Assembly (NCBI RefSeq): GCF_030818015.1 | Contig: NZ_JAUSZX010000001.1 | Span: 496,001 to 560,000 of the forward strand | DNA: 64,000 nt | Origin: Arthrobacter globiformis | GTDB lineage: Bacteria; Actinomycetota; Actinomycetes; Actinomycetales; Micrococcaceae | Reading direction: 5' to 3' | Part shown: positions 1 to 64,000 of the stretch, piece after piece | Layout: each line of letters starts with the position of its first letter | How positions within the stretch are numbered: position 1 is the stretch's first letter | The notes under the pieces: model-generated | Database searches by the model: none | Told to the model about the DNA's origin: nothing | Seen by the model: the letters and a program-made list of their open reading frames with translations, nothing else | Translations under genes and position numbers: made by a program

Positions 1-158
1 CACTGTTCATGGTCCACGTCACCAGCAACACGTTCTGGCTCCTGCAGTCGCTCCTGGGCCAGAGCGTGCGGGGTGCACTGAAATCGGTGACCGTCGGAGT
101 CTCGGTGGCGTCCGTCGTCGCCATCCTGCTGATCCTGCCCATGAGCCTGCTGTTCTAA
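1..158 (+). CDS. GntP-like permease, 3' end only
   Basis: Reading from base 3 gives about 51 residues to a TAA at 156-158. The fragment holds one very hydrophobic final membrane segment. It contains HV..NTFWLLQ and SVRGALKSVTV, which resembles the HVNDSxFW...S[VI]xxTxKxWT end of GntP-family gluconate/hydroxy-acid:H+ symporters. The family call rests only on this C-terminal pattern. It sits 56 bases upstream of the CoA-transferase on the same strand, so it probably imports the organic acid that the following enzymes process. The upstream part of the gene lies outside the window. Confidence 0.5.
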   Translation, partial: LFMVHVTSNTFWLLQSLLGQSVRGALKSVTVGVSVASVVAILLILPMSLLF

Positions 159-214
159 TCGAACCTGAGAACCCCACGCGTTCCCGGCGTACGCCCACGA
201 AAGAAGAAGACACC

Positions 215-1480
215 ATGACACCACCGCGCATCGCGCCCCTGGAAGGCATCCGCGTCCTGGAACTCGGAAACTACATCGCCGCACCGACGGCTGGACGGCT
301 CCTCGCCGACTTCGGCGCCGAGGTCATCAAAGTGGAGCGGCCGGGAACCGGCGACGAGCTGCGCAACTGGCGGCTGCACAAGGGGGACACCTCCATGCTC
401 TACCGGACCATCAACCGCAACAAGAAGTCGGTGGTGCTGGACCTGCGGACCGAGGCCGGCAAGCAGGCGGTCCTGAAGCTCGCCGCGAAGTCGGACATCC
501 TGCTGGAAAACTTCCGCCCGGGCACGCTGGAGAAATGGGGCCTCGGCCCGGAGGTCCTCAATGAGGCCAACCGCGAACTCATCATCACGCGCATCTCCGC
601 CTTCGGGCAGACCGGCCCGCTGTCCGAGCGTCCGGGGTTTGCCGCCGTCGCCGAAGCGTACGGCGGGTTCCGTAACCTCGTCGGCGACCCCGACCGTCCG
701 CCCGTCCGCGTGGGCGTTTCGATCGGGGACTCGATCGCCGGACTCTACGCCGCGTTTGGGTCCATGATGAGCCTCTACCAGCGCGAAGCGCGGCGCGGGA
801 ATGCGGCCGGTGCCGGGCCGCTGAGCCCCGTGCCGCTGACAGAACGCGTGATCGACGTCGCGCTCAACGAGGCCATGTTCTCCATGATGGAATCCCTGAT
901 CCCCGACTACCAGGCGTACGGTGTGGACCGGCAGCGCGTGGGCGGCCGGATGGAAGGGATAGCGCCTTCAAATGCCTACATCTGCCGGGACGGCGCCAGC
1001 ATCGTGGTCGCCGGCAACGGGGACTCCATCTACCAGCGGTACATGCAGACCATCGGCCGCCCCGACCTGGCCGAAGACCCCACGCTGCAGAGCAACGCCG
1101 GCCGGTGGGGCCGCCGCGAGGAACTGGACCAGGCCATCGGCGCCTGGACCGCGGAACTGGATGCCGCCGACGCCCTGGCAGCCCTCGACGCAGCCGGCGT
1201 CCCGGCCGGGCCCATCTACACGGCGGCGGACATCAGCACCGACAGCCAGTACGCGGCCCGGAACATGGTCCAGAAATTCGACGTCTCCACCGGCGAGGAG
1301 ATCCTGCCCGGCGTGGGCTTCCCGGGCATTGTTCCGGTCATCGGCGGCGAATCGCTCCCCATCAGGAACCTCGGCCCGGACCTCGGCGAAAACACGGCAG
1401 AAATCCTCGCCGGACTCCTCGGCATGGACCCGGCAGAGATCAGTGCGGCATCGGGCCGCGAGGAGGCACTCCAGGCATGA
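215..1480 (+). CDS. Class III CoA-transferase (CaiB/BaiF family)
   Basis: 421 residues, the usual length for formyl-CoA-transferase-type enzymes. Family III transferases move CoA from one acyl-CoA to a free carboxylic acid in the cytoplasm. The N-terminal Rossmann part starts PLEGIRVLELGNYIAAPTAG (about 8-27) and continues GAEVIKVERPGTGDELR. INRNKKSVVLDL (66-77) and ENFRPGTLEKWGL (98-110) are family hallmarks. The catalytic aspartate is expected at D172 in SIGDSIAGLYAA. The start has a purine-rich AAAGAAGAAG upstream. Its stop overlaps the ATG of the lyase gene by four bases (ATGA), so it is the first enzyme of an operon. It probably activates the acid cleaved by the next gene product; the substrate is unknown. 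Confidence 0.88.
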   Translation: MTPPRIAPLEGIRVLELGNYIAAPTAGRLLADFGAEVIKVERPGTGDELRNWRLHKGDTSMLYRTINRNKKSVVLDLRTEAGKQAVLKLAAKSDILLENFRPGTLEKWGLGPEVLNEANRELIITRISAFGQTGPLSERPGFAAVAEAYGGFRNLVGDPDRPPVRVGVSIGDSIAGLYAAFGSMMSLYQREARRGNAAGAGPLSPVPLTERVIDVALNEAMFSMMESLIPDYQAYGVDRQRVGGRMEGIAPSNAYICRDGASIVVAGNGDSIYQRYMQTIGRPDLAEDPTLQSNAGRWGRREELDQAIGAWTAELDAADALAALDAAGVPAGPIYTAADISTDSQYAARNMVQKFDVSTGEEILPGVGFPGIVPVIGGESLPIRNLGPDLGENTAEILAGLLGMDPAEISAASGREEALQA

Positions 1481-2475
1481 ACCAGCACCACAACTCAGCC
1501 CCTGACCTCGCCTCGACTCTCGGCGGCGCCATCCTGCGGGATGTCACCCTGCGGGACGGGCTGCAGCTCACAGGGAAAGTCCTGTCCACCGAACGGAAGC
1601 TGGAGACGGTCCGGGAATTGCTCCGCCTGGGCGTCCCGGCCATCGAGCTGGGCTCCATGGCCCGCCCGGACCTCGTCCCCACCATGGCCAACACCCTGGA
1701 GGTGGTCCAGAACCTCACGCCGGAGGAGTTGGAAAAGTGCTGGATCTGGGTGGCCACCCCCGGCCACGTGGCCAAGGCCGCGGCCGCCGGAGCGCGCAAC
1801 TTCCAGTACTGCCTCTCGGCGTCGGACTCGCACAACAAGGCGAACATCGGGCGCACCACGGAGGAGAGCCTCGCCGCACTGCCCCAGGCTGTGGAGTACG
1901 CGCAGGCGGTCAACGGGCAGATCCAGCTGTGCATCGCCACGTCCTTCACCTGCCCGTTCGAGGGGACCGTGCCCGAGGAGCGGGTCCTGGCGATCGCCAA
2001 CGACCCCCGTGCGGAGGGAACCACGGACATCGTCCTCTGCGACACGCTGGGCCAGGCGATCCCCGCCCAGGTGGCGGGTCTCATCCATCGCGTCCGGACG
2101 GAATCCCCGGCACGCCGGATCGTCTACCACGGCCACGACACCTGGGGCCTGGGCGTGGCCAACACCCTCGCCGCGATCCAGGCAGGGGCCGCCATGGTGG
2201 ACGGCGCGCTCGGCGGACTTGGCGGGTGCCCCTTCGCCCCGGGCGCCAGCGGCAACACCTCCAGTGAAGACATCCTGTTCGCCACCCGGTCCGGCTGGGT
2301 GACTCCGGAAACGTTCGCGGACCTCGTTGTCCTGTCCGAGAAGCTGCTCGCCGAGCTGGGCGAACCCAACCGCTCCAAGGCGGCGCAGGGCGCCAGGTCC
2401 AAAGCCCCGGCGTTCCGCTGGGTCATCCCGTCGGACAGCCCCGCTGAAGCACCCGGCGCGACGGGAGGCAAGTAG
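1477..2475 (+). CDS. Hydroxymethylglutaryl-CoA lyase-like aldolase
   Basis: 332 residues from ATG 1477, chosen because it overlaps the preceding stop as ATGA and reads straight into the family N-terminus; the longer open frame upstream is antisense-like arginine/proline-rich sequence. HMG-CoA-lyase-type TIM barrels cleave 3-hydroxy-acyl-CoAs to acetyl-CoA plus a ketoacid. Visible motifs are DVTLRDGLQ (22-30, catalytic Arg and metal Asp), HGHDTWG (from 218, metal-binding His pair) and GLGGCPFAPGASGN (about 246-259, carrying the catalytic Cys loop). All key residues look present. A bacterial HMGL beside a class III CoA-transferase fits CoA activation followed by retro-aldol cleavage. The true substrate may differ from HMG-CoA. 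Confidence 0.85.
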   Translation: MNQHHNSAPDLASTLGGAILRDVTLRDGLQLTGKVLSTERKLETVRELLRLGVPAIELGSMARPDLVPTMANTLEVVQNLTPEELEKCWIWVATPGHVAKAAAAGARNFQYCLSASDSHNKANIGRTTEESLAALPQAVEYAQAVNGQIQLCIATSFTCPFEGTVPEERVLAIANDPRAEGTTDIVLCDTLGQAIPAQVAGLIHRVRTESPARRIVYHGHDTWGLGVANTLAAIQAGAAMVDGALGGLGGCPFAPGASGNTSSEDILFATRSGWVTPETFADLVVLSEKLLAELGEPNRSKAAQGARSKAPAFRWVIPSDSPAEAPGATGGK

Positions 2476-2477
2476 GA

Positions 2478-3467
2478 ATGGGCAGCAGTTTCCTGGTCAC
2501 CACCGCGATCCCGGACCCCGGGCTTCGGCTGCTTTCCGACGCCGGCACGGTCACCGTGCTGCCGTCGCCTCCCGACTATGGGACGCTGGCGGCGCTGTGC
2601 GCCTCCGGCGAGTACGACGTCGTCCTCACCCAGCTTCGCGACGTCGTCGACGCCCCATTGCTGGCCAGTGCGCAGGTGAAGGGTGTGTCCAACTTCGCGG
2701 TCGGCTACAACAACATCGACGTGGACGCCGCCACCCGACACGGCATCCTGGTGGGCAACACCCCCGGGGTGCTGACGGATGCGACGGCGGACATCGCCAT
2801 GCTGCTCATCCTCGGCACCGCCCGCCGCGTGGTGGAAGCGGACCGGCTGGTCCGCGACGGGAAATTCCACGGCTGGGAACCCGAGCTGCTGCTGGGCCGG
2901 GACGTTTCCGGCGCGGTGCTGGGCCTGGCCGGGTTCGGCCGGATCGCCCGTGCCACCGCCCGCCGGGCCTTGGGCTTCGGGATGCAGGTGCTCTTTGCGC
3001 CGCGGCCTCCGGGACACCGGCAGGTCAGCGACGAGGAGCTGGGCGAGTTCGCCGGAAAGGTGCGGCAGGTCTCCTGGGATGAGCTGGTGGAACGCAGCGA
3101 CTTCCTGTCCCTGCACGTCCCGCTCAACGACCAGACCCGGCACCTGGTGGACCGGGCAGTGCTCGAGCGGATGAAACCCGATGCCATCCTGATCAACACC
3201 GCTCGCGGGCCGGTGGTGGACGAGGCCGCCCTGGTCGAAGCGCTCCGGGACCGGCTCATCGCCGGTGCCGGGCTCGACGTGTTTGAGGACGAGCCGCGGC
3301 TCGCGCCCGGCCTGGCCGAGCTGCCCAACACCGTGCTGCTGCCACACGTGGGCAGCGCCACCGTCCCGGTCCGCGGCGAGATGGCCCGCCTCAGCGCGCT
3401 GAACGCCGTCGCAATCGCCGAGGGACGCACCCCGCCACACGCCGTCAACAACCTCACCGGAGCATGA
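2478..3467 (+). CDS. D-2-hydroxyacid dehydrogenase (glyoxylate/hydroxypyruvate reductase type)
   Basis: 329 residues. The family reduces 2-ketoacids with NAD(P)H. The nucleotide-binding turn is LGLAGFGRIARAT (about 148-160). The catalytic triad is intact: R243 in NTARGPVVDEAAL, E272 in FEDEP, H290 in LLPHVGSAT. It starts two bases after the lyase stop and ends overlapping the glycerate kinase start (ATGA), so it is translationally coupled on both sides. Context suggests that it reduces a ketoacid released by the lyase, possibly glyoxylate or hydroxypyruvate, giving glycerate for the downstream kinase. That kinase is now broken, so the present function may have changed. Confidence 0.85.
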   Translation: MGSSFLVTTAIPDPGLRLLSDAGTVTVLPSPPDYGTLAALCASGEYDVVLTQLRDVVDAPLLASAQVKGVSNFAVGYNNIDVDAATRHGILVGNTPGVLTDATADIAMLLILGTARRVVEADRLVRDGKFHGWEPELLLGRDVSGAVLGLAGFGRIARATARRALGFGMQVLFAPRPPGHRQVSDEELGEFAGKVRQVSWDELVERSDFLSLHVPLNDQTRHLVDRAVLERMKPDAILINTARGPVVDEAALVEALRDRLIAGAGLDVFEDEPRLAPGLAELPNTVLLPHVGSATVPVRGEMARLSALNAVAIAEGRTPPHAVNNLTGA

Positions 3468-4037
3468 CCGTCCTGGTCGCCCCGGACAGCTTCAAGGGGA
3501 CGTACCAGGCGGCGGAAGTGGCGGCGGCCATCGCCGCCAGCATCCGTGACGCAGGCGGGACGGCCACAGAGCTGCCCGTCGCCGACGGCGGGGAGGGAAC
3601 GTTCGATGCGCTGTGCAGCAGCCTGCACGCGTCTGCTGTTTCCGTCGTCGCGCAGAACCCCTGGGGTGAGCCGCTCACGGCGACCATCGGGCTGTCAGCG
3701 GACGGCACCGCCGTCGTCGAGCTTGCACAGGCCAGCGGCCTGACGGTGCCGAGCAGCCGATGTCACGTCGACCTTCCTGGATGCGCCGCGGATTTTCGGG
3801 CCGCAGAAGGGCGCCGACCCTGCCGAGATCGGACTGCTGGAACAGCGGCTCAGGCAACTGGCGGATTCGTATCCCCGGAACCCTTGGAACATCCCGGTGA
3901 TGGCCATCGTGGGGTCAGTCGCGGAGGACCGCGGCGCCTATGCCCAAAACTTCAGCGAAGTACTCGTGGCCCCGGATGCCGACGCGATGTACGCGGCGGG
4001 CAAGTCCGTGGCCGGGTACTCGGCGGCGCGGCTGTAG
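3464..4037 (+). pseudogene. Glycerate kinase remnant (two internal deletions and a frameshift)
   Basis: The first 95 or so codons encode a normal GckK/GarK-type N-terminus: MTVLVAPDSFKGT, PVADGGEGTFDAL and ELAQASGLTVPS. The frame then changes near 3750-3762. In the new frame the conserved FGPQKGADPAEIGLLEQRL block follows directly, although more than 100 residues normally lie between. After about 20 further residues a second jump leads to the family C-terminus, IPVMAIVGSVAEDRGAYA, ending at TAG 4035-4037. The missing parts include the glycine-rich nucleotide/substrate core and the GEGRLD region, so no active kinase can be made. In the starting frame translation would run on into unrelated sequence overlapping the IclR gene on the other strand. 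Confidence 0.85.
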
Positions 4038-4081
4038 CGCTTCGGTTGGCCTGGTTCCCGGCGGGGGTTTCCGGCGGGGCG

Positions 4082-4873
4082 CTACGCCTCGCCGGGGAAC
4101 CGGCCGCCGATCAGCCGTGTCATATGTTCGGCTGCTGCAAGCAGCGGCTCAACCCACGACTCACAGGTCTCCAGGGGCATGCGCAGGGTCGGTCCACTGA
4201 TGGTCACCGCGCCCACCAGTCCAGCCGCGGAGTCGAAAACCGGCGCGGAAAGCCCGGAGGCCCCGTCTTCGCGTTCACCCACCGTGATGGCAAAGCCGTC
4301 CGTCCGGGTCTGCTTCACCACGCTCTCCAGGTCCTCGGAACTCGTAATGGTGGACTCGGTGATCGGCTCCAGCGGATCCTTGAGGACGGCGTCCATGAGC
4401 TCGGGATCCCACGCCAGCAGCACCCGGCCCGCGGAGCCTGCGTAGAGCGGAAGCACCTTGCCAAGATGCATCTCCCGGCGCAGTGCATGCCGGGTCTCCG
4501 CCATGGCGACACACACCCGGTAGTGCTGCTCGGCCTTGAAGAAGCAGGCGGTTTCACCGGTGGTGTCCCGCAGGGTCTTGAGCAAGGGGCTGAGAACGTC
4601 GATGACTTCCATGCCTCGCGTGGCCGGAGCCGCCCAGTATGCCATCCGCATGCCGATGCGGTAGGCGTCCTCCTCCCGGTCGAGGAAGCCCTGTGACGTG
4701 AGGTTCGTGACCAGCCGCTGGACGGTGGAAGTGGGCATCCCGGTGTACTCCCGGATGTCGCTCAGCGAGAGCACCGGCCGCGAGAGCGAGAAGGCATCCA
4801 GGATCGACGTGATCTTCCCCAGGACGAGCAGGGGGTTGCTGCTGGATTTCGCTGAAGCATCGGCTGCCGACAT
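4082..4873 (-). CDS. IclR-family transcriptional regulator
   Basis: 263 residues from ATG 4873; a GTG at 4903 in frame would add ten residues and cannot be excluded. The winged helix-turn-helix lies near residues 17-75 (LGKITSILDAF, LSLSDIREYTGMPTSTVQRLVTNL). The IclR effector domain follows (GMEVIDVLSPLLKTLRDTTGETACFF ... LPLYAGSAGRVLLAW ... GASGLSAPVFD). It lies tail to tail with the CoA-transferase operon, 44 bases from the kinase remnant. IclR regulators commonly control neighbouring aromatic or organic acid pathways, so it probably responds to the acid handled by that operon. An imperfect inverted repeat lies about 90 bases upstream of its start. Confidence 0.88.
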   Translation of the reverse strand: MSAADASAKSSSNPLLVLGKITSILDAFSLSRPVLSLSDIREYTGMPTSTVQRLVTNLTSQGFLDREEDAYRIGMRMAYWAAPATRGMEVIDVLSPLLKTLRDTTGETACFFKAEQHYRVCVAMAETRHALRREMHLGKVLPLYAGSAGRVLLAWDPELMDAVLKDPLEPITESTITSSEDLESVVKQTRTDGFAITVGEREDGASGLSAPVFDSAAGLVGAVTISGPTLRMPLETCESWVEPLLAAAEHMTRLIGGRFPGEA

Positions 4874-4965
4874 AGGACTCACGCTAGACGGTGGCTTCAC
4901 CACGGTCCAATCTTTGAAGACTTCCTGTCACTGGCGGTCCCGGCGCCAGCTCAAAAATATCCATC

Positions 4966-5019
4966 GATTGCTCCGTAGGCGCCGTTTTGGAGCGTGAAAA
5001 GGGCACCTATGGAGCAACC
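4966..5019. promoter_or_regulatory. Imperfect inverted repeat between IclR gene and flavin monooxygenase
   Basis: Left arm 4966-4983 (GATTGCTCCGTAGGCGCC) matches the reverse complement of the right arm 5002-5019 at 15 of 18 positions, with an 18-base spacer. It sits nine bases beyond the stop of the minus-strand monooxygenase. Read on that strand it is followed by GATGGATATTTTT, so it can act as a transcription terminator. It is also placed where an IclR operator could sit. I cannot choose between the two from sequence alone. Confidence 0.5.
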
Positions 5020-5027
5020 GACGGGGT

Positions 5028-6455
5028 TCAGAGGAGCTGCTCACCGACGGTCAGCCGAAGCCGGACCGTGTCTGCGTTGTCCTGCCTGACCGGCGTCGCC
5101 AGCCCGAGGTTCTCCCGCAGCGTGGATCCGGCGTACTCCGTCGGGTAGACGCCGCGTTCCTGCAGGGCCGGGACGAGGTGGTTGACGATGTCGTCCAGGC
5201 CGGTGGGGATCAGCCACGGCGAGATGTTGAAGCCGTCCACGGCGCCCGTGCGGGCATACTCCGCCAGCCGGTCCGCCACCTCGGTGTAGGAGCCCGTGAA
5301 GCTGGAGTCCCCGCGGCTGGTCCGGGCCGAGACGAACTGGCGGATGCTGAGGCCCTTGTCCTTTGCTTCGGCCCGCCACTGATCCGCCAGTTGCTTGGCC
5401 TTGGCACCGTGGAAACCGCTGCCGCGGGTCTCGGAGGTCTCCTCCACCACGGGGTCGATGTCCGGCAACGGCCCGTCCGGATCGAAGCCCTGAAGCTCGC
5501 GGCCCCAGAACTGTTCGAGGTAGGCGATGGCCTGCTCGGGGCCGATCTGCAGGCTCCGCACCCAGTTCTTCTTCTCGAGCGCTTCCTGCGGGGTGGCGGC
5601 CAGGATGAACTCGCTTGCGGGCATGATCTTGACGTCGTTCGCGCCGCGGCCGGCCTTGACCGTGCGCTCGACGATGTCGCGGCGGAAGCTGAGGGCGTCG
5701 TCGAGCCTCGGATGGGCGGAGAAGATGACGTCGGCCTGCCGGGCAGCGAAGTCGCGTCCCTCCGGCGAGTCGCCGGCCTGGAACAGCACCGGCCGGTACT
5801 GGGCGCTGCGCGGCAGCCGCGGCACGTAGTCCACGGTGTAGTGCTTGCCCCCGTGGTGCACGGGCCTGGCCGAACCGGGCGCGGCCCAGGCGGAGGCGGC
5901 CGGCGTTTCGGCGATGGCGCCGTCCTCCCAGGAGTCCCAGATCCGCTTGGCCGTGGTCACGAACGCTTCGGCGTGGACGTACCGGTCGGCGTGGTCCAGG
6001 TAACCGCCGCGGCGGAAGTTCGCGCCGGTCCAGGCGTTGTCCGTGGTGACCACGTTCCAGGCAGCACGGCCGCCGGAGAGCAGGTCCAGGCTGGACAGCC
6101 GGTGCGCCAAATCGGCGGGGTCGTTGTACGTGGTGTTCTGCGTGGCCACCAGCCCGATGCGGGTGGTCACGGAGGCCAGGGCGGCCAGCATGGTCTGCGC
6201 GTCCGGCCGGCCAACGACGTCCAGAGCGTGCGGGCGGCCGAGGTGCTCGCGGAGCCGCAGCCCCTCACCGAGGAAGAACGCGGCGAACAGGCCGCGTTCC
6301 GCGGTTTGGGCGATGCGGCGGAAGGATTCGAAGTCCGTCTGCGATCCGGATTCCGGCGACTTCCAGACCGTACCCGAGTTCACGCCCTGGAAGAAGACGC
6401 CAAGCTGTAACTGGCCGGAGGGCACGAAGCCGTTGCCGATGTGTGTGTCTGCCAT
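5028..6455 (-). CDS. NtaA/SnaA/DszA-type flavin-dependent monooxygenase (LLM class)
   Basis: 475 residues from ATG 6455, selected because AGGGAGA sits just upstream and translation before it is not family-like. Two-component FMNH2-dependent monooxygenases of this group (nitrilotriacetate, pristinamycin, dibenzothiophene-sulfone types) hydroxylate C-S or C-N compounds using reduced flavin supplied by a partner reductase. Recognisable blocks are QLGVFFQGVNSGTVW (N-terminus), ASVTTRIGLVATQNTTYNDPADLAHRLSSLDLLSGGRAAWNVVTT with the flavin-pocket region, and VLFQAGDSPEGRDFAARQADVIFSAHP. Length fits the family (about 440-480). It is the last gene of the seven-gene ABC/monooxygenase operon, ten bases after the previous one. 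No reductase gene is visible in the window. Confidence 0.85.
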   Translation of the reverse strand: MADTHIGNGFVPSGQLQLGVFFQGVNSGTVWKSPESGSQTDFESFRRIAQTAERGLFAAFFLGEGLRLREHLGRPHALDVVGRPDAQTMLAALASVTTRIGLVATQNTTYNDPADLAHRLSSLDLLSGGRAAWNVVTTDNAWTGANFRRGGYLDHADRYVHAEAFVTTAKRIWDSWEDGAIAETPAASAWAAPGSARPVHHGGKHYTVDYVPRLPRSAQYRPVLFQAGDSPEGRDFAARQADVIFSAHPRLDDALSFRRDIVERTVKAGRGANDVKIMPASEFILAATPQEALEKKNWVRSLQIGPEQAIAYLEQFWGRELQGFDPDGPLPDIDPVVEETSETRGSGFHGAKAKQLADQWRAEAKDKGLSIRQFVSARTSRGDSSFTGSYTEVADRLAEYARTGAVDGFNISPWLIPTGLDDIVNHLVPALQERGVYPTEYAGSTLRENLGLATPVRQDNADTVRLRLTVGEQLL

Positions 6456-6465
6456 GGGTCTCTCC

Positions 6466-7659
6466 CTAGTTGTTGGCCGCGGAGGGCACGGATACAGCGG
6501 CATACCGGCTGGCCGGCCGCTGCAGGCCCAGCAGGTTCCGGAAAGTGGAACCCGGCTGCTGCGGGGCGAGCACGCCCCGGCGCCGGAGGGCAGGAAGCAC
6601 CAGCTGGGCCAGCTCCTCCAGGTCCACGTCCAGGACCGCGGGGTGGAGCCGTACGCCGTCGGCAGTCTCCAAAACGGAGCCCAGCAGTTCAGTGAGCGCC
6701 GCAGCGGTGCCGACGAAACGGGCGCGGCTGCTCTGCCAGGGAGTGTGCGCATCCAGCTCTGCGAGGCGCCCGGCGGCGCTTTGCCCGCGGGCGTCGAGGA
6801 CGACGTCGAGCTCGGCGATGACAGCGGCCGCGGGAGCGGCTGCCCGGGCCTCGGCGATCTCGCCGGCCAGCAGCTCGGGCGTGGGCGCGGAGACGAGGAC
6901 GGCGTCCGCCGCCCCGGCCGACAGCTGGTCCGCGCTCAGCAGGCCGGCCGGTGCCAGAACGGGCAGCTGTCCCTGCAGCGGACGGGGAATGATGGACGGC
7001 CCCTTGACGGAGTAGCCGGCGCCGGCAGTGCTCGCGAAGTCAACAGTGCTCGCAAAGTCAACGTAGTGCAGCTTGTCGACGTCGATGTACCGGCCGGTGG
7101 CGACGTCGCGGATCACGGCGTCGTCCTCCCAGGAGTCCCAGAGCCGGCGGCTGACCTCGATCGAAGCGGCGGCCTCCCGGCCCAGCCCGTCAGCAGAGAC
7201 AAAAGAACGTCCGACGGCGGCAGCGTCAACCGCTTGGTCGGAGGCAGCCACCAGCCAGCCGGCGCGGCCGCCAGACACGTAGTCCAGGCTGGCCAGCTGC
7301 GTGGAGATGTGGAACGGCTCGGTGTAGACGGTGTCCACCTCGGGGACGAGCACGATGGAGCCCGTGATCGGCCCGGCAAAGGCTGCGCGCTGGAGGGCGT
7401 TCAGCCGGCCCGGGATGTCGCGGCCGTCCAGGGAGTCGGCCGCAGGGGGCAGGGCTCCGTCCGCGAACGTGGCCACGTGGAACCCGGCCGATTCGGCGGC
7501 CAGCACCGTGGCGCGGACGCGGGTTCCGTCCAGCAGTTCAGCGGGAGTGTGCCGGGCCTTGCGCCAGGCTGCGGGGTGCCCGCCGTCGCCGTCCAGTTCG
7601 AGCGCGAGGAAGCCCCGCCGGGCAGCGGAAGGAGTGGAGGAGTTGGCTGCGGTGCTCAC
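6466..7659 (-). CDS. Luciferase-like (LLM) flavin oxidoreductase, divergent
   Basis: 397 residues from GTG 7659, which overlaps the DUF1684 stop (GTGA). The protein is LLM-like (GFLALELDGDGGHPAAWR, AAFAGPITGSIVLVPEVDTVYTEPFHISTQLASLDYVSGGRAGWLVAAS, SRRLWDSWEDDAVIRDVATGRYID). It is more divergent and alanine-rich than its neighbours, with parts of the barrel compressed. It ends with the PGSTFRNLLGL segment also found at the end of the next enzyme (AGSTLRENLGL), so the two are probably distant paralogues. A tandem 18-base duplication inside it doubles the peptide VDFAST. Its activity is uncertain; it could be a partner subunit or an oxygenase of different substrate range. Confidence 0.72.
   Translation of the reverse strand: MSTAANSSTPSAARRGFLALELDGDGGHPAAWRKARHTPAELLDGTRVRATVLAAESAGFHVATFADGALPPAADSLDGRDIPGRLNALQRAAFAGPITGSIVLVPEVDTVYTEPFHISTQLASLDYVSGGRAGWLVAASDQAVDAAAVGRSFVSADGLGREAAASIEVSRRLWDSWEDDAVIRDVATGRYIDVDKLHYVDFASTVDFASTAGAGYSVKGPSIIPRPLQGQLPVLAPAGLLSADQLSAGAADAVLVSAPTPELLAGEIAEARAAAPAAAVIAELDVVLDARGQSAAGRLAELDAHTPWQSSRARFVGTAAALTELLGSVLETADGVRLHPAVLDVDLEELAQLVLPALRRRGVLAPQQPGSTFRNLLGLQRPASRYAAVSVPSAANN
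7027..7062. repeat. 18-bp tandem duplication inside LLM gene
   Basis: Two adjacent 18-base units (7027-7044 and 7045-7062) match at 17 of 18 positions and keep the reading frame. They duplicate the six residues VDFAST in the minus-strand oxidoreductase. This looks like a recent slippage event and does not break the gene. Confidence 0.85.
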
Positions 7660-8531
7660 TTTCCGGCCTGCCTTTCGTGGGGGTTCTGTTCGCCCGCTTC
7701 GATGGCCACCGTCAGGCGGTTTTCGGCTGGCGGCAGCGGGCAGGTGGCGAGTTCGGTGTAGGCGCACGGCAGGTTCACGGCGCGGTTGAAGTCCAGGGTC
7801 ACGCGGCCGTCGGCGTCCGGTGCGGCCACCGTGAGCGAGCGGTTCGCCGCGTACGTGGTCTTGCCGGACGTGGCGTCCGTGAACAGCACGGACAGGGTGC
7901 CCGGCGTGTGGCCGTTGAAGGCCGTGAGGGTGAGGTCCTGGCCGTCCAGTTCGAACCGGATCTCGCCGGGTGCTTCGTACACGTGCACGATGCCCTCCAC
8001 GGCGGCCCCCACAGTGGTGGGCCGGGGCAACTCGAACGGTACGTACACGCCCTCGACGGCGAAGCGCGGGTCCGGCGCGTAGGCCGGCGTGCCGCGGTAC
8101 TCGTTGAGCAGGGCGTTCTCCGGGTGCCGGGGCCGGACGATGTATTCCCCGCCGCGCTTGGCGAGTTCGACGACGGCGGGACCCGCCGTGAGGTTGATGC
8201 CCTCACGCTCGGCGATCGGATTGAAGACGACGGTGGTACTTCCGTCCTTGGCTGCGCTGCCGTTCAGCTCCCGCCCATTCAATTCCTTGCCGTCCCGCAG
8301 CAGGCTTTCGCTGGCCTCCAAAACCACCGTGACGGCGTCGTTCTTCACGCTCCAGACGCCCGGAACGCCCTCGAGCCGGGAAGGTTCCGCACTCAGCCAG
8401 TGCAGGTGGGTGACGGCGAGGAAGCCGTGGGGATCAGCGCGGCGGCGCTCATGCGCAGCGTGCCACTGCTCCCATTCGGCGGCGAAGACTGCTGTGGGGG
8501 AATCCGATTCAGTGTGCGTAGACGTGGGCAT
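7656..8531 (-). CDS. DUF1684 family protein
   Basis: 291 residues from ATG 8531, preceded by ACAGGAGCG. The conserved C-terminal signature is clear: VTLDFNRAVNLPCAYTELATC followed by PLPPAENRLTVAIEAGE, ending near the C-terminus. Further blocks are RRRADPHGFLAVTHLHWLS near the N-terminus and GTPAYAPDPRFAVEGVYVPF in the middle. The biochemical function of DUF1684 proteins is not established. No signal peptide is seen. It overlaps the upstream LLM gene by 23 bases and the downstream one by four, so it is co-translated with flavin monooxygenases. I infer a role in the same catabolic route but assign no reaction. Confidence 0.8.
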   Translation of the reverse strand: MPTSTHTESDSPTAVFAAEWEQWHAAHERRRADPHGFLAVTHLHWLSAEPSRLEGVPGVWSVKNDAVTVVLEASESLLRDGKELNGRELNGSAAKDGSTTVVFNPIAEREGINLTAGPAVVELAKRGGEYIVRPRHPENALLNEYRGTPAYAPDPRFAVEGVYVPFELPRPTTVGAAVEGIVHVYEAPGEIRFELDGQDLTLTAFNGHTPGTLSVLFTDATSGKTTYAANRSLTVAAPDADGRVTLDFNRAVNLPCAYTELATCPLPPAENRLTVAIEAGEQNPHERQAGK

Positions 8532-9675
8532 GGTCGCTCCTGTGGTTGTCGTGGTCGGTGGTGACGGCGGAGGCGGCGTCCGGTTCGGTGGCTCCCGCGA
8601 AGCCGGGGCGGCCGCCAAAGGGATCCGTTGACTCCCAGAGGGTGGTGGGGGCTGACCTGCGCACGGCCGGGATCACCTCGAGCGCGAACCGCTCCAGGAT
8701 GTCCAACTGCTGCTCGAAGGGCAGGGTGGTGGGCAGCGAGATGGACTGCAGGTCGTGCCCGTAGAGCTCGTGGTAGCTAAGGATCTTGTCGATCACCTGT
8801 TCCGGGCTGCCGACGAGTGCCGGCCCCTCCGCCACCGCGTGGTCGATGTCCCGGAACGGCGAGTTGTTCCCGGGAACGTTGCGTGCAGCCGTGAGTCCCT
8901 CGTACACCGGGCCGTACTGGCGCTTGGCCTCCTGCGTGGTGTCGGCAATGAACACTCCGCCGGCCCCGCTGCCCGAGCCCAGGTAGCGGTGCCGCGGATC
9001 GTGGCCGTGCCGCTCGTACTCCGCCACGTAGTGGTCGATGAGCACCTTGTAGTTTTCCCGCGGCTGGATGGCGTTCGCGGTGAACAGCGGGTCGCCCCAG
9101 CGCGCGGCCAGAGCCGCCGACGTTAGCGTTGTAGCAGAGCCGTGCCAAATCCGCGGGGAACCGGCATAGGGGCGGGGCGTGGTGGTGGTTTTATCGGTGA
9201 GCGTCGGACGGAAGCGGCCGGACCACGTCACGTCTTCCTCGCGCCAGAGCCGGCGCAGCAGGGCGTACTTCTCCTCCAGCAGGTCCCACTGGGCCGCGAG
9301 GTCCAGGCCGAAGAGCGGGTACTGCAGCACCTCGTTGCCCTTGCCGATCACCAGTTCCAGCCGGCCGCGGCTGAGCTGGTCGATCGCGGCGTAGTCCTCA
9401 GCCACCCGCACGGGGTCCAGGACGGACAGGACGGTGACGCCGCTCTGCAGCCGAATCCGGGAGGTGACGGCCGCGATGGCGGCGAGCACCGTGGTGGGGG
9501 AGGACGAGATGAACTCCCCGGCATGCCGCTCGCCCACCGAGAAGCTGTCGTAGCCGAGCTCCTCGGCGCGGCGCGCTGTCTGCACCACCTGGTTCAGCCG
9601 GTCGGCGGTGGAGACGATTTCCCCGGTGACCGGATTCTTCAGGTGCGGAATGATGTCCAGGACCTGGAACTTCAT
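8509..9675 (-). CDS. LLM-class flavin-dependent oxidoreductase
   Basis: 388 residues starting MKFQVLDIIPHLKNPVTGE. Typical luciferase-like features are ARRAEELGYDSFSVGERHAGEFISSSPTTVLAAIAAVTSRIRLQSGVTVLSVLDPVRVAEDYAAIDQLSRGRLELVIGKGNE (read in separate blocks through residues 36-116), with the GRLELVIGKG phosphate-binding region. A late helix has DHAVAEGPALVGSPEQVIDKI, usual in F420/FMN-dependent members. The last 35 residues are histidine- and aspartate-rich and overlap the DUF1684 start. It directly follows the ABC substrate-binding protein (four-base overlap), so it probably acts on the imported compound. Confidence 0.85.
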   Translation of the reverse strand: MKFQVLDIIPHLKNPVTGEIVSTADRLNQVVQTARRAEELGYDSFSVGERHAGEFISSSPTTVLAAIAAVTSRIRLQSGVTVLSVLDPVRVAEDYAAIDQLSRGRLELVIGKGNEVLQYPLFGLDLAAQWDLLEEKYALLRRLWREEDVTWSGRFRPTLTDKTTTTPRPYAGSPRIWHGSATTLTSAALAARWGDPLFTANAIQPRENYKVLIDHYVAEYERHGHDPRHRYLGSGSGAGGVFIADTTQEAKRQYGPVYEGLTAARNVPGNNSPFRDIDHAVAEGPALVGSPEQVIDKILSYHELYGHDLQSISLPTTLPFEQQLDILERFALEVIPAVRRSAPTTLWESTDPFGGRPGFAGATEPDAASAVTTDHDNHRSDHAHVYAH

Positions 9676-10736
9676 TTCGCGGCCCCCGTCTGTGTTGTCC
9701 CCGTCTGCGCTGCCCCAGTCTGGGTGGAAGCGAAGTTTGCCTCGGTCACGGTCTTGGATTCCGGCAGGGCTTCCTCGGACAGTCCCCAGCGGTCCAGCAC
9801 CTTGGCGTAGGAGCCGTCCTTGATGGCGGAGTTCAGTGCCTCGGTGATCACCGGTGCCAGGCCGTTGCCCTTGAGCGTGGTGGCGGCCACCAGGGTCTCC
9901 GACGGCCAGCCGGCGTTGACCTTGCCGACGATCTTGAGGTCGTCGCGGGTGTTTTCCCGGTAGACCGTCGAGGGGTAGGGCGCGATGTTCAGGTCGGTCC
10001 GTCCGGAAGACAGCGCAAGGATGGTGTCGGCGTCGGACGAGTAGTACTGAAGGGTTGCAGGCTCCTTGCCCTTGGCCTCGAGCTCCTTGTTCCAGGCCAG
10101 CAGGATCTTCTCCTGGTTGGTGCCCGAGCCCACGGAAACCTTCAGGCCGGAGATGTCGTCGGCGCCCCGGATGTTGTAGGACGCGGACTTCTTCGCCTCG
10201 AAGCCCATGTACGCGGCCCGGTAGCTGGCGAAGTCGAACAGCTTCACCCGGTCCTTGTTGATGCCCACGTTGGAGAACACCGCCTCGAAGTCGCCGGACT
10301 GGGTTTTCAGGGGCCAGTTCTCCCAGGACGTGACCTGGATATCGAGCTCCAGGCCCAGCTTGTCCGCCACCAGCTGGGCGATGTCCAGCTCGGAGCCGAT
10401 GGGAGTCTTGTCGTCCGTGGCGTGGAAGGACAGCGGGATGGAGCCAGCGGTGGTGGCCACCGTGAGCTTGCCGTCCTTGCCGATCAGCGCCGGCACCTTG
10501 GCGGCCAGCCCGGCGTCCTTTTCGGCGCGGATCCGCTGCTGGTCCGGTGATGTGTTGTAGACGACGCCGTTGCGGGCCGCCGTCGTCGCCGCACCTGATG
10601 CGGCGCCGGTGGGACCGCCGGAGGCGGCGGCGCCGGGATCGGAGCAGGCGGACAGGGCCGCGGTGCCCAGCAGGGTACCGACAAGAACGACGGCGGGCAG
10701 CGCGCCGTTGCGGCGCTGTCTGGAGAGGAGTGCCAT
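9672..10736 (-). CDS. ABC transporter substrate-binding lipoprotein, family 3 (amino-acid type)
   Basis: 354 residues. A basic N-terminus (MALLSRQRRNGA) and hydrophobic stretch end in the lipobox LSAC, so the mature protein is lipid-anchored outside the membrane. The SBP_bac_3 fold is recognisable: KLTVATTAGSIPLSFHATDDKTPIGSELDIAQLVADKLGLE, then SGDFEAVFSNVGINKDRVKLFDFA and ISGLKVSVGSGTNQEKIL. Such proteins capture polar amino acids, cystine or opines for the downstream permease and ATPase. Gene order here is permease, ATPase, binding protein. The C-terminus carries a short threonine/glutamine/alanine repeat (QTGAAQTGTTQTGAAK), probably a flexible tail. The ligand is not known; the monooxygenase neighbours suggest a sulfur- or nitrogen-containing compound. 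Confidence 0.87.
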   Translation of the reverse strand: MALLSRQRRNGALPAVVLVGTLLGTAALSACSDPGAAASGGPTGAASGAATTAARNGVVYNTSPDQQRIRAEKDAGLAAKVPALIGKDGKLTVATTAGSIPLSFHATDDKTPIGSELDIAQLVADKLGLELDIQVTSWENWPLKTQSGDFEAVFSNVGINKDRVKLFDFASYRAAYMGFEAKKSASYNIRGADDISGLKVSVGSGTNQEKILLAWNKELEAKGKEPATLQYYSSDADTILALSSGRTDLNIAPYPSTVYRENTRDDLKIVGKVNAGWPSETLVAATTLKGNGLAPVITEALNSAIKDGSYAKVLDRWGLSEEALPESKTVTEANFASTQTGAAQTGTTQTGAAK

Positions 10737-10745
10737 AAGAGTTCC

Positions 10746-11555
10746 TTAGATGTTGAAGGCGGGCTCGATCACCTTGGAGAAGAAACTCCTGGTGCGTTCT
10801 TCCTGCGGGTTCGTGAAAATGTCTTGGGGTTTGCCTTGTTCGACTATCTGGCCCTGGTCCATGAACACCACGGTGTCCGCCACGTCGCGGGCAAAGCCCA
10901 TCTCGTGCGTGACGATGATCAGGGTGGTGCCGGACTTGGCCAGCTCGCGGATCACGTCCAGCACCTCGTTGACCAGTTCCGGGTCAAGGGCAGAGGTGGG
11001 CTCGTCGAAGAGCAGGATCTTCGGGTCCAGTGCCAGGGCTCGGGCGATGGCGACGCGCTGCTGCTGGCCGCCCGAGAGCTGGCGGGGGTACGCATCGGCA
11101 CGCTCCCGCAGGCCCACACGGTCCAGGAGTTCCAGGCCGCGCTCGCGGGCCTCGGCCTGAGACCGTCCCTGCGCGACGACGGGGGCCTCGGTCACGTTCT
11201 CCAGCGCCGTGAGGTGCGGGAACAGGTTGAAGTTCTGGAACACCATGCCGATTTCGGTGCGCTGCTTCAGGATGTCCCTCTCGGGCAGCTCGTGCAGCTT
11301 GTTCCCTTTGACCCGGTAGCCCACCAGCTGGCCGTCGATGGCGATGAACCCGGCATCCACCTTTTCCAGGTGGTTGATGGTCCGCAGCAGGGTGGACTTC
11401 CCGGAACCCGAAGGGCCGACGATGACGGCCACGCCGCCGGGCTCCACCGTCAGGGAAATGCCCTTCAGGACTTCGGTGGGGCCAAAGGACTTCCGGACCT
11501 TGGTGATTTCGACAAGTCCGCGCGTGGGGGCGAGGGCCTCAAGTGTTGTGCTCAT
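10746..11555 (-). CDS. Polar amino acid ABC transporter ATPase
   Basis: 269 residues from ATG 11555; GGAAGGAA lies eight bases upstream. An ATG at 11564 in the same frame is possible but lies on top of that ribosome-binding site. Walker A is [10 protein letters not shown]-loop [18 protein letters not shown], signature [15 protein letters not shown], Walker [15 protein letters not shown], and the H-loop is [13 protein letters not shown]. The overall sequence matches GlnQ/ArtP/TcyC-type ATPases that energise family 3 importers. It sits between the permease (five-base gap) and the binding protein (nine-base gap). Confidence 0.92.
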
Positions 11556-11560
11556 CGGAA

Positions 11561-12601
11561 TCATTTCCTTCCGGTGGTGTTGACCGGGGCGTGGGCGGCG
11601 AAGAACTTCCGGGCCTTCTGCAGCGGTGTGAGGGGCAGGGTGCGCACCGCACCCTTGGAGTAGTGGCGTTCGATGTAGTACTGGAACACGCTGAGCACGG
11701 AGGTGATCACCACGTACCAGAGCGTGGCCACGAGCAGCAGCGGCAGGACCTGCTGGGTGCGGTTGTAAATGACCTGCACGGTGTAGAAGAGCTCCGAGTA
11801 GGCCAGGACGTAGACGATCGAGGTGCCCTTGACCAGTCCGATGATCTCGTTGAAGGCCGTGGGCAGGATGGCGCGCATGGCCTGGGGCAGCACAATCCGG
11901 GTGGACCTGCGCCAAGCGGGAATCCCCAGGGCGGCTGCTGCCTCGAGCTGGCCCTGGTCCACGGACAGGATGCCGCCGCGGATGATCTCGGCCGAGTAGG
12001 CGGCCTGGTTCAGCGTCAGGCCTAGCACGGCGGCCGCGAACTGGCTGATCAGGGTGGTGGTCTGCGCCTCGAAGAACCGGATGTCCGTGAACGGGATGCC
12101 CAGGCTGATCTTCTCGTAGAGGTAGCCCAGGTTGTACCAGAGGAGCATCTGGACCAGCAGTGGTGTGGACCGGAAGATCCACGAGAATGTCCAGGACACG
12201 GAGACCAGCAGCGGCGATGCGGACAGCCGCATCAGGGCGAGGATGAAGCCCAGAATGAAGCCGAGCGCCCCGGAGATGGCCGTGAGCTTGAGGGTTTCCA
12301 CCAGGCCGTTCACCACGGACTTGGCGGTGAACCACTGGGCCACCACGCCCCATTCCCAGCGCGGGTTGGTTGCCAGGGACCATGCGACGGCAGCCACCCC
12401 GAGTGCCACCAGCACGGTGCCCACCCAGCGCCACGGGCGGCGGGCAGGAACCAGCCGGTAGTCGGCGTAGTCGACGGCGGCACGCAGCTCGGCGGGGCGG
12501 GCCGGCTCCGCCGAAGACGGTGTCCCGCTGGCGGCCGGCGCGTCAGTGGGGGACGGTGCCTCAGGTGGGGACTGGGACGTCCTGGTTGCTGCTGAACTCA
12601 T
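11561..12601 (-). CDS. Polar amino acid ABC transporter permease (HisM/TcyB type)
   Basis: 346 residues from ATG 12601. The first 65 residues are a serine/proline/alanine-rich cytoplasmic extension that is unusual for the family. Membrane segments follow, starting at WRWVGTVLVALGVAAVAWSL. The 3-TM amino acid permease core is AKSVVNGLVETLKLTAISGALGFILGFILALMRLS, then the EAA loop AAALGIPAWRRSTRIVLPQAMRAILPTAFNEIIGLVKGTSIVYVLAYSEL. The tail ends IERHYSKGAVRTLPLTPLQK, as in many TcyB-like proteins. It is the first gene of a seven-gene operon running down to 5028. Confidence 0.9.
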   Translation of the reverse strand: MSSAATRTSQSPPEAPSPTDAPAASGTPSSAEPARPAELRAAVDYADYRLVPARRPWRWVGTVLVALGVAAVAWSLATNPRWEWGVVAQWFTAKSVVNGLVETLKLTAISGALGFILGFILALMRLSASPLLVSVSWTFSWIFRSTPLLVQMLLWYNLGYLYEKISLGIPFTDIRFFEAQTTTLISQFAAAVLGLTLNQAAYSAEIIRGGILSVDQGQLEAAAALGIPAWRRSTRIVLPQAMRAILPTAFNEIIGLVKGTSIVYVLAYSELFYTVQVIYNRTQQVLPLLLVATLWYVVITSVLSVFQYYIERHYSKGAVRTLPLTPLQKARKFFAAHAPVNTTGRK

Positions 12602-12846
12602 GCGCCATCTCGCTTCTTCCGGCTGGTTATTCGGGGTAGTTGGCTGCAAATCTAGGTGCGCCCGGAAGGTCCGGCAAAGCCGTCTGTTGCATTCGTTCAC
12701 GCGGCTTAGCGGGGCGTCATGAGACGAATTCTTGCCCTGATTTACGCGCCGTTACGCGGGGTGAACGGCCGTGACAGGGCCTTCGACCGGCGGTTTGTCC
12801 AGACCCTAGATTGAGGGCTCCGAGCCGTTTCTAATCAGGAGTTCCG
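12602..12846. promoter_or_regulatory. Divergent promoter region of the ABC/monooxygenase operon and the FAD protein gene
   Basis: The 245-base spacer has no coding signal. It contains oppositely oriented CGTTCAC (12694-12700) and GTGAACG (12761-12767), in related contexts (CGTTCACGCGG on one side, GCGGGGTGAACG on the other). These are plausible half-sites for a regulator of both directions, with a second ACGCG-rich segment between. No regulator gene is adjacent, so the protein involved is unknown. Confidence 0.35.
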
Positions 12847-14781
12847 ATGCCAGCGCAGCACCCATCCGTGGTCTTCATCGGCGGTGGTCCGCGCACGGCC
12901 GGCATCCTCGAGCGGCTCGCGGCCAACAGGCCCGGGCTGGCGGAGGGTCCGCTGCAGATCCACATCGTGGAACCGTACGAGCCCGGATCCGGCAGGATCT
13001 GGCGCTACGACCAGCACCCCGGCCTGATGCTGAATTCCGCCGCGCAGGACGTCACCATGTTCACCGACTCCTCAGTGGTCTGCGAGGGCCCGGCCATCGA
13101 CGGGCCGGGACTGGCCGCGTGGGCTGCCGGCATCCTGGACGGTTCCATCAACGACGCGCCGGCCCTGCCCCCGCACCTGCAGGAACAGCTGCGGCAGCTG
13201 ACGGGCGGCACCTTTCCCACCCGCCAGCTTCAGAGCAAGTACCTCGAGTGGTTCTTCCGCCGCGCCGTCCTCGCCCTGGGCAGCGACGTCCGCGTCACCG
13301 TCCACCGCGACACCGCGGTCAGCGTCGAACCACAGGGCGCCGACGACGACAGGTACAGCGTTGGGCTGGCCGGCGGCGGCACTTTGCACGCCGACGTCGT
13401 GATTACCGCCGTGGGGCACACAGACGCGGAGCCCGATGCCCGCTCCGCTGCCTGGTCCGCGTTTGCGGCCCGGAACGGCGGGTTCCATGCGGCACCCAGC
13501 TACACCACCGACGTCGACTATTCACCCGTCGCGCCCGGCCAGGACGTCATCGTCTCCGGCATGGGCCTGGCGTTTGTGGACCTGCTGGTGCTGCTCACCG
13601 AAGGCCGCGGTGGCCGTTTTGAAGAGGCGGCCGACGGCGGGCTGCGCTACCTTCCGTCCGGAGCCGAGCCCAGGCTCTGGGCAGGTTCGCGCCGTGGGGT
13701 GCCGTTCCACTCCAAGATCTCCGTGGCCCTGCGCGGCGAATCGGCGGCGGCGCCTCGGTTCTTCACCGCTGCCGCCGTGGACGCGCTCCTGGCGGAACAC
13801 GCCGAACTGGATTTCCGCTCTCACCTCTGGCCCCTGATCGCCAAGGACGCCGGCTACGGCTACTACCGCGAACTGTTCACCGGCAGCCCGGAGCGCGTGG
13901 CGCTGGGCTGGGACGAGTTTGCCGGGCGGTTTGCTGCCCTCGACTGGTACAGCAGCGCCCGCCACGAGCTCGTCGCAGCGGCCGTGCCGGATTCTGAGCT
14001 GCACCTGGACCTCGAACGGCTGGACAAGCCGTTCGGCGGGCGGCTTTTCACCAGCCACGATGACGTCCAGGCGGCGGTGGCCGCCTACATCGAGCATGAC
14101 CTCGAACTGCGGACGGGACCCGACCACCCGGAAACGCTGGCACTGTTCATGGCCCTGCTGAAGGTGTACATGGAGCTGGGCAGGCTCGTCCCGCCCGAAC
14201 GGCTGAACGCGCGCTCGCAGGAGGACGTGCACGGCTGGTGGCACGGGTTCTTCAGCTTCGTGGATTCCGGCCCGCCGCCCCACCGCCTGCGCGAGATGCT
14301 GGCCCTCCACCGCGCCGGACTGCTGCACTTCCTGGGACCGGGACTTGCGGTCGCCGCCGATGACGCCACCGGCGAGTTCGTGGCGACGTCCGCGCAGTCA
14401 CCGGTAAGCGTGCGTGCGAACGCCTTCATCGAGGCGCGGCTGCCCGGTCCCGCCGTGGCCCGCTCCGCGAACCCGCTGCTCCGCTCGCTGCACGGCACCG
14501 GCCTGGGCGCGGAGCAGCACCTGCTCACGTCCGACGGCGGCCACTCCACCGGCCGGCTCCTGATCACCTCGGGCCACCGGATTGTGGGCCGCGGCGGCGG
14601 CACCCGGAACCGCCTGTTCGGCATCGGCCCCGGGACCTCCGGCTGGGGAGCGGGCGCGTTTGCCCGGCCCGGCACCAACGCGGCGCCCTTCCGGGAGAAC
14701 GACGCCCTGGCCCGAAAAATACTTGAAGCGTTGTCCGGCGCCGGCCGGCCACGCACAGCTGCCGCCGTCGGAAAGGCCTGA
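12847..14781 (+). CDS. FAD/NAD(P)-binding protein (NAD_binding_9 family)
   Basis: 644 residues, with CAGGAGTTCCG directly before ATG. The N-terminal dinucleotide-binding motif is VVFIGGGPRTAGILERL (residues 8-24). It continues with EPYEPGSGRIWRYDQHPGLMLNS, the pattern of the HFG-type FAD/NAD(P)-binding family. A second region near VIVSGMGLAFVDLLVLLTEGRGGRF could bind the pyridine nucleotide. These large proteins are often next to siderophore, amino acid or sulfur genes, but a defined reaction is rarely known. It is divergent from the seven-gene operon and four bases from overlapping the GNAT gene. An oxidoreductase acting on the same compound class, or even a source of reduced flavin, is possible but unproved. 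Confidence 0.75.
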   Translation: MPAQHPSVVFIGGGPRTAGILERLAANRPGLAEGPLQIHIVEPYEPGSGRIWRYDQHPGLMLNSAAQDVTMFTDSSVVCEGPAIDGPGLAAWAAGILDGSINDAPALPPHLQEQLRQLTGGTFPTRQLQSKYLEWFFRRAVLALGSDVRVTVHRDTAVSVEPQGADDDRYSVGLAGGGTLHADVVITAVGHTDAEPDARSAAWSAFAARNGGFHAAPSYTTDVDYSPVAPGQDVIVSGMGLAFVDLLVLLTEGRGGRFEEAADGGLRYLPSGAEPRLWAGSRRGVPFHSKISVALRGESAAAPRFFTAAAVDALLAEHAELDFRSHLWPLIAKDAGYGYYRELFTGSPERVALGWDEFAGRFAALDWYSSARHELVAAAVPDSELHLDLERLDKPFGGRLFTSHDDVQAAVAAYIEHDLELRTGPDHPETLALFMALLKVYMELGRLVPPERLNARSQEDVHGWWHGFFSFVDSGPPPHRLREMLALHRAGLLHFLGPGLAVAADDATGEFVATSAQSPVSVRANAFIEARLPGPAVARSANPLLRSLHGTGLGAEQHLLTSDGGHSTGRLLITSGHRIVGRGGGTRNRLFGIGPGTSGWGAGAFARPGTNAAPFRENDALARKILEALSGAGRPRTAAAVGKA

Positions 14782-15336
14782 ATGATGCACTTGGAAACAA
14801 CCCAGCAACTGGAAACAACGCAGCAACTGGAAGCAACCCCTGGACACCTCATCCTCCTCGAACTGCCCATGCACGACCCCCGGGTCCGGCCGCTCCTGGA
14901 CGAGCTGGCTGTCGAGTACGACACCCGCTACGGCGACCTGTTCGGCCGGGGCGCGGCTGCGGAGGAACTGAACAGATACCCGGCCGAGGAATTCGAGGCG
15001 CCGTCCGGTGCACTGCTGATCATCCAGGAGAACGGCGAGTCCGTGGCCGGCGGAGCCTACCGCCGGTACGACGCGGCAACCGCCGAGTTCAAGCGGATCT
15101 GGACGCACTCTGCCCACCGGCGGCGCGGCCTCGCGCGGCGGGTACTGGCGGAGCTGGAGCGGTTGGCGGTCGAGCGCGGGTACCGCAGCGTCTACCTCAC
15201 CACGGGTCCGCGCCAGCCGGAGGCCAAGCACCTGTACCTGAACACCGGGTACACGGCGCAGTTCGACCTGGCCGCCGATCCCGAGACCATCGGGCCGCTG
15301 GCGTTCACGAAGGGTCTGGCTCTCCTGGAAAACTGA
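14782..15336 (+). CDS. GNAT-family N-acetyltransferase
   Basis: 184 residues. The acetyl-CoA loop is IWTHSAHRRRGLARRVLAELERLAVERGYRSVYLTTGPRQPEAKHLYLNTGYT (about residues 109-161). The R-R-G-L-A motif and the Y-L-N-x-G-Y end are typical. The first 20 residues are made of an 18-base repeat (LETTQQ twice, then LEATP), absent from ordinary family members and probably disordered. ATG 14782 immediately follows the FAD protein stop, so it is translationally coupled. The acceptor substrate is unknown; methionine-sulfone or amino-acid analogue detoxification would fit this region. Confidence 0.85.
   Translation: MMHLETTQQLETTQQLEATPGHLILLELPMHDPRVRPLLDELAVEYDTRYGDLFGRGAAAEELNRYPAEEFEAPSGALLIIQENGESVAGGAYRRYDAATAEFKRIWTHSAHRRRGLARRVLAELERLAVERGYRSVYLTTGPRQPEAKHLYLNTGYTAQFDLAADPETIGPLAFTKGLALLEN
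14791..14838. repeat. 18-bp tandem repeat at start of GNAT gene
   Basis: Units begin at 14791, 14809 and 14827 with the pattern TTGGAAACAACCCAGCAA and its near copies; the third is partial. They keep frame and encode LETTQQ-LETTQQ-LEATP. Copy number could vary between strains. Confidence 0.85.
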
Positions 15337-15342
15337 CCCGGT

Positions 15343-16629
15343 TCAGCGGATCGGAGAACCGAGGTTCACCGGGTCCTCATCCGTGAGGTAGGCAAGCTCG
15401 GAGTGTGCGGCCAGATCGATGCCGCGGAGTTCGTCATCCTCGTCGATTCGCAGCCCCATGGCCACGTTCACGACCTTCGCGATGACCCATGTCAACCCGA
15501 AGGAATAGACCAGCACGGCTACCGTGGCAAGTGTCTGGATACCGAGCTGCCGGAGTCCGCCGCCGTAGAGCAGGCCACTGACTCCATTTGGTGCGCTGTC
15601 CGTGGCGAAGATGCCAATCAGGAGCGTGCCGATGATGCCGCCCACGAGGTGCACGCCCACCACGTCCAGGGAATCGTCGAATCCCAGCCGGAACTTCCAT
15701 TCGATCGCGAGTGAGCAGACCGCGCCGGCGATGGCGCCGATGGCCACGGCCCCGAGCGGGCTGACGGCACCGCAGGCGGGGGTGATGGCGACGAGGGCGG
15801 AGACCAGGCCCGAGGCGGCGCCCATACTGGTGGTGGCGCCGTGCCTGATGCGCTCAACCAGTGCCCAGGCGAGCAGGCCGGCAGCGGCCGCCACCGCGGT
15901 GTTGAGGAACACCACGGACGCCGCGTGCCCGGCGGCCAGCGAAGATCCGGCGTTGAAGCCGAACCACCCCACCCAGAGCAGGCCGGCGCCCACCAGTACG
16001 AGCGGGCGGCTGTGCGGCTTCGAGTGCTCCATCTTGGGCCAGCCCTTGCTCCTGCCCAATACCAGGGCCAGGGCAAGCGCGGCGGCACCGGCGTTCATGT
16101 GGACAGCTGTTCCGCCGGCGTAGTCGATGGCCTTGATGCCGTTGGCGATCCAGCCGCCTTTCATGGAGCCGTCCGCCGCGTCGAACGCGAACACCCAGTG
16201 CGCGATGGGGAAATAAACCAGGGTTGCCCATACGCCGGCGAACACCATCCAGGCGCCGAACTTCATCCTGCCGGCGGCCGCCCCGGCAACCAGCGCGGTG
16301 GTCACGCAGGCGAAGAACAGCTGGAACGCGGCGAACAGGGCCCCGGGCAGGGCGGCACCGGGTTTATCCGCCAGCAAAGGCTCCAAGCCGACGAATTGCG
16401 TGACGTCCCCGATCAGGCCCAGGCCGTTCACGGAATTGCCAAAGGCCATCGAGTATCCAAACAGTGCCCACAGCACGGCCACGAGGCTGGCCCCGCCGAA
16501 ACACATCATCATCATGTTCAGGATCCGGCGGGACCCCACCATGCCCCCGTAGAAGAGGGCCAGGGCGGGAATCATCATGCACACCAGTGCGGAACTTGCG
16601 AGGATCCAGGCAACATCTCCAGCGTTCAT
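15343..16629 (-). CDS. amt: Ammonium transporter
   Basis: 428 residues from ATG 16629, with GTGGAG eight bases upstream; the GTG giving four more residues is part of that ribosome-binding site. Eleven hydrophobic segments are expected. The twin pore histidines are visible in TAVHMNAGAAALALALVLG and in DDSLDVVGVHLVGGIIGTLLIG. Both are positioned as in AmtB. FYGGMVGSRRILNMMMMCF is the start of the conserved early region. It ends six bases from the convergent GNAT gene. No glnK follows, which is common in organisms with the PII gene elsewhere. A possible GlnR box lies about 100 bases upstream. Confidence 0.95.
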   Translation of the reverse strand: MNAGDVAWILASSALVCMMIPALALFYGGMVGSRRILNMMMMCFGGASLVAVLWALFGYSMAFGNSVNGLGLIGDVTQFVGLEPLLADKPGAALPGALFAAFQLFFACVTTALVAGAAAGRMKFGAWMVFAGVWATLVYFPIAHWVFAFDAADGSMKGGWIANGIKAIDYAGGTAVHMNAGAAALALALVLGRSKGWPKMEHSKPHSRPLVLVGAGLLWVGWFGFNAGSSLAAGHAASVVFLNTAVAAAAGLLAWALVERIRHGATTSMGAASGLVSALVAITPACGAVSPLGAVAIGAIAGAVCSLAIEWKFRLGFDDSLDVVGVHLVGGIIGTLLIGIFATDSAPNGVSGLLYGGGLRQLGIQTLATVAVLVYSFGLTWVIAKVVNVAMGLRIDEDDELRGIDLAAHSELAYLTDEDPVNLGSPIR

Positions 16630-16725
16630 TTCGGACTCCACTCAAGAAATCGGTGGGTGGCATTTTGCTGAGACCCGGAAGAATGCCGTTGTCCCCACAA
16701 CATAGAGCGCCGGAATCCGCGGTAG

Positions 16726-16752
16726 GTTTCGGGCATGTAAATTGCTTGTTAC
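16726..16752 (-). promoter_or_regulatory. Possible GlnR box upstream of amt
   Basis: On the minus strand the region reads GTAAC-n6-TTTAC-n6-GAAAC. The last two elements fit the actinobacterial GlnR half-site pair (GTnAC-n6-GAAAC) with one mismatch. It lies about 100 bases upstream of the ammonium transporter start, as nitrogen regulators of amt usually do. The first GTAAC element does not complete the ideal four-part site. Confidence 0.4.
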
Positions 16753-16787
16753 CACTGTTGCCGATCATCACTTTTGCTCGTTAAAAC

Positions 16788-16822
16788 GACGGCGTCGGGC
16801 CCCGTCAGGGCCCGCCGCCGTC
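16788..16822 (-). terminator. Intrinsic terminator after the membrane protein gene
   Basis: Fifteen-base arms (16788-16802 and 16808-16822) pair with one mismatch around a five-base loop. On the minus strand the stem is followed by GTTTTAACG. It lies 38 bases beyond the stop of the gene at 16860 and before the amt promoter. Confidence 0.75.
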
Positions 16823-16859
16823 GCGTCAGTGTTGAGTCGTGTCTGGAGAGAAAGAGCTC

Positions 16860-18023
16860 CTAATGCGTGCTGCTGTGGGTGGTGTTCCCTGAGGTGTCCA
16901 CATCGCCGAGCAAGCCGGGCACGGCTCCAGCCACGCCCAGGGAGCCAATGGCGATTGCCCCCACCACGGCCAGCGCGCGGAGGTGGGGAGACAGCGTCGT
17001 CCGCTTCTCCGGCGTGACGGTGCGCCTGGCGCGGAGCAGGACGACGGCGATCACCAGGGTGCCCAGCTCGAGGAGACCCGCGGCCACATCAGCCAGGCCC
17101 ACAGGCTCGGGCACGTTGGAGTTGGGGCCGAACGGCAACCCGGACGTGCGGGACCAGGCCCACAGTGCCAGCGGAACCACGGCGGCGGCGGCGATGGCAA
17201 CGAGGACGTTCAAACCCGCCCGTCCCAGCAACAGGACCCCGCAGGCTATCTCCGCCATCGCCAGGGTAAGGAAGAAGGCGCTGGCAACGACCCAGTGGTT
17301 GATGTGGTCCGGTATGAGTGCGAGGTGGATGGCGGCGCAGCCGAACAGTGCCACCGCCGCCAGCGTCTGCCTGAGGTCCCTGGCGCCCGTCCGGGCGCCG
17401 GCCCCCACCCGGTGTGGGGTGCGCTCCGGCGTCGCCTGCTGCTGCCGGCTGACGTCCAGCCGCCCGCCCCGGATGGCCACAGTCCACCCGGTCACCACGA
17501 GGTTGGTGACCAGGAGCAGGCCGACGCCATAGCCCAAGGCTGCCAGCTGGAGGCCCAGCGAGGACTGGTCCAGCTGCTCCACCGACTGGGCGGAGGACGC
17601 ATGGTGCAGGATGCTCATCAGATCGTGCTGCAGGGCGTAGTCCCAGGCTTGGCTGGCGGCCAGCGTGAGAGTCCCGGCCAGGGTGCCGGCCCCGGCTATC
17701 AACAGCGCGGTCGTGAAGAAAGCCTTCCTGCCCGCCAGTACCGGCCCAAAACACCGCAGCGCCAGCGTCACGGCCGCAATGACGGCCAGGACAAACGCCG
17801 GGAGCAGCACCGTTGATTCCCGAAGCCAGCTTAGAAACGGCTCCTGGGTGCGTTCGATGGCCCCGACGGCGCCCCTGAGCGACACCATCCAGAAGCCGTC
17901 GGCGTAGGCCATCATCGCCGCCAGCGGGATGACCGTGAGCCACGGGACCGCGGGGCGGGCCGGCGCCTGGGCGCCGGTCCCGCTGCTGTTCCCGCCGACC
18001 ATGCCGGCCGGTACCGCTGTCAT
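16860..18023 (-). CDS. Multi-pass membrane protein, unknown function, coupled to multicopper oxidase
   Basis: 387 residues with about eight hydrophobic segments, for example VPWLTVIPLAAMMAYADGFW, STVLLPAFVLAVIAAVTLAL, TTALLIAGAGTLAGTLTLAA, LAALGYGVGLLLVTNLVVTG and LVIAVVLLRARR. A cytoplasmic or extracytoplasmic loop rich in Arg/Gln lies in the middle. I do not recognise a named family. Potential metal-ligand histidines occur in LMSILHHASSAQS, HLALIPDHINHW and the tail THSSTH. The ATG overlaps the multicopper oxidase stop by four bases, so the pair is co-translated. It may anchor, or exchange electrons or copper with, the oxidase. Confidence 0.65.
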   Translation of the reverse strand: MTAVPAGMVGGNSSGTGAQAPARPAVPWLTVIPLAAMMAYADGFWMVSLRGAVGAIERTQEPFLSWLRESTVLLPAFVLAVIAAVTLALRCFGPVLAGRKAFFTTALLIAGAGTLAGTLTLAASQAWDYALQHDLMSILHHASSAQSVEQLDQSSLGLQLAALGYGVGLLLVTNLVVTGWTVAIRGGRLDVSRQQQATPERTPHRVGAGARTGARDLRQTLAAVALFGCAAIHLALIPDHINHWVVASAFFLTLAMAEIACGVLLLGRAGLNVLVAIAAAAVVPLALWAWSRTSGLPFGPNSNVPEPVGLADVAAGLLELGTLVIAVVLLRARRTVTPEKRTTLSPHLRALAVVGAIAIGSLGVAGAVPGLLGDVDTSGNTTHSSTH

Positions 18024-20227
18024 GGCGTGATTTCCCAGCCGAACATCATAGCGTGGTCCTCATGCGCCAGGTTGTGGCAGTGGGCCACGTACGGTCCGAC
18101 GAAGTCCCGGAACCCGCGGTAGATGATCACCGACTCGCCCGGATCCAGGGCCACCAGGTCCTCACGTGACACATCGTCGGGATGACCCTTGTCGCCGCCA
18201 CGGGTGACGTCCCTGCCGTTGCGCATGACGGTCCGGTGCTCCTCCATGTGGAGGTGGAAGGGATGGACCCAGCCGCCGCCGCCGTTGCGGATTTCCCAAA
18301 GGTTGTAGCTGCCTTTCTTCTGCTGGGCGAGCGGCGAGCGGCCAGCACGGTTCTTGAGGCTGGTGGCAACGGTATTCGGGGTGAAGGGCTTGCCGTTGAT
18401 GAGCCACTCGGTTTCGCCGCCTCCGGATCCGCGCTCCACTTCGAAGATCAACCGGTTGTCCAGCATGCTCTGCCAGTTGCTCGGCAGCGGCGGAAGGTCG
18501 CGCATCTTCACGGGGATCTCGCTGTCGTCCGGAGCGTCTTCGCCGATCACGAACTTGAGCACCGGGACTTTGTAAGCGGGGTCGGGCGCGAACCGGGAGG
18601 AGTTGGTCCACATCCGGCCGTTGGGCATCTTCATCACGTTGGTGAGGTAGATGACGTCACCCTTGGTGGTGGGCGTTCCGTCCTGGTACCGCGTGAAGTC
18701 GACCACTACCTCGCGTCGCTTGGCCGGCCACAGCTCAAAGGAGTCGCGTTTGATCGGGAACGGCAACAGGCCGCCGTCGGACGCGATCTGGGTGAACTGC
18801 ATGCACTGCTGCGCGTCCGGGATGCGGTACTGCCCCTCGAGCTCGTCGCCCTTGTAACCAAGCGAGACGGAGGTCTTGGGACCCTTCGTGGAGCTCATCA
18901 GCTTGAACTCGTAGATCCGTGCGATGGAGGCGTCCAGGAACCGGAAGCGGTACTTGCGCCGCTTCACCTCCATGACCGGGTAGGCGGTGCCGTTCACGGT
19001 GAAGATGTCGCCCACGAACCCATGGTTGGGGAAGTGCTTGTAGAAGGTCTTGCCCCACCACTCGGGATGCTTTGCCGGGTTCTTGGCGGCCGGGAACTCC
19101 TTCTGCACGTCGTGGATGTCCTTGTGCATGGTGACGCCGTCGTCGAGCCGGCAGTCGTAGAAGGCCAGCGGGACGTCGTAGTCGACGTCGAAGGACCCGT
19201 CCGGGTTGTCCCTGCGGACACCCGGCAGCCGCAGGCCCTGGCGCTCGTCGCCCATGTCCATGCCGTTCTTCGGGTCGTAGATCGGATAGAGGCCCACCAT
19301 GCCCTTGTAGACATTGGAGCCGGTGTGGTCCATCCGGTGGTCATGGAACCAGAAGAAGCTCTGCTTCTCCCGGTCGTCGCCGCCGGCGGGCCAGTTCAGG
19401 TACAGGTTGTCGCAGAACGTCTTCGGCATGTAGCCCTCATACTTGGGCCCGCTCACCATGGTGTAGTGCGGGTTGCCGTCGCTCTCCGGTGCCGTGTGGC
19501 CGTTGTGCAGGTGGGTCAGGAAGGACCAGTCCGGCGAGCCGAAGTCCTGCCGGTCCAGGTTCAGCGGGTTCTCGTCCAGGTGGTTCTCAAACCGCACCAG
19601 CGCCGGCTTGCCGTACTCGGCGTTGATCATCGGGCCGGGGAAGGTTCCGTTGAAGCCGTAGATGGTGCTCAGCGGCAGCGTGCGCTTGGTCCCGGCCGGG
19701 TACGTCTTACGCTTGTCATCGAAGGAAATCGTGGGGCGGCCGTTCGCATCGATAGGCAGCACCTGCGACGTGGTGAACGCGTGCTGCCGCAGCAGGATGT
19801 CGATCTTGTAGACAAGCGGGTCGGGACCGCCAGGAGTTGGTGACCAGATCTGGTGCCGCTCATTCTTGAAGGAACTCTGCTGGCCATCCCCCGGGCCGGG
19901 CGGGTCGCTCCACTCGGTGTAGCCCTTAGCAAAGCCGTCGCCGAAGGCCGGGGTGGGGGCCAGGGCTTTGGGAATGGGCAGCTGGTCCTTGAACGGCGTC
20001 AGGATCAGCGGGCTGGTTGGGAACGCCTCGATGTAGAACAACAGGTCCCCGAGGGCGGTGGACGAAGCGGCGAATGCGCCGTCGGGCGAAAGGAGTCCCT
20101 TCTGCGCGAGCAGCGGGCCCGCCCAGCCCTGGGCGGCGACGAGGGCCGCGCCGGCGCCTCCGGCCGCACTGAGCCGCAAGAGATTGCGGCGGGACACTTC
20201 GTTAGTGGTTGCGGTTTCTTCTGACAT
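18020..20227 (-). CDS. Secreted multicopper oxidase (Tat-exported)
   Basis: 735 residues from ATG 20227, with a perfect AAGGAGG upstream. The N-terminus has a twin-arginine signal, SRRNLLRLSAAGGAGAAL, so the folded enzyme is exported. All four copper motifs are present: THLHNGH, FWFHDHRMDHT, HPFHLHMEEH and the C-terminal HCHNLAHEDHAMM, with Cys, two His and Met for the type 1 site. It is longer than a typical CotA laccase (about 510) because of inserted loops, similar to bilirubin-oxidase-like or spore-coat-type enzymes of actinobacteria. It oxidises phenols or metal ions with O2. It is transcribed with the membrane protein that follows. An inverted repeat in its promoter region resembles copper-regulator sites. 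Confidence 0.9.
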   Translation of the reverse strand: MSEETATTNEVSRRNLLRLSAAGGAGAALVAAQGWAGPLLAQKGLLSPDGAFAASSTALGDLLFYIEAFPTSPLILTPFKDQLPIPKALAPTPAFGDGFAKGYTEWSDPPGPGDGQQSSFKNERHQIWSPTPGGPDPLVYKIDILLRQHAFTTSQVLPIDANGRPTISFDDKRKTYPAGTKRTLPLSTIYGFNGTFPGPMINAEYGKPALVRFENHLDENPLNLDRQDFGSPDWSFLTHLHNGHTAPESDGNPHYTMVSGPKYEGYMPKTFCDNLYLNWPAGGDDREKQSFFWFHDHRMDHTGSNVYKGMVGLYPIYDPKNGMDMGDERQGLRLPGVRRDNPDGSFDVDYDVPLAFYDCRLDDGVTMHKDIHDVQKEFPAAKNPAKHPEWWGKTFYKHFPNHGFVGDIFTVNGTAYPVMEVKRRKYRFRFLDASIARIYEFKLMSSTKGPKTSVSLGYKGDELEGQYRIPDAQQCMQFTQIASDGGLLPFPIKRDSFELWPAKRREVVVDFTRYQDGTPTTKGDVIYLTNVMKMPNGRMWTNSSRFAPDPAYKVPVLKFVIGEDAPDDSEIPVKMRDLPPLPSNWQSMLDNRLIFEVERGSGGGETEWLINGKPFTPNTVATSLKNRAGRSPLAQQKKGSYNLWEIRNGGGGWVHPFHLHMEEHRTVMRNGRDVTRGGDKGHPDDVSREDLVALDPGESVIIYRGFRDFVGPYVAHCHNLAHEDHAMMFGWEITP

Positions 20228-20417
20228 GGGTATGCGCCTCCTTCGGGGCAAAACGAATGGCCTGGTGGCCCCGGTATTCGAGCCTTCTCAGGGTCTTTCC
20301 CCGGCGGTTTCTGCACCGGGAAATCCTGGCCTTTGCGGAAGCCGGCTGCGCTTGTCGTTGCCCCGCGCAACTACAGTGCGGGCCGGGGCTTGGGAAAACA
20401 TTGGACGAGTGCTGTAC

Positions 20418-20440
20418 ATACCCCTCAATGAGATGGGTAT
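20418..20440. promoter_or_regulatory. Inverted repeat ATACCC-N11-GGGTAT upstream of multicopper oxidase
   Basis: The exact repeat ATACCC (20418-20423) and GGGTAT (20435-20440), followed by a G-run, lies in the 300-base spacer 20228-20527. The rest of that spacer shows no gene. TACCC/GGGTA palindromes are used by CsoR-type copper sensors in actinobacteria. Its location upstream of a copper enzyme makes copper control plausible. No csoR gene is in the window. Confidence 0.35.
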
Positions 20441-20527
20441 AAGGGGGGTGGCCGTCATAGGGCTACGGCAAAGTAACAAAGGGCCGTGGCCAGAAAATCG
20501 GTCCAGCGGGCGCGCTAGATGTAACAG

Positions 20528-22141
20528 CTAGAACAGCGGGGCGAGTCCGTTCCACCCGGCGCTGATGCGCACGCGGGAGGCTAACAGACCTGTGCCAAGC
20601 CCGGGGTAGAGCCACAGGACGCCGGCGGCATCGCGCGCCAGCAGGTCCGGGTTGCGGTCGCCGTTGAAATCGCCGGGACTTACGACGGCGGTCATGACGT
20701 TCCAGCCGGCGCCCACCCGGACGCGGGGGAGCCAGCCGCCGGTGCCGCTGCCGCGGTACAGCCACAGGACGCCGCTGGCGCGCTCGCGTGCCAGGACGTC
20801 GACGGTGCCGTCGCCGTTCATGTCGCCTGGGCCTGCCAAAGCATTGATGGCGTTCCAGCCGGCGCCCACTTTGACCCGGGGCAGGAACCCGCCCGTGCCG
20901 TTGCCGCGGTACAGCCAGAGGAAGCCGGTGGCAGACTCTCGGGCAAGGATGTCCACGCGCTGGTCACCGTTGAAATCACCGGGGCCGATGATCGCGCTAA
21001 AGATGTTCCAGCCCGCGCCGATCCTAATCCGCGGAAGGAACCCCCCGGTGCCGTTGCCGCGGTACAGCCAGAGGATGCCGGTGGCGTCCTCCCGGGCGAG
21101 GACGTCCAGCGGGCCATCGCCGTTGAAGTCGCCGGGCGTCTCAAGGGCGCTGTAGCCCCGCCAGCCATTACCGATCCGCACGCCGGGGAGCGGACTGCCG
21201 CGGCCGTTCCCCCGGTACAGCCGCAGTTCGGCCGTCGCGCTCACGCGGGCCAGGATGTCGGTGTTCCAGTCCCCGTTGAAGTCGCCCGTCGACCGGGACA
21301 GGGTGGACGCCGGAACAGGCAGGGGAGTGAAGGCGTAGGGGTCGCAGGTCAGGTCGTAGTCCCGGACGTCGTCGTACCACTGCGAGAGGTACACGCGGCC
21401 GCCGGAGAAGCTGGCGGTGCGGCAGAGGTTCTGGGCTTCGCCGGGGAAATCCAGCCGGCCGGCGGTGGCCCACACCGGAACGCCGGAGAGCCGCCAGGAA
21501 CCGGTGATGCTGGCCCAGCCCGAAGCGAACGAGTACACGCCGTAGGAGTAGCCGGAATCGCGCAGGCCGCGCATTAGGCCCTCGACGATGTAACGGTTTT
21601 CGCGCTGCTGCGGCGCAGTCGCGGTGGGCCACGGCTGGGCCGGTCGGGGCTCGACGTCGATCCACACCACGCGCGGCGCAAACCGGACCCGCGCCAGGCT
21701 TGCCACCGCGAACCGTGCTTCCGCGTAGCCGACATTGGAGAGCTGCCCCGCCCGGGTGGCTGCTGACCACGGTCCCTGGGACCGGTAGGTGGTGAGCTGG
21801 GCGGCCTTGGGAAAGGCGGCCATGGTGTACGCCTGGGCCGGCTTGCGGTTGCTGGATGCCCAGGCGACCTGGCTGGCCAGGCACGGGTTCTCCGTGAAGG
21901 GCAGTCCCTTCGTCAGGCCGATCACCACGAACTGGGACGACGCCGGCGGGAGCGGCAGGCCGAAGCCGCCCACCGCCGTCGGGCATTGGGGCCAGGAAAT
22001 GTCGTGGCCGTTGAGCGATACGGCGCGCGCGGGCGTGGCACCGGGCAAGTAACCAAGGAATAAGGCGAGCAGGAGCAGGAGGTCCGTCAGCATGTGCCGT
22101 GCGGAAGATCCGCCCCCAGAATGATGAACTTTGCCGTCCAT
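20528..22141 (-). CDS. Secreted GH25-like domain protein with C-terminal VCBS/FG-GAP repeats
   Basis: 537 residues; AAAGGAGC precedes ATG 22141. A signal peptide (MLTDLLLLLALFLGYLPGATPARA) follows a short basic lead. The first domain, residues about 40-270, starts NGHDISWPQCP and contains VVWIDVEPRPAQPWP and YSYGVYSFASGWASI. This resembles the TIM-barrel GH25/DUF1906-like fold, with Asp and Glu in WIDVEP as possible catalytic residues. The second part has five repeats of about 47 residues, each GDFNGD...DILAR...LWLYRGNGTGG...V.IGAGWN, forming a beta-propeller-like module that binds Ca2+ at DFNGDxxxD. It may bind or hydrolyse cell-wall or surface glycans. Exact activity is unknown. Confidence 0.75.
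   Translation of the reverse strand: MDGKVHHSGGGSSARHMLTDLLLLLALFLGYLPGATPARAVSLNGHDISWPQCPTAVGGFGLPLPPASSQFVVIGLTKGLPFTENPCLASQVAWASSNRKPAQAYTMAAFPKAAQLTTYRSQGPWSAATRAGQLSNVGYAEARFAVASLARVRFAPRVVWIDVEPRPAQPWPTATAPQQRENRYIVEGLMRGLRDSGYSYGVYSFASGWASITGSWRLSGVPVWATAGRLDFPGEAQNLCRTASFSGGRVYLSQWYDDVRDYDLTCDPYAFTPLPVPASTLSRSTGDFNGDWNTDILARVSATAELRLYRGNGRGSPLPGVRIGNGWRGYSALETPGDFNGDGPLDVLAREDATGILWLYRGNGTGGFLPRIRIGAGWNIFSAIIGPGDFNGDQRVDILARESATGFLWLYRGNGTGGFLPRVKVGAGWNAINALAGPGDMNGDGTVDVLARERASGVLWLYRGSGTGGWLPRVRVGAGWNVMTAVVSPGDFNGDRNPDLLARDAAGVLWLYPGLGTGLLASRVRISAGWNGLAPLF
20540..21310 (-). repeat. Five tandem VCBS/FG-GAP coding repeats
   Basis: Roughly 140-base units encode near-identical GDFNGD...LWLYRGNGTGGFLPR...GAGWN segments. 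The middle three are the most similar at both DNA and protein level, indicating recent duplication or gene conversion. Repeat number could change by recombination. Confidence 0.8.
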
Positions 22142-22224
22142 CGCCAGCGCTCCTTTGCTCCCATCAGTTTACGTCGGGCCGCGTCTATTCGTCCTCGGGG
22201 CGGTGGGTCACGCACAATTACCCC

Positions 22225-23235
22225 ATGGCAAAAACCAATGCCCGGCTGCCCCGGCTTGAGGATGTGGCGGAGCGCGCGGGAGTCTCGCACCAGACTGTGT
22301 CCCGGGTGATCAACAACCATCCCAACGTCAGCAAGGCCACGCGTGAGCGCGTCGAGGCCGCCGTTGCCGAGCTGGGCTACCGGCGCAATACTGCGGCGCG
22401 GAGCCTGGTGACCCGGAGGTCGCAGACCATCGGCGTACTTGGCAGCGAGTTGTCCCAGTACGGTCCCGCCAACACGCTGCTCGGGGTCGAACAGGCCGCG
22501 CGCGACGCCGGCTACTTCGTGAGCATCGCGGCCCTGAGGTCGGTGAGCCGGGAGGCGATTTTCGATGCCATCCGGCACTTCCTGGACCAGTCCGTGGACG
22601 GCATTGTAGTGATCGTGCCGCATTCCGAGACGCTCCTCGCCCTGGCGGAACTGAATCCCGGCGTGCCGGTGGTGGCCGTGGGGTCGCTGGGCAGTGAGGG
22701 GGTCAGTGGCGCCATGGTGGACCAGAAGCGGGGGGCCGAGCTCGCCGTCGGGCATTTGATTGAGCAGGGCCACCGCCGGATCGGCCACATTGCCGGTCCG
22801 CAGGACTGGATTGATGCGGTGGCGCGTGCCGAGGGCTGGAGTGCTGCACTTCGCGCGGCCGGGCTGGATGACAGCCTGGTGGTCGAGGGGGACTGGAGCG
22901 CGGGCAGCGGCTATGAGATCGGCCGGAAGCTGGCTGCCGAACGGACTGCCACCGCGCTGTTCGTGGGCAACGACCAGATGTCCCTGGGCCTGCTCCGTGC
23001 CTTCAACGAGGCCGGCGTCAGGGTCCCCGAGGATGTCTCGGTGGTGGGCTTCGACGACCAGCCGGAGTCGGGCTATTTCACGCCGCCGCTCACCACCGTG
23101 CGCCAGGACTTCGAGGAGCTGGGCAGGCGCTGCATGGACCTGATGCTGAGCGCCATTGAGAACGGGGACACCGTCAGCACCACGGTGGTGGAGCCCGAGC
23201 TGGTAGTCCGCCGGAGCACGTCCGCCCCGGCCTGA
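22225..23235 (+). CDS. LacI-family regulator of arabinose genes (copy 1)
   Basis: 336 residues from ATG 22225; upstream sequence in the same frame is not LacI-like. The helix-turn-helix is LPRLEDVAERAGVSHQTVSRVINNHPNV (read as two blocks, residues 8-35), followed by the hinge helix RRNTAARSLVTRRSQTIGVL. The periplasmic-binding-protein-like effector domain runs to the end, with VVGFDDQPESGYFTPPLTTVRQDFEELG. It lies 106 bases upstream of araB and is very similar to the second LacI at 28294. The ribosome-binding site is poor, so expression may be low. It probably binds the TTGTTAGCGCTAACAA-type operators seen at four promoters, with arabinose or a derivative as inducer. Confidence 0.9.
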   Translation: MAKTNARLPRLEDVAERAGVSHQTVSRVINNHPNVSKATRERVEAAVAELGYRRNTAARSLVTRRSQTIGVLGSELSQYGPANTLLGVEQAARDAGYFVSIAALRSVSREAIFDAIRHFLDQSVDGIVVIVPHSETLLALAELNPGVPVVAVGSLGSEGVSGAMVDQKRGAELAVGHLIEQGHRRIGHIAGPQDWIDAVARAEGWSAALRAAGLDDSLVVEGDWSAGSGYEIGRKLAAERTATALFVGNDQMSLGLLRAFNEAGVRVPEDVSVVGFDDQPESGYFTPPLTTVRQDFEELGRRCMDLMLSAIENGDTVSTTVVEPELVVRRSTSAPA

Positions 23236-23269
23236 CGGCATAGATCCCCAAACCGGTGATCCGCAGCAC

Positions 23270-23299
23270 TTGACGGAGTAAGTTGTTAGCGCTCACAAT
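23270..23299 (+). promoter_or_regulatory. araB promoter with LacI-type operator
   Basis: The operator TTGTTAGCGCTCACAA (23283-23298) is a near-perfect palindrome with the central CG typical of LacI/GalR proteins. A matching promoter, TTGACG (23270-23275) and CACAAT (23294-23299) with an 18-base spacer, lies so that the operator covers the spacer and -10. Binding would therefore block initiation of araBDA. The 23236-23341 gap holds nothing else. Confidence 0.75.
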
Positions 23300-23341
23300 G
23301 GTGTCAGCCCGATAAGCAGCGGGCCATCATTTGGAGGATTC

Positions 23342-25096
23342 ATGGACGTCACAGCAGACGGCAGCGAAAACTATGTCATCGGGGTGGACTACGGCACCCT
23401 GTCCGGCCGGGCCGTGGTTGTGCGGGTCCGGGACGGCAAGGAACTCGGCAGCGGCGTGTTCGACTACCCGCACGCGGTAGTCACCGAAACGCTTCCGGCG
23501 GACGTGGCGGACACGGCCGAAGGAACAGCCGCCCGCCTGCCCGGGGAATGGGCGCTGCAGGTGCCCAACGACTACCGCGACGTGCTCCGGCACGCCGTTC
23601 CGGCCGCAATCGCTGACGCCGGAATCGACCCGGCCGCCGTCGTCGGGATCGCCACGGACTTCACGGCCTGCACCATGGTGCCCGTCAAGGCTGACGGAAC
23701 CCCGCTGAACGAGGTGCCGGGCTTCGCGAACCGCCCGCACGCGTATGTGAAGCTGTGGCGCCACCACGCCGCGCAGGGCCAGGCGGACCGTATCAACGCG
23801 CTCGCCGCCGAGCTGGGCGAATCCTGGCTGCCGCGGTACGGCGGACTGATCTCGTCCGAGTGGGAATTCGCCAAGGGGCTGCAGCTGCTGGAGGAGGACC
23901 CCGAGGCCTACGCCGAAATGGACCACTGGGTGGAGGCCGCCGACTGGATTGTGTGGCAGCTCTGCGGAAACTACGTCCGCAACGCCTGCACCGCCGGGTA
24001 CAAGGGCATCTACCAGGACGGGCACTACCCGTCCGATGACTTCCTCGCCGCCCTGAACCCGCAGTTCAAGGACTTCGTCAGCGCCAAGCTGGACCACACC
24101 ATCGGACGCCTGGGCGACGCCGCCGGCTACCTGACCGCCGAGGCCGCCGCCTGGACCGGGCTCCCGGAGGGCATCGCCGTCGCTGTGGGCAACGTGGACG
24201 CACACGTCACCGCCCCGGCAGCGAAGGCAGTGGAGCCGGGCCAGCTCGTGGCCATCATGGGCACCTCCACCTGCCACGTCATGAACGGCGCCGAACTCCA
24301 TGAGGTGCCGGGAATGTGCGGCGTGGTGGACGGCGGCATTGTCGACGGGCTCTGGGGGTACGAGGCCGGACAATCCGGCGTTGGCGACATCTTCGGCTGG
24401 TTCACCAAGTACGGCGTTCCGCCGGAATACCACCAGGCCGCGGCCGCAGCTGGACAGGGCATCCATGAATACCTGACGGACCTGGCCTCCGGGCAGGCGA
24501 TCGGCCAGCACGGCCTGATCGCGCTCGACTGGCACTCCGGCAACCGCTCCGTGCTGGTGGACCACGAGCTCTCCGGCGTGGTCGTCGGCCAGACCCTGGC
24601 CACCCGGCCGGAGGACATTTACCGGGCGCTGCTCGAGGCCACCGCCTTCGGCACCCGCACCATCGTGGAGGCCTTCCGCGATTCCGGCGTCCCGGTGAAG
24701 GAATTCATCGTGGCCGGCGGCCTGCTGAAAAACCGACTCCTCATGCAGATCTACTCGGACGTGACCGGACTCCAGCTCTCCACCATCGGCTCCACGCAGG
24801 GCCCGGCCCTGGGTTCGGCCATCCACGCGGCCGTCGCCGCCGGAAAGTATGCCGATGTCCGGGCCGCCTCCGAGACGATGGGCGCCGCCCCCGGCGCCGT
24901 CTACACCCCCATCCCGGAAAACGTTGCAGCGTACGACGAACTGTTCCGCGAGTACCGGACCCTCCACGATTACTTCGGCAGGGGAACCAACGACGTCATG
25001 CACCGGCTCAAGGCCATCCAGCGCAACGCCGTTCAGCCGGCCAACGCCCGGTCAACCAACGTCCAGTCCCTGCTTACCGAGGAGGTTTCGGCATGA
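23342..25096 (+). CDS. araB: L-ribulokinase
   Basis: 584 residues; TTTGGAGGATTC precedes ATG. It phosphorylates L-ribulose with ATP to L-ribulose 5-phosphate. FGGY-kinase features are IGVDYGTLSGRAVVV near the N-terminus (phosphate-binding), IATDFTACTMVPV, and the C-terminal LEATAFGTRTIVEAF and VAGGLLKNRLLMQIYSDV region that closes over ATP. GTSTCHVM is characteristic of AraB. Length (about 560-580) is normal. Its stop overlaps the araD start (ATGA), and the order araB-araD-araA is standard in actinobacteria. It is the first gene after the LacI-controlled promoter. Confidence 0.96.
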   Translation: MDVTADGSENYVIGVDYGTLSGRAVVVRVRDGKELGSGVFDYPHAVVTETLPADVADTAEGTAARLPGEWALQVPNDYRDVLRHAVPAAIADAGIDPAAVVGIATDFTACTMVPVKADGTPLNEVPGFANRPHAYVKLWRHHAAQGQADRINALAAELGESWLPRYGGLISSEWEFAKGLQLLEEDPEAYAEMDHWVEAADWIVWQLCGNYVRNACTAGYKGIYQDGHYPSDDFLAALNPQFKDFVSAKLDHTIGRLGDAAGYLTAEAAAWTGLPEGIAVAVGNVDAHVTAPAAKAVEPGQLVAIMGTSTCHVMNGAELHEVPGMCGVVDGGIVDGLWGYEAGQSGVGDIFGWFTKYGVPPEYHQAAAAAGQGIHEYLTDLASGQAIGQHGLIALDWHSGNRSVLVDHELSGVVVGQTLATRPEDIYRALLEATAFGTRTIVEAFRDSGVPVKEFIVAGGLLKNRLLMQIYSDVTGLQLSTIGSTQGPALGSAIHAAVAAGKYADVRAASETMGAAPGAVYTPIPENVAAYDELFREYRTLHDYFGRGTNDVMHRLKAIQRNAVQPANARSTNVQSLLTEEVSA

Positions 25097-25803
25097 GCGC
25101 CCTGCTGGACACCATTGCCCGTGTCCGCCGCGAGGTCTGCGAATTGCACGCCGAGCTGACCCGGTACGACCTGGTGGTCTGGACCGCCGGCAACGTCTCC
25201 GGCCGGATCCCCGGCTACGACCTCATGGTCATCAAGCCCTCGGGCGTCTCGTACGACGCCCTGACCCCCGAAGCCATGGTGGTCACCGATCTCTACGGCA
25301 CCCCGGTCAGCAGCCTGAGCGCCGACGCCGACGGCGTACCCGCCCAGTGGGAGAACCCGGACCTCACACCGTCGTCGGACACCGCCGCGCACGCCTACGT
25401 GTACCGGAACATGCCCGACGTCGGCGGCGTGGTCCACACGCACTCCACCTATGCCACGGCCTGGGCCGCGCGGGGCGAGGAGATCCCGTGTGTGCTGACC
25501 ATGATGGGCGATGAGTTCGGTGGCCCCATCCCGGTGGGCCCGTTCGCGCTCATCGGCGACGATTCGATCGGCCGCGGCATCGTGGACACCCTGCGGGGAT
25601 CCAACTCGCCGGCGGTGCTGATGCAGAACCACGGCCCGTTCACCATCGGCAAGGACGCGCGCTCCGCAGTCAAGGCCGCCGTGATGTGCGAGGAGGTGGC
25701 CCGCACGGTCCACATCTCGCGCCAGCTCGGCGAGCCGCTGCCCATCGACCAGGGGCAGATCGAGTCGCTCTACGACCGCTACCAGAACGTATACGGACGC
25801 TAG
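25093..25803 (+). CDS. araD: L-ribulose-5-phosphate 4-epimerase
   Basis: 236 residues. It converts L-ribulose 5-phosphate to D-xylulose 5-phosphate, which enters the pentose phosphate pathway. Class II aldolase/epimerase motifs are present: WTAGNVSGR, MVIKPSGVSYD, SSDTAAHAYVYRNMPDVGGVVHTHSTYATAWA with the zinc-binding HTHS pair, and MQNHGPFTIG carrying the third zinc His. EEVARTVHISRQLGE follows near the C-terminus. Start overlaps the araB stop; 45 bases separate it from araA. Confidence 0.96.
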   Translation: MSALLDTIARVRREVCELHAELTRYDLVVWTAGNVSGRIPGYDLMVIKPSGVSYDALTPEAMVVTDLYGTPVSSLSADADGVPAQWENPDLTPSSDTAAHAYVYRNMPDVGGVVHTHSTYATAWAARGEEIPCVLTMMGDEFGGPIPVGPFALIGDDSIGRGIVDTLRGSNSPAVLMQNHGPFTIGKDARSAVKAAVMCEEVARTVHISRQLGEPLPIDQGQIESLYDRYQNVYGR

Positions 25804-25848
25804 TCCGGCCCCCCGCACCACACCCGAAGACTTCAAAAGGAGACACCA

Positions 25849-27369
25849 ATGTCCACCGCCAACAACACCTCCCTCGAGCACTACGAGGTTTGGTTCCTGA
25901 CCGGCAGCCAGCACCTCTACGGCGAGGACGTGCTGAAGCAGGTGGCCGCCCAGTCGCAGGAGATCGCTGCCGCGCTGAACGAATCCTCCGAGGTGCCGGT
26001 CAAGCTTGTCTGGAAGCCCGTGCTGACGGATTCGGACGCCATCCGCCGGACCGCGCTGGAGGCCAACTCCGACGATTCGGTGATCGGCGTGACGGCGTGG
26101 ATGCACACGTTCTCCCCGGCGAAGATGTGGATCCAGGGCCTGGACCTGCTCCGCAAGCCCCTCCTGCACCTGCACACCCAGGCCAACGTGGAACTGCCTT
26201 GGGCGGACATCGACTTCGACTTCATGAACCTGAACCAGGCCGCGCACGGCGACCGCGAGTTCGGCTACATCCAGTCCCGGCTGGGTGTGCCGCGCAAGAC
26301 CGTCGTGGGCCACGTGTCCAACCCCGACGTGGCCCGTCAGGTGGGCGTCTGGCAGCGCGCCTCCGCCGGTTGGGCGGCCGTCCGGAACCTGAAGCTGACC
26401 CGCTTCGGGGACAACATGCGCAACGTCGCCGTCACCGAAGGTGACAAGACCGAGGCGGAGCTGCGCTTCGGCGTCTCGGTCAACACCTGGTCGGTCAACG
26501 AACTCGCCGACGCCGTCCACGGCTCGGCGGAGTCCGACGTCGACACCCTGGTCGCCGAGTACGAACGGCTTTACGACGTGGCGCCGGAGCTTCGCTCCGG
26601 CGGTGCCCGCCATGAGTCACTGCGCTACAGTGCCCGCATCGAGCTCGGGCTGCGCAGCTTCCTCGAAGCCAACGGCTCTGCAGCCTTCACCACCTCCTTC
26701 GAGGATCTCGGCGAGCTGCGGCAGCTGCCGGGAATGGCCGTCCAGCGGCTCATGGCGGACGGCTACGGCTTCGGTGCCGAGGGCGACTGGAAGACGGCCA
26801 TCCTGATCCGCGCGGCCAAGGTCATGGGCGCCGGACTGCCCGGCGGCGCTTCGCTCATGGAGGACTACACCTATCACCTGGTGCCCGGCCAGGAGAGGAT
26901 CCTCGGCGCCCACATGCTGGAGGTCTGCCCTTCGCTAACCGCCACCAAGCCGCGCGTCGAAATCCACCCGCTGGGCATCGGCGGCAAGGAGGACCCGGTC
27001 CGCATGGTCTTCGACACCGACGCCGGCCCCGGCGTCGTGGTCGCACTGTCCGACATGCGCGACCGCTTCCGCCTCGTGGCGAACGCCGTCGACGTCGTCG
27101 ACCTCGACGAGCCGCTGCCCAACCTGCCGGTCGCACGCGCCCTCTGGGAACCGAAGCCCGACTTCGCCACCTCCGCGGCCGCCTGGCTCACCGCCGGGGC
27201 CGCGCACCACACGGTTCTTTCCACCCAGGTGGGCGTGGACGTGTTCGAGGACTTCGCCGAAATCGCCCAGACCGAGCTGCTCACCATCGACGAAGGCACC
27301 ACCCTCAAGCAGTTCAAGAAGGAACTGGCCTGGAACGCCGCTTACTACAGGCTGGCCGGCAGGCTGTGA
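25849..27369 (+). CDS. araA: L-arabinose isomerase
   Basis: 506 residues; AAAAGGAGACACC precedes ATG. It isomerises L-arabinose to L-ribulose using Mn2+. Diagnostic blocks are [15 protein letters not shown] at the N-terminus, [75 protein letters not shown] with metal-ligand His, and [26 protein letters not shown] with the final His pair. Length (about 500) is standard. Its TGA overlaps the GTG of the aldose epimerase (GTGA), so the epimerase is part of the operon. Confidence 0.97.
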
Positions 27370-28280
27370 CCGACAGCAGGGCTGGGACCGAATTCAACAT
27401 CCGGGCGGGGGAGTACACCGCCGTCATCACGGCACAGGCAGGTGCCCTGCGAGAGCTGCGCCACCGGGGACGGGACCTCATCGTTCCGTTCCCGGCGGGC
27501 GGGCCCATCCCCGACTACCGCGGCATTGTCGCAGCGCCCTGGCCCAACCGGATCGCCGACGGCCGGTACACGTTCGACGGCAGCGAGTACGAGGTGCCGG
27601 TCAACGAACCGGAGCGCGGCTGTGCCCTGCACGGCCTGGTGTTCCCCCTGGACTGGGAATTGGAGTCGCAGGACGAGTCCTCAGTGACGCTTTCCTGCAT
27701 CGCCGGTCCGACGCCGGGCTACCCGCATACGGTGCGGCTCGGGGTCGAATACCGGCTGTCGGGGGACGGCCTTCACAGCCGGGTCACGGCGCTGAACGTT
27801 GGCGGTACCGTGGCGCCCTACGGGGTCTGCCCTCACCCGTACCTGGTTGCCGGTCCGTCGCCCCTCGATGAGTGGACCCTCGAAGTCCCCGCCGGGGAGT
27901 TCCTCGAGGTCACCCCGGACAGGCTGCTGCCCAAGGAAAGGCGCACCGTGGAGGGCCACGGGTTTGATTTCCGCGCGCCGCGCGCCATCGGCGCCACTGA
28001 GATCGATCACGCCTTCACGGACATTGCGTTCGACGGCGGGGGGCGGGCGCGAGTGCTGGTCCGGGATCCGGGCGGAACCGGCGTCGGAATGTCCTGGGAC
28101 CGCACCTGCCAGTGGCTCCAGATCCATACCGCCGACAAGCGGCCGCCGGCCCCCAACCGGCTGGGCCTCGCCGTGGAACCCATGACCTGCCCGCCCGATG
28201 CCTTCAACAGCGGCGTGGACCTGATCCGGCTCGAACCGGGCGCCACGCACGAGGCATCCTGGAGCATCTTCGCCACGTGA
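27366..28280 (+). CDS. Aldose 1-epimerase (mutarotase-like)
   Basis: 304 residues from a GTG that overlaps the araA stop. Aldose 1-epimerases interconvert alpha and beta anomers of free sugars. Family features are [20 protein letters not shown] near the start, the [16 protein letters not shown] block, [11 protein letters not shown] with catalytic His, [10 protein letters not shown] with a second His, and [18 protein letters not shown] near the end with catalytic Glu. Translational coupling to araA suggests it feeds the isomerase the correct anomer. This would matter if arabinose enters as a furanose from the neighbouring transporter. Confidence 0.9.
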
Positions 28281-28293
28281 CCAGTTCAACGCA

Positions 28294-29307
28294 GTGACAG
28301 CAAACACCGCGCCACGTCCTCCCGTCATGGAGGACGTGGCGCGCCTCGCAGGCGTGTCCCACCAGACCGTCTCGCGTGTGCTGAACACGCATCCCAACGT
28401 CAGCGCCCGGACCCGCAGACGTGTGGAACGCGCCATCGCCGAGCTGGGATACCGCCGCAACACCGCGGCACGCAGCCTCGTCACCAGGCGTTCCCAGACG
28501 ATTGGAGTCCTGGGCGCCGGCACGGCACACTACGGCCCAGCCAACACGCTGCTGGGCGTCCAGCACGCAGCCCGGAACGAGGGCTATGCCGTCAGCATGG
28601 CCAGCCTCAGCGAAGTGACGGCTGCCGGCATCCACGACGCCCTCGAACACTTCCTGCTGCAGTCGGTGGACGGGATCGTGGTGATCGTCCCGCACGAGAC
28701 GATGCTGAAATCGCTGCACGCCATCGCACTGTCCGTCCCGCTGGTTGCCGTGGGTTTCGGGGCGGATGAACACCTGACGGTCGCCGCCGTGAACCAGCGC
28801 GTTGGTGCGGGCCTCGCCGTGCAGCACCTGGTGAACCTCGGCCACACGTCAATCGCCCACGTTTCGGGTCCGCAGGACTGGATTGACGCCGCTGCCCGGA
28901 CCGAGGGCTGGCGCCGCGCCCTTGAGCAGGCCGGGCTGCCGGAGGGCGTGCTGATCCCCGGCGACTGGAGTGCCGAAAGCGGCTACCGCGCGGGAATGGA
29001 ACTGGCGGCTGCCGGCAACGTCACTGCCGTGTTCGCGGCGAACGACCAGATGGCCCTCGGGGCACTGCGCGCCTTCCACGAGGCCGGGCTGCGCGTGCCG
29101 GAGGACATCAGCGTGGTGGGCTTCGACGACCAGCCGGAGGCCGGCTACTTCGTCCCGCCGCTGACCACGGTGAACCAGGGCTTCAAGGAGCTCGGTGCGC
29201 GCTGCATCCGGATGCTCCTGTCCGACATGGCCCACGGCCCTTCCGGAGCGGCCTCGGTCCTCAACCCCAAACTCGTGGTGCGGGGGTCCACGGCTGCTCC
29301 TACATAA
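28294..29307 (+). CDS. LacI-family regulator of arabinose genes (copy 2)
   Basis: 337 residues from GTG 28294; an ATG at 28327 would begin at MEDVARLAG. HTH residues are RLAGVSHQTVSRVLNTHPNV, hinge RRNTAARSLVTRRSQTIGVLGAG, then the sugar-binding core ending VVGFDDQPEAGYFVPPLTTV. It is strongly similar to the LacI at 22225 along its whole length, so the two arose by duplication. The recognition helices are the same (SHQTVSRV), so both probably bind the same operator. It starts 13 bases after the epimerase and may be the last gene of the araBDA operon, giving negative feedback. Confidence 0.9.
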   Translation: MTANTAPRPPVMEDVARLAGVSHQTVSRVLNTHPNVSARTRRRVERAIAELGYRRNTAARSLVTRRSQTIGVLGAGTAHYGPANTLLGVQHAARNEGYAVSMASLSEVTAAGIHDALEHFLLQSVDGIVVIVPHETMLKSLHAIALSVPLVAVGFGADEHLTVAAVNQRVGAGLAVQHLVNLGHTSIAHVSGPQDWIDAAARTEGWRRALEQAGLPEGVLIPGDWSAESGYRAGMELAAAGNVTAVFAANDQMALGALRAFHEAGLRVPEDISVVGFDDQPEAGYFVPPLTTVNQGFKELGARCIRMLLSDMAHGPSGAASVLNPKLVVRGSTAAPT

Positions 29308-29461
29308 GTGCGGTCGGCAGGCGAACTCAGGCTTCGTCGCAGAGCAGGTGGTGCCAGCTGTCGGCGAGCACTTCGAGGGCGTGCTCGCGGTTGGGTTCCA
29401 CCTTGCGCCGCGCGCCAGTCCCGCCGGATGCTGCCCTTCACCGCACGCTAGCTTCCTTAAC

Positions 29462-29507
29462 CAGCAGAGCCCCTCCCTCGGTTTTTGACCGGGGGAGGGG
29501 CTCTGCT
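29462..29507. terminator. Strong hairpin terminator after the araBDA-LacI operon
   Basis: Twenty-one-base arms (29462-29482 and 29487-29507 region) pair almost perfectly around a TTTTG loop. It lies between the plus-strand LacI gene and the convergent minus-strand transporter operon, so it probably stops both. The 29308-29461 part before it holds no complete gene, only a possible fragment. Confidence 0.75.
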
Positions 29508-29532
29508 GTGAGCTCTCTTGGTAAGTACCGGG

Positions 29533-29742
29533 TCAGCGAATCACTTCGCGCGTCATGCCGAACGGGACCTGGTCAGAAAGCGCGGCCGTGTAGTTTCCTG
29601 GCCGATGGCGCGTGACCAGGATGCCGTGCGTACCCGTGAGCATCGCCAGTTCCTGGAGGTCCTTCACGGCAGCTTCGAGGTGCTCCTCCAGGGCGTGCCG
29701 GCTCGTAACGCAGATGTCGATGGAATCAAGGAGTGCGGTCAT
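29533..29742 (-). CDS. Small protein of unknown function at the end of the sugar importer operon
   Basis: 69 residues (MTALLDSIDICVTS ... ILVTRHRPGNYTAALS ... VPFGMTREVIR). AAAGGAC sits seven bases before ATG. Composition is ordinary and soluble, with one predicted helix (HALEEHLEAAVKDLQELAML) followed by beta-like strands. Codon use matches neighbouring genes and no better frame exists here. It starts 33 bases after the MmsB stop, so it should be the last gene of that operon. I do not recognise a family. Confidence 0.6.
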   Translation of the reverse strand: MTALLDSIDICVTSRHALEEHLEAAVKDLQELAMLTGTHGILVTRHRPGNYTAALSDQVPFGMTREVIR

Positions 29743-29775
29743 GGCATGTCCTTTCTGCTGGCTGTGGCCGGTGGG

Positions 29776-31110
29776 CTATGCGTTGCCTGATTCGCGGCTG
29801 CCGGCCGCCACCGGCGCGGCAGGTTCCGCTGTTTCTTTGGTAGATGCCGGCGGCTGGGTTTGCGCCGGTGCCGTGGTTTGTTCGGTGGCCGGCGGTGTGG
29901 TCCTGAGCTTGAAGCGCTTGGCGATTGAGGATCCGCCGCTGGCACGGTTCTTATTGAAGATGTCGAAGCCGACGGCGATCAGGAGCACCAGGCCCTTGAT
30001 CAGCTGCTGGTAGTCGGTGCCGAGGCCGAGGATGGACATGCCGTTGTTGAGGACGCCCATGATGAGGCCGCCGATCATGGCTCCGGCCACCGTTCCGATG
30101 CCGCCCTGGACCGCTGCTCCGCCGATGAAGGCGGCGGCGATGGAGTCCAGTTCGAAGCCGGTGCCGCCAGCGGGCTGTGCCGAGTTCAGGCGTGCCGTGA
30201 AGATCAGGCCGGCGAGTGCGGCGAGGACACCCATGTTCACGAAGAGCCGGAACGTCACAGCCTTGGTCTTGATGCCGGAGAGCTCGGCGGCGTGCAGGTT
30301 CCCGCCGATGGCGTAGGTGTGCCGGCCGAAGATGCTGTTGTTCATCAGCGCGGAGTACGCGATGACCAGCACAGCGAGGACGATCAGCACGATCGGGGTG
30401 CCGCGGTAGCTGGCGAGCAGGAACGTGATGACCAGCATCAGCAGGGCGATGAACGCGGTCTTCGTGGCGAACCAGGCCATGGGCTCGTTTTCCAGGTTGA
30501 ACTTGGTGCGGATGCGACGTTCCTTGATGGCTTGGAAGAGCAGGGCCGCGGTGCCGCCAACGCCGAGGATCACGGTGAGCCACTCGAGCACGGAGGTACC
30601 GCCAGAGATGTCCGGCAGGAACCCGCCGCCGAGGGCACGGAGCTCGTCCGGGAACGGGGTGATCTGCTGGTTTTTGAGGGTGATCAGGGTCAGACCGCGG
30701 AAGATGAGCATGCCGGCCAGGGTAACGATGAAGGCGGGGATGCCGACGTAGGCGATCCAGTACCCCTGCCACGCGCCTACCAAAGCGCCGACGAGGAGGC
30801 AGGCCGGGATCGCTGCCCACCAGGCCCAGCCCCAGTGGACAATCATGACGCCGGCGACGGCGCCAATGAAGCCGGCGATGGAACCGACGGAGAGGTCGAT
30901 GTGGCCGGCGATGATGACCATGACCATGCCGATGGCCAGAATGAGGATGTAGCTGTTCTGGACGACGAGGTTGGTGACGTTCTGCGGCTCCAGCAGGATC
31001 CCGTCGGTGAGGACCTGGAACAGCAGGACGATCAGGATCAGGGCGACGAAGATGCCGACCTGGCGGAGGCGGCTTGCCAGGAAGCCGAGGGATTCTCGTA
31101 GGGCGGACAT
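29776..31110 (-). CDS. mmsB: Multiple-monosaccharide ABC transporter permease (MmsB/GguB)
   Basis: 444 residues. A BPD_transp_2 permease with around ten membrane segments, for example QVGIFVALILIVLLFQVLTDG and SYILILAIGMVMVIIAGHIDLSVGSIAGF, the GxxDLSVG motif typical of this class. Others are GIPAFIVTLAGMLIFRGLTL, FGRHTYAIGGNLHAAELSGIKT and FIGGAAVQGGIGTVAGAMIGGLIMGVLNNGMSILG. The size, with an insertion around residues 170-225 between membrane segments, fits GguB/XylH. A proline/threonine/alanine-rich cytoplasmic tail of about 50 residues is extra. It lies seven bases downstream of the ATPase gene. Confidence 0.92.
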   Translation of the reverse strand: MSALRESLGFLASRLRQVGIFVALILIVLLFQVLTDGILLEPQNVTNLVVQNSYILILAIGMVMVIIAGHIDLSVGSIAGFIGAVAGVMIVHWGWAWWAAIPACLLVGALVGAWQGYWIAYVGIPAFIVTLAGMLIFRGLTLITLKNQQITPFPDELRALGGGFLPDISGGTSVLEWLTVILGVGGTAALLFQAIKERRIRTKFNLENEPMAWFATKTAFIALLMLVITFLLASYRGTPIVLIVLAVLVIAYSALMNNSIFGRHTYAIGGNLHAAELSGIKTKAVTFRLFVNMGVLAALAGLIFTARLNSAQPAGGTGFELDSIAAAFIGGAAVQGGIGTVAGAMIGGLIMGVLNNGMSILGLGTDYQQLIKGLVLLIAVGFDIFNKNRASGGSSIAKRFKLRTTPPATEQTTAPAQTQPPASTKETAEPAAPVAAGSRESGNA

Positions 31111-31116
31111 GGCTCG

Positions 31117-32646
31117 TTATTCCTTCTCTTGGGTCATGTAGTGCATAAGGGTTTCCTGGGAGGCCTCGGCGATCGGGACTTCACCCGTGACGTGGCCGGC
31201 GGAAAGGGTGTAGATCCGGTCGCAGATTCCCAGGAGCTCGGGGAGCTCGGAGGAGATCACAATGACGGCCTTACCCTGGGCGGCGAGCTCGGCGATGATC
31301 GTGTAGATCTCGAACTTGGCGCCAACGTCGATGCCCCGGGTGGGCTCGTCCAGGATCAGCACGTCGGGGTCTGAGAACATCCATTTGCTGAGGACCACCT
31401 TTTGCTGGTTGCCGCCGGAGAGCTTACCGGTGATGGCGGCGACCGACGGGGCCTTGATGTTCATGCTCTTCCGGTAGCTGTTCGCCACCGTGGTTTCCTT
31501 GTTCTTGTCCACCCAGCCGCGCTTGGCGAGCTTGGGCAGGGCAGCCATGGAGATGTTCCGCTTGATGTCCTCGATCAGGTTCAGCCCGTAGTGCTTGCGG
31601 TCCTCGGTGGCGTAGGCGATGCCGTGGCGGATGGCCTCGGGGACGGTGGATGTGTTGATTTCCTTGCCGTACTTGAACACCTTCCCGGAGACGGCGCGTC
31701 CGTACGTGCGGCCGAAGACACTCATGGCCAGTTCGGTGCGGCCGGCACCCATCAGGCCGGCGAGCCCCACCACTTCGCCCTTGCGGACGTTAAGGCTGGC
31801 GTTGTGCACCACGGTGCGGCTGTGGTCCTGCGGGTGCTGGACCGTCCAGTCCTCGATGCGCAGGACTTCTTCGCCGATCTGCGGTTCCCGCTCCGGGTAG
31901 AGGCTGTCCAGGTCCCGCCCCACCATGCCGCGGATGATGCGTTCCTGGGTTATCTGGCCCTCGTCCACGCGCAGGGTCTCGATGGACTTGCCGTCGCGGA
32001 TGATGGTGACGGCGTCCGCGACCTTGCGGATTTCGTTGAGTTTGTGGCTGATGATGATGCTGGTGACGCCCTGGCCTTTCAGGTGCAGGATCAGGTCCAG
32101 CAGGTGGTCCGAGTCCTCGTCGTTCAGGGCCGCGGTGGGCTCGTCCAGGATCAGCAGCTTCACTTCCTTGGAGAGCGCCTTGGCGATTTCGACGAGCTGC
32201 TGCTTGCCCACGCTGATGTGCTGGATGGGGGTGATCGGGTTTTCATCCAGGCCAACCCGGGCCAGCAGCTTGGCCGCTTCCAGGTTGGTCTTGCGCCAGT
32301 CGACCCAGCCGCGGGAAGCCATTTCGTTGCCCAGGAAGATGTTTTCCGCGATGGACAGGTACGGGCTCAGGGCCAGCTCCTGGTGGATGATCACGATGCC
32401 GCGCTTCTCGCTGTCGCTGATGGATGCGAAGTCGCACGGTTCGTTCTCGAAGAGGATGTCCCCCTCGAAGGTGTTGTGGGCGTACACGCCGGAGAGCACC
32501 TTCATCAGGGTGGACTTGCCTGCCCCGTTTTCGCCGCAGATCGCGTGGACCTCGCCGCGGTTCACATCCAGGGTGACATCCTGGAGGGCCTTGACGCCGG
32601 GGAAGGTCTTGGTGATCCCGCGCATCTGAAGAATGGGTACGTTCAT
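31117..32646 (-). CDS. mmsA: Multiple-monosaccharide ABC transporter ATPase (MmsA/GguA)
   Basis: 509 residues with two ABC cassettes. The first has [17 protein letters not shown] (Walker A), [15 protein letters not shown] (signature) and [13 protein letters not shown] (Walker B). The second has [32 protein letters not shown] and [20 protein letters not shown]. This double-cassette, degenerate-Walker arrangement is the rule for sugar importers of the XylG/GguA class. It energises uptake of arabinose, xylose, galactose or glucose. It is followed seven bases later by the permease and preceded by the ChvE-type binding protein. Confidence 0.94.
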
Positions 32647-32731
32647 TGGTTAATTCCCGCTGATCTGTTCGATGAGCTGATCTGTTCGAGGGACGGGGGT
32701 GCCTGCCGCTGCAGGCACCCCCGCAATACTG

Positions 32732-33856
32732 CTACTTGATGTCGGCGTCGGTGTAGTAACCGGAGTCGATAAGTTCCTGCTTGTAATTGTCCTTGGTGAC
32801 GATTACGGACTTCAGCAGGAAGGCCGGGACCACCTTGACCTTGTTGTTGTAGGTCTTGGTGTCATTGGTCTCGGGCTGCTGGCCCTTCAGGACCGCGTCC
32901 ACCATTTTCACGGCCTGCTCGCCGAGCTTGCGGGTGTCCTTGAAGATCGTGGAGTACTGCTCGCCGGCAACGATGGACTTCACCGAGCCCTTTTCCGCGT
33001 CCTGGCCGGTCACGACCGGCAGGGCGCCCTTGGAGTAGCCGCCGGTGCTGGTCAGTGCCGAGATGATGCCGATGGAGAGGCCGTCATAGGGCGACAGCAC
33101 GCCGTCGAGCTTCTTGCCTGAACCGTAAGCGGCGGTGAGGATGTCTTCCATCCTCTTCTGGGCGGTTGCCGCCTGCCAGCGTAGGATGGCGGCCTGCTCA
33201 AACTTCGTCTGGCCGCTGGGCACCTTGAGGGTGCCGGCATCCAGGTACGGCTTCAGGGTGTCCATGGCGCCGGTCCAGAAGAAGTTGGCGTTGTTGTCGT
33301 CCGGGCTGCCCGCGAAGAGTTCCACGTTGAACGGGCCCTTGCCCTCGACCTTCTTGCCGGAGGCATCCACCAGGCCCAGCCCGGTCAGCAGCGACGTGGC
33401 CTGCTGGACGCCCACCTCATAGTTGTCAAAGGTGGTGTAGTAGTCCACGTTCGGGGTGCCATTGATCAGCCGGTCGTAGGCGATGACCTTGACGTTCTGT
33501 TCCTTGGCCTTGGCCAGGACATCCGTCAGCGTGGTGCCGTCGATGGCGGCGATGATCAGGGACTTGGCCCCCTTGGTCAGCATGTTCTCGATCTGCGAGA
33601 CCTGGGTGGGGATGTCGTCGTTGGCGTACTGCAGGTCCGTCTTGTAGCCGAGCTTGGCCAGGGATTCGGAGACGTTCTTGCCGTCCGCGATCCAGCGTTC
33701 CGACGTCTGCGTCGGCATGGAGATCCCCACCAGGGCACCGGCAGCGTCGGCGCTGCTGGAGCTGGTGGCGGTGCCGGGACGGCTGCCGCAGCCGGTGGCC
33801 CCCACCGTAACAGCCAGGACGACGGCGACGGCGCCCAGGAGTTTCTTGATTCTCAC
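32732..33856 (-). CDS. chvE: Multiple-monosaccharide ABC transporter binding lipoprotein (ChvE type)
   Basis: 374 residues from GTG 33856, with GAAGGAGAATAAC upstream. The signal ends in the lipobox TGC (VGATGCGSR). The core is a family 1 periplasmic binding protein: [59 protein letters not shown] and [19 protein letters not shown]. The TSERW pattern and the tail [26 protein letters not shown] are typical of ChvE, which binds arabinose, galactose and glucose. Its operon carries a perfect TGTTAGCGCTAACA operator over the promoter, so it is in the arabinose regulon. Confidence 0.92.
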
Positions 33857-34027
33857 GTTATTCTCCTTCCGTGGCCTGGTCGGGCCACGAATCGGTGCTT
33901 GAGCGCAAAGCGTAAGTACTTTCCGCCAGTGCCGGCCACTTATGTCCGGCGTACCGAGGCCGTTCCGCAGGACCGGCACCGGAGGCTGTCATCACCGGAG
34001 CGGAGGCCCCGGCTGCCCCAACATGTC

Positions 34028-34080
34028 TGTTAGCGCTAACAATCATGGATAATATTATCCCTGCCCCGGCTGTGAAGCAA
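34028..34080 (-). promoter_or_regulatory. Promoter and LacI operator of the chvE-mmsAB operon
   Basis: On the minus strand TTGCTT (34080-34075) and TAATAT (34057-34052) are separated by 17 bases, a good sigma-70-type promoter. Just downstream is the perfect 14-base palindrome TGTTAGCGCTAACA (34028-34041), positioned over the start site. A second perfect palindrome, GGATAATATTATCC (34047-34060), contains the -10 element. The rest of the 364-base gap 33857-34220 has only the divergent TetR promoter. Confidence 0.8.
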
Positions 34081-34173
34081 GACACAGATTGATGACAATG
34101 GCGGCGGTGCCTGGCGAAGCTTCACCGTGCGCCGCCGGGGGCTGCGGCCGATGTCCGTTCCGGAACAGAGTAC

Positions 34174-34187
34174 GTAGACTGGTCTAC
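34174..34187. promoter_or_regulatory. Likely TetR autoregulatory operator
   Basis: The inverted repeat GTAGAC-TG-GTCTAC is perfect and lies 34 bases before the TetR start codon, where it would overlap the promoter. Such AGAC..GTCT palindromes are common TetR-family sites. Confidence 0.6.
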
Positions 34188-34220
34188 CTACTCACTGCTT
34201 TTCTGCAGGAGGTTTCAACG

Positions 34221-34814
34221 GTGGCTTCACCTGAAAGCCGATCGACAAAGCGCCCCGCCCGTGCGTCGCTCCTTGAGGCTGCGGCGCGCCTTTTCTATGC
34301 CGACGGCGTGACGGCCACGGGCATCGACTCCATCACCGCGGCGGCAGGCGTGGCCAAGAAGAGCCTCTACAACAACTTCGCTTCCAAGGCGGACCTGGTG
34401 GCGGCCTACCTTGCCGCCCGGCATGAGGAATGGCTCGCCATGTACCGGGAGCGGGTCGCGGCGGCGGTTACTCCGCAGGGCCGTGTCCTGGCGGTGTTCG
34501 ACGCCTACATCGACCACGCGAACTTCGCCTATGAGCGCGGTTTCAGGGGGTGCGGCCTACTCAACGCGGCCGCGGAACTGCCGGCGGGCGCTCCCGGAAG
34601 GCAGGCCGTAAGGCAGCATAAGGAGGAAGTTGAGGACCTCCTGCTCAAGCATGTGGCGGAACTGCAGCCGGGGCAGGGCGAGGCGGCGGGCAGGATGGCC
34701 CGGCATCTGGCGTTCGTGCTCGAGGGCTCCATGGCGAGGGCCGGCCTTGAAGGCGGAGACCGTTGCCTGCACGAGGCCCGGATGATCGCTGCCCAGATGC
34801 TGGAGGAGCTATGA
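34221..34814 (+). CDS. TetR-family transcriptional regulator
   Basis: 197 residues from GTG 34221, seven bases after AGGAGGT. The N-terminal HTH is recognisable: SLLEAAARLFYADGVTATGIDSITAAAGVAKKSLYNNFASKADLVAAYL (residues 14-62), with KKSLYNNF as recognition helix. The C-terminal ligand domain contains RGFRGCGLLNAAAELP, a pattern typical of TetR_C members tied to efflux or quinone sensing. It overlaps the EamA transporter start (ATGA), so regulator and exporter form one transcript. Probably it represses this pair until a toxic ligand binds. It has no visible link with arabinose use. Confidence 0.9.
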   Translation: MASPESRSTKRPARASLLEAAARLFYADGVTATGIDSITAAAGVAKKSLYNNFASKADLVAAYLAARHEEWLAMYRERVAAAVTPQGRVLAVFDAYIDHANFAYERGFRGCGLLNAAAELPAGAPGRQAVRQHKEEVEDLLLKHVAELQPGQGEAAGRMARHLAFVLEGSMARAGLEGGDRCLHEARMIAAQMLEEL

Positions 34815-35869
34815 AAGCGGCGCCTGGCCGATTGAACGGGCCCCTCCTGGGTGCGATTTTTGTTGTGGGCGCGTCGGCGCTTTGGGGCACTACCGGAACC
34901 GTCGCCACATTCGCGCCGTCGGTGAGTCCGCTGGCTATCGGTGCCGTGGCAATGGGCGTGGGCGGATTGCTGCAAGCCCTGTACGCGGTGCAGCCGATTG
35001 CTGGCCACTGGGGTAGCCTCCGCGGCCGGTGGCTGCTTGTCTCCCTGGGTGCTGTAGCGGTCGCCGTGTACCCTCTTGCCTTCTACAGCTCCATGCACCT
35101 TTCCGGCGTTGCGCTCGGAACGGTGGTCTCGATCGGCTCGGCCCCTCTGGCGTCGGCTGTCATCGAGCGGCTGGCGGAGCGGAAAGTGCTGACCCGCCGC
35201 TGGATGCTCGGCGCGCTGATCGGGGTGGCGGGCGCCGGACTCCTGAGTTTCGCCGGTGACAGTGCGGAACGCCCGGGCGCCCTTGCCGAACCCTGGGCCG
35301 TGCCGGGGGGAATCGTTCTGGGGCTCGTGGCAGGTGTCACCTACGCGCTGTACTCGTGGGCTGCCCACCGCCTGATCAGCGGGGGAGTGTCATCCCGGGC
35401 CGCCATGGGTGCAGTATTCGGGCTCGGCGGAGTGCTCCTGATGCCGGTGCTCGCCGCGACCGGCCGGCCGCTCCTTGAGTCCTGGGGCAATTTCACGGTG
35501 GGCGCCTACATGGCGCTTGTCCCGATGTTCGCAGGCTACGTCTTGTTCGGTTGGGGATTGGCGCGCGTCCGCGCAAGCACAGCTACGGGTCTTTCCCTCA
35601 TGGAAACCGTTGTCGCCGCCGTGTTGGCAGTTGTGGTGGTGGGGGAGCGGCTGCCCGTGCTGGGCTGGGTCGGTGTCGTCATGGTGCTGGCGAGCCTGTT
35701 CGTCCTGACTCCCGGCCAGCCCGCCCTGCCGCAGCCCGGGGCCTTTCTGCGTGATATCCATGATTCCGATGGCAGCGGTGCCAAGGCTTTCGAAAGCCTC
35801 AAAGAACAGCAGGGCCGGCGGAGAAACCGCCGGCCCTGCCCAAATGCACAACCACCACATCACCAGTGA
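34811..35869 (+). CDS. DMT superfamily (EamA) transporter
   Basis: 352 residues from ATG 34811, overlapping the TetR stop. Ten membrane segments in two EamA halves are expected, for example GPLLGAIFVVGASALWGTTGTVATF, MHLSGVALGTVVSIGSAPLASAVIERL, GGIVLGLVAGVTYALYSWA and LSLMETVVAAVLAVVVVGERLPVLGWVGVVMVL. These proteins export amino acids, purines or drugs. The last 45 residues after the final membrane segment are not family-like: they translate through a 16-base palindrome and a 12-bp stem hairpin (35784-35838). The reading frame simply continues over the terminator region. Control by the linked TetR is likely. Confidence 0.88.
   Translation: MKAAPGRLNGPLLGAIFVVGASALWGTTGTVATFAPSVSPLAIGAVAMGVGGLLQALYAVQPIAGHWGSLRGRWLLVSLGAVAVAVYPLAFYSSMHLSGVALGTVVSIGSAPLASAVIERLAERKVLTRRWMLGALIGVAGAGLLSFAGDSAERPGALAEPWAVPGGIVLGLVAGVTYALYSWAAHRLISGGVSSRAAMGAVFGLGGVLLMPVLAATGRPLLESWGNFTVGAYMALVPMFAGYVLFGWGLARVRASTATGLSLMETVVAAVLAVVVVGERLPVLGWVGVVMVLASLFVLTPGQPALPQPGAFLRDIHDSDGSGAKAFESLKEQQGRRRNRRPCPNAQPPHHQ
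35810..35838 (+). terminator. Hairpin terminator overlapping the EamA gene end
   Basis: A perfect 12-bp stem (35810-35821 with 35827-35838) and AGAAA loop is followed by a GC-poor CAAATGCACAA segment. It is within the last codons of the transporter gene and between convergent genes, so it may terminate both directions. Confidence 0.6.
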
Positions 35870-35921
35870 TTCGCAGTCACCCACGCGCCCAGCGCGCGGG
35901 GGTCTCGGGATCCATGAAGGA

Positions 35922-37376
35922 CTAGGAACGCAGGAAGAATGTGGCAGCCGGCCGCTCGTCCTTGCCCACCTTTGCCAGCGCCAGGGCACCCTGCCGGAGG
36001 ACAAGGTAGGAGCCCGGGACGTCCACCGACTCGAAGGAGGCGCCGGCAGCATCCGACAGGCCGCCCCGCTTCAGGAAGGCCGACGACGACCCCTCCGTAG
36101 TCGCTATGCTCACCGCTGATCCCTGTACCCGGAGGTAGCGGCCCTTGGCCAGGACCGGCTCGATGACCACCGAGTTCTTCTTGGCGTAGCCCGGCGCGAT
36201 GCGGAACTGGGATGCCGCCAGTGCGGGGGAGGGGGCAGCGGTGACGGTGGCGCCGTCGTGCGCCAGGAACGTGCCAGGGCCCGAGGCGGGTTCCAGGCGC
36301 ACCGGCAGTTCGCCGTCGCCCACCGGTACGCCGAAATTCGGTGTGCCGTCCGCGTTCCAGTACAGCCGCTGCACCCGGGCGTGCCGGTTGGGATCGTACA
36401 GCGGGTCGCCGACGATAGTGCGGTAGGACCGGGCGTGGTACACCAGCACGTCGTTGCCGGCCTCGTCCACGGTGAAGGAGTTGTGTCCCGGTCCGTACTG
36501 CTTGGAGCCCTCGGTGGTCACAAAGACGGGAACGGGTGTCTTGTTCCATGATGCAGCGTTGAGCAGGTCGGCAGTGGCGTCAGCCGTCAGCAGGCCCACG
36601 CAGTAGTTGGCGTCCGTGGCGCTGGCGGAGAAGGTCACGAAGATGCGGCCGTTCCGCTTGATCACCGCTGGGCCTTCGTTCACCTTGTAGCCCCGGGTCT
36701 CCCAGTCCAGCGTGGGAACGGCAATGCGGACCGGGGTGCTGGAGAGCGTTGACGGTGACGACATGGACGCGATGTACAGGCTGGAGTTCACACCAGTGTC
36801 GCTCTGAGCCCACAGCAGGTAGCGCGTGCCCCCGTGCTCGAACGTGGTGGCATCCAGGGAGAAGGTGTCAGCATGCGTGTACACGCGGACCGGCGGTCCC
36901 CACACGGCGGTGGCCGGATCGGCGTCGTCAGTGGAAATCACGTAGATCCGCACCCGGAAGACATCGCTGCTGTCGCCGGCGGCGAAGTAGATGTGCCATT
37001 GGCCGTCGAAGTGGTGCAGTTCGGGAGCCCAGATGTGGCCGCCCATCGTTCCGGAGGCGGGCCGTGTCCAGACCACCGCTTCCGCAGCGCTGCCGAGCCC
37101 CGCGATAGTGGGGGAGGAACGGACGATGATGCGGTTGTACTCGGGCACGGAACCGGTGAAGTAGTACTTGCCGTCCGTGTGCTTCATGAGCCACGGGTCC
37201 GCCCGCTGCGGAACCACCGGGTTGATCAGTGGAGTCGAATCGGCGGCTGCGGAAGCGGCGGGTGCCGCCACCAGGGCCCCGCCTCCCGCACCCGCGACGG
37301 CGAAGGCTGCGGCTGCTGCGGTTCCGGTGCCAAGGAAGGACCGGCGGGAGAACTGGCGGTTGACGGAATCATTCAT
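35922..37376 (-). CDS. Secreted GH43 arabinofuranosidase with CBM42 (AbfB), exo-1,5-arabinanase type
   Basis: 484 residues from ATG 37376, GAAAGGA upstream. A Tat signal (FSRRSFLGTGTAAAAAF) leads the export. The GH43 five-blade propeller follows, with catalytic Asp D60 in QRADPWLM, Asp D175 in SLDATTF and Glu E234 in VNEGPAV. The C-terminal about 130 residues (VRLEPASGPGTFLAHDG ... FESVDVPGSYLVLRQGALALAK) form an AbfB/CBM42 module that binds arabinofuranose side chains. GH43 plus CBM42 is the layout of Streptomyces exo-1,5-alpha-L-arabinofuranosidases (GH43_26). It sits 52 bases downstream of yjfF, so it is made together with the furanose importer. Confidence 0.88.
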   Translation of the reverse strand: MNDSVNRQFSRRSFLGTGTAAAAAFAVAGAGGGALVAAPAASAAADSTPLINPVVPQRADPWLMKHTDGKYYFTGSVPEYNRIIVRSSPTIAGLGSAAEAVVWTRPASGTMGGHIWAPELHHFDGQWHIYFAAGDSSDVFRVRIYVISTDDADPATAVWGPPVRVYTHADTFSLDATTFEHGGTRYLLWAQSDTGVNSSLYIASMSSPSTLSSTPVRIAVPTLDWETRGYKVNEGPAVIKRNGRIFVTFSASATDANYCVGLLTADATADLLNAASWNKTPVPVFVTTEGSKQYGPGHNSFTVDEAGNDVLVYHARSYRTIVGDPLYDPNRHARVQRLYWNADGTPNFGVPVGDGELPVRLEPASGPGTFLAHDGATVTAAPSPALAASQFRIAPGYAKKNSVVIEPVLAKGRYLRVQGSAVSIATTEGSSSAFLKRGGLSDAAGASFESVDVPGSYLVLRQGALALAKVGKDERPAATFFLRS

Positions 37377-37428
37377 GCTGAAAAGTCCTTTCGACGTGCG
37401 GGAATTGACGTGCGGGATAGGTAAAGAG

Positions 37429-38445
37429 TCAGCCGGCTTTCCGGGCGAAGAGCCGCTGCAGCAGGATGAAGACGAGGAGCAGGCCGCCGATGACGATCTT
37501 GGTCCACCAGGAGCTGAGGGTGCCGTCGTAGGCGATGAAGGTCTGGACAATCCCCAGCACCAGTACGCCGACGACGGAGCCCAGGACATAGCCGGTGCCG
37601 CCGGTCAGCAGGGTGCCGCCGATGACCACCGCCGCGATGGCGTCGAGCTCCATGCCCTGCGCCGCCAGGCTGTAGCCGGAGAGGCTATAGAAGGAGAACA
37701 GGATGCCGGCGACGGCCGAGCAGAGGCCGCTGAGTGCGTAGACAAGGATCTTGGTGCTCTTCACCGGCAGGCCCATCAGCATGGCGGAGTGTTCGCTGCC
37801 GCCGATGGCGTAGACGGTCCGGCCGAAGCGGGTGTGGTGCAGGACGAAGAAGGCTATGGCCACGATTCCAAGGGCCAGGAGGACGCCCGGCGAGACGAAG
37901 AGGTCGCCCGGGAGCGGGATCTGGGCCTGCGCCATGCCGGTAAAGAACCCCTCGGTGACCGGGATCGAGTCAAGGCTGATGACGTAGCAGAGGCCGCGGG
38001 CCAGGAACATGCCGGCCAGGGTCACGATGAACGGCTGGATGTCGAAGTACTGGATGATCAGACCCATCAGGAGTCCCAGGCCGCCGCCGATCAGGAGCAC
38101 GAGGACGATGACGGCGCCTGCGTTCCAGCCCTGCTGCAGCAGCGTGGCGCTCACCATCATGGACAGTGCGACGACGGCCCCGACGGAGAGGTCGATGCCC
38201 CCGGTGAGGATCACGAAGGTCATGCCGACGGCGAGCACGATGAGGAAGGTGTTGTCGATGAAGAGGTTGAGGAAGACCTGGCCGGAGAGGAAACTCGGGT
38301 ACATCCCCGCCCCCACGGCGAACATGGCGATGAACAGCCCCACCGTGGCCAGCGTCGGCGCGTAGCGGGCACCGCCGCGCAGGCGGCTGCGCGCCGGCGA
38401 CGGCTTCTTGACGGTCAGGGGCGTAAGCGTGGACAGCGGGGACAT
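37429..38445 (-). CDS. yjfF: Furanose-type ABC transporter permease (YjfF)
   Basis: 338 residues from ATG 38445, whose A is the last base of the YtfT stop (TAATG). BPD_transp_2 permease with GMTFVILTGGIDLSVGAVVAL, DIQPFIVTLAGMFLARGLCYVI, FGRTVYAIGGSEHSAMLMGLPV and VIGGTLLTGGTGYVLGSVVGVLVLGIVQT. Around nine membrane segments are seen. With YtfT it forms the heteromeric channel of a YtfQRT-YjfF system, which in E. coli takes galactofuranose and in other proteobacteria arabinofuranose. The secreted arabinofuranosidase gene follows in the same operon. Confidence 0.88.
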   Translation of the reverse strand: MSPLSTLTPLTVKKPSPARSRLRGGARYAPTLATVGLFIAMFAVGAGMYPSFLSGQVFLNLFIDNTFLIVLAVGMTFVILTGGIDLSVGAVVALSMMVSATLLQQGWNAGAVIVLVLLIGGGLGLLMGLIIQYFDIQPFIVTLAGMFLARGLCYVISLDSIPVTEGFFTGMAQAQIPLPGDLFVSPGVLLALGIVAIAFFVLHHTRFGRTVYAIGGSEHSAMLMGLPVKSTKILVYALSGLCSAVAGILFSFYSLSGYSLAAQGMELDAIAAVVIGGTLLTGGTGYVLGSVVGVLVLGIVQTFIAYDGTLSSWWTKIVIGGLLLVFILLQRLFARKAG

Positions 38446-39476
38446 TAGATGGCGACCTTTTCCTTTGCGGCGGGCTTGGGTGCTGCCTTGAGGCTGCTGA
38501 GCAGGGTCCGTGCCTTGGGCGCCTGCAGGAGGCAAACGGTGATGACCACCAGCGCCTTGAACACAAGGGTCACCTCCGGCGGGATCCCGAGGGTGTAGAC
38601 CGTGGTGGTCAGTGTCTGGATGATGAAGGCCCCGACGACGGTTCCCACCAGGGTGTACCGCCCGCCGGCCAGTGAGGTGCCGCCGATAACCACCGCCAGT
38701 ATGGCGTCCATTTCGATGTAGAGCCCGGCATTGTTGGCGTCGGCCGCCGTGACGTTGGAGCTGATCATCAGGCCGGCAACCGCGGCGCAGACGGCGCTGA
38801 AGACGTAGACGATCCAGATGATGTTCCGCGACCGGAGCCCGGCGAGGCGGCTGGCGACCGGGTTGATGCCCACCGCCTCGATCAGGGTCCCCAGCGCGGT
38901 GCGGCGGGTGAGCACGGCGGCCAGGACGAACACGGCGGCGGTAATGAGGATGGAGATCGGCAAGGTGAACAGGTATCCCGCGCCGATGGATTTGTAGTGG
39001 TCATTGGACACCGAGATGATCTGGCCGCCGGTGATGAGCTGGGCGATGCCGCGGCCGGCCGTCATGAGAACCAGCGTGGCGATAATCGGCTGCACGCCGA
39101 TGGTGGACACCAGGAAACCGTTCCAGACACCCAGGGCAAGGGCGGCGACGACGGCGATAACGACTGCCGTCGCGGCCGTCACCGGGGATCCGGGGTCAGG
39201 GGAGGCGGCGATGTAAGCACACGAGGCGGCCCCTGCGATCGCCACCACAGCGCCGACCGACAGGTCAATGCCGCGGGTGGCGATGACGAGGGTCATGCCG
39301 AGCGCAATGAGGATCGTGGGGGCGCCGTTGCGCATGATGTCGACGAGGCTGCCGTAGAGGTGGCCGTCCTGCATCCGCAGGCCCAGGAAGTCGGGCCGGA
39401 AAATCTGGTTGAGCAGCAGCAGCGCTGCCAGGGCGATCACCGGCCACGCGAGGCGGTGTTTCAGAAGGGATTTCAC
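38445..39476 (-). CDS. ytfT: Furanose-type ABC transporter permease (YtfT)
   Basis: 343 residues; overlaps the ATPase stop by four bases. A BPD_transp_2 permease with APTILIALGMTLVIATRGIDLSVGAVVAIAGA, IGVQPIIATLVLMTAGRGIAQLITGGQII, GINPVASRLAGLRSRNI and VVIGGTSLAGGRYTLVGTVVGAFIIQTLTTTVYTLG. About eight to ten membrane segments. The order ytfQ-ytfR-ytfT-yjfF equals that of E. coli, so the assignment to YtfT rather than YjfF follows gene order. A lysine/alanine-rich short cytoplasmic tail ends the protein. Confidence 0.88.
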   Translation of the reverse strand: MKSLLKHRLAWPVIALAALLLLNQIFRPDFLGLRMQDGHLYGSLVDIMRNGAPTILIALGMTLVIATRGIDLSVGAVVAIAGAASCAYIAASPDPGSPVTAATAVVIAVVAALALGVWNGFLVSTIGVQPIIATLVLMTAGRGIAQLITGGQIISVSNDHYKSIGAGYLFTLPISILITAAVFVLAAVLTRRTALGTLIEAVGINPVASRLAGLRSRNIIWIVYVFSAVCAAVAGLMISSNVTAADANNAGLYIEMDAILAVVIGGTSLAGGRYTLVGTVVGAFIIQTLTTTVYTLGIPPEVTLVFKALVVITVCLLQAPKARTLLSSLKAAPKPAAKEKVAI

Positions 39477-40999
39477 TGGGCGCCTCCGGCGATGACCGTC
39501 ATGACGTCTTCCACGGAGACGCCGTCGTTATTAATTTCGGCGACCATCGCCCTGTCCTTGATGACGGCGACGCGGTCGCTCACGCGCAGGACTTCCTCGA
39601 GCTCGGAGGAAATGAAGAGGATGGACATGCCGTCGGCCGCGAGCTGGCTGACGAGTTTCTGGATCTGGGTCTTGGCTCCGATGTCGATGCCGCGGGTGGG
39701 CTCGTCGAGGATCAGCAGTTCGGGATGCGTGACCAGCCAGCGGGCGAGGAGCACCTTTTGCTGGTTGCCGCCGCTGAGGTTCCGGATGAGTGCGTCAGGG
39801 TTGGCCGGGCGGATGTCGAGGGTCTTGATGTATTCGGCCACCAGCTCGTCCTGGACCTTGCGGGGAATCCGGCGGGCCCAGCCCTTGCTGGCCTGCATGG
39901 CCAGCACCAGGTTGTCGCGGACGGTGAGGTCGCCGATGAGGCCTTCCTCCTTGCGGTCCTCCGAGCAGAATCCGATGCGCTTGTCGATGGCGGTGCGCGG
40001 GGAGCGGATTTTCTGCCCCGCACCCTTGATTTTGATGGAGCCTTCGTCGGCCTTGTCGGCGCCGAAGAAGAGCCGGGCAATTTCAGTCCGGCCGGCCCCG
40101 AGCAGGCCCGCCAGGCCCACGACCTCGCCCGGATGGATGGCCAGGTCCACGTTGGAAACCGACCCCTTCCGGCCGAGGCCGCGGGCTTCGATGAAGGGGG
40201 TGTCGCCGGTGCCGGCGGCGGCGCGGGTACGGGCGGGGGCCTGGTCCAGTTCGGCGAGGGCCTCCATGTCCTTGCCGATCATCTTGGAGATGAGGCTCAT
40301 CCGGGAGAGGTCCCGGGTCAGGTACTCGCCCACGAGCTTGCCGTTGCGCAGGACCGTCATGCGGTCGGAAATCGCGTAGACCTGTTCCAGGAAGTGGGAG
40401 ACGAAAAGGATGGCGACGCCCCGGTCGCGGAGGTCCCTGATGACCCGGAAGAGCTGGCTGACTTCATCGGCGTCCAGGCTCGACGTCGGTTCATCCAGGA
40501 TCAGGACCTTGGCGTTGATCTCCACGGAGCGGGCGATGGCGATCAGCTGCTGGACCGCGATGGAATGCGTGGACAGCAGCGAGCCGGGATCGATGTGGTC
40601 CAGCTGCAGTTCTGCCAGCACCTCCCTCGTCCGCGTCCGCACGCCCTTCCAGTCGATGGAGCCGCGGCGGCGCGGCTCGCGGCCCAGCAGGACGTTTTCC
40701 TCAACGGTGAGGTTGGGGCAGAGGTTGACTTCCTGGTAGACCGTGCTGATGCCGGCCGCCTGGGACTCCCCGGGGGACGAGAACCGCTTCGGTTCGCCGA
40801 GCACCGTGATGGTGCCGGAGTCGATGGTGTACACGCCGGTCAGGGCCTTGATCAGCGTTGACTTTCCGGCACCGTTCTCACCCATCAGGGCGTGGACCTC
40901 ACCCTGGAAAAGGCGGAAGTCGACGCCGTCGAGCGCCTTAACCCCTGGGAATCCAATAGCTATGCCGGTCATCTCGACGACCGGAACGATTTCGTTCAT
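39473..40999 (-). CDS. ytfR: Furanose-type ABC transporter ATPase (YtfR)
   Basis: 508 residues from ATG 40999, with AGGAAAG and GAGG upstream. Two cassettes are seen. The first has [52 protein letters not shown]. The second has [56 protein letters not shown]. It lacks a complete second Walker A, as usual for the sugar-importer class (AraG, YtfR). It overlaps the YtfT gene and follows the binding protein by 79 bases. It energises uptake through YtfT/YjfF. Confidence 0.93.
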   Translation of the reverse strand: MNEIVPVVEMTGIAIGFPGVKALDGVDFRLFQGEVHALMGENGAGKSTLIKALTGVYTIDSGTITVLGEPKRFSSPGESQAAGISTVYQEVNLCPNLTVEENVLLGREPRRRGSIDWKGVRTRTREVLAELQLDHIDPGSLLSTHSIAVQQLIAIARSVEINAKVLILDEPTSSLDADEVSQLFRVIRDLRDRGVAILFVSHFLEQVYAISDRMTVLRNGKLVGEYLTRDLSRMSLISKMIGKDMEALAELDQAPARTRAAAGTGDTPFIEARGLGRKGSVSNVDLAIHPGEVVGLAGLLGAGRTEIARLFFGADKADEGSIKIKGAGQKIRSPRTAIDKRIGFCSEDRKEEGLIGDLTVRDNLVLAMQASKGWARRIPRKVQDELVAEYIKTLDIRPANPDALIRNLSGGNQQKVLLARWLVTHPELLILDEPTRGIDIGAKTQIQKLVSQLAADGMSILFISSELEEVLRVSDRVAVIKDRAMVAEINNDGVSVEDVMTVIAGGAQ

Positions 41000-41078
41000 C
41001 CTCGTGTCTTTCCTGTGATTGGTGTGCCGTGCGGCGGCGGTCATCCGCCGCCGCACGGACGTTCAGGGGCGCCGCGCC

Positions 41079-42062
41079 TCAGTACGGGCGGCTGGCGAGA
41101 ACCTGCTTGGCCTGCTCCTGCGTGAAGGTCGTCTCCTCGGTGACGACGCGTTCGGGCACGCTCTCGCCGGCAATGACCTTCTTCGCGAGATCCATGAGCT
41201 GGTCACCGAGCATGGGGCTGCACTCGACGATGTAGTTGATCTTGCCGTTGCTCAGCGCGGTCATGCCGTCCTTTACGGCGTCGATGGTGATGATCTTGAT
41301 GTCCTTGCCGGGAACCTTGCCGGCGGCTTCGATCGCCTCGATGGCGCCGAGGCCCTCGTCGTCATTGTGGGCGAACACGACGTCGATGTCGGCGTTGTTC
41401 TTGAGGAAGGCCTCCATGACCTGCTTGCCGCCGCTGCGGGTGAAGTCGCCGCTCTGCGAAGCGACAATCTTCAGCTTCGGGTCAGCCTTGATGGCTTCCG
41501 CGAAGCCTTCCTTCCGGTCATTCGCGGGTGCGGATCCGGTGGTGCCCTGGATTTCGACGATGTTGACGGTGTCCGTTGCTGACTTGGAATCCTTGACCAG
41601 CCAGTCGCCGGCTTTCTTGCCTTCCTCAACGAAGTCAGAGCCGAGGAAGGTCTTGTAGAGCGTCTTGTCCGAGGAGTCCACCGCGCGGTCCGTCAGGATG
41701 ACCGGAATCTTGGCGTTCTTGGCTTCCTTCAGCACAGTGTCCCAGCCGGACTCCACCACAGGGGAGAACGCGATGACATCGACCTTCTGCTGGATGTAGG
41801 AGCGGATGGCCTTGATCTGGTTCTCCTGCTTCTGCTGGGCGTCGGAGAACTTCAGGTCGACGCCGGCCTTCTTGGCGGAGTCCTGGACCGACTTGGTGTT
41901 GGCGGTGCGCCAGCCGCTTTCGGCGCCCACCTGGGCGAAGCCCATGGTGATTTTGTCTCCGCCGGAGCTGCCGCCAGCGCTGCCGGCGCCAGCGGTTCCA
42001 CCGCAGGCAGTGAGGGTAAGCATTGATGCGGCGGCCACCGCAAGCAGGGATTTCTTAAACAC
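41079..42062 (-). CDS. ytfQ: Furanose-type ABC transporter binding lipoprotein (YtfQ)
   Basis: 327 residues from GTG 42062, with GGGAGG upstream. Signal MFKKSLLAVAAASMLTLTACGG ends in a lipobox (LTAC). Mature part: ITMGFAQVGAESGWRTANTKSVQDSAKKAGVDLKFSDAQQKQENQIKAIRSYIQQKVDVIAFSPVVESGWDTVLKEAKNAKIPVILTDR read through in segments. AESGWRTANT and the VIAFSPVVESGWDTVL block are hallmarks of YtfQ-type furanose-binding proteins. The binding of L-arabinofuranose is inferred from the surrounding arabinofuranosidases. First gene of a five-gene operon controlled by the operator at 42152. Confidence 0.92.
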   Translation of the reverse strand: MFKKSLLAVAAASMLTLTACGGTAGAGSAGGSSGGDKITMGFAQVGAESGWRTANTKSVQDSAKKAGVDLKFSDAQQKQENQIKAIRSYIQQKVDVIAFSPVVESGWDTVLKEAKNAKIPVILTDRAVDSSDKTLYKTFLGSDFVEEGKKAGDWLVKDSKSATDTVNIVEIQGTTGSAPANDRKEGFAEAIKADPKLKIVASQSGDFTRSGGKQVMEAFLKNNADIDVVFAHNDDEGLGAIEAIEAAGKVPGKDIKIITIDAVKDGMTALSNGKINYIVECSPMLGDQLMDLAKKVIAGESVPERVVTEETTFTQEQAKQVLASRPY

Positions 42063-42150
42063 AACATCCTCCCGGAAGCGTTAGTTACATGCAGGCGGGA
42101 GACTTCATACACCGCCGTTGCTGCAAGTGAGCTGATGCGCTCTGCGAATC

Positions 42151-42179
42151 ATTGTGAACGCTAACAATTGGCCCGTCAA
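42151..42179 (-). promoter_or_regulatory. Promoter and LacI operator of the ytfQ operon
   Basis: On the minus strand TTGACG (42179-42174) and CACAAT (42156-42151) are separated by 17 bases. The operator TTGTGAACGCTAACAA (42152-42167, plus strand) covers the -10 and spacer. The arrangement is the same as at araB, even to the hexamers. The 331-base gap 42063-42393 contains this, the divergent operator at 42286, and no gene. Confidence 0.78.
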
Positions 42180-42285
42180 GTAGCCTCGGTCACAATTTCG
42201 TGGGAGCCGTGCAAGGTCTGTCGATTTTTGAGAATGCCCTTTACAAGAGCGAGAAGATGTCGAATACTCGACTCCGGTCGGCACT

Positions 42286-42301
42286 TTGTTAGCGTTCACA
42301 T
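42286..42301 (+). promoter_or_regulatory. LacI operator upstream of the GH51-GH127-GH43 genes
   Basis: TTGTTAGCGTTCACAT matches the other three operators closely. It lies 93 bases before the GH51 start and in divergent orientation to the ytfQ promoter, so one regulator can control import and the secreted enzymes together. A clear -35 for this direction is not obvious. Confidence 0.72.
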
Positions 42302-42393
42302 CAGGCTGTTTTCCAAGCAGCTGTTGTTCTGCGACGCAGCCTGTTCAAACCGGTCGCCGGCGAACCGTTCAATGGAGAAAGGCCATCCCTTCC

Positions 42394-44937
42394 ATGCCAT
42401 CAAAACCCTCAAGTTCCGCCAAACGGACCTGCACCCTGGTGCTCACCGGGTCCCTGGCAGCCGCGCTGCTGACGCTGGCCCCTGCCCTCGGCGCCAATGC
42501 CGAGTCCAGCGAGAACCGGACCATCAGCATCAACGCCGCCGGGTCAGGGCCTTCGATCGACCCCACCATGTACGGAGCCTTCTACGAGGACATCAACCAG
42601 GGCGCCGACGGCGGCATCTACGCGGAGCTCGTCCAGAACAGGTCGTTTGAGTTCAACTCCGCCGACAACCGCACCTACACCCCGATGACCGGCTGGGAAA
42701 CCCTGAAGCGGGGCAGCGACGGAACGGTCGCCGTCGTCAATGACAGCAACCGGCTGAACGAAAACAACCGGAACTACCTGCAGATCGACGCCACCGCGGC
42801 CGGCGCGGGAAGCGGCGCCGGAGTGGGCGTGCGCAACAGCGGCTGGAACGCCGGGCAGAAACTCGAAGCGAAGAAAAAGTACAACTACTCTGTGTGGGCG
42901 CGCACCTCCAACCCGTCCGGTTCCACCCTCGCCGTGACGCTGGAGACGCCCGAAGGCACCCGCCTGGACATCGCCACCATCAAGGTCAAGGGTGACCGCT
43001 GGACCAAATACGAGGTGACCCTCTCGCCCAAGTCCTCCACCGGCGCCGGCCGGCTCACCACCCTTGTCCAGGGCACCGGCACGGTCCGCCTCGACATGGT
43101 GTCGCTGTTCCCCCAGGACACCTGGAACGGCAGGGAAAACGGCCTCCGCAAGGACCTCGCCGAGAAGATCAATGACCTGCACCCCGGATTCCTGCGCTTC
43201 CCCGGCGGCTGCATCGTCAACACCGGAAGCTACGACACCTACTCGGCGCCCAACTACACGCGTGCCCGCACCTACCAGTGGAAAGACACCATCGGCCCGG
43301 TGGAGCAGCGCCCCGCGAACCGCAACTTCTGGGGCTACAACCAGACGTACGGCCTGGGTTACATGGAGTACTTCCAGTGGGCCGAGGACATGGGGGCCGT
43401 TCCGGTGCCGGTGGTACCGGTCGGCGTGACCGGCTGCGGCGACACCAACCGAGCCCCGGACCAGGCGACACTCGACCGGTACATCCAGGACACGCTGGAC
43501 CTGATCGAGTTCGCGAACGGCGACGCCAGCACCGAGTGGGGCGCCAAGCGCATCGCCTACGGCCATCCGGCACCGTACAACCTCGACCGCATCTCACTGG
43601 GCAACGAGGAGTACAAGCCGGAGTTCAAGCAGTACTTCACCCAGTTCTACAACGCCGTCCGCAAGGCCCACCCCGAGATCAAGATCATCGGCAACACCGG
43701 CCCGTTCAGCCAGGGCCCGGAATTCGACGACCTCGCCAATTTCAACGCCCAAACAGGCGTGGACCTGGTGGACGAGCACTACTACAACACGCCGTCGTGG
43801 TTCCTGAACAACAACCACCGCTACGACTCCTACGACCGGAACAGCTACAAGGTGTTCCTCGGCGAATACGCGTCGCAGGGAAACAAGCCGGAGAACGCCC
43901 TGGCGGAAGCCTCCTACATGACCGGCCTGGAGCGGAACGCCGACGTGGTCAAGATGGCGTCCTACGCGCCGCTGATAGCCAACGAGGCCAACACACAGTG
44001 GAGCCCGGACATGATGTTCTTCAACGGCACCTCCGTGCGGACCACCCCCAATTACGAGGTCCAGAAGCTGTTCATGAACAACGTCGGAAACCAGGTGGTG
44101 CCCAGCACGCAGGACAACCCGGCTTCCACCGTGGTACCGATCTCCGGCAAGATCGGCCTGTCCACGTGGGCGACGTCAGCCCGCTACGACGACGTCAAAG
44201 TCACCGGGGCGGACGGCGCCACACTGTTCAGCGACGACTTCTCCGGAACGGCGGCTGCCTGGACCGGCAACGGCACCGGATCCTGGTCCATCAAGGACGG
44301 CGGCTACGTCCAGTCGAGCACCACGGCGCAGAACACCATGGTGACCGCCGGCAGCGCCGACTGGAGCAACTACACGCTGAGCACCAAGGCCACCAAGCTG
44401 GCCGGCTCGGAAGGCTTCCTCGTCTCCTTCGGGGTCAAGGACACCGGCAACTACTTCTGGTGGAACCTGGGCGGTTGGAACAACTCGAAGTCCGTCGTCG
44501 AGAAGGCCGTCAACGGCGGCAAGACGAACGTCATCGAAAAGAACACCGTGATCCAGACCGGGCATGAATACGACATCCGGATCGAGGTCTCCGGGCGCAC
44601 GGCCAAGCTCTACCTGGACAACGTCCTGTGGGGCACGGTGGATGATACGCAGGCTGATCCCGTCTACTCCGTTGTCACGAAGGACGCGAAGTCCGGCGAC
44701 ACCATCGTGAAGGTGGTCAACACCTCAGCGGACAAGGCGCCGGTGGACATCAAGGTGGCGGGCGCGGCCAACATCAGCAGCTCTGCCGCCGTCACCACCC
44801 TCACCCAGACCGCCGACGGGCAGAACCTGGCCCCGGCCGCGAGCACCTTCGGCGGCGCGGGAACCGAATTCACGTATGAGTTCGAGCCGAAGTCGGTGAC
44901 CTTCATCCGGCTGGCGGACACCGGCGCACGCAAGTAG
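42394..44937 (+). CDS. Secreted GH51 alpha-L-arabinofuranosidase with inserted sugar-binding-like domain
   Basis: 847 residues from ATG 42394. A Sec signal peptide (CTLVLTGSLAAALLTLAPALGANA) shows export, unusual because many GH51 enzymes are cytoplasmic. The GH51 start is MYGAFYEDINQGADGGIYAELVQNRSFEF, followed by a jelly-roll insert (about 95-230). The catalytic barrel contains PGGCIVNTGSYDTY, acid/base E405 in SLGNEEY and nucleophile E491 in FLGEYAS. A further beta-sandwich of about 165 residues (from DGATLFSDDFSGTAAAW to LYLDNVLWGTVDD) is nested in the C-terminal GH51 domain, which resumes at YSVVTKDAKSGDTIVKVVN. It removes L-arabinofuranose from arabinan or arabinogalactan. A hairpin follows it. 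Confidence 0.9.
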   Translation: MPSKPSSSAKRTCTLVLTGSLAAALLTLAPALGANAESSENRTISINAAGSGPSIDPTMYGAFYEDINQGADGGIYAELVQNRSFEFNSADNRTYTPMTGWETLKRGSDGTVAVVNDSNRLNENNRNYLQIDATAAGAGSGAGVGVRNSGWNAGQKLEAKKKYNYSVWARTSNPSGSTLAVTLETPEGTRLDIATIKVKGDRWTKYEVTLSPKSSTGAGRLTTLVQGTGTVRLDMVSLFPQDTWNGRENGLRKDLAEKINDLHPGFLRFPGGCIVNTGSYDTYSAPNYTRARTYQWKDTIGPVEQRPANRNFWGYNQTYGLGYMEYFQWAEDMGAVPVPVVPVGVTGCGDTNRAPDQATLDRYIQDTLDLIEFANGDASTEWGAKRIAYGHPAPYNLDRISLGNEEYKPEFKQYFTQFYNAVRKAHPEIKIIGNTGPFSQGPEFDDLANFNAQTGVDLVDEHYYNTPSWFLNNNHRYDSYDRNSYKVFLGEYASQGNKPENALAEASYMTGLERNADVVKMASYAPLIANEANTQWSPDMMFFNGTSVRTTPNYEVQKLFMNNVGNQVVPSTQDNPASTVVPISGKIGLSTWATSARYDDVKVTGADGATLFSDDFSGTAAAWTGNGTGSWSIKDGGYVQSSTTAQNTMVTAGSADWSNYTLSTKATKLAGSEGFLVSFGVKDTGNYFWWNLGGWNNSKSVVEKAVNGGKTNVIEKNTVIQTGHEYDIRIEVSGRTAKLYLDNVLWGTVDDTQADPVYSVVTKDAKSGDTIVKVVNTSADKAPVDIKVAGAANISSSAAVTTLTQTADGQNLAPAASTFGGAGTEFTYEFEPKSVTFIRLADTGARK

Positions 44938-44965
44938 GCAACACGCTGAAGCGTTGGCTTTGACC

Positions 44966-45002
44966 GGGAAGGCCCGGCTGGATCGCGCAGCCGGGCCTTC
45001 CC
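44966..45002 (+). terminator. Hairpin between GH51 and GH127 genes
   Basis: A perfect 15-bp stem (44966-44980 with 44988-45002) and seven-base loop lies 29 bases after the GH51 stop. A T-run does not follow immediately, so it may reduce rather than abolish read-through to the GH127 gene. Confidence 0.6.
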
Positions 45003-45041
45003 TTAGGCGTCCCCTACGCCGACCATTCCTGAGGAGATCCA

Positions 45042-48000
45042 ATGACGCATCACGTTTCCAGACGCAATATCCTTCGGCTCGGAGCAGCCACCGCTGTTCT
45101 GCCCTGGCTGCCGTCGCTCGCCGCCGGGGCGGCGAACGCGGAGGGCCCCGCTGCGGGTGCGGCGCTCGCCGCCGCGGCTGCGCTCACCCGTTCAAACTGT
45201 CCGACGTGAGCCTGGGGCCGGGAGTGTTTGCCCGGAAGCGTGAGCTGATCCTGAACTTCGCCCGCGGGTACGACGAGCGGCGCTACCTCAACGTCTTCCG
45301 TGCCAATGCCGGCCTGCAGCCAGTGGCCGGGGTGGTGCCGCTGCCTGCCGGGGGCTGGGAAGGACTCGACGGCGAGGCCAACGGCAATCTGCGCGGGCAC
45401 TTCACCGGGCACCACATGTCCATGCTGGCCCAGGCCTACGCGGGCACGGGGGAGGAGGTCTTCGGCACCAAACTGCGGAACCTCGTGGGCTCCCTGCACG
45501 AATGCCGCGAAGGGCTCTCCCGGGAACCCGCCATCCAGACCGTCGGAGGCCGCCTCCCGGGGACGGCCGTCGACCTCGCCCGCGGCTCCTACGTCTACGG
45601 CCAGCTGCCCGCCGGCTCCGTGGACGGGCTGACAGGCATGACCTTCGCCGCGTGGGTGCGTCCGACGGCGGCGGCGAATTGGGCGCGGATCTTCGACTTC
45701 GGCAACGACACAAGGACCTACGCGTTCCTCGCCCAGCGCGACGGCGCCGGCCTGCCGCGGTTCGCCATCACCCGGAACTTTGCCGGGGGTGAGCAGACGA
45801 TCGTGGGCACGGCCCCGCTGCCGGTCAACGAGTGGAGCCACGTTGCCGTTACCCTGGACGGCCAGGCCGGAACGCTGTACGTCAACGGAAAGCAGGCCGG
45901 CAGGAATGCTGCCCTGACCTTGACCCCGGCCCTGCTGGGAAGCCTCGCCAACGTGTGGCTTGGCCGGTCGCAGTACAACGATCCCAATTTCGCCGGCGCC
46001 TATCAGGACGTCAACATCTGGCGGTCAGCACTCCGCGCGGCGCAGGTCGCGGAATTGGCGGCAGCCCGCGCGTCGGGCACCTCGGCCGGGAACGGCGACG
46101 TCGTCTCCCTCGCCTGCGGCGAAACCAGCGGTTCCGTGCTGGCGGACGCCTCCGGCAAAGACCGCAACGCCACACTCCGGCGCACCTGGGGACTGCCCAG
46201 CCACCCCGGCTTCCTGGCCGCGTACCCTGAGACCCAGTTCATCGAGCTGGAGAGCAGGACCACACCGGACTACCTCCGGGTCTGGGCTCCCTACTACACC
46301 GCCCACAAGATCCTGAAGGGGCTCCTCGACGCCTACACGGCGACAGCGGAACCGAAGGCCCTGGATCTGGCGGCGGGGCTCTGCGACTGGATGCACTCCC
46401 GCCTGGGCAAACTCACGCCTGCGGTACGCCAGCGGATGTGGGGAATTTTCTCGAGCGGCGAATACGGCGGCATTGTGGAGGCCATCCTGGAGACCCACAG
46501 CCACACCGGCAAACCGGAGCATCTTGAGCTCGCCAAGTACTTCGACCTCGACTCCCTCATCGATGCGTGCGCCCAGAATAAGGACATCCTCGCCGGCCTG
46601 CACGCCAACCAGCACATCCCGATCTTTACCGGCCTGGTGCTGATGTACAACACCACCGGCGAGGAGCGGTACCTCACCGCCGCGCGCAACTTCTGGGGCA
46701 TGGTGGTGCCCACGCGCATGTTCAGCATCGGCGGAACCAGCCAGGGCGAGTTCTGGAAGGAGCGGGACCGGATCGCGGCATTCCTGAACGCGACAGACGC
46801 CGAATCCTGCTGCGCCTACAACATGCTCAAGTTGTCGCGCGAGCTGTTCTTGAAGGACCAGAACCCCGCGTACATGGACTACTACGAGCGGGCGCTTTTC
46901 AACCAGGTCCTCGGGTCAAAGCAGGACCAGGAGAGCGCGGAGCTGCCGCTGGCCACCTACTTCATCGGCCTGCAGCCCGGCGCCGTCCGCGACTTCACGC
47001 CGAAGCAGGGCACCACGTGCTGCGAAGGCACCGGCCTCGAGTCGGCAACGAAGTACCAGGATTCCGTCTACTTCACCGCCGAGGACGGCAGCGCGCTCTA
47101 CGTCAACCTCTACATTCCGTCCACCCTCCGCTGGGCCGCGAAGAACATCACTGTCACCCAGACGACGTCCTACCCCTTCGAACAGCGCACAACGCTGCAG
47201 GTTGCGGGCTCCGGGCAGTTCGAGCTGCGGCTGCGGGTTCCGGCGTGGGCCACGGCCGGCTTCACCGTCAGGGTCAATGGTGCGGCCGCTGAAGCGACGG
47301 CCACGCCGGGCAGCTACCTCAGCATCGCCAGGACCTGGAAGAACGGGGACACTGTGGACGTCGAGATGGCGTTCACCCTCCGCGCCGAGCAGGCCCTGGA
47401 CGATCCTTCCGTGCAGACCCTCATGTACGGGCCGGTGCACCTCGTGGCGCGCGACGCCCGCACGGATCTTCTCCCGTTCAGCCTGTACGGGGCTGCAAGG
47501 CTCAACGGTGATCTCGCCCCGGCCGCCCAGCCGATCCAGGGCAAGCCCCTGCACTTCACCCAGGCCGGCGTCGAACTGGCGCCGTTCCTCGAAGGAACCG
47601 AGGACGCCTTCCACTCGTACTTCCGGCGCGCCGAGCCGTCTGTGGTGTTCGGGGGAGTGGACTGCGGCGTGGCCAACCCGGCGCGGGCCAACAAGACCAC
47701 GCTCCTGGACGACGTCTGGCAGTCAGCCCCCTTCGCCAACAAGCCGGAGTTGCTGCGGCGCGTCACCCAGGTGACGGACGCGTGGCTTTCCGAACGGTCG
47801 CTCAGCCGCGCGGACGCAGACCGCATTTACGGCGCAGCCCAGCGGGCGGCATTCGGAAGCCCCGAAGGCGAGATCGACGACCTGCAGCAGATTGCGGCCG
47901 CGGCGCTCGCGGCCGGCCGGATCACGGCGGAAACGGGCGACATGCTCGGCGCCCGGCTGAAATCGGCCACCAAGGCGCTCGCCCGGAAAACCACGGCCAA

Positions 48001-48118
48001 GGCCGTGCACTACCTCGGGCAATACATCGACGGCGCCACCCGGGATATTGCCGACCAGTCCCTGCGGGACCTGCTGGTCAGCGGCGCGCAGGCGCTGGTG
48101 GTCAGGCTGAACGCCTGA
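45042..48118 (+). CDS. GH127 beta-L-arabinofuranosidase with nested LamG domain; N-terminal frameshift
   Basis: ATG 45042, with GAGGAGATCCA upstream, starts a clear Tat signal (SRRNILRLGAATAVLPWLP...AGAANA). That frame hits TGA at 45207. The mature enzyme continues in another frame from about 45185 (HPFKLSDVSLGPGVFARKRELIL) to 48118, so one base seems to be missing in the GC-rich stretch 45150-45184. The GH127 core has RGHFTGHHMSMLAQAYAGTGE, then Zn and catalytic residues as in HypBA1: Glu-x-Cys in DAESCCAYNM and the Cys-Cys pair in GTTCCEGTG. A LamG-like sandwich of about 170 residues is nested between REGLSREP and HPGFLAAYPET. It would release beta-L-arabinofuranose outside the cell, if the frameshift is not real or is bypassed. 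Confidence 0.82.
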
Positions 48119-48214
48119 GCCGGCCAGTCCGACGTCGTCCGTTCCGATTCGCTTCCATTCCCACCGCGTCATTCCAAGCAGCGGCCTCCGGGCCGCCCGA
48201 ACGAAAGTGTCTCA

Positions 48215-50470
48215 ATGCTCCCTACACACTCACGGGCCCGCACTGGCCCGGCCTTGACGACGGCGGCTGCGCTGGCCGCTTCGGCTGCGCTGGCACTCGG
48301 CGGCCTGATCGCCGCGGCGCCGGCCCATTCCGCCGTCGATGACGGGCTGGTCCTCAAGTACAACCTGACGGAAGCCGCCGGAACCGTGGCGGAGGACAGC
48401 TCCGGCAACGGCCGCAACGGAACGATCAGCGGTGACGCCACCAGGCTGGGCGGCGAGGGCCTCCAGCTCGGCGGCACGGACGCCCACGTCCGGCTCCCGA
48501 ACGACATCATGCGCGGGCTTGACTCCATCACAGTGTCCACGGACGTAAAGATCGCGGCCGACCAGGGCACCCCCTACTTCATCTGGGGCCTCGGAAACAC
48601 CACCAGCGGCACCGGCAACGGCTACCTCTTCACCACGGGCAACTCGTACCGGACCTCCATCGCCACCGGCAACTGGGCCACCGAGCAGACCACCAGCGCC
48701 AACCGGGACCTGGCACGCGGTGCCTGGAAAACCATCACCTACACCCTGAGCGGCGGGACCGCCGTCCTCTATGAGGACGGCACCGAGGTCGCCCGGAAGA
48801 CGGGCGTCACCATCACGCCGGGAAGCATTGGCGGAGGAACGACGACGGCGAACTACCTCGGGCGGTCCGTCTACAGCGGGGACAAGTACCTCAAGGGCCA
48901 GGTCCGCGATTTCCGCATCTACAACCGTGCACTCTCGGCCGACGAGGTGCGGGAGCTCGGGTACGTTTCCCCGGAACAGCGCGTTGCCCTCGACCTGCAG
49001 GACCTGTCGCTGGGGGACACCTCCGCAGTGACAGCGCGCCTGTTGCTGCCCGCCACCGGGCCCAACGGCTCGGCCTACACCTGGTCGTCCTCGGACCCGG
49101 CCACGGTCTCCGCCCAGGGGGCGGTCACCCGCCCGGCCAACGGAACCGGCGATGCCACCGTGACACTGACCGCCACGGCCACGTCCGGTGAGGCATCGGC
49201 GTCGAAAACGTTCACCGTCACGGTGCCGGAAGACATCAGCGACGACCAGAAGGTCACTGAGGCCACCGCAGCGCTGACCGTGTGGGATGCCGACGCGATC
49301 CGGGGGAACATCACCCTTCCCACGGCGGGGCTGTACGGAACCGCCGTGGAATGGAAGTCGAACGACGACGCCGTCATCACCTCCACCGGCGAGGTCACCC
49401 GGCCCGCCTACGGCAGCAAGTCCGCCGTGCTCAACCTGCAGGCAACCGTCACCCTCGGTAAGGCGAAGACCAAGAAGAAATTCCGCGTCACGGTGCTGCC
49501 GCTGCCCAAGACCGAGGCCAAGGAAGGCTACGCCTTCGCGTACTTCACCGGCAACGATCTCGCCGGCGAGAACATCTACATGGCCGCCAGCCGCGGAAAC
49601 GACGCACTCAAATGGGACGAACTGAACGGCGGACATCCCGTCCTCAAGTCCGGCCTCGGCACCAAGGGCCTGCGCGATCCGTTCATCATCCGCTCCCCGG
49701 AAGGCGACAAGTTCTACATGATCGCCACGGACCTCTCCATCGGCAGCGGCACCAGCTGGGACTCCTCGCAGCGCAAGGGCAGCCAGTACATCGAGGTCTG
49801 GGAATCGACCGACCTGGTGAACTGGTCCGGGCAGCGGCACGTGAAGGTCTCGCCGGACACCGCGGGCAACACCTGGGCTCCGGAAGCCCACTATGACGAA
49901 AAGATCGGCGCCTACGTCGTGTACTGGGCCTCCAAGCTCTACGCCGACAACGATCCCAACCACACCGGCGGCACCTACAACAAGATGATGTACTCCACCA
50001 CCAGGGACTTCCGTACCTTCACCGAGGCCAAGGTGTGGAATGACCCGGGCAACTCGGTTATTGATTCCACCGTCATCAAGGAGGGCGACACCTACTACCG
50101 CTTCACCAAGGATGAAGGGCAGGTCTCCGGCTGCCTGGACATCATGCAGGAAAAGTCGAACGACCTGCTCGCCGTCGACGTGCCCGCCACGAACCCGCGC
50201 AACTGGACGCTGATGGCCAACTGCATCGGCAAGAAGGCCGGAACGGGCGGCGTGGAAGGGCCCACCATCTTCAAGTCGAACACCGAGGAGAAGTACTACC
50301 TGTTCGTCGACGAATTCGGCGGCCGCGGCTACATCCCGCTGGAAAGCACCAGCCTGGAAAACCCGGACTGGAAGCTGTCCACCAACTACGAACTGCCCCG
50401 CGCGCCGCGCCACGGCACTGTCCTGCCCGTCACCAGGACGGAGCTGGAGCGCCTGCACAGCCAGCTGTGA
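48215..50470 (+). CDS. Secreted LamG + Ig-like + GH43 glycosidase
   Basis: 751 residues with a Sec signal (ALTTAAALAASAALALGGLIAAAPAHS). A LamG/concanavalin-like domain comes first (about 42-250: VLKYNLTEAAGTVAEDSSGNGRNGT ... VRDFRIYNRALSADEV). Two bacterial Ig-like modules follow (about 255-345 and 350-430). The GH43 catalytic propeller ends the protein, with Asp D488 in KGLRDPFII, Asp in VIDSTVIKEGD and Glu in GGVEGPTIF. The GH43 subfamily cannot be fixed; arabinofuranosidase or xylosidase/galactanase activities are possible. It is 96 bases after GH127 with no terminator between, so it is in the same operon. A strong terminator follows. Confidence 0.87.
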   Translation: MLPTHSRARTGPALTTAAALAASAALALGGLIAAAPAHSAVDDGLVLKYNLTEAAGTVAEDSSGNGRNGTISGDATRLGGEGLQLGGTDAHVRLPNDIMRGLDSITVSTDVKIAADQGTPYFIWGLGNTTSGTGNGYLFTTGNSYRTSIATGNWATEQTTSANRDLARGAWKTITYTLSGGTAVLYEDGTEVARKTGVTITPGSIGGGTTTANYLGRSVYSGDKYLKGQVRDFRIYNRALSADEVRELGYVSPEQRVALDLQDLSLGDTSAVTARLLLPATGPNGSAYTWSSSDPATVSAQGAVTRPANGTGDATVTLTATATSGEASASKTFTVTVPEDISDDQKVTEATAALTVWDADAIRGNITLPTAGLYGTAVEWKSNDDAVITSTGEVTRPAYGSKSAVLNLQATVTLGKAKTKKKFRVTVLPLPKTEAKEGYAFAYFTGNDLAGENIYMAASRGNDALKWDELNGGHPVLKSGLGTKGLRDPFIIRSPEGDKFYMIATDLSIGSGTSWDSSQRKGSQYIEVWESTDLVNWSGQRHVKVSPDTAGNTWAPEAHYDEKIGAYVVYWASKLYADNDPNHTGGTYNKMMYSTTRDFRTFTEAKVWNDPGNSVIDSTVIKEGDTYYRFTKDEGQVSGCLDIMQEKSNDLLAVDVPATNPRNWTLMANCIGKKAGTGGVEGPTIFKSNTEEKYYLFVDEFGGRGYIPLESTSLENPDWKLSTNYELPRAPRHGTVLPVTRTELERLHSQL

Positions 50471-50492
50471 TTTAGCTCTGCTTCGCTGAAGG

Positions 50493-50524
50493 CAGGGGCT
50501 CCGCCGGTACCGGCGGAGCCCCTG
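50493..50524 (+). terminator. Intrinsic terminator after the hydrolase operon
   Basis: A perfect 32-base palindrome (stem up to 16 bp) followed by TTCTTT lies 22 bases beyond the GH43 stop. It marks the right end of the GH51-GH127-GH43 operon. Confidence 0.88.
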
Positions 50525-50640
50525 TTCTTTGGAGCCTTCGCCGTGCCTAAGCTGCCCGGCAGCCGCTGACCTGCGGCCAAACTCCGGGACGGCCTAGAAT
50601 CCTTTATTGATTTCTGCCCGCTCTCACACCTGGAGTTTCA

Positions 50641-51091
50641 ATGATCCGGAAGGCTGTTGCCGGAGACGCTGCCGCCCTTGCCGATTTGGCGGCGGCGACT
50701 TTCCCGCTGGCATGCCCGCCCGGCTCCTCGCCTGAGGACATCCAGCTCCACCTCAAGCGCACGCTCAGCGCGGAGAAGTTCGCGGAGTACCTCGCCGACA
50801 GCAGGATCGCCATCCTGGTGCTGGAGCAGGACGGCCGGCTTGACGGGTACACCCTGCTCGTCGACCGGCAGTCAACGGACCCCGATGTGCTCCGCGCCCT
50901 CGCCACAAAGCGCACCGTTGAGTTGAGCAAGTGCTACGTGCACCCGGACCATCACGGGCGGGGCGCGGCCTCCACGCTCATGCGGGCCTCCTTGGACTGG
51001 GCCGCGGCCCAGGGTGCGGCAAGCGTCTGGCTGGGGGTCAACAGCAGAGAGCGACTTCATTCTGGAGTGCGCCCTCCCGCGGAAGGGCTGA
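50641..51091 (+). pseudogene. GNAT acetyltransferase with internal deletion and frameshift
   Basis: The first 130 or so residues are a normal GNAT: MIRKAVAGDAAALADLAAATFP, and the acetyl-CoA region LSKCYVHPDHHGRGAASTLMRASLDW then AAAQGAASVWLGVNS. The family should continue with N-A-x-x-F-Y-x-x-x-GF. Instead, just after GVNS, the other frame carries a proper GNAT C-terminus, AESDFILECALPRKG, ending at TGA 51089-51091. About 25-30 residues are therefore missing and the frame is shifted. Read in the original frame it runs on to 51300 with nonsense sequence antisense to the MFS gene. Inactive as it stands. Confidence 0.75.
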
Positions 51092-52343
51092 CGACGGCCC
51101 GCCTCCTCGGGAAGGAGGCGAGTAGCTGCTGCCGCAATGTCAGCCGGCTGCTCCGGACCACCACAATCACTGCGAGCAATCCGGTCAGCAGCACAACGGC
51201 GCCGCCGGCGGCCACTGACCAGCGGGCGCCGAAGGTGCTGCCGAGCCAGCCCATGAGCGGGGCTCCCAGAGCGGTTCCGCCCTGCAGGGTTGCCAGATAG
51301 AGGGCCAGCACGCGGCCCCTGAACTGTGGCTCCACGGAGAGCTGGATGCTCGTGTTGCAGCTGTTCAGGAAGGTCATCGAGGCGAGTCCGACCGGGACCA
51401 GGATGGCGGCGTAAAGCCAGAACGACGGCGAGACGCTGCCGATCAGCGTGAAGAAACCCAGGCCCAGCGCTCCGCCGAGCAGGAAACGCAGCCGGGGGCC
51501 GGATCTGCGGGCTGCCAGCAGTGCTCCGGCCAGCGTCCCGACAGCCATGATGGAGCCCAGGAGTCCGAATTCACCGGGCCCCATTCCGAATTCCGCTGTG
51601 GACATCAGCGCGTTGGTGATGGGGAAATTCATGCCGAAGGCCCCCAGGATGCCCACCAGGACGAGGATCAGCACCAGATCCGGACGCCGGCGCACATAGC
51701 CCAGTCCCTCGGCGACCTGGTGCTTGCTCCGGACTGACAGCGTGGTCGGGGCCCGCTCTGCTATGCGGATCCGGGCCAGCGAGATCAGGACGGCGGCGAA
51801 GCTGGCGGCGTTGAGCAGGAAAACGGGTCCGGTGCCAACCCAGGCGATGAGCACTCCAGCGATCGCAGGTCCCGTCAGCCGGGCAGTGTTGAAGGAAGCG
51901 GAGTTGAGGGACACCGCGTTGGCGATATCGTCCTGTCGCACGAGTTCGGAGACGAAGGCCTGGCGTGCGGGCCCGTCAATGGCGCTGGCCAGACCAAGAC
52001 AGAGGGCGGCTGCGTACACCTGCCACAGCTGCGCCGCACCGGTAACCACCAGGAGCCCAACGACCAGTCCGCACAGACCCATGGCCGACTGTGTCCACAG
52101 CAGGATCACGCGCTTCCGGTGCCGGTCTGCGAGCACGCCTGCATAGGGGCCAAGCAGAAGCATGGGGAGGAACTGCAGGGCCGTGGTGATGCCGACGGCG
52201 GTGCCGGAATGGTCCGTGAGGACGGTCAGCACCAGCCAGTCCTGGGCTACCCTCTGCATCCAGGTGCCGATGTTGGACACAAGGGCTCCGCTGGCCCACA
52301 ACCGGTAGTTGGGGTTCTGCAATGCCCGGAAGGTGGCGCTCAT
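51057..52343 (-). CDS. MFS transporter (Enterobactin exporter/DitE-like type)
   Basis: 428 residues with twelve membrane segments in a MFS_3-like protein. Recognisable parts are ALQNPNYRLWASGALVSNIGTWMQRVAQDWLVLTVLTDHSGTAVG, the loop 2-3 motif AGVLADRHRKRVILLWTQS, and GPARQAFVSELVRQDDIANAVSLNSASFNTARLTGPAIAG. These proteins export drugs or siderophores. The C-terminus overlaps the end of the GNAT remnant on the other strand by about 35 bases. Its start overlaps the MarR stop (ATGA). The linked MarR regulator suggests induced efflux of a toxic compound. Confidence 0.9.
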   Translation of the reverse strand: MSATFRALQNPNYRLWASGALVSNIGTWMQRVAQDWLVLTVLTDHSGTAVGITTALQFLPMLLLGPYAGVLADRHRKRVILLWTQSAMGLCGLVVGLLVVTGAAQLWQVYAAALCLGLASAIDGPARQAFVSELVRQDDIANAVSLNSASFNTARLTGPAIAGVLIAWVGTGPVFLLNAASFAAVLISLARIRIAERAPTTLSVRSKHQVAEGLGYVRRRPDLVLILVLVGILGAFGMNFPITNALMSTAEFGMGPGEFGLLGSIMAVGTLAGALLAARRSGPRLRFLLGGALGLGFFTLIGSVSPSFWLYAAILVPVGLASMTFLNSCNTSIQLSVEPQFRGRVLALYLATLQGGTALGAPLMGWLGSTFGARWSVAAGGAVVLLTGLLAVIVVVRSSRLTLRQQLLASFPRRRAVVSPSAGGRTPE

Positions 52344-52801
52344 CGGGCGCTCATCTCCTGCATGATGTGCGCGGCCCGGCTCAGGGTCAGCCTGTCCTCC
52401 GCGCTCAGGCCAGCGACCCGTTGAGCCAGCCAGGCGGTCCGCTGGCCCCGCGCCTCTTCCAGAACGTCCACGCCGGCAGGCGTGATGCCCACCTGGATCT
52501 GGCGGCCGTCCTCCGGATGCGTTGACCGGGACACAAATCCCAGCTCTGCGAGGGCATTCACGATCCGGGTCATCGACGGCGCCTGCACATGTTCCCGCTC
52601 CGCAAGTTCCCGGGGGGTGCGCGGGCCGTCGCTGTGGAGCTGGGCCAGCACCGTGTACTGGCCCGGAGTGATGATGTCGCCGGTGGCCTCAACGCGGAGC
52701 CGGCGGGAGGTCCGCATCACCGCAGTTCGAAGGTCGATCGCCAGGATGTCCGGCCTTATGGATTGAGGGGTCTCTTGGTGTGCCGCTCCGTTTGCAGGCA
52801 T
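52340..52801 (-). CDS. MarR-family transcriptional regulator
   Basis: 153 residues from ATG 52801; AGGAGG lies 12 bases before it, a longer spacing than usual. A GTG at 52831 is upstream of that site and inside the operator, so is less likely. The winged HTH is GQYTVLAQLHSDGPRTPRELAEREHVQAPSMTRIVNALAELGFVSRSTHPEDGRQIQVGITPAG. It regulates the efflux gene with which it overlaps. The palindrome just upstream probably is its own operator. Confidence 0.9.
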   Translation of the reverse strand: MPANGAAHQETPQSIRPDILAIDLRTAVMRTSRRLRVEATGDIITPGQYTVLAQLHSDGPRTPRELAEREHVQAPSMTRIVNALAELGFVSRSTHPEDGRQIQVGITPAGVDVLEEARGQRTAWLAQRVAGLSAEDRLTLSRAAHIMQEMSAR

Positions 52802-52824
52802 TTCGGAAGTGCGCCTCCTGATAG

Positions 52825-52837
52825 TTAGCACCGCTAA
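52825..52837. promoter_or_regulatory. Likely MarR operator
   Basis: TTAGC-ACC-GCTAA is an exact inverted repeat 24 bases upstream of the MarR start, flanked by further partial symmetry. Position and sequence fit autoregulation of the marR-MFS pair. Confidence 0.6.
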
Positions 52838-52903
52838 TTAGCTCGTCTAACCATTATCCACCCGGCCTTTCCGGGCAGCAACCCATGCCCAGGGGAATGT
52901 GAT

Positions 52904-53986
52904 CTATTTCCCTTTCGGGGCCGCCGTGCTTGCGCGGACCACCAGGTCGGTAGGCACCAGCGTGACGCCGGGTTCGGTGGTGTTGGTGCGGATCTGCTGC
53001 AGGACGTTGTCGACGCACTGGTTGCCGACGTCGGCGAAGTTCTGGTGGACCGTGGTCAGCGGTGGTGCGTAGGAGGAGGCTTCGGGGACGTCGTCGAAGC
53101 CGACCAGGCTGATGTCTTCGGGGACTGTTTTTCCTTTTTCGCGGAAGGCCCGGAGCAGGCCGAGGGCCATGTGGTCGTTCGCGGCGAAGACGGCCGTGCA
53201 GCCTGGTTCGTCGGCGAGCCGGAGTCCGGCCTCGTAGCCGGAGTCCGCCGACCAGTCGCCGCGGAGCACCGGCGGGACAGGCCTGCCGGCGTCGGTGAGG
53301 GTGGTGCGCCAGGCGGCGGCGCGGCGTTCGCTGGCGAAGGACTCTTCGGGGCCAGCGACGTGCCAGACGGTCTCGTGGCCGAGGTCCAGGAGGTGTTTGA
53401 CGGCCTTGCGGGCGCCGTCGGCCTGGTCTGTGTCCACCACGCTGTACTGCTCGCCGGCGTCGGAATCGACGACGACGACCTTCACTCCCGGAGGCAGCGT
53501 CACGGTCGCAGCATCCAGGAGGTGGACCTCCATGATAGCGATCACCGCGTCAACGGCGAGTTCACCCATCCGGGAGAACGCACCTTGGATCCCAGCCTGC
53601 GTTGGTGCCGTCACCGGGATCAGCGTGATGGCGAAGTCCTGCCGGGCTGCGTGCAGTGCGATGGCCTCAAGCGTGCGCATGTTACCCAGCGAGGACAGCG
53701 AGAACGTGATCACCCCGATGGTCCGGAAACTGCCCCGCTTAAGCGCCCGGGCCGCACTGTTCGGCCGGTACCCCAGCTCGTTCATCGCCGCAATCACCTG
53801 GCGGCGCGTGCTTTCGATGACGTCCGGGCTCCCGTTGGACACGCGGGAAACCGTTTGGGACGAGACTCCGGCGAGCTTGGCGACGTGGGCCATGGAGACC
53901 TGCTGCTTGCGTCGTGGCGCGGCGCCTGCGGCCTCCTTCGCAGGGGATATATTGCGGACCGGGGGTTGACCGGGTTCGTGCTCCAT
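52904..53986 (-). CDS. LacI-family regulator of the galactan operon
   Basis: 360 residues from ATG 53986; a longer frame would start with TTG within the operator. The HTH is SMAHVAKLAGVSSQTVSRVSNGSPDV, followed by RPNSAARALKRGSFRTIGVITF, then the sugar-binding core with GFDDVPEASSYAPPLTTVHQNF. It is only distantly related to the two arabinose LacI proteins, and the recognition helix is SSQTVSRV. It is divergent from the importer/GH42/GH30 operon. Two palindromes in the shared promoter region (54005 and 54041) fit its operators. The inducer may be a beta-galacto-oligosaccharide or galactose. Confidence 0.92.
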   Translation of the reverse strand: MEHEPGQPPVRNISPAKEAAGAAPRRKQQVSMAHVAKLAGVSSQTVSRVSNGSPDVIESTRRQVIAAMNELGYRPNSAARALKRGSFRTIGVITFSLSSLGNMRTLEAIALHAARQDFAITLIPVTAPTQAGIQGAFSRMGELAVDAVIAIMEVHLLDAATVTLPPGVKVVVVDSDAGEQYSVVDTDQADGARKAVKHLLDLGHETVWHVAGPEESFASERRAAAWRTTLTDAGRPVPPVLRGDWSADSGYEAGLRLADEPGCTAVFAANDHMALGLLRAFREKGKTVPEDISLVGFDDVPEASSYAPPLTTVHQNFADVGNQCVDNVLQQIRTNTTEPGVTLVPTDLVVRASTAAPKGK

Positions 53987-54004
53987 GTCACCATCGTACC
54001 AATC

Positions 54005-54054
54005 ATGTTTGCGCAAACATTAACAAAAGCTCACATGGCATGTTTACGTAAACA
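54005..54054. promoter_or_regulatory. Two LacI operators in the divergent galactan promoter
   Basis: ATGTTTGCGCAAACAT (54005-54020) is a perfect 16-base palindrome and TGTTTACGTAAACA (54041-54054) a perfect 14-base one, 36 bases centre to centre. Both have TGTTTRCG symmetry, different from the TGTTAGCG of the arabinose set. One site is 19 bases from the LacI start, the other 51 bases from the permease start, so both directions are covered. Confidence 0.82.
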
Positions 54055-54104
54055 GAACACGTTCGGTCACCAGCCAGGTGACGCAGCCCTAAAGAGGACC
54101 TTTC

Positions 54105-55043
54105 ATGACAATGACGTCCCCGCAAGTCGCAGCGCGAGCAGGAGCGGCTGCCCCGGCGGCCCGCACGAGCCGCCGCGCCAGCCGCCGTTCGTGGGCCGGC
54201 TGGTGGTTCATTGGCCCGTTCATGGCCGTTTTCGCAGTGGTCTTCCTGGCCCCGATCGCGTATTCCATCTACCTGAGCGTCTTTCGCAACCAGCTCATCG
54301 GCGGCACCGCGTTCGTGGGCCTGGACAACTACGCCCGGGCGTTGGGGGACCCGCAGTTCTGGTCCGCGCTGGGACGGGTTTCGCTGTTCCTGGCCGTCCA
54401 GGTGCCGGTCATGCTGATGATCGCCCTCGTTGTGGCCCTCGCCCTGGACAGCGGCAGGCTCTACGGGAAGTCGTTCTTCCGGATCTCGATCTTCCTGCCC
54501 TATGCCGTGCCCGCCGTCGTCGCCACACTCATGTGGGGCTTCATGTACGGCACCCGATTCGGACTGGTGGGAAACATCAACCAGGCCTTCGGCCTGAACC
54601 TGCCCAGCCCGCTCTCCTCCGAACTGGTGCTGGCCTCAATCGGAAACATCGTCACGTGGGAGTTCATCGGCTACAACATGCTGATCTTCTACTCCGCGCT
54701 GACCGTCATCCCCAAGTCCCTCTATGAGGCCGCTGAGATCGACGGCGCCGGCCAGCTGAGGGTCATCGCCGCGATCAAGCTCCCGGCCATCCGCGGCGCC
54801 ATCGTGGTCGCCAACATCTTCTCAGTGATCGGCAGTTTCCAGCTCTTCAATGAGCCCAGCATCCTCAAGAGCCTCTCACCCAACACCATCTCGACCTACT
54901 TCACGCCCAACCTGTACGCCTTCTCCCTGTCCTTCTCCGGGCAGCAGTACAACTACTCCGCCACGGTGGCGATCATCATGGGGCTGATCACCATGGCCAT
55001 TGCCTATGCCGTCCAGGTCCGCGGCATGCGAAAGGAGCGCTGA
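54105..55043 (+). CDS. Carbohydrate ABC transporter permease (MalF-like)
   Basis: 312 residues with six membrane segments. Typical blocks are WWFIGPFMAVFAVVFLAPIAYSIYLSVFRNQL, FVGLDNYARALGDPQFWSALGRVS and the EAA loop YEAAEIDGAGQLRVIAAIKLPAIRGAIVVAN. It forms the channel with the next permease and imports an oligosaccharide. AGGACCTTTC is upstream of ATG. It is the first gene of the galactan operon. No ATPase gene accompanies it, as is usual for actinobacterial oligosaccharide importers that share MsiK. Confidence 0.92.
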   Translation: MTMTSPQVAARAGAAAPAARTSRRASRRSWAGWWFIGPFMAVFAVVFLAPIAYSIYLSVFRNQLIGGTAFVGLDNYARALGDPQFWSALGRVSLFLAVQVPVMLMIALVVALALDSGRLYGKSFFRISIFLPYAVPAVVATLMWGFMYGTRFGLVGNINQAFGLNLPSPLSSELVLASIGNIVTWEFIGYNMLIFYSALTVIPKSLYEAAEIDGAGQLRVIAAIKLPAIRGAIVVANIFSVIGSFQLFNEPSILKSLSPNTISTYFTPNLYAFSLSFSGQQYNYSATVAIIMGLITMAIAYAVQVRGMRKER

Positions 55044-55045
55044 CC

Positions 55046-55996
55046 ATGAGCGTTCAGACAGCCGCCCGCCCCAGCAGCTCCAGCGCAGGGACGTCGTCCC
55101 AGCCAAAAATCCGCACCCCGCGCCTGCGGTTCCCACGCGCAGCCCGGTCCCGGCGCTCGCGCCGCAGCCTGGCACTGACTCTCCTGATGGGCCTTGTCCT
55201 CCTCTACAGCCTGGCCCCGCTGTTCTGGCTCCTGGTCAACGCCACCAAAACGCAGGACGGCCTGCTCAACTCCTTCGGCCTGTGGTTCGACGGCGATTTT
55301 GCCCTCTGGGACAACATCGCCCGGACAGCCACCTACGACGGCGGGATCTTCCTTCGCTGGTTCGCCAACACAGTCCTCTACGTCGTGCTCGGCGCAGGCG
55401 GTGCCACTTTCCTCGCCGTCCTCGGCGGCTACGCGCTGGCCAAGTTCGATTTCCCTGGCCGGAAGGCTGTGTTCGCCGTCGTCATCGGAGCGGTGGCCAT
55501 TCCGGGCACGGCACTCGCGGTCCCCACGTTCCTCATGTTCAGCCAGATGGGCCTCACCAACACCCCCTGGGCCGTGATCATCCCCTCGCTCATCTCGCCC
55601 TTCGGCCTGTACCTCATGTGGACCTTCGCCACCGAGGCCATCCCCACCGAGATCATGGAGTCCGCCCGGATCGACGGCGCCAGCGAGGCACGCACCTTCT
55701 TCCAGGTCTGCCTTCCGCTGCTGACCCCGGGCATTGTCACCGTGCTGCTCTTCACCATGGTGGCCACCTGGAACAACTACTTCCTGCCGCTGATCATGCT
55801 GAAGAACCCGGACTGGTACCCCCTCACCCTGGGCCTGAACGCCTGGAACGCGCAGGCCGGCACCGCCGGCGGGGAAGCCATCTTCAACCTCGTCATCACC
55901 GGTTCCCTGCTCACCATCCTGCCGCTGATCGCAGCGTTCCTGCTGCTCCAGCGCTACTGGCAGTCCGGCCTTTCCGCCGGAAGCGTCAAAGAATAA
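55046..55996 (+). CDS. Carbohydrate ABC transporter permease (MalG-like)
   Basis: 316 residues. After a basic serine-rich N-terminus come six membrane segments: LALTLLMGLVLLYSLAPLFWLLVN, FANTVLYVVLGAGGATFLAVLGGYALAKFDF, AVFAVVIGAVAIPGTALAVPTFLMFSQMGLTNTPWAVIIPSL. The EAA loop is MESARIDGASEARTFFQVCLPLLTPGIVTVLL. It starts two bases after the MalF-like gene and precedes the binding protein by 42 bases. Functions as partner permease in oligosaccharide uptake. Confidence 0.92.
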   Translation: MSVQTAARPSSSSAGTSSQPKIRTPRLRFPRAARSRRSRRSLALTLLMGLVLLYSLAPLFWLLVNATKTQDGLLNSFGLWFDGDFALWDNIARTATYDGGIFLRWFANTVLYVVLGAGGATFLAVLGGYALAKFDFPGRKAVFAVVIGAVAIPGTALAVPTFLMFSQMGLTNTPWAVIIPSLISPFGLYLMWTFATEAIPTEIMESARIDGASEARTFFQVCLPLLTPGIVTVLLFTMVATWNNYFLPLIMLKNPDWYPLTLGLNAWNAQAGTAGGEAIFNLVITGSLLTILPLIAAFLLLQRYWQSGLSAGSVKE

Positions 55997-56038
55997 CGCC
56001 CGTCCCACCCTCACCAACAACGCAGTTAGAAGGAAGAC

Positions 56039-57382
56039 ATGATCAAGACCCTGACCCGCCGCGGCCTGCTGCAGACTTCCGCCGTCGCCGCCGCACTCGC
56101 CCTGGGGCTCACCGCCTGCGGAGGCGGCGGCAACGCAGCGCCGCAGCAAACGGTCAACAGCGACGCCGTCGAAGCCGCCCTCCAAAAAGGCGGCAAGCTG
56201 ACAGTGTGGGCCTGGGACCAGTCGCTGAAGAAAGTCGCCGAGGGCTTCGAGGCCAAGTACCCCAACGTGGACGTCAACCTGGTCAACGCGGGCACCGGAA
56301 ACGACCAGTACACCGCCCTGCAGAACGCGATGTCCGCCGGCTCCGGGGTGCCCGATGTGGCGCAGATTGAGTACTACGCACTTCCGCAGTTTGCGCTCAG
56401 CAAGTCACTGGCGGAGCTCGGCCAGTTCGGCGCTGCAGACCTCGACGGTACCTTCACGGCCGGTCCGTGGTCCTCGGTGCAGGCGCAGGGCGGCGTCTAC
56501 GGCCTTCCCATGGACTCCGGCCCCATGGCCCTGTTCTACAACAAGCAACTCTTCGACAAGCACGGCATCGCAGTGCCCACCACCTGGGATGAGTTCCTCG
56601 AGGCCGGACGTGCGCTGAAGAAGGCTGACCCGAAGGCCTACATCGCCAACGACACAGGGGACGCCGGGTTCACCACCAGCATGATCTGGCAGGCCGGCGG
56701 CAAGCCCTACAAGGTGGACGGCACCAACGTCGGCGTGAACTTCTCCGACGAAGGGTCCACCAAGTTCGCCGAGACCTGGCAAAAGCTCATTGACGAGGAC
56801 CTCCTGGCCCCCATCAGCTCGTGGAGCGATGAATGGTACAAGGGCCTCGGCAACGGCACCATCGCCACCCTTTCCACCGGCGCTTGGATGCCCGGGAACC
56901 TGGTCTCCGGCGTTGCCGACGGGGCAGGCAAATGGCGGGTCGCACCCTTGCCGCAGTGGGAGAAGGGCGCCAACAGCAGCGCCGAAAACGGCGGCAGCTC
57001 GCTGGCCATTCCTGCGGCCAGCAGCCAGGCAGCGCTGGCCTACGGCTTCCTGAAGTACTCCAATGTTGAGGAAGGCGTCCAGGCCAGGATCGACGGAGGA
57101 GCGTTCCCCGCCACCTCAAAGGACCTGGCGTCCGAGAAATTCCAGAACACCGAGTTCAAGTACTTCGGCGGCCAAAAGGCCAACCAGATCTTCGCCGAAT
57201 TAGCGAAGAATGTTCCCGCCGGCTGGTCCTACCTGCCGTTCCAGGTCTACGCCAACAGCATTTTCAACGACACCGCCGGCCAGGCCTACGTCTCCGGCAC
57301 CAAGCTCAAGGACGGCCTCGCCGCATGGCAGAAAGCCTCGGTCAAGTACGGCACCGAGCAGGGGTTCACGGTCAAGGAATAA
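56039..57382 (+). CDS. Carbohydrate ABC transporter binding lipoprotein
   Basis: 447 residues; GAAGGAAG precedes ATG. The signal (MIKTLTRRGLLQTSAVAAAL) ends in the lipobox LTAC at about residue 26. The family 1 extracellular solute-binding fold follows: KLTVWAWDQSLKKVAEGFEAKYPNVDVNLVNAGTGNDQYTALQNAMSAGSGVPDVAQIEYYALPQF (in blocks), and YGLPMDSGPMALFYNKQLFDKHGIAVPTTWDEFLEAGRAL. Binds the imported oligosaccharide, by context a galacto-oligosaccharide derived from arabinogalactan. Gene order permease, permease, binding protein is less common than binding protein first. Confidence 0.92.
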   Translation: MIKTLTRRGLLQTSAVAAALALGLTACGGGGNAAPQQTVNSDAVEAALQKGGKLTVWAWDQSLKKVAEGFEAKYPNVDVNLVNAGTGNDQYTALQNAMSAGSGVPDVAQIEYYALPQFALSKSLAELGQFGAADLDGTFTAGPWSSVQAQGGVYGLPMDSGPMALFYNKQLFDKHGIAVPTTWDEFLEAGRALKKADPKAYIANDTGDAGFTTSMIWQAGGKPYKVDGTNVGVNFSDEGSTKFAETWQKLIDEDLLAPISSWSDEWYKGLGNGTIATLSTGAWMPGNLVSGVADGAGKWRVAPLPQWEKGANSSAENGGSSLAIPAASSQAALAYGFLKYSNVEEGVQARIDGGAFPATSKDLASEKFQNTEFKYFGGQKANQIFAELAKNVPAGWSYLPFQVYANSIFNDTAGQAYVSGTKLKDGLAAWQKASVKYGTEQGFTVKE

Positions 57383-57473
57383 GACCCCGTAGGCAACCCA
57401 CCCATCTCCGCGGACGCGCCAGCCAGCCCGGCGCGTCCGCGGCCACCCAAACGCGCCCAAAAAGAGGAACTCC

Positions 57474-59501
57474 ATGACCCACACCGCCCAACACCGCTGG
57501 CTGCGCTGGCCGTCCCCGGACACCAAGAGGCTGGCCTTCGGTGCCGACTACAACCCCGAGCAGTGGCCCCGCGAGGTCTGGGCAGAGGATGTGCGGCTCA
57601 TGAGGGAGGCCGGGGTCAACATCGTCTCCCTGGCCATTTTCTCGTGGGCACGGATCCAGCCCTCGCGGGACAGCTGGGACTTTGCCTGGCTTGACGACAT
57701 CATCGGCCTGCTCCACGCCAACGGCATTGCCGTGGACCTTGCCACCGCCACCGCCTCCCCGCCGCCGTGGCTCGCGGCCGAACACCCGGAAATCCTTCCG
57801 GTCACCCAGAACGGCGAGACCCTCTGGCCCGGCGGCCGGCAGCACTGGCGGCCCACGTCGCCGGTGTTCCGCGAGCACGCACTGACGCTCGTGCGCGCCA
57901 TGGCCGAACGCTACAAGGACCACCCCGCCGTCTGTGCCTGGCACGTTTCCAACGAGCTTGGCTGCCACAACATCTATGACTATTCCGACGACGCCGCAGC
58001 CGCCTTCCGCCGGTGGCTCCAGGACCGCTACGGCACACTTGAGGAGCTGAACACCGCCTGGGGGACCGACTTCTGGTCCCAGCGCTACGCGGACTGGAAC
58101 CACATCCTCCCGCCGCGCAAGGCGGCGTCCTACCCGAACCCCACGCAGCAGCTGGACTTCAAGCGCTTCTCCTCGGACTCGTTGGGGGATTACCTCCGCG
58201 CCGAACGCGACATCCTCAACGGCATCACCCCGGACATTCCCGTCACCACCAATTTCATGGTGATGGGGGAAACGAAGGGAATGGACTACGCCGTCTGGGC
58301 CGCCGACGTCGATTTCGTCTCCAACGACCACTACGTGGTCCCGGGACCGCAGGACCATGACGAACTGTCCTTCTCCGCGAACCTGACCGGCAACATCGCC
58401 GGCGGCAACCCCTGGTTCCTCATGGAGCACTCCACGAGCGCCGTCAATTGGCAGCCCGTGAACACGCCCAAGAAGCCTGGGGCCCTCGCCCGGGACTCGC
58501 TCACCCACGTGGCCCACGGCGCAGACGCGGTCTGCTTCTTCCAGTGGCGGCAGTCGCGCGCCGGGGCAGAGAAATACCACTCCGCGATGGTTTCGCACGC
58601 CGGCAGCGACAGCAGGCTCTTCCGCGACGTCACCGCGCTGGGACGGACGCTGGGCGAACTCTCGGCGATCACGGGAAGCCGGCGCGAGCCGGCACGGGCC
58701 GCGATCCTCTTCGACTGGGACTCCTGGTGGGCCAGCGAGCTGGACTCCCATCCGAGCGACAGGCTCCGCTACCGGCAGGAGGCGCTCGACTGGTATTCGG
58801 CGTTCCTGGCCAGCGGCATCCGCGCCGATGTCCTCCCGGCGGCAGCCTCCCTTGAGGGCTACCACCTGGTCATCGCACCGGTCCTGCACGTGGTGCCGGC
58901 GGAGCTGCGCGCGCGGTTGACCGCTTTTGTCGAAGCAGGCGGACACCTGGTGACCACCTACTTCTCGGGCATCGTGGACCAGAACGACCACGTGTGGCTC
59001 GGCGGATATCCCGGCGCCCTCGGCGATCTGCTGGGGATCCGGGTGGAAGAGTTCGGCCCGCTGGCCCCCGGAGAAGAAGCCACGCTCGACGACGGGTCAG
59101 CCGGCACGCTGTGGGCGGACTCGGTGGCCACCACCTCCGGAGACACGAAGGTCCTGCGCCGGTTCACCTCCGGTGACCACGCGGGTGAACCGGCTGTAAC
59201 CCGGCGCAGCGTGGGCAGCGGATCCGCCGGCTACGTGGCGACGCGACTCGGACCCGCCGGCCTGGTCCCTGTCCTGCGGGAATTCGCCGACCTGGCCGGC
59301 GTCGAGTCTGAACTGCCCGCAGAACTGTGTGGCGCCGTCGAACTCGCCGTCCGCGCAGGGGAGGAAGGACGCTTCCTTTTCCTGATCAACCGAACGGACC
59401 AGGCCGTCGACATCTCGGCAGTCCCCGGCGCCGTGCTCGCGGGCACCGGGCAAGCCAAGCTCGCAGCCCGCGGTGTGGCCGTTCTCAAAAGCCCCAAATA
59501 A
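57474..59501 (+). CDS. GH42 beta-galactosidase
   Basis: 675 residues, normal for GH42. The start RLAFGADYNPEQWPREVWAEDVRLMREAGVNIVSLAIFSWARIQPS is typical. The acid/base is E161 in WHVSNELGCHNIYD, and the nucleophile E318 in FLMEHSTSAVNW. Trimer-forming and C-terminal beta domains follow, with ARAAILFDWDSWWASE and the type-A glutamine amidotransferase-like region around VPAELRARLTAFVEAGGHLVTTYFSG. No signal peptide, so cytoplasmic. It hydrolyses galacto-oligosaccharides imported by the transporter encoded upstream. AAAAGAGGAACTCC precedes ATG. Confidence 0.95.
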   Translation: MTHTAQHRWLRWPSPDTKRLAFGADYNPEQWPREVWAEDVRLMREAGVNIVSLAIFSWARIQPSRDSWDFAWLDDIIGLLHANGIAVDLATATASPPPWLAAEHPEILPVTQNGETLWPGGRQHWRPTSPVFREHALTLVRAMAERYKDHPAVCAWHVSNELGCHNIYDYSDDAAAAFRRWLQDRYGTLEELNTAWGTDFWSQRYADWNHILPPRKAASYPNPTQQLDFKRFSSDSLGDYLRAERDILNGITPDIPVTTNFMVMGETKGMDYAVWAADVDFVSNDHYVVPGPQDHDELSFSANLTGNIAGGNPWFLMEHSTSAVNWQPVNTPKKPGALARDSLTHVAHGADAVCFFQWRQSRAGAEKYHSAMVSHAGSDSRLFRDVTALGRTLGELSAITGSRREPARAAILFDWDSWWASELDSHPSDRLRYRQEALDWYSAFLASGIRADVLPAAASLEGYHLVIAPVLHVVPAELRARLTAFVEAGGHLVTTYFSGIVDQNDHVWLGGYPGALGDLLGIRVEEFGPLAPGEEATLDDGSAGTLWADSVATTSGDTKVLRRFTSGDHAGEPAVTRRSVGSGSAGYVATRLGPAGLVPVLREFADLAGVESELPAELCGAVELAVRAGEEGRFLFLINRTDQAVDISAVPGAVLAGTGQAKLAARGVAVLKSPK

Positions 59502-59550
59502 AGCAGCAGTCCCCAGAGATCAGCAGTATCACCGCACCGAAGGGAATTCA

Positions 59551-62500
59551 ATGACGAACAGATCCAGACGGCCCTGGGCCGTGACCGCCGCCGGCGTCAC
59601 CGCGGCGGTCTTCTCCGCAGGGCTCGTGGCCGGACCCGCACTCGCCGCCCCGGTGCCGGCCAAGGCAGCCGACGAACCCGTGCCGGCCGGCGCCGTGACC
59701 GTGCGGCCGGACCCCTCCTACCAGGGTGACGCCTTCGAAGGGTGGGGCACCAGCCTGGTCTGGTTCGCCAACGCCACCGGCGACTATCCGGATGAAATCC
59801 GCAACAAGCTTGCTGACATGGTCTTCGGCGACGAGGGGCTGAACCTCAACATCGCGCGGTACAACGTCGGCGGCGGAAACGCGCCGGACGTGAAGGACTA
59901 CCTCCGGGCCGGCGGCGCCGTTGAAGGTTGGTGGAAGGCCCCCGAGGGCACCACCCGGCAGGACAAAGACTGGTGGGATCCGGAAAATTCGGACCACTGG
60001 AACCTCGACGCCGACCAGACACAGCGCTGGTGGGTGGACCGGATCAAGAACGACATCACGCACTGGGAAGCCTTCAGCAATTCCCCGCCGTGGTTCCAGA
60101 CGGTCAGCGGATACGTTTCGGGCGGCTTCAACTCCTCGCAGGACCAACTGCGGACCGAGAGCGTTGAAGACTTCTCCTCCTACCTGGTGGGCGTCATCAA
60201 GCAGCTGGAAAAGGCGCACGGCATCAAGATCGACACCATCGATCCCATGAACGAACCGAACACCCCGTACTGGGGAACCAGCCTGAACTCGGCGGGCCAG
60301 CCCGTCGGTGGCCGGCAGGAAGGCGCCCACATGGGCCCCGAACTGCAGCAGAAGGTGGTCCAGTCCCTGGCCAAGGCACTGGCCAGTGCCGACACCGGCG
60401 CCGTCATCAGCGCCATGGACGAGACCAACCCTTCGACGTTCGCCAGCAACTGGAACAGCTATTCCGCCGACGCCAAGGCAAACGTCGGGCAGCTCAACGT
60501 CCACACCTACGGGACCGGGCAGCGGACAGCCGTCCGGGACATCGCCAAGGGCGAGGACAAGCCCCTGTGGATGAGCGAAACCGGCGGCTCCTGGCTGGAC
60601 GGGCAGAACTTCACCAGCATGCAGCCCGGGCTCGGCCTGGCCCAGCACATGGTCAACGACCTCCGCGAGCTCGAGCCCGAGGCCTGGGTGTTCTGGCAGC
60701 CCGTTGAGGACTACAACAACATGAAGCCCGGCGGCGAAAGCGCCATCGGCTCCAACTGGGGCGAGATCCAGCTGCCCTTCGACTGCGCTGCCGGGGACAA
60801 CCTCGATAGCTGCCCGATCTACACGAACACCAAATACAACACCGCGCGGAACTTCACGCACTACATCAAGCCCGGGGACCGCCTGGTCAAGGTGGACGAC
60901 ACGAACAGCGCGGCCGCCGTCTCCGACTCCGGAGCCACCGTGGTGCACGTGAACGACAGCAAGCAGCAGCGCCAGGTTGCCCTGGATCTCTCCGGGTTCG
61001 GTGCAATTCAGGGGAACGCCACCGTGACCCCGGTGACCAGCGACGCCTCCGGCGCGCTGGTGCAGGGAGAGCCGGTCGCCGTCGGAAAGGACCGCACGGC
61101 GGTCCTCACGGTGGCGGCCGAATCCGTCACAACGTTCCTGGTCAATGGTGTGCACGGCGTGGCCAAGGACGCCGCCCTGGTCCAGGCGGACCACGTCTAC
61201 CGCCTGCAGGGCGTCGAAAGCGGCAAGTCCCTTACCCAGGGAACCGGCAACGCCGCCGTCATCCGTTCCGCCGCGGGCGCCGACCAGCAGTGGACCATCC
61301 GCCGCCTCAGCGGAGAGAACAGCAGCCGTGCCCGCTACGCGATTGAAACGCCCGACGGCGGGCGGCAGCTCGCCGTCGTCGATGGAACGCCCCAGCTGGC
61401 GCCGGCGGAGCCAACGCCGGCTGACGCCTCCCAGTGGACCATGTCCACCACCGGAGACGGCACCTACACGTTCGTCAACGCGGCAACCGGCAGGCTTCTC
61501 GAGGTGGGCGGGCATGCCACCGGGGACGGATCTCCAGTGACCCTGTGGACCGCCAACTCCGGCGAGAACCAGCGCTGGCGGGTCATCGATGAAACTGTCC
61601 AGGGATTCCAGAACGTCACGGCGTTCACCGTGCCCGAGACCGCTCCGCAGCTGCCCGCCAGGGTGGTCCCCGTCTACCGCGACGGCGCCCGGGGTGAACT
61701 TCCGGTGACCTGGACGATGCCGCCGGAGAACCGGTGGAGCAAACCCGGAACGGTTGACGTTCGCGGAACGGCGACCGACGTCCTGGGTGTTGCGCATCCG
61801 GTGACGGCCAAAGTCACGGTGGACAAGCTCGTCTCGACGCTTCCGGCCCGGGCCAAGACCTATGCCGGCGGAACGCCCGCGCTCCCTGCCACCGTGACAG
61901 CGGTGACTGCCGGCGGCAGCAAGGTGGAGCGGCCGGTTGTCTGGGATGCCGCCGGACGTTTTTCCGAGATTGGCGTGGCCACAGTTGCTGGCGGGGCCGA
62001 CGCCGCCGACGGGCGGACACTGCCCGCCACTGTCCGCGTCCAGGTCACGGCGGGAACAGCCGACAACGTGGCCGATGACCCCGAGGCCACGTTCAGCGCC
62101 ACGTTCACCGAGCCGGGCTACGGCACGGCAGGGCTGGGCAACGGCAACCTGACGGACAAGGCCTGGTCCAACTGGAAGTCGGGTGCCAAGAACACCACCG
62201 ACACCCTGTCCGTGGCGCTCGCGAACCAGAAAACAGTGACCGGCGTGAGGGTCCACTTCTACCGCGACGGATCCACCGACAGCTACGCCCAAAGCCTCCA
62301 GGCGCAGACCAAGGCAGCCGACGGCACGTGGCAGAACGCTGGCGGCCCGGTCCCGGTCCCCGGCGGCAGCCCGGCCCCGGTGGTTACGGTTCCGGTTGCC
62401 AATGTGGACACCAGTGACGTCCGCGTGGTGCTCACCGCCCGGCCGAACACCCACATGACGGTCAGCGAAGTGCAGGTGCTGGCGCTGGCTCCGGGCAAGT

Positions 62501-62781
62501 CCTCCGACGCCGCCGCGGCGGGAATCTCCGTCAACGGCCAGCCACTGGCCGGCTTCGACCCGGGCGTCACCTCCTACCGGACCGGCGCCCAGGGGGCACG
62601 CCAGGAGGTCACGGCCACCGCGGCAGACCCCTACGCCACGGTCACAGTCCAGCAATCAGACGCAGTGCAGCAATCAAATAAAGTGCAGCAGGCGGACACG
62701 CAATCCGGAACCGCGGTGGTCACGGTTCGAAGTGAAGACGGAAGCCAGACCCGGACGTACGAGGTCGTTTTCGCCAGGTAG
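59551..62781 (+). CDS. Secreted multidomain GH30 enzyme, likely endo-beta-1,6-galactanase
   Basis: 1076 residues from ATG 59551, with GAAGGGAATTCA upstream. A Sec signal ends near AGPALAAPVPA. The GH30 barrel runs about 45-480: DAFEGWGTSLVWFANATGDYP, acid/base E235 in DPMNEPNTPYWG, nucleophile E343 in WMSETGGSW. This region resembles Streptomyces GH30_5 endo-beta-1,6-galactanases. Next come a ricin-type lectin (about 535-685, QW and RLLEVGG repeats), two Ig-like modules (Big_4, about 690-835), an F5/8C-like beta-sandwich (about 845-990), and a C-terminal cadherin-like module. A glutamine-rich stretch (VQQSDAVQQSNKVQQ) lies in the last. It probably attacks type II arabinogalactan side chains; the products fit the GH42 and importer. 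Confidence 0.87.
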   Translation: MTNRSRRPWAVTAAGVTAAVFSAGLVAGPALAAPVPAKAADEPVPAGAVTVRPDPSYQGDAFEGWGTSLVWFANATGDYPDEIRNKLADMVFGDEGLNLNIARYNVGGGNAPDVKDYLRAGGAVEGWWKAPEGTTRQDKDWWDPENSDHWNLDADQTQRWWVDRIKNDITHWEAFSNSPPWFQTVSGYVSGGFNSSQDQLRTESVEDFSSYLVGVIKQLEKAHGIKIDTIDPMNEPNTPYWGTSLNSAGQPVGGRQEGAHMGPELQQKVVQSLAKALASADTGAVISAMDETNPSTFASNWNSYSADAKANVGQLNVHTYGTGQRTAVRDIAKGEDKPLWMSETGGSWLDGQNFTSMQPGLGLAQHMVNDLRELEPEAWVFWQPVEDYNNMKPGGESAIGSNWGEIQLPFDCAAGDNLDSCPIYTNTKYNTARNFTHYIKPGDRLVKVDDTNSAAAVSDSGATVVHVNDSKQQRQVALDLSGFGAIQGNATVTPVTSDASGALVQGEPVAVGKDRTAVLTVAAESVTTFLVNGVHGVAKDAALVQADHVYRLQGVESGKSLTQGTGNAAVIRSAAGADQQWTIRRLSGENSSRARYAIETPDGGRQLAVVDGTPQLAPAEPTPADASQWTMSTTGDGTYTFVNAATGRLLEVGGHATGDGSPVTLWTANSGENQRWRVIDETVQGFQNVTAFTVPETAPQLPARVVPVYRDGARGELPVTWTMPPENRWSKPGTVDVRGTATDVLGVAHPVTAKVTVDKLVSTLPARAKTYAGGTPALPATVTAVTAGGSKVERPVVWDAAGRFSEIGVATVAGGADAADGRTLPATVRVQVTAGTADNVADDPEATFSATFTEPGYGTAGLGNGNLTDKAWSNWKSGAKNTTDTLSVALANQKTVTGVRVHFYRDGSTDSYAQSLQAQTKAADGTWQNAGGPVPVPGGSPAPVVTVPVANVDTSDVRVVLTARPNTHMTVSEVQVLALAPGKSSDAAAAGISVNGQPLAGFDPGVTSYRTGAQGARQEVTATAADPYATVTVQQSDAVQQSNKVQQADTQSGTAVVTVRSEDGSQTRTYEVVFAR

Positions 62782-62784
62782 GAA

Positions 62785-62823
62785 GCTGGGTTCCGTCGCC
62801 GCTATTCCGCGACGGAACCCAGC
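62785..62823. terminator. Bidirectional terminator between GH30 and ROK genes
   Basis: A perfect 15-bp stem (62785-62799 with 62809-62823) and nine-base loop. It starts four bases after the GH30 stop and its right arm lies in the last codons of the ROK gene, so it can serve both convergent transcripts. Confidence 0.75.
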
Positions 62824-64000
62824 CCCGTGGGGTCCGCCAGGAACCGGGCGAATCCCAGTTCCGCGGCGCCGATCATCATCAGATTGGACCCGAGTGCCGC
62901 GGGGTGCACCTTGGCCTGGGCGGCCGGCCCGTCCATCGCCTGGGAGAGCAGCAGCTCGTCGAGGGTGGTCGGCGCGAGCGCGTAAAGGACCCCCAGGAAA
63001 CCGTCGAGGATGATCACCTCCGGGTTGAAGGTGTTGACGGCGTTCCGGAGCGCGATGGCCAGGAAGCCCAGCTGCCGGGAGATCTCCTCTGCGACGGCGG
63101 GGCTGCCTGACGCCCTCAGGGCCTGTTCCAGCTGGGGCGTGTCGCCGCCGCTGAGGCCGAGGACTTCGAAGAGCCGTCCTTGGGACACCTCTGTTTCCAG
63201 GCAGCCGGTGGCGCCGCAGTGGCACTGTTCGCCGGACGTGCGGACGAACGTGTGGCCCAGTTCCCCGGCGAAACCCGAGGCGCCGCGGAGCAGCATGCCG
63301 TTGGAAATGATCCCGCCGCCGATGCCGCTGGCGCCCCCGTTGAGGTACACGAGGTTGTCCCGCCCGGCACCGGCCCCGAAGATCAGTTCCGCCTCGGCCG
63401 CGAGCGAGGCGTCGTTGGCGGCCTGGCAGGCGTAACCGGTGGCTTCGCTTAGCATCCGGGCAACAGGCTCGTCCCGCCAGCCCAGGTGCGGCGCGTGGCG
63501 GACCGTTCCGTCGTCGGGGTTTACCAGGCCGGGCACCGCCACACCAATGCCGGTGATCCGGTACGAGTGGTCCAGCTCCGTGCGCATCCCCTCGATCACG
63601 GCAGCGGCGATGTTCACCGCTTCCCGTGCACTGGGAATCCGTTCGGTGGCGAACCGGATCTTCTTTTGGACGATGCCGCCCAGGTTGACCAGCCCGATGG
63701 TGACGGCGTCGATCTCCGGGTAGACGGCGAGCGCCGCGATGGAAGGGCTCGGACGCACCTCGGGGCTGGGCCGGCCCACTTGTGCTTCGCCGATGGGCGC
63801 CGTCTCGTAGACCAGGCCGAGGGCGGCCAGCTGGCCGATCAAGGTTCCGACCGTTGACCTGTTGAGCCCGGTCCTTTTCGTCAGCTGCGCCCGGCTGAGG
63901 ACGCGGTGATGGTGGACCAGGGACGTGATCAGCGCCAGGTTGTTCCGCCTGGAGGGGTCCAGCTCGCTGGGCGGGGCGGTCGGGGCAGCCCGTTGGCGAG
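62802..64000 (-). CDS. ROK-family transcriptional regulator, N-terminus cut by window end
   Basis: The frame is open from the right window edge to TAG at 62802-62804. The visible part starts with a MarR-like HTH (RRNNLALITSLVHHHRVLSRAQLTKRTGLNRSTVGTL), then the ROK sugar-kinase-like domain: IGVAVPGLVNPDDGTVRHAP, GGASGIGGGIISNGMLLRGASGFAGELGHTFV, and the zinc motif CHCGATGCLET. The exact HTH-plus-ROK layout is that of NagC/XylR repressors. It is convergent with GH30, and may sense a sugar such as galactose, xylose or a phosphate of these. A few N-terminal residues are missing. Confidence 0.88.
   Translation of the reverse strand, partial: RQRAAPTAPPSELDPSRRNNLALITSLVHHHRVLSRAQLTKRTGLNRSTVGTLIGQLAALGLVYETAPIGEAQVGRPSPEVRPSPSIAALAVYPEIDAVTIGLVNLGGIVQKKIRFATERIPSAREAVNIAAAVIEGMRTELDHSYRITGIGVAVPGLVNPDDGTVRHAPHLGWRDEPVARMLSEATGYACQAANDASLAAEAELIFGAGAGRDNLVYLNGGASGIGGGIISNGMLLRGASGFAGELGHTFVRTSGEQCHCGATGCLETEVSQGRLFEVLGLSGGDTPQLEQALRASGSPAVAEEISRQLGFLAIALRNAVNTFNPEVIILDGFLGVLYALAPTTLDELLLSQAMDGPAAQAKVHPAALGSNLMMIGAAELGFARFLADPTGLGSVAE

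Follow-up and report, generated by a model that had tools for sequence, protein, structure and literature searches.

A probable pair of adjoining, separately controlled units for joint use of arabinogalactan side chains in Arthrobacter globiformis

A 64-kb stretch of the Arthrobacter globiformis genome (the window) probably harbors two adjoining, separately controlled units that together exploit type II arabinogalactan side chains. Gene content and predicted operators placed unit A at 22.2 to 50.5 kb and the abutting unit B at 52.9 to 62.8 kb. Unit A contains araBDA-galM, a ChvE-GguAB importer, a Gaf (YtfQ)-type importer, and the GH43-CBM42, GH51, GH146-like, and LamG-GH43 enzyme genes; unit B contains a LacI gene, importer C with a Bal6GBP-like binding protein, GH42, and a secreted GH30. 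The gene functions were assigned throughout by homology only, and the enzyme and importer specificities, the inducers, the operons, and the joint use of both units are predictions. Pfam recovered the importer domains (two sets of BPD_transp_2, ATPase, and Peripla_BP_4 and one set of BPD_transp_1 and SBP_bac_1) and the enzymes (GH43 plus AbfB [CBM42], GH51 [ASD1_dom plus AF_C], PF07944, LamG plus aBig_2 plus GH43, GH42, and GH30_2), and each item in the gene inventory of the original prediction (araBDA, mutarotase, importers, glycoside hydrolases, and four repressors) had a Pfam match. The locus offers a testable map of possible plant arabinogalactan side-chain use by soil actinobacteria without SusCD, with predicted inducers for both units.

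Different palindromes, each limited to one half of the locus, argue for two units and against one co-regulated locus. The predicted operator opA (TGTKARCGYTMACA) had four exact genomic sites: 5' of araB (TGTTAGCGCTCACA, 23284 to 23297), 5' of importer A (TGTTAGCGCTAACA, 34028 to 34041), and, in a divergent promoter region, on the importer B side (TGTGAACGCTAACA, 42153 to 42166) and on the GH51 side (TGTTAGCGTTCACA, 42287 to 42300). No further exact match was found in the 5.09-Mb genome, which all genome-wide site counts cover; one mismatch added three genomic sites, against one for the reversed control. The 14-bp opB (TGTTTRCGYAAACA) had two exact genomic sites, TGTTTGCGCAAACA (54006 to 54019) and TGTTTACGTAAACA (54041 to 54054), both at the LacI/importer C promoter of unit B, and no exact match elsewhere in the 5.09 Mb. 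Both patterns were derived from the window's own sites, so that matches in the window arise by construction, and the informative part of the counts is absence elsewhere together with recurrence in relatives. Among 150 genomes of the genus, opA occurred in 119 (reversed control, 6) and opB in 16 (reversed control, 1), the latter including all seven genomes with a close GH30. Of the 61 loci retrieved via GH30, 35 carried exact opB (52 sites in nine genera) and 26 did not, and the reversed pattern gave no match in 1.31 Mb. The operator role of the palindromes, and the assignment of a LacI protein to each, are predictions from sequence. The recurring palindrome TGTTTRCGYAAACA is a handle for finding beta-1,6-galactan cassettes in actinobacterial genomes.

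Unit A begins on the forward strand with a LacI-family gene (22225 to 23235; Pfam LacI plus Peripla_BP_3), a candidate AraR-like arabinose repressor directly 5' of araB, with opA between them; the Pfam-matched frame spans 22099 to 23235, and 22225 is an in-frame ATG. Bound at opA, this regulator would tie all parts of unit A to arabinose. The following genes, on the same strand, encode the ribulokinase AraB (23342 to 25096; NCBIfam L-ribulokinase, 798 bits, above the cutoff), an AraD-type class II aldolase/epimerase (25093 to 25803; PF00596), the L-arabinose isomerase AraA (25849 to 27369; three AraA Pfam domains), the aldose 1-epimerase (mutarotase) GalM (27366 to 28280; PF01263), and a second LacI-family regulator (28294 to 29307; PF00356 and PF13377) that resembles the one at 22225. 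AraA, AraB, and AraD would convert L-arabinose to xylulose-5-phosphate.

The two importers first described as "arabinose-type" are both present on the reverse strand, and their types could be refined to a ChvE-GguAB multi-monosaccharide system and a putative YtfQRT-YjfF (Gaf) furanose system. All three subunits of importer A exceeded their NCBIfam family cutoffs: the GguB-type permease (29776 to 31110; 555 bits, cutoff 450), the GguA-type ATPase (31117 to 32646; 869 bits, cutoff 810), and the ChvE-type binding protein for multiple monosaccharides (32732 to 33979; 528 bits, cutoff 460). In importer B, the YjfF/GafD-type permease (37429 to 38535; 417 bits, cutoff 363) scored above its cutoff, whereas YtfT, YtfR, and YtfQ were the best models yet fell below theirs for the YtfT/GafC-type permease (38445 to 39476; 330 bits, cutoff 535), the YtfR/GafB-type ATPase (39473 to 41056; 659 bits, cutoff 850), and the YtfQ/GafA-type galacto-/arabinofuranose binding protein (41079 to 42062; 347 bits, cutoff 510). 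Importer B would take up furanose L-arabinose, and importer A the pyranose form. In PMC10191376, a YtfQ-like importer is linked to ara genes in the GafABCD clusters of Shewanella sp. ANA-3 and M. smegmatis (MSMEG_1712), as in unit A, and some bacteria with Gaf importers also have linked secreted arabinofuranosidases. Compared with those clusters, importer B, whose furanose selectivity here is putative, lies in line with the GH43-CBM42 gene, has a divergent promoter region common to three further arabinofuranosidases, and also neighbors a ChvE-type importer. As a Gaf-type system collinear with the gene for a secreted arabinofuranosidase, importer B provides a direct test case for capture of furanose arabinose ahead of mutarotation.

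The secreted GH43-CBM42, GH51, GH146-like, and LamG-GH43 enzymes would free L-arabinose. The GH43-CBM42 alpha-L-arabinofuranosidase (35922 to 37376, reverse strand; probable start codon) has a Tat-like N terminus, and its best solved relative was PDB 3akf (477 bits across both domains), which we take to be the S. avermitilis GH43-CBM42 enzyme. The secreted GH51 alpha-L-arabinofuranosidase (42394 to 44937, forward strand; start codon probable; PF22848 and PF06964) is MgGH51-like (PDB 6zps, 245 bits). The adjacent PF07944 enzyme with a LamG domain (45042 to 48118, forward strand), a predicted beta-L-arabinofuranosidase, had been labeled GH127; this label gave way to GH146-like because the enzyme scored 228 bits with 5opj and 144 bits with 8k7y, compared with 51 bits with 3wkw and at most 69 bits with other GH127-type entries. 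We take these entries to be GH146 BT0349 (5opj), another GH146 enzyme (8k7y), and GH127 HypBA1 (3wkw). GH146 members are named in PMC10850190. By sequence the enzyme is nearer GH146 than GH127, and the LamG domain is apparently inserted within the catalytic domain. The Glu-x-Cys and Cys-Cys residues of its Zn site (E539, C541, C611, and C612) were invariant among 26 sequences including that of the window, and by motif and alignment they correspond to E723, C725, C804, and C805 of Bll3HypBA1, as numbered in PMC10850190. In this assembly the Tat signal, read from the ATG at 45042, and the catalytic domain, readable from 45188, are in different reading frames, and the gene may be nonfunctional or its product not exported; the signal is in frame in three homologs (P0121, P0122, and P0126) and in four of seven fetched congener loci, the other three having no motif match. 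The secreted LamG-aBig_2-GH43 protein (48215 to 50470, forward strand) is GH43_22-like and a probable alpha-L-arabinofuranosidase, with a match of 182 bits to the NCBIfam BAD1527 alpha-arabinofuranosidase model, below the cutoff of 500. B. adolescentis BAF40308, presumably the same protein as BAD1527, is called a beta-xylosidase and is closest to the GH43_22 of BlArafE in PMC8939339, where GH43_22 spans the arabinan-active BlArafB, an arabinoxylan-active domain, and the AGP-active BlArafA.

Unit B opens with a LacI-family gene (52904 to 54016, reverse strand; PF00356; listed open reading frame, true start probably further in), divergent from importer C at the opB sites, where the regulator would answer to a galactoside. 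On the forward strand follow the two importer C permeases (54105 to 55043 and 55046 to 55996; both PF00528) and the Bal6GBP-like binding protein (56039 to 57382), which scored 385 bits with Bal6GBP (PDB 6h0h) across its mature length, followed by 160 bits with 6hur and 125 bits with a lacto-N-biose binder; the affinity of Bal6GBP for beta-1,6-galactobiose is given as 92 nM in PMC8106489. The GH42 beta-galactosidase (57474 to 59501; PF02449; PDB 4ucf, 692 bits; 4uni, 677 bits) is predicted to be intracellular, no signal peptide being seen in its sequence; GH42s besides the beta-1,6-preferring 4uni scored equal or higher, so GH42 alone leaves the linkage unfixed. Importer C would take in beta-1,6-galactobiose, and the cytoplasmic GH42 would split the disaccharide.

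The secreted GH30 enzyme (59551 to 62781, forward strand; start codon probable), the single PF14587 match in the whole genome, is a predicted endo-beta-1,6-galactanase that would cut exposed beta-1,6-galactan chains. Its best solved relative was the endo-beta-1,6-galactanase 24td (3e-34, 121 bits; next GH30, 2e-4), which, from the entry name and the numbering in PMC13431644 used here, is S. avermitilis Sa16Gal30A (GH30_5). Relative to that enzyme, the window protein adds C-terminal CBM13-like lectin, Big_4, F5/8, and cadherin-like modules. In the alignment, seven of eight residues of the catalytic pair and subsites -1 and -2 were identical (E217, E320, N216, Q229, Y294, W350, and W359), the eighth, D354, being replaced by Glu; outside this set, W341 is replaced by Glu and W222 by Tyr. 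W341 stacks at a secondary sugar site and is reported as conserved in several characterized GH30_5 enzymes, as a structural feature not reported as required for activity; since this secondary galactose-site Trp is not kept, the enzyme is named GH30_5-like. The earlier GH30_5 assignment stood as to the best solved match and Q229, with D354, W341, and W222 speaking against it.

The proposal that the genes could dismantle type II arabinogalactan was supported in part: for the side chains, the best common substrate of both units, with a binding protein and, less specifically, a GH42 that fit the beta-1,6-galactobiose system of Bifidobacterium, and not for the main chain. As also predicted, no GH43_24-type exo-1,3-galactanase was recognized: PF04616 had three matches in the whole genome, two of them the window genes and one GH32-like, and a query with a congener's GH43 domain, its subfamily unassigned, gave no match in the genome, the queries containing no GH43_24 reference sequence. 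Together, the enzymes could strip side chains and would probably not cut the main chain; the beta-1,3-galactan main chain would be left intact, or for other organisms.

Arabinan and arabinoxylan are live rivals as substrates of unit A, whose arabinofuranosidases could act on arabinan or, in the case of the LamG-GH43 enzyme, on arabinoxylan. That unit A mainly serves arabinan (a rhamnogalacturonan I side chain), arabinoxylan, or a general arabinoside regulon, its contact with the galactan unit being chance in one Arthrobacter lineage, is rather unlikely. It would suit the closeness of the GH43-CBM42 enzyme to 3akf, the title of the S. avermitilis GH43-CBM42 paper in the reference list of PMC8424115 naming an exo-1,5-alpha-L-arabinofuranosidase; one GH146 member active on arabinan besides AGP (PMC10850190) and the mixed activities of GH43_22 (PMC8939339) point the same way, as do the far wider spread of opA than of opB in the genus and the arabinose unit standing alone, without the galactan unit, in two relatives (G122 and G103). 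However, no endo-arabinanase-type GH43 was recognized among the same three PF04616 matches in the genome; 16 of the 61 loci had a LamG-GH43 homolog no more than 10 kb from GH30 (domains verified in L028 and L043 only), and 13 of the 16 came from outside Arthrobacter, from genera including Actinoplanes, Streptomyces, and Actinomyces; and in 3 of 61 loci, from Lentzea/Nocardia, homologs of araBDA, GH51, and GH43-CBM42 stood beside GH30. One co-regulated polysaccharide utilization locus, as first proposed, is improbable. Contiguity would speak for it, as would the joined order kept with both palindromes in three genomes (G129, G141, and G002, the last without the GH146-like gene) and a close LamG-GH43 in 6 of 7 genomes with a close GH30 versus 8 of 143 without (counts uncorrected for relatedness), but each half has its own palindrome, EamA, GNAT, MFS, and MarR genes break up the gene run between the halves, and the halves occur apart in relatives, with the units on different contigs in G036. 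The separation in G122, G103, and G036 makes joint use at most a lineage trait. Least probable is that the GH30 enzyme is a xylanase or has another GH30 activity, unit B serving other galacto-oligosaccharides: the score of 121 bits to the solved GH30_5, the three substitutions, and a weak NCBIfam XynC match (23 bits, cutoff 650) are set against conservation of Gln229, said to tell galactose from xylose (PMC13431644), and against the Bal6GBP-like and GH42 homologs that accompany GH30 in 21 of 61 loci.

For two units sharing arabinogalactan side chains, the closest known system is the Bifidobacterium longum AGP cluster (BLLJ_1840-1854), which likewise has a GH30_5 beta-1,6-galactan enzyme, a GH146 beta-L-arabinofuranosidase, and LamG-bearing GH43_22 arabinofuranosidases, according to PMC10850190 and PMC8939339. 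The B. longum cluster has in addition a GH43_24 exo-1,3-galactanase, GH43_34, further GH43 domains, and membrane anchors, and the GH30_5 there is reported to be an exo-galactobiohydrolase, whereas the window GH30 is likened to an endo-beta-1,6-galactanase; the window has araBDA, the Gaf-type importer, the GH42/importer cassette, and separate predicted operators, with GH43_24 not found. An ABC importer whose binding protein is of the Bal6GBP kind, together with a GH42, also occurs in the B. animalis subsp. lactis Bl-04 locus for beta-1,6-galactobiose; to this pair the window adds a secreted GH30 that would make the polymer usable and not the disaccharide alone. We tentatively propose that unit B forms a complete beta-1,6-galactan cassette, controlled through a 14-bp operator of its own, which has reached at least nine genera of actinomycetes and docks beside varied arabinose or GH43 modules; that actinobacterial arabinogalactan loci are built of separately regulated parts for side-chain shaving without main-chain cleavage; and that unit A catches furanose arabinose straight from secreted arabinofuranosidases.

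Of the four predicted sugar-type repressors, three LacI and one ROK protein were present, and the tie of the ROK protein to arabinogalactan was not upheld, since its gene lies near xylA. This gene, at 62802, adjoins a gene for an FAD-linked oxidoreductase and is transcribed divergently from xylA and a xylB-like gene immediately beyond the window; its product is more likely a xylose regulator.

The genome comprises 5.09 Mb in three contigs, with the window at positions 496001 to 560000 of contig 1, and every gene named in the original prediction was recovered by Pfam. That prediction placed these genes in one arabinogalactan locus. The best reading is now two neighboring, separately regulated units that jointly shave arabinogalactan side chains; the use of arabinogalactan side chains was thus retained and the single unit was not, given two predicted operators and the separation of the two halves in relatives. 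Unit A (22.2 to 50.5 kb) contains araBDA-galM, importers A and B, and the genes for GH43-CBM42, GH51, a GH146-like enzyme, and LamG-GH43, and unit B, the galactan unit (52.9 to 62.8 kb), contains the LacI regulator gene lacI2 (52904 to 54016), importer C, GH42, and a secreted GH30. The run of sugar genes is broken by four genes identified with Pfam, EamA (34763 to 35869), GNAT (50641 to 51300), MFS (51057 to 52343), and MarR (52340 to 52831), for which a link to sugars is not evident. A minus-strand open reading frame at 22087 to 23241 had no Pfam domain and was dropped in favor of a plus-strand LacI gene. The ROK repressor, previously counted as part of the locus, was removed from it: its neighbors are an FAD-linked oxidoreductase gene, xylA (above its profile cutoff), and a xylB-like gene (376.6 bits against a cutoff of 380.25). 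The ROK and oxidoreductase genes are divergent from xylA and the xylB-like gene (window 62802 to 64000 and positions 2802 to 8258 of the fetched locus L073), and this region is a probable xylose locus that borders the galactan unit.

The predicted operators of the two units, opA and opB, are palindromes that emerged from reading the intergenic regions. Their patterns were written from the window's own sites, so the real tests are the remaining genome and the relatives. The opA pattern, TGTKARCGYTMACA, had four exact matches in the window (shuffle mean, 0.07), one ahead of araB, one ahead of importer A, and a pair in the region separating importer B from GH51, with none added at one mismatch. 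Genome-wide, there was no further exact match, and three extra one-mismatch sites were found versus one for the reversed pattern. The opB pattern, TGTTTRCGYAAACA, matched twice in the window (shuffle mean, 0.03), both times between lacI2 and importer C, and nowhere else in the genome; among the literature matches listed, no paper containing this string was found. In three congeners (G129, G141, and G002), the two units were joined and both palindromes stood at matching places, G002 lacking the GH146-like gene. Two others (G122 and G103) had the opA unit and no GH30 match in the genome, and in the 150-contig assembly G036 the two units lay on separate contigs.

Among 61 loci fetched by GH30, including one (L064) matching the C-terminal modules only, 35 contained opB at a total of 52 sites and 26 lacked the exact pattern, and the reversed-pattern control gave 0 sites in 1.31 Mb. 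For 44 of the 52 sites, the extrapolated start of one of these genes (GH30, GH42, those of importer C, lacI2, or LamG-GH43) was no more than 600 bp away; the other 8 preceded the first GH30 residue in the match by 99 to 168 bp, the computed start being over-extended there. The opB loci belonged to Actinoplanes (10 loci), Arthrobacter (8), Streptomyces (7), Micromonospora (3), Oerskovia (2), Actinomyces (2, nearly identical), Nocardioides (1), Kineococcus (1), and Ancrocorticia (1). In Actinoplanes, Micromonospora, and Ancrocorticia, opB preceded GH30 and importer C was not recognized.

In a survey of 150 genus genomes, with counts uncorrected for relatedness, opA occurred in 119 genomes (reversed pattern, 6) and opB in 16 (reversed pattern, 1). 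opA therefore appears to be general to the genus, and opB seems to mark a cassette of patchy distribution; the genes following opA were viewed in the few relatives compared in detail. A GH30 homologue (E ≤ 1e-20) was present in 36 genomes, 7 of which had a close one (at least 70% identical). All 7 of these had opB, as did all 6 genomes that carried another, second type of GH30 (open frame of 1431 to 1456 amino acids), at a distance of 7 to 17 kb, and 2 of the 23 genomes in which the remaining type was the sole GH30 (G049 and G062); the last opB genome was G140. Outside the genomes with close GH30, the gene context of opB was examined in G049, in G140, and in one genome of the second type (G067). 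In G049 and G067, opB was located at lacI2/importer C homologues, and the 16 kb fetched from G140 contained no homologue of the window genes. G067 also encodes a 1430-amino-acid protein (locus L103, 6567 to 10859) with a CBM13, a GH43 domain, and a region that shares 46% identity with the GH30 of the window.

The arabinogalactan reading is strong for unit B. Its GH30 matched the endo-beta-1,6-galactanase 24td at 3.4e-34, the next GH30s reaching 2e-4 or worse, and seven of eight compared catalytic or subsite -1/-2 residues were identical, with D354 replaced by Glu (numbering of PMC13431644); the secondary-site W341 is also replaced by Glu, and W222 is replaced by Tyr. Proteins 90 to 92% identical to it come from Arthrobacter sp. 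AFG20, A. ipis, A. sp. ISL-65, A. pascens, and A. globiformis, which makes an Arthrobacter the very probable source of the window. GH42 was matched best by 4ucf (692 bits), with several others close behind, including 4uni (BlGal42A; 677 bits), and because these structures match nearly equally, GH42 alone cannot fix the linkage. The binding protein of importer C (6q5g, 386 bits; 6h0h, 385 bits; 6hur, 160 bits; a lacto-N-biose binder, 125 bits) is, as judged from these scores, a relative of Bal6GBP. No ATPase gene for this importer was recognized within unit B, and we assume a shared MsiK-type ATPase. Bal6GBP binds beta-1,6-galactobiose with a Kd of 92 nM; its affinity is 300-fold lower for the beta-1,3 isomer and 1630-fold lower for the beta-1,4 isomer (PMC8106489).

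For unit A, the arabinogalactan reading rests on association, and arabinan and arabinoxylan are real alternatives as its substrate. GH43-CBM42, whose start codon is probably at 37376 with a Tat-like leader, matched 3akf, presumably the exo-1,5-alpha-L-arabinofuranosidase of S. avermitilis, over both domains (477 bits), and GH51 was nearest to MgGH51 (6zps, 245 bits). The sole NCBIfam match of LamG-aBig_2-GH43 was the BAD1527 alpha-arabinofuranosidase model (182 bits, below the cutoff of 500), and a search of solved structures at E ≤ 0.1 gave nothing related to its catalytic domain. On the basis of the BAD1527 match and of PMC8939339, which ranks a B. adolescentis enzyme named beta-xylosidase nearest to BlArafE's GH43_22 domain, the subfamily is likely GH43_22; that BlArafE domain cleaves alpha-1,3-arabinose of both gum arabic arabinogalactan-protein (AGP) and arabinoxylan (PMC8939339). 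Importer A is a ChvE-GguAB system, with all three subunits above NCBIfam cutoffs, and importer B belongs to the YtfQRT-YjfF (Gaf) type, with YjfF above its cutoff and the other three best matched yet below theirs. Gaf binding proteins take L-arabinofuranose and, for some, D-galactofuranose, and the importers have been tied to araBAD and, in some bacteria, to secreted arabinofuranosidases (PMC10191376). Close LamG-GH43 (at least 80% identical) was found in 14 of the 150 genomes and together with close GH30 in 6, in 5 of which the gap was 9.0 to 12.5 kb. By tblastn (>150 bits), GH30 had a LamG-GH43 homologue at most 10 kb away in 16 of the 61 loci, and homologues of araBDA, GH51, and GH43-CBM42 stood beside it in 3 (Lentzea/Nocardia). 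A pectate lyase-pectinesterase protein is encoded near GH30 and araBDA in Lentzea (locus L046, 15251 to 17434), a hint of a pectin context there.

The lack of a GH43_24-type exo-1,3-galactanase, previously noted for the window, held in a PF04616 search of the whole genome: the three matches were the two window genes and one rejected because it scored higher as GH32. The GH43 domain of the G067 protein (unassigned subfamily) found no genome match as a query, an empty result that carries no weight by itself. GH16 enzymes were also considered for the main chain; both PF00722 matches were far from the locus. Of known systems, the AGP cluster of B. longum comes closest. It includes GH43_24 (PMC10850190 and PMC8939339), for which no counterpart was found here, and the window differs from it further in its araBDA, Gaf-type importer, and two-operator layout. 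Among the matches listed for Arthrobacter arabinogalactan, actinobacterial beta-1,6-galactan regulons, GH146-LamG, and galactan use with GH30 and GH42 in Arthrobacter, this locus was undescribed in titles and the beginnings of abstracts.

The enzyme encoded near 45 kb, originally assigned to GH127, is present, and that family was rejected in a comparison with the sequences of solved structures in which 5opj (228 bits; BT0349 of GH146) and 8k7y (144 bits; a beta-1,3-L-arabinofuranosidase of GH146 that we take to be Bll3HypBA1) outscored the GH127 entry 3wkw (51 bits; HypBA1). The 5opj match was split between residues 2 to 110 and 365 to 785 of the searched frame, and since a LamG match (123 to 292) falls between the two pieces, sequence alignment suggests that within 45188 to 48118 the catalytic domain is interrupted by LamG. 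In B. longum Bll3HypBA1, LamG is N-terminal instead (PMC10850190). Nearly all of the 120 homologue matches listed had LamG in combination with the same two GH127 Pfam models; Streptomyces and Arthrobacter homologues share this domain listing. The Glu-x-Cys and Cys-Cys motifs did not vary in a 26-sequence alignment. In the window copy (L065), the Tat leader from 45042 and the catalytic domain are in different frames, with a break within 45042 to 45190 that may be a real mutation or an assembly error. Intact copies were seen in three homologous proteins (P0121, P0122, and P0126) and in four of seven fetched congener loci (L067 to L070); the other three (L066, L071, and L072) had no match with short motifs and are uninformative on the frame either way. 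A promoter and terminator scan of 44900 to 54200 gave matches no better than chance. A GC-rich long inverted repeat spotted by eye at 44961 to 45010, between GH51 and the GH146-like gene, is possibly a partial terminator or RNA-stabilizing hairpin, and a multicopper oxidase with a TAT signal is encoded upstream of the locus at 18020 to 20251.
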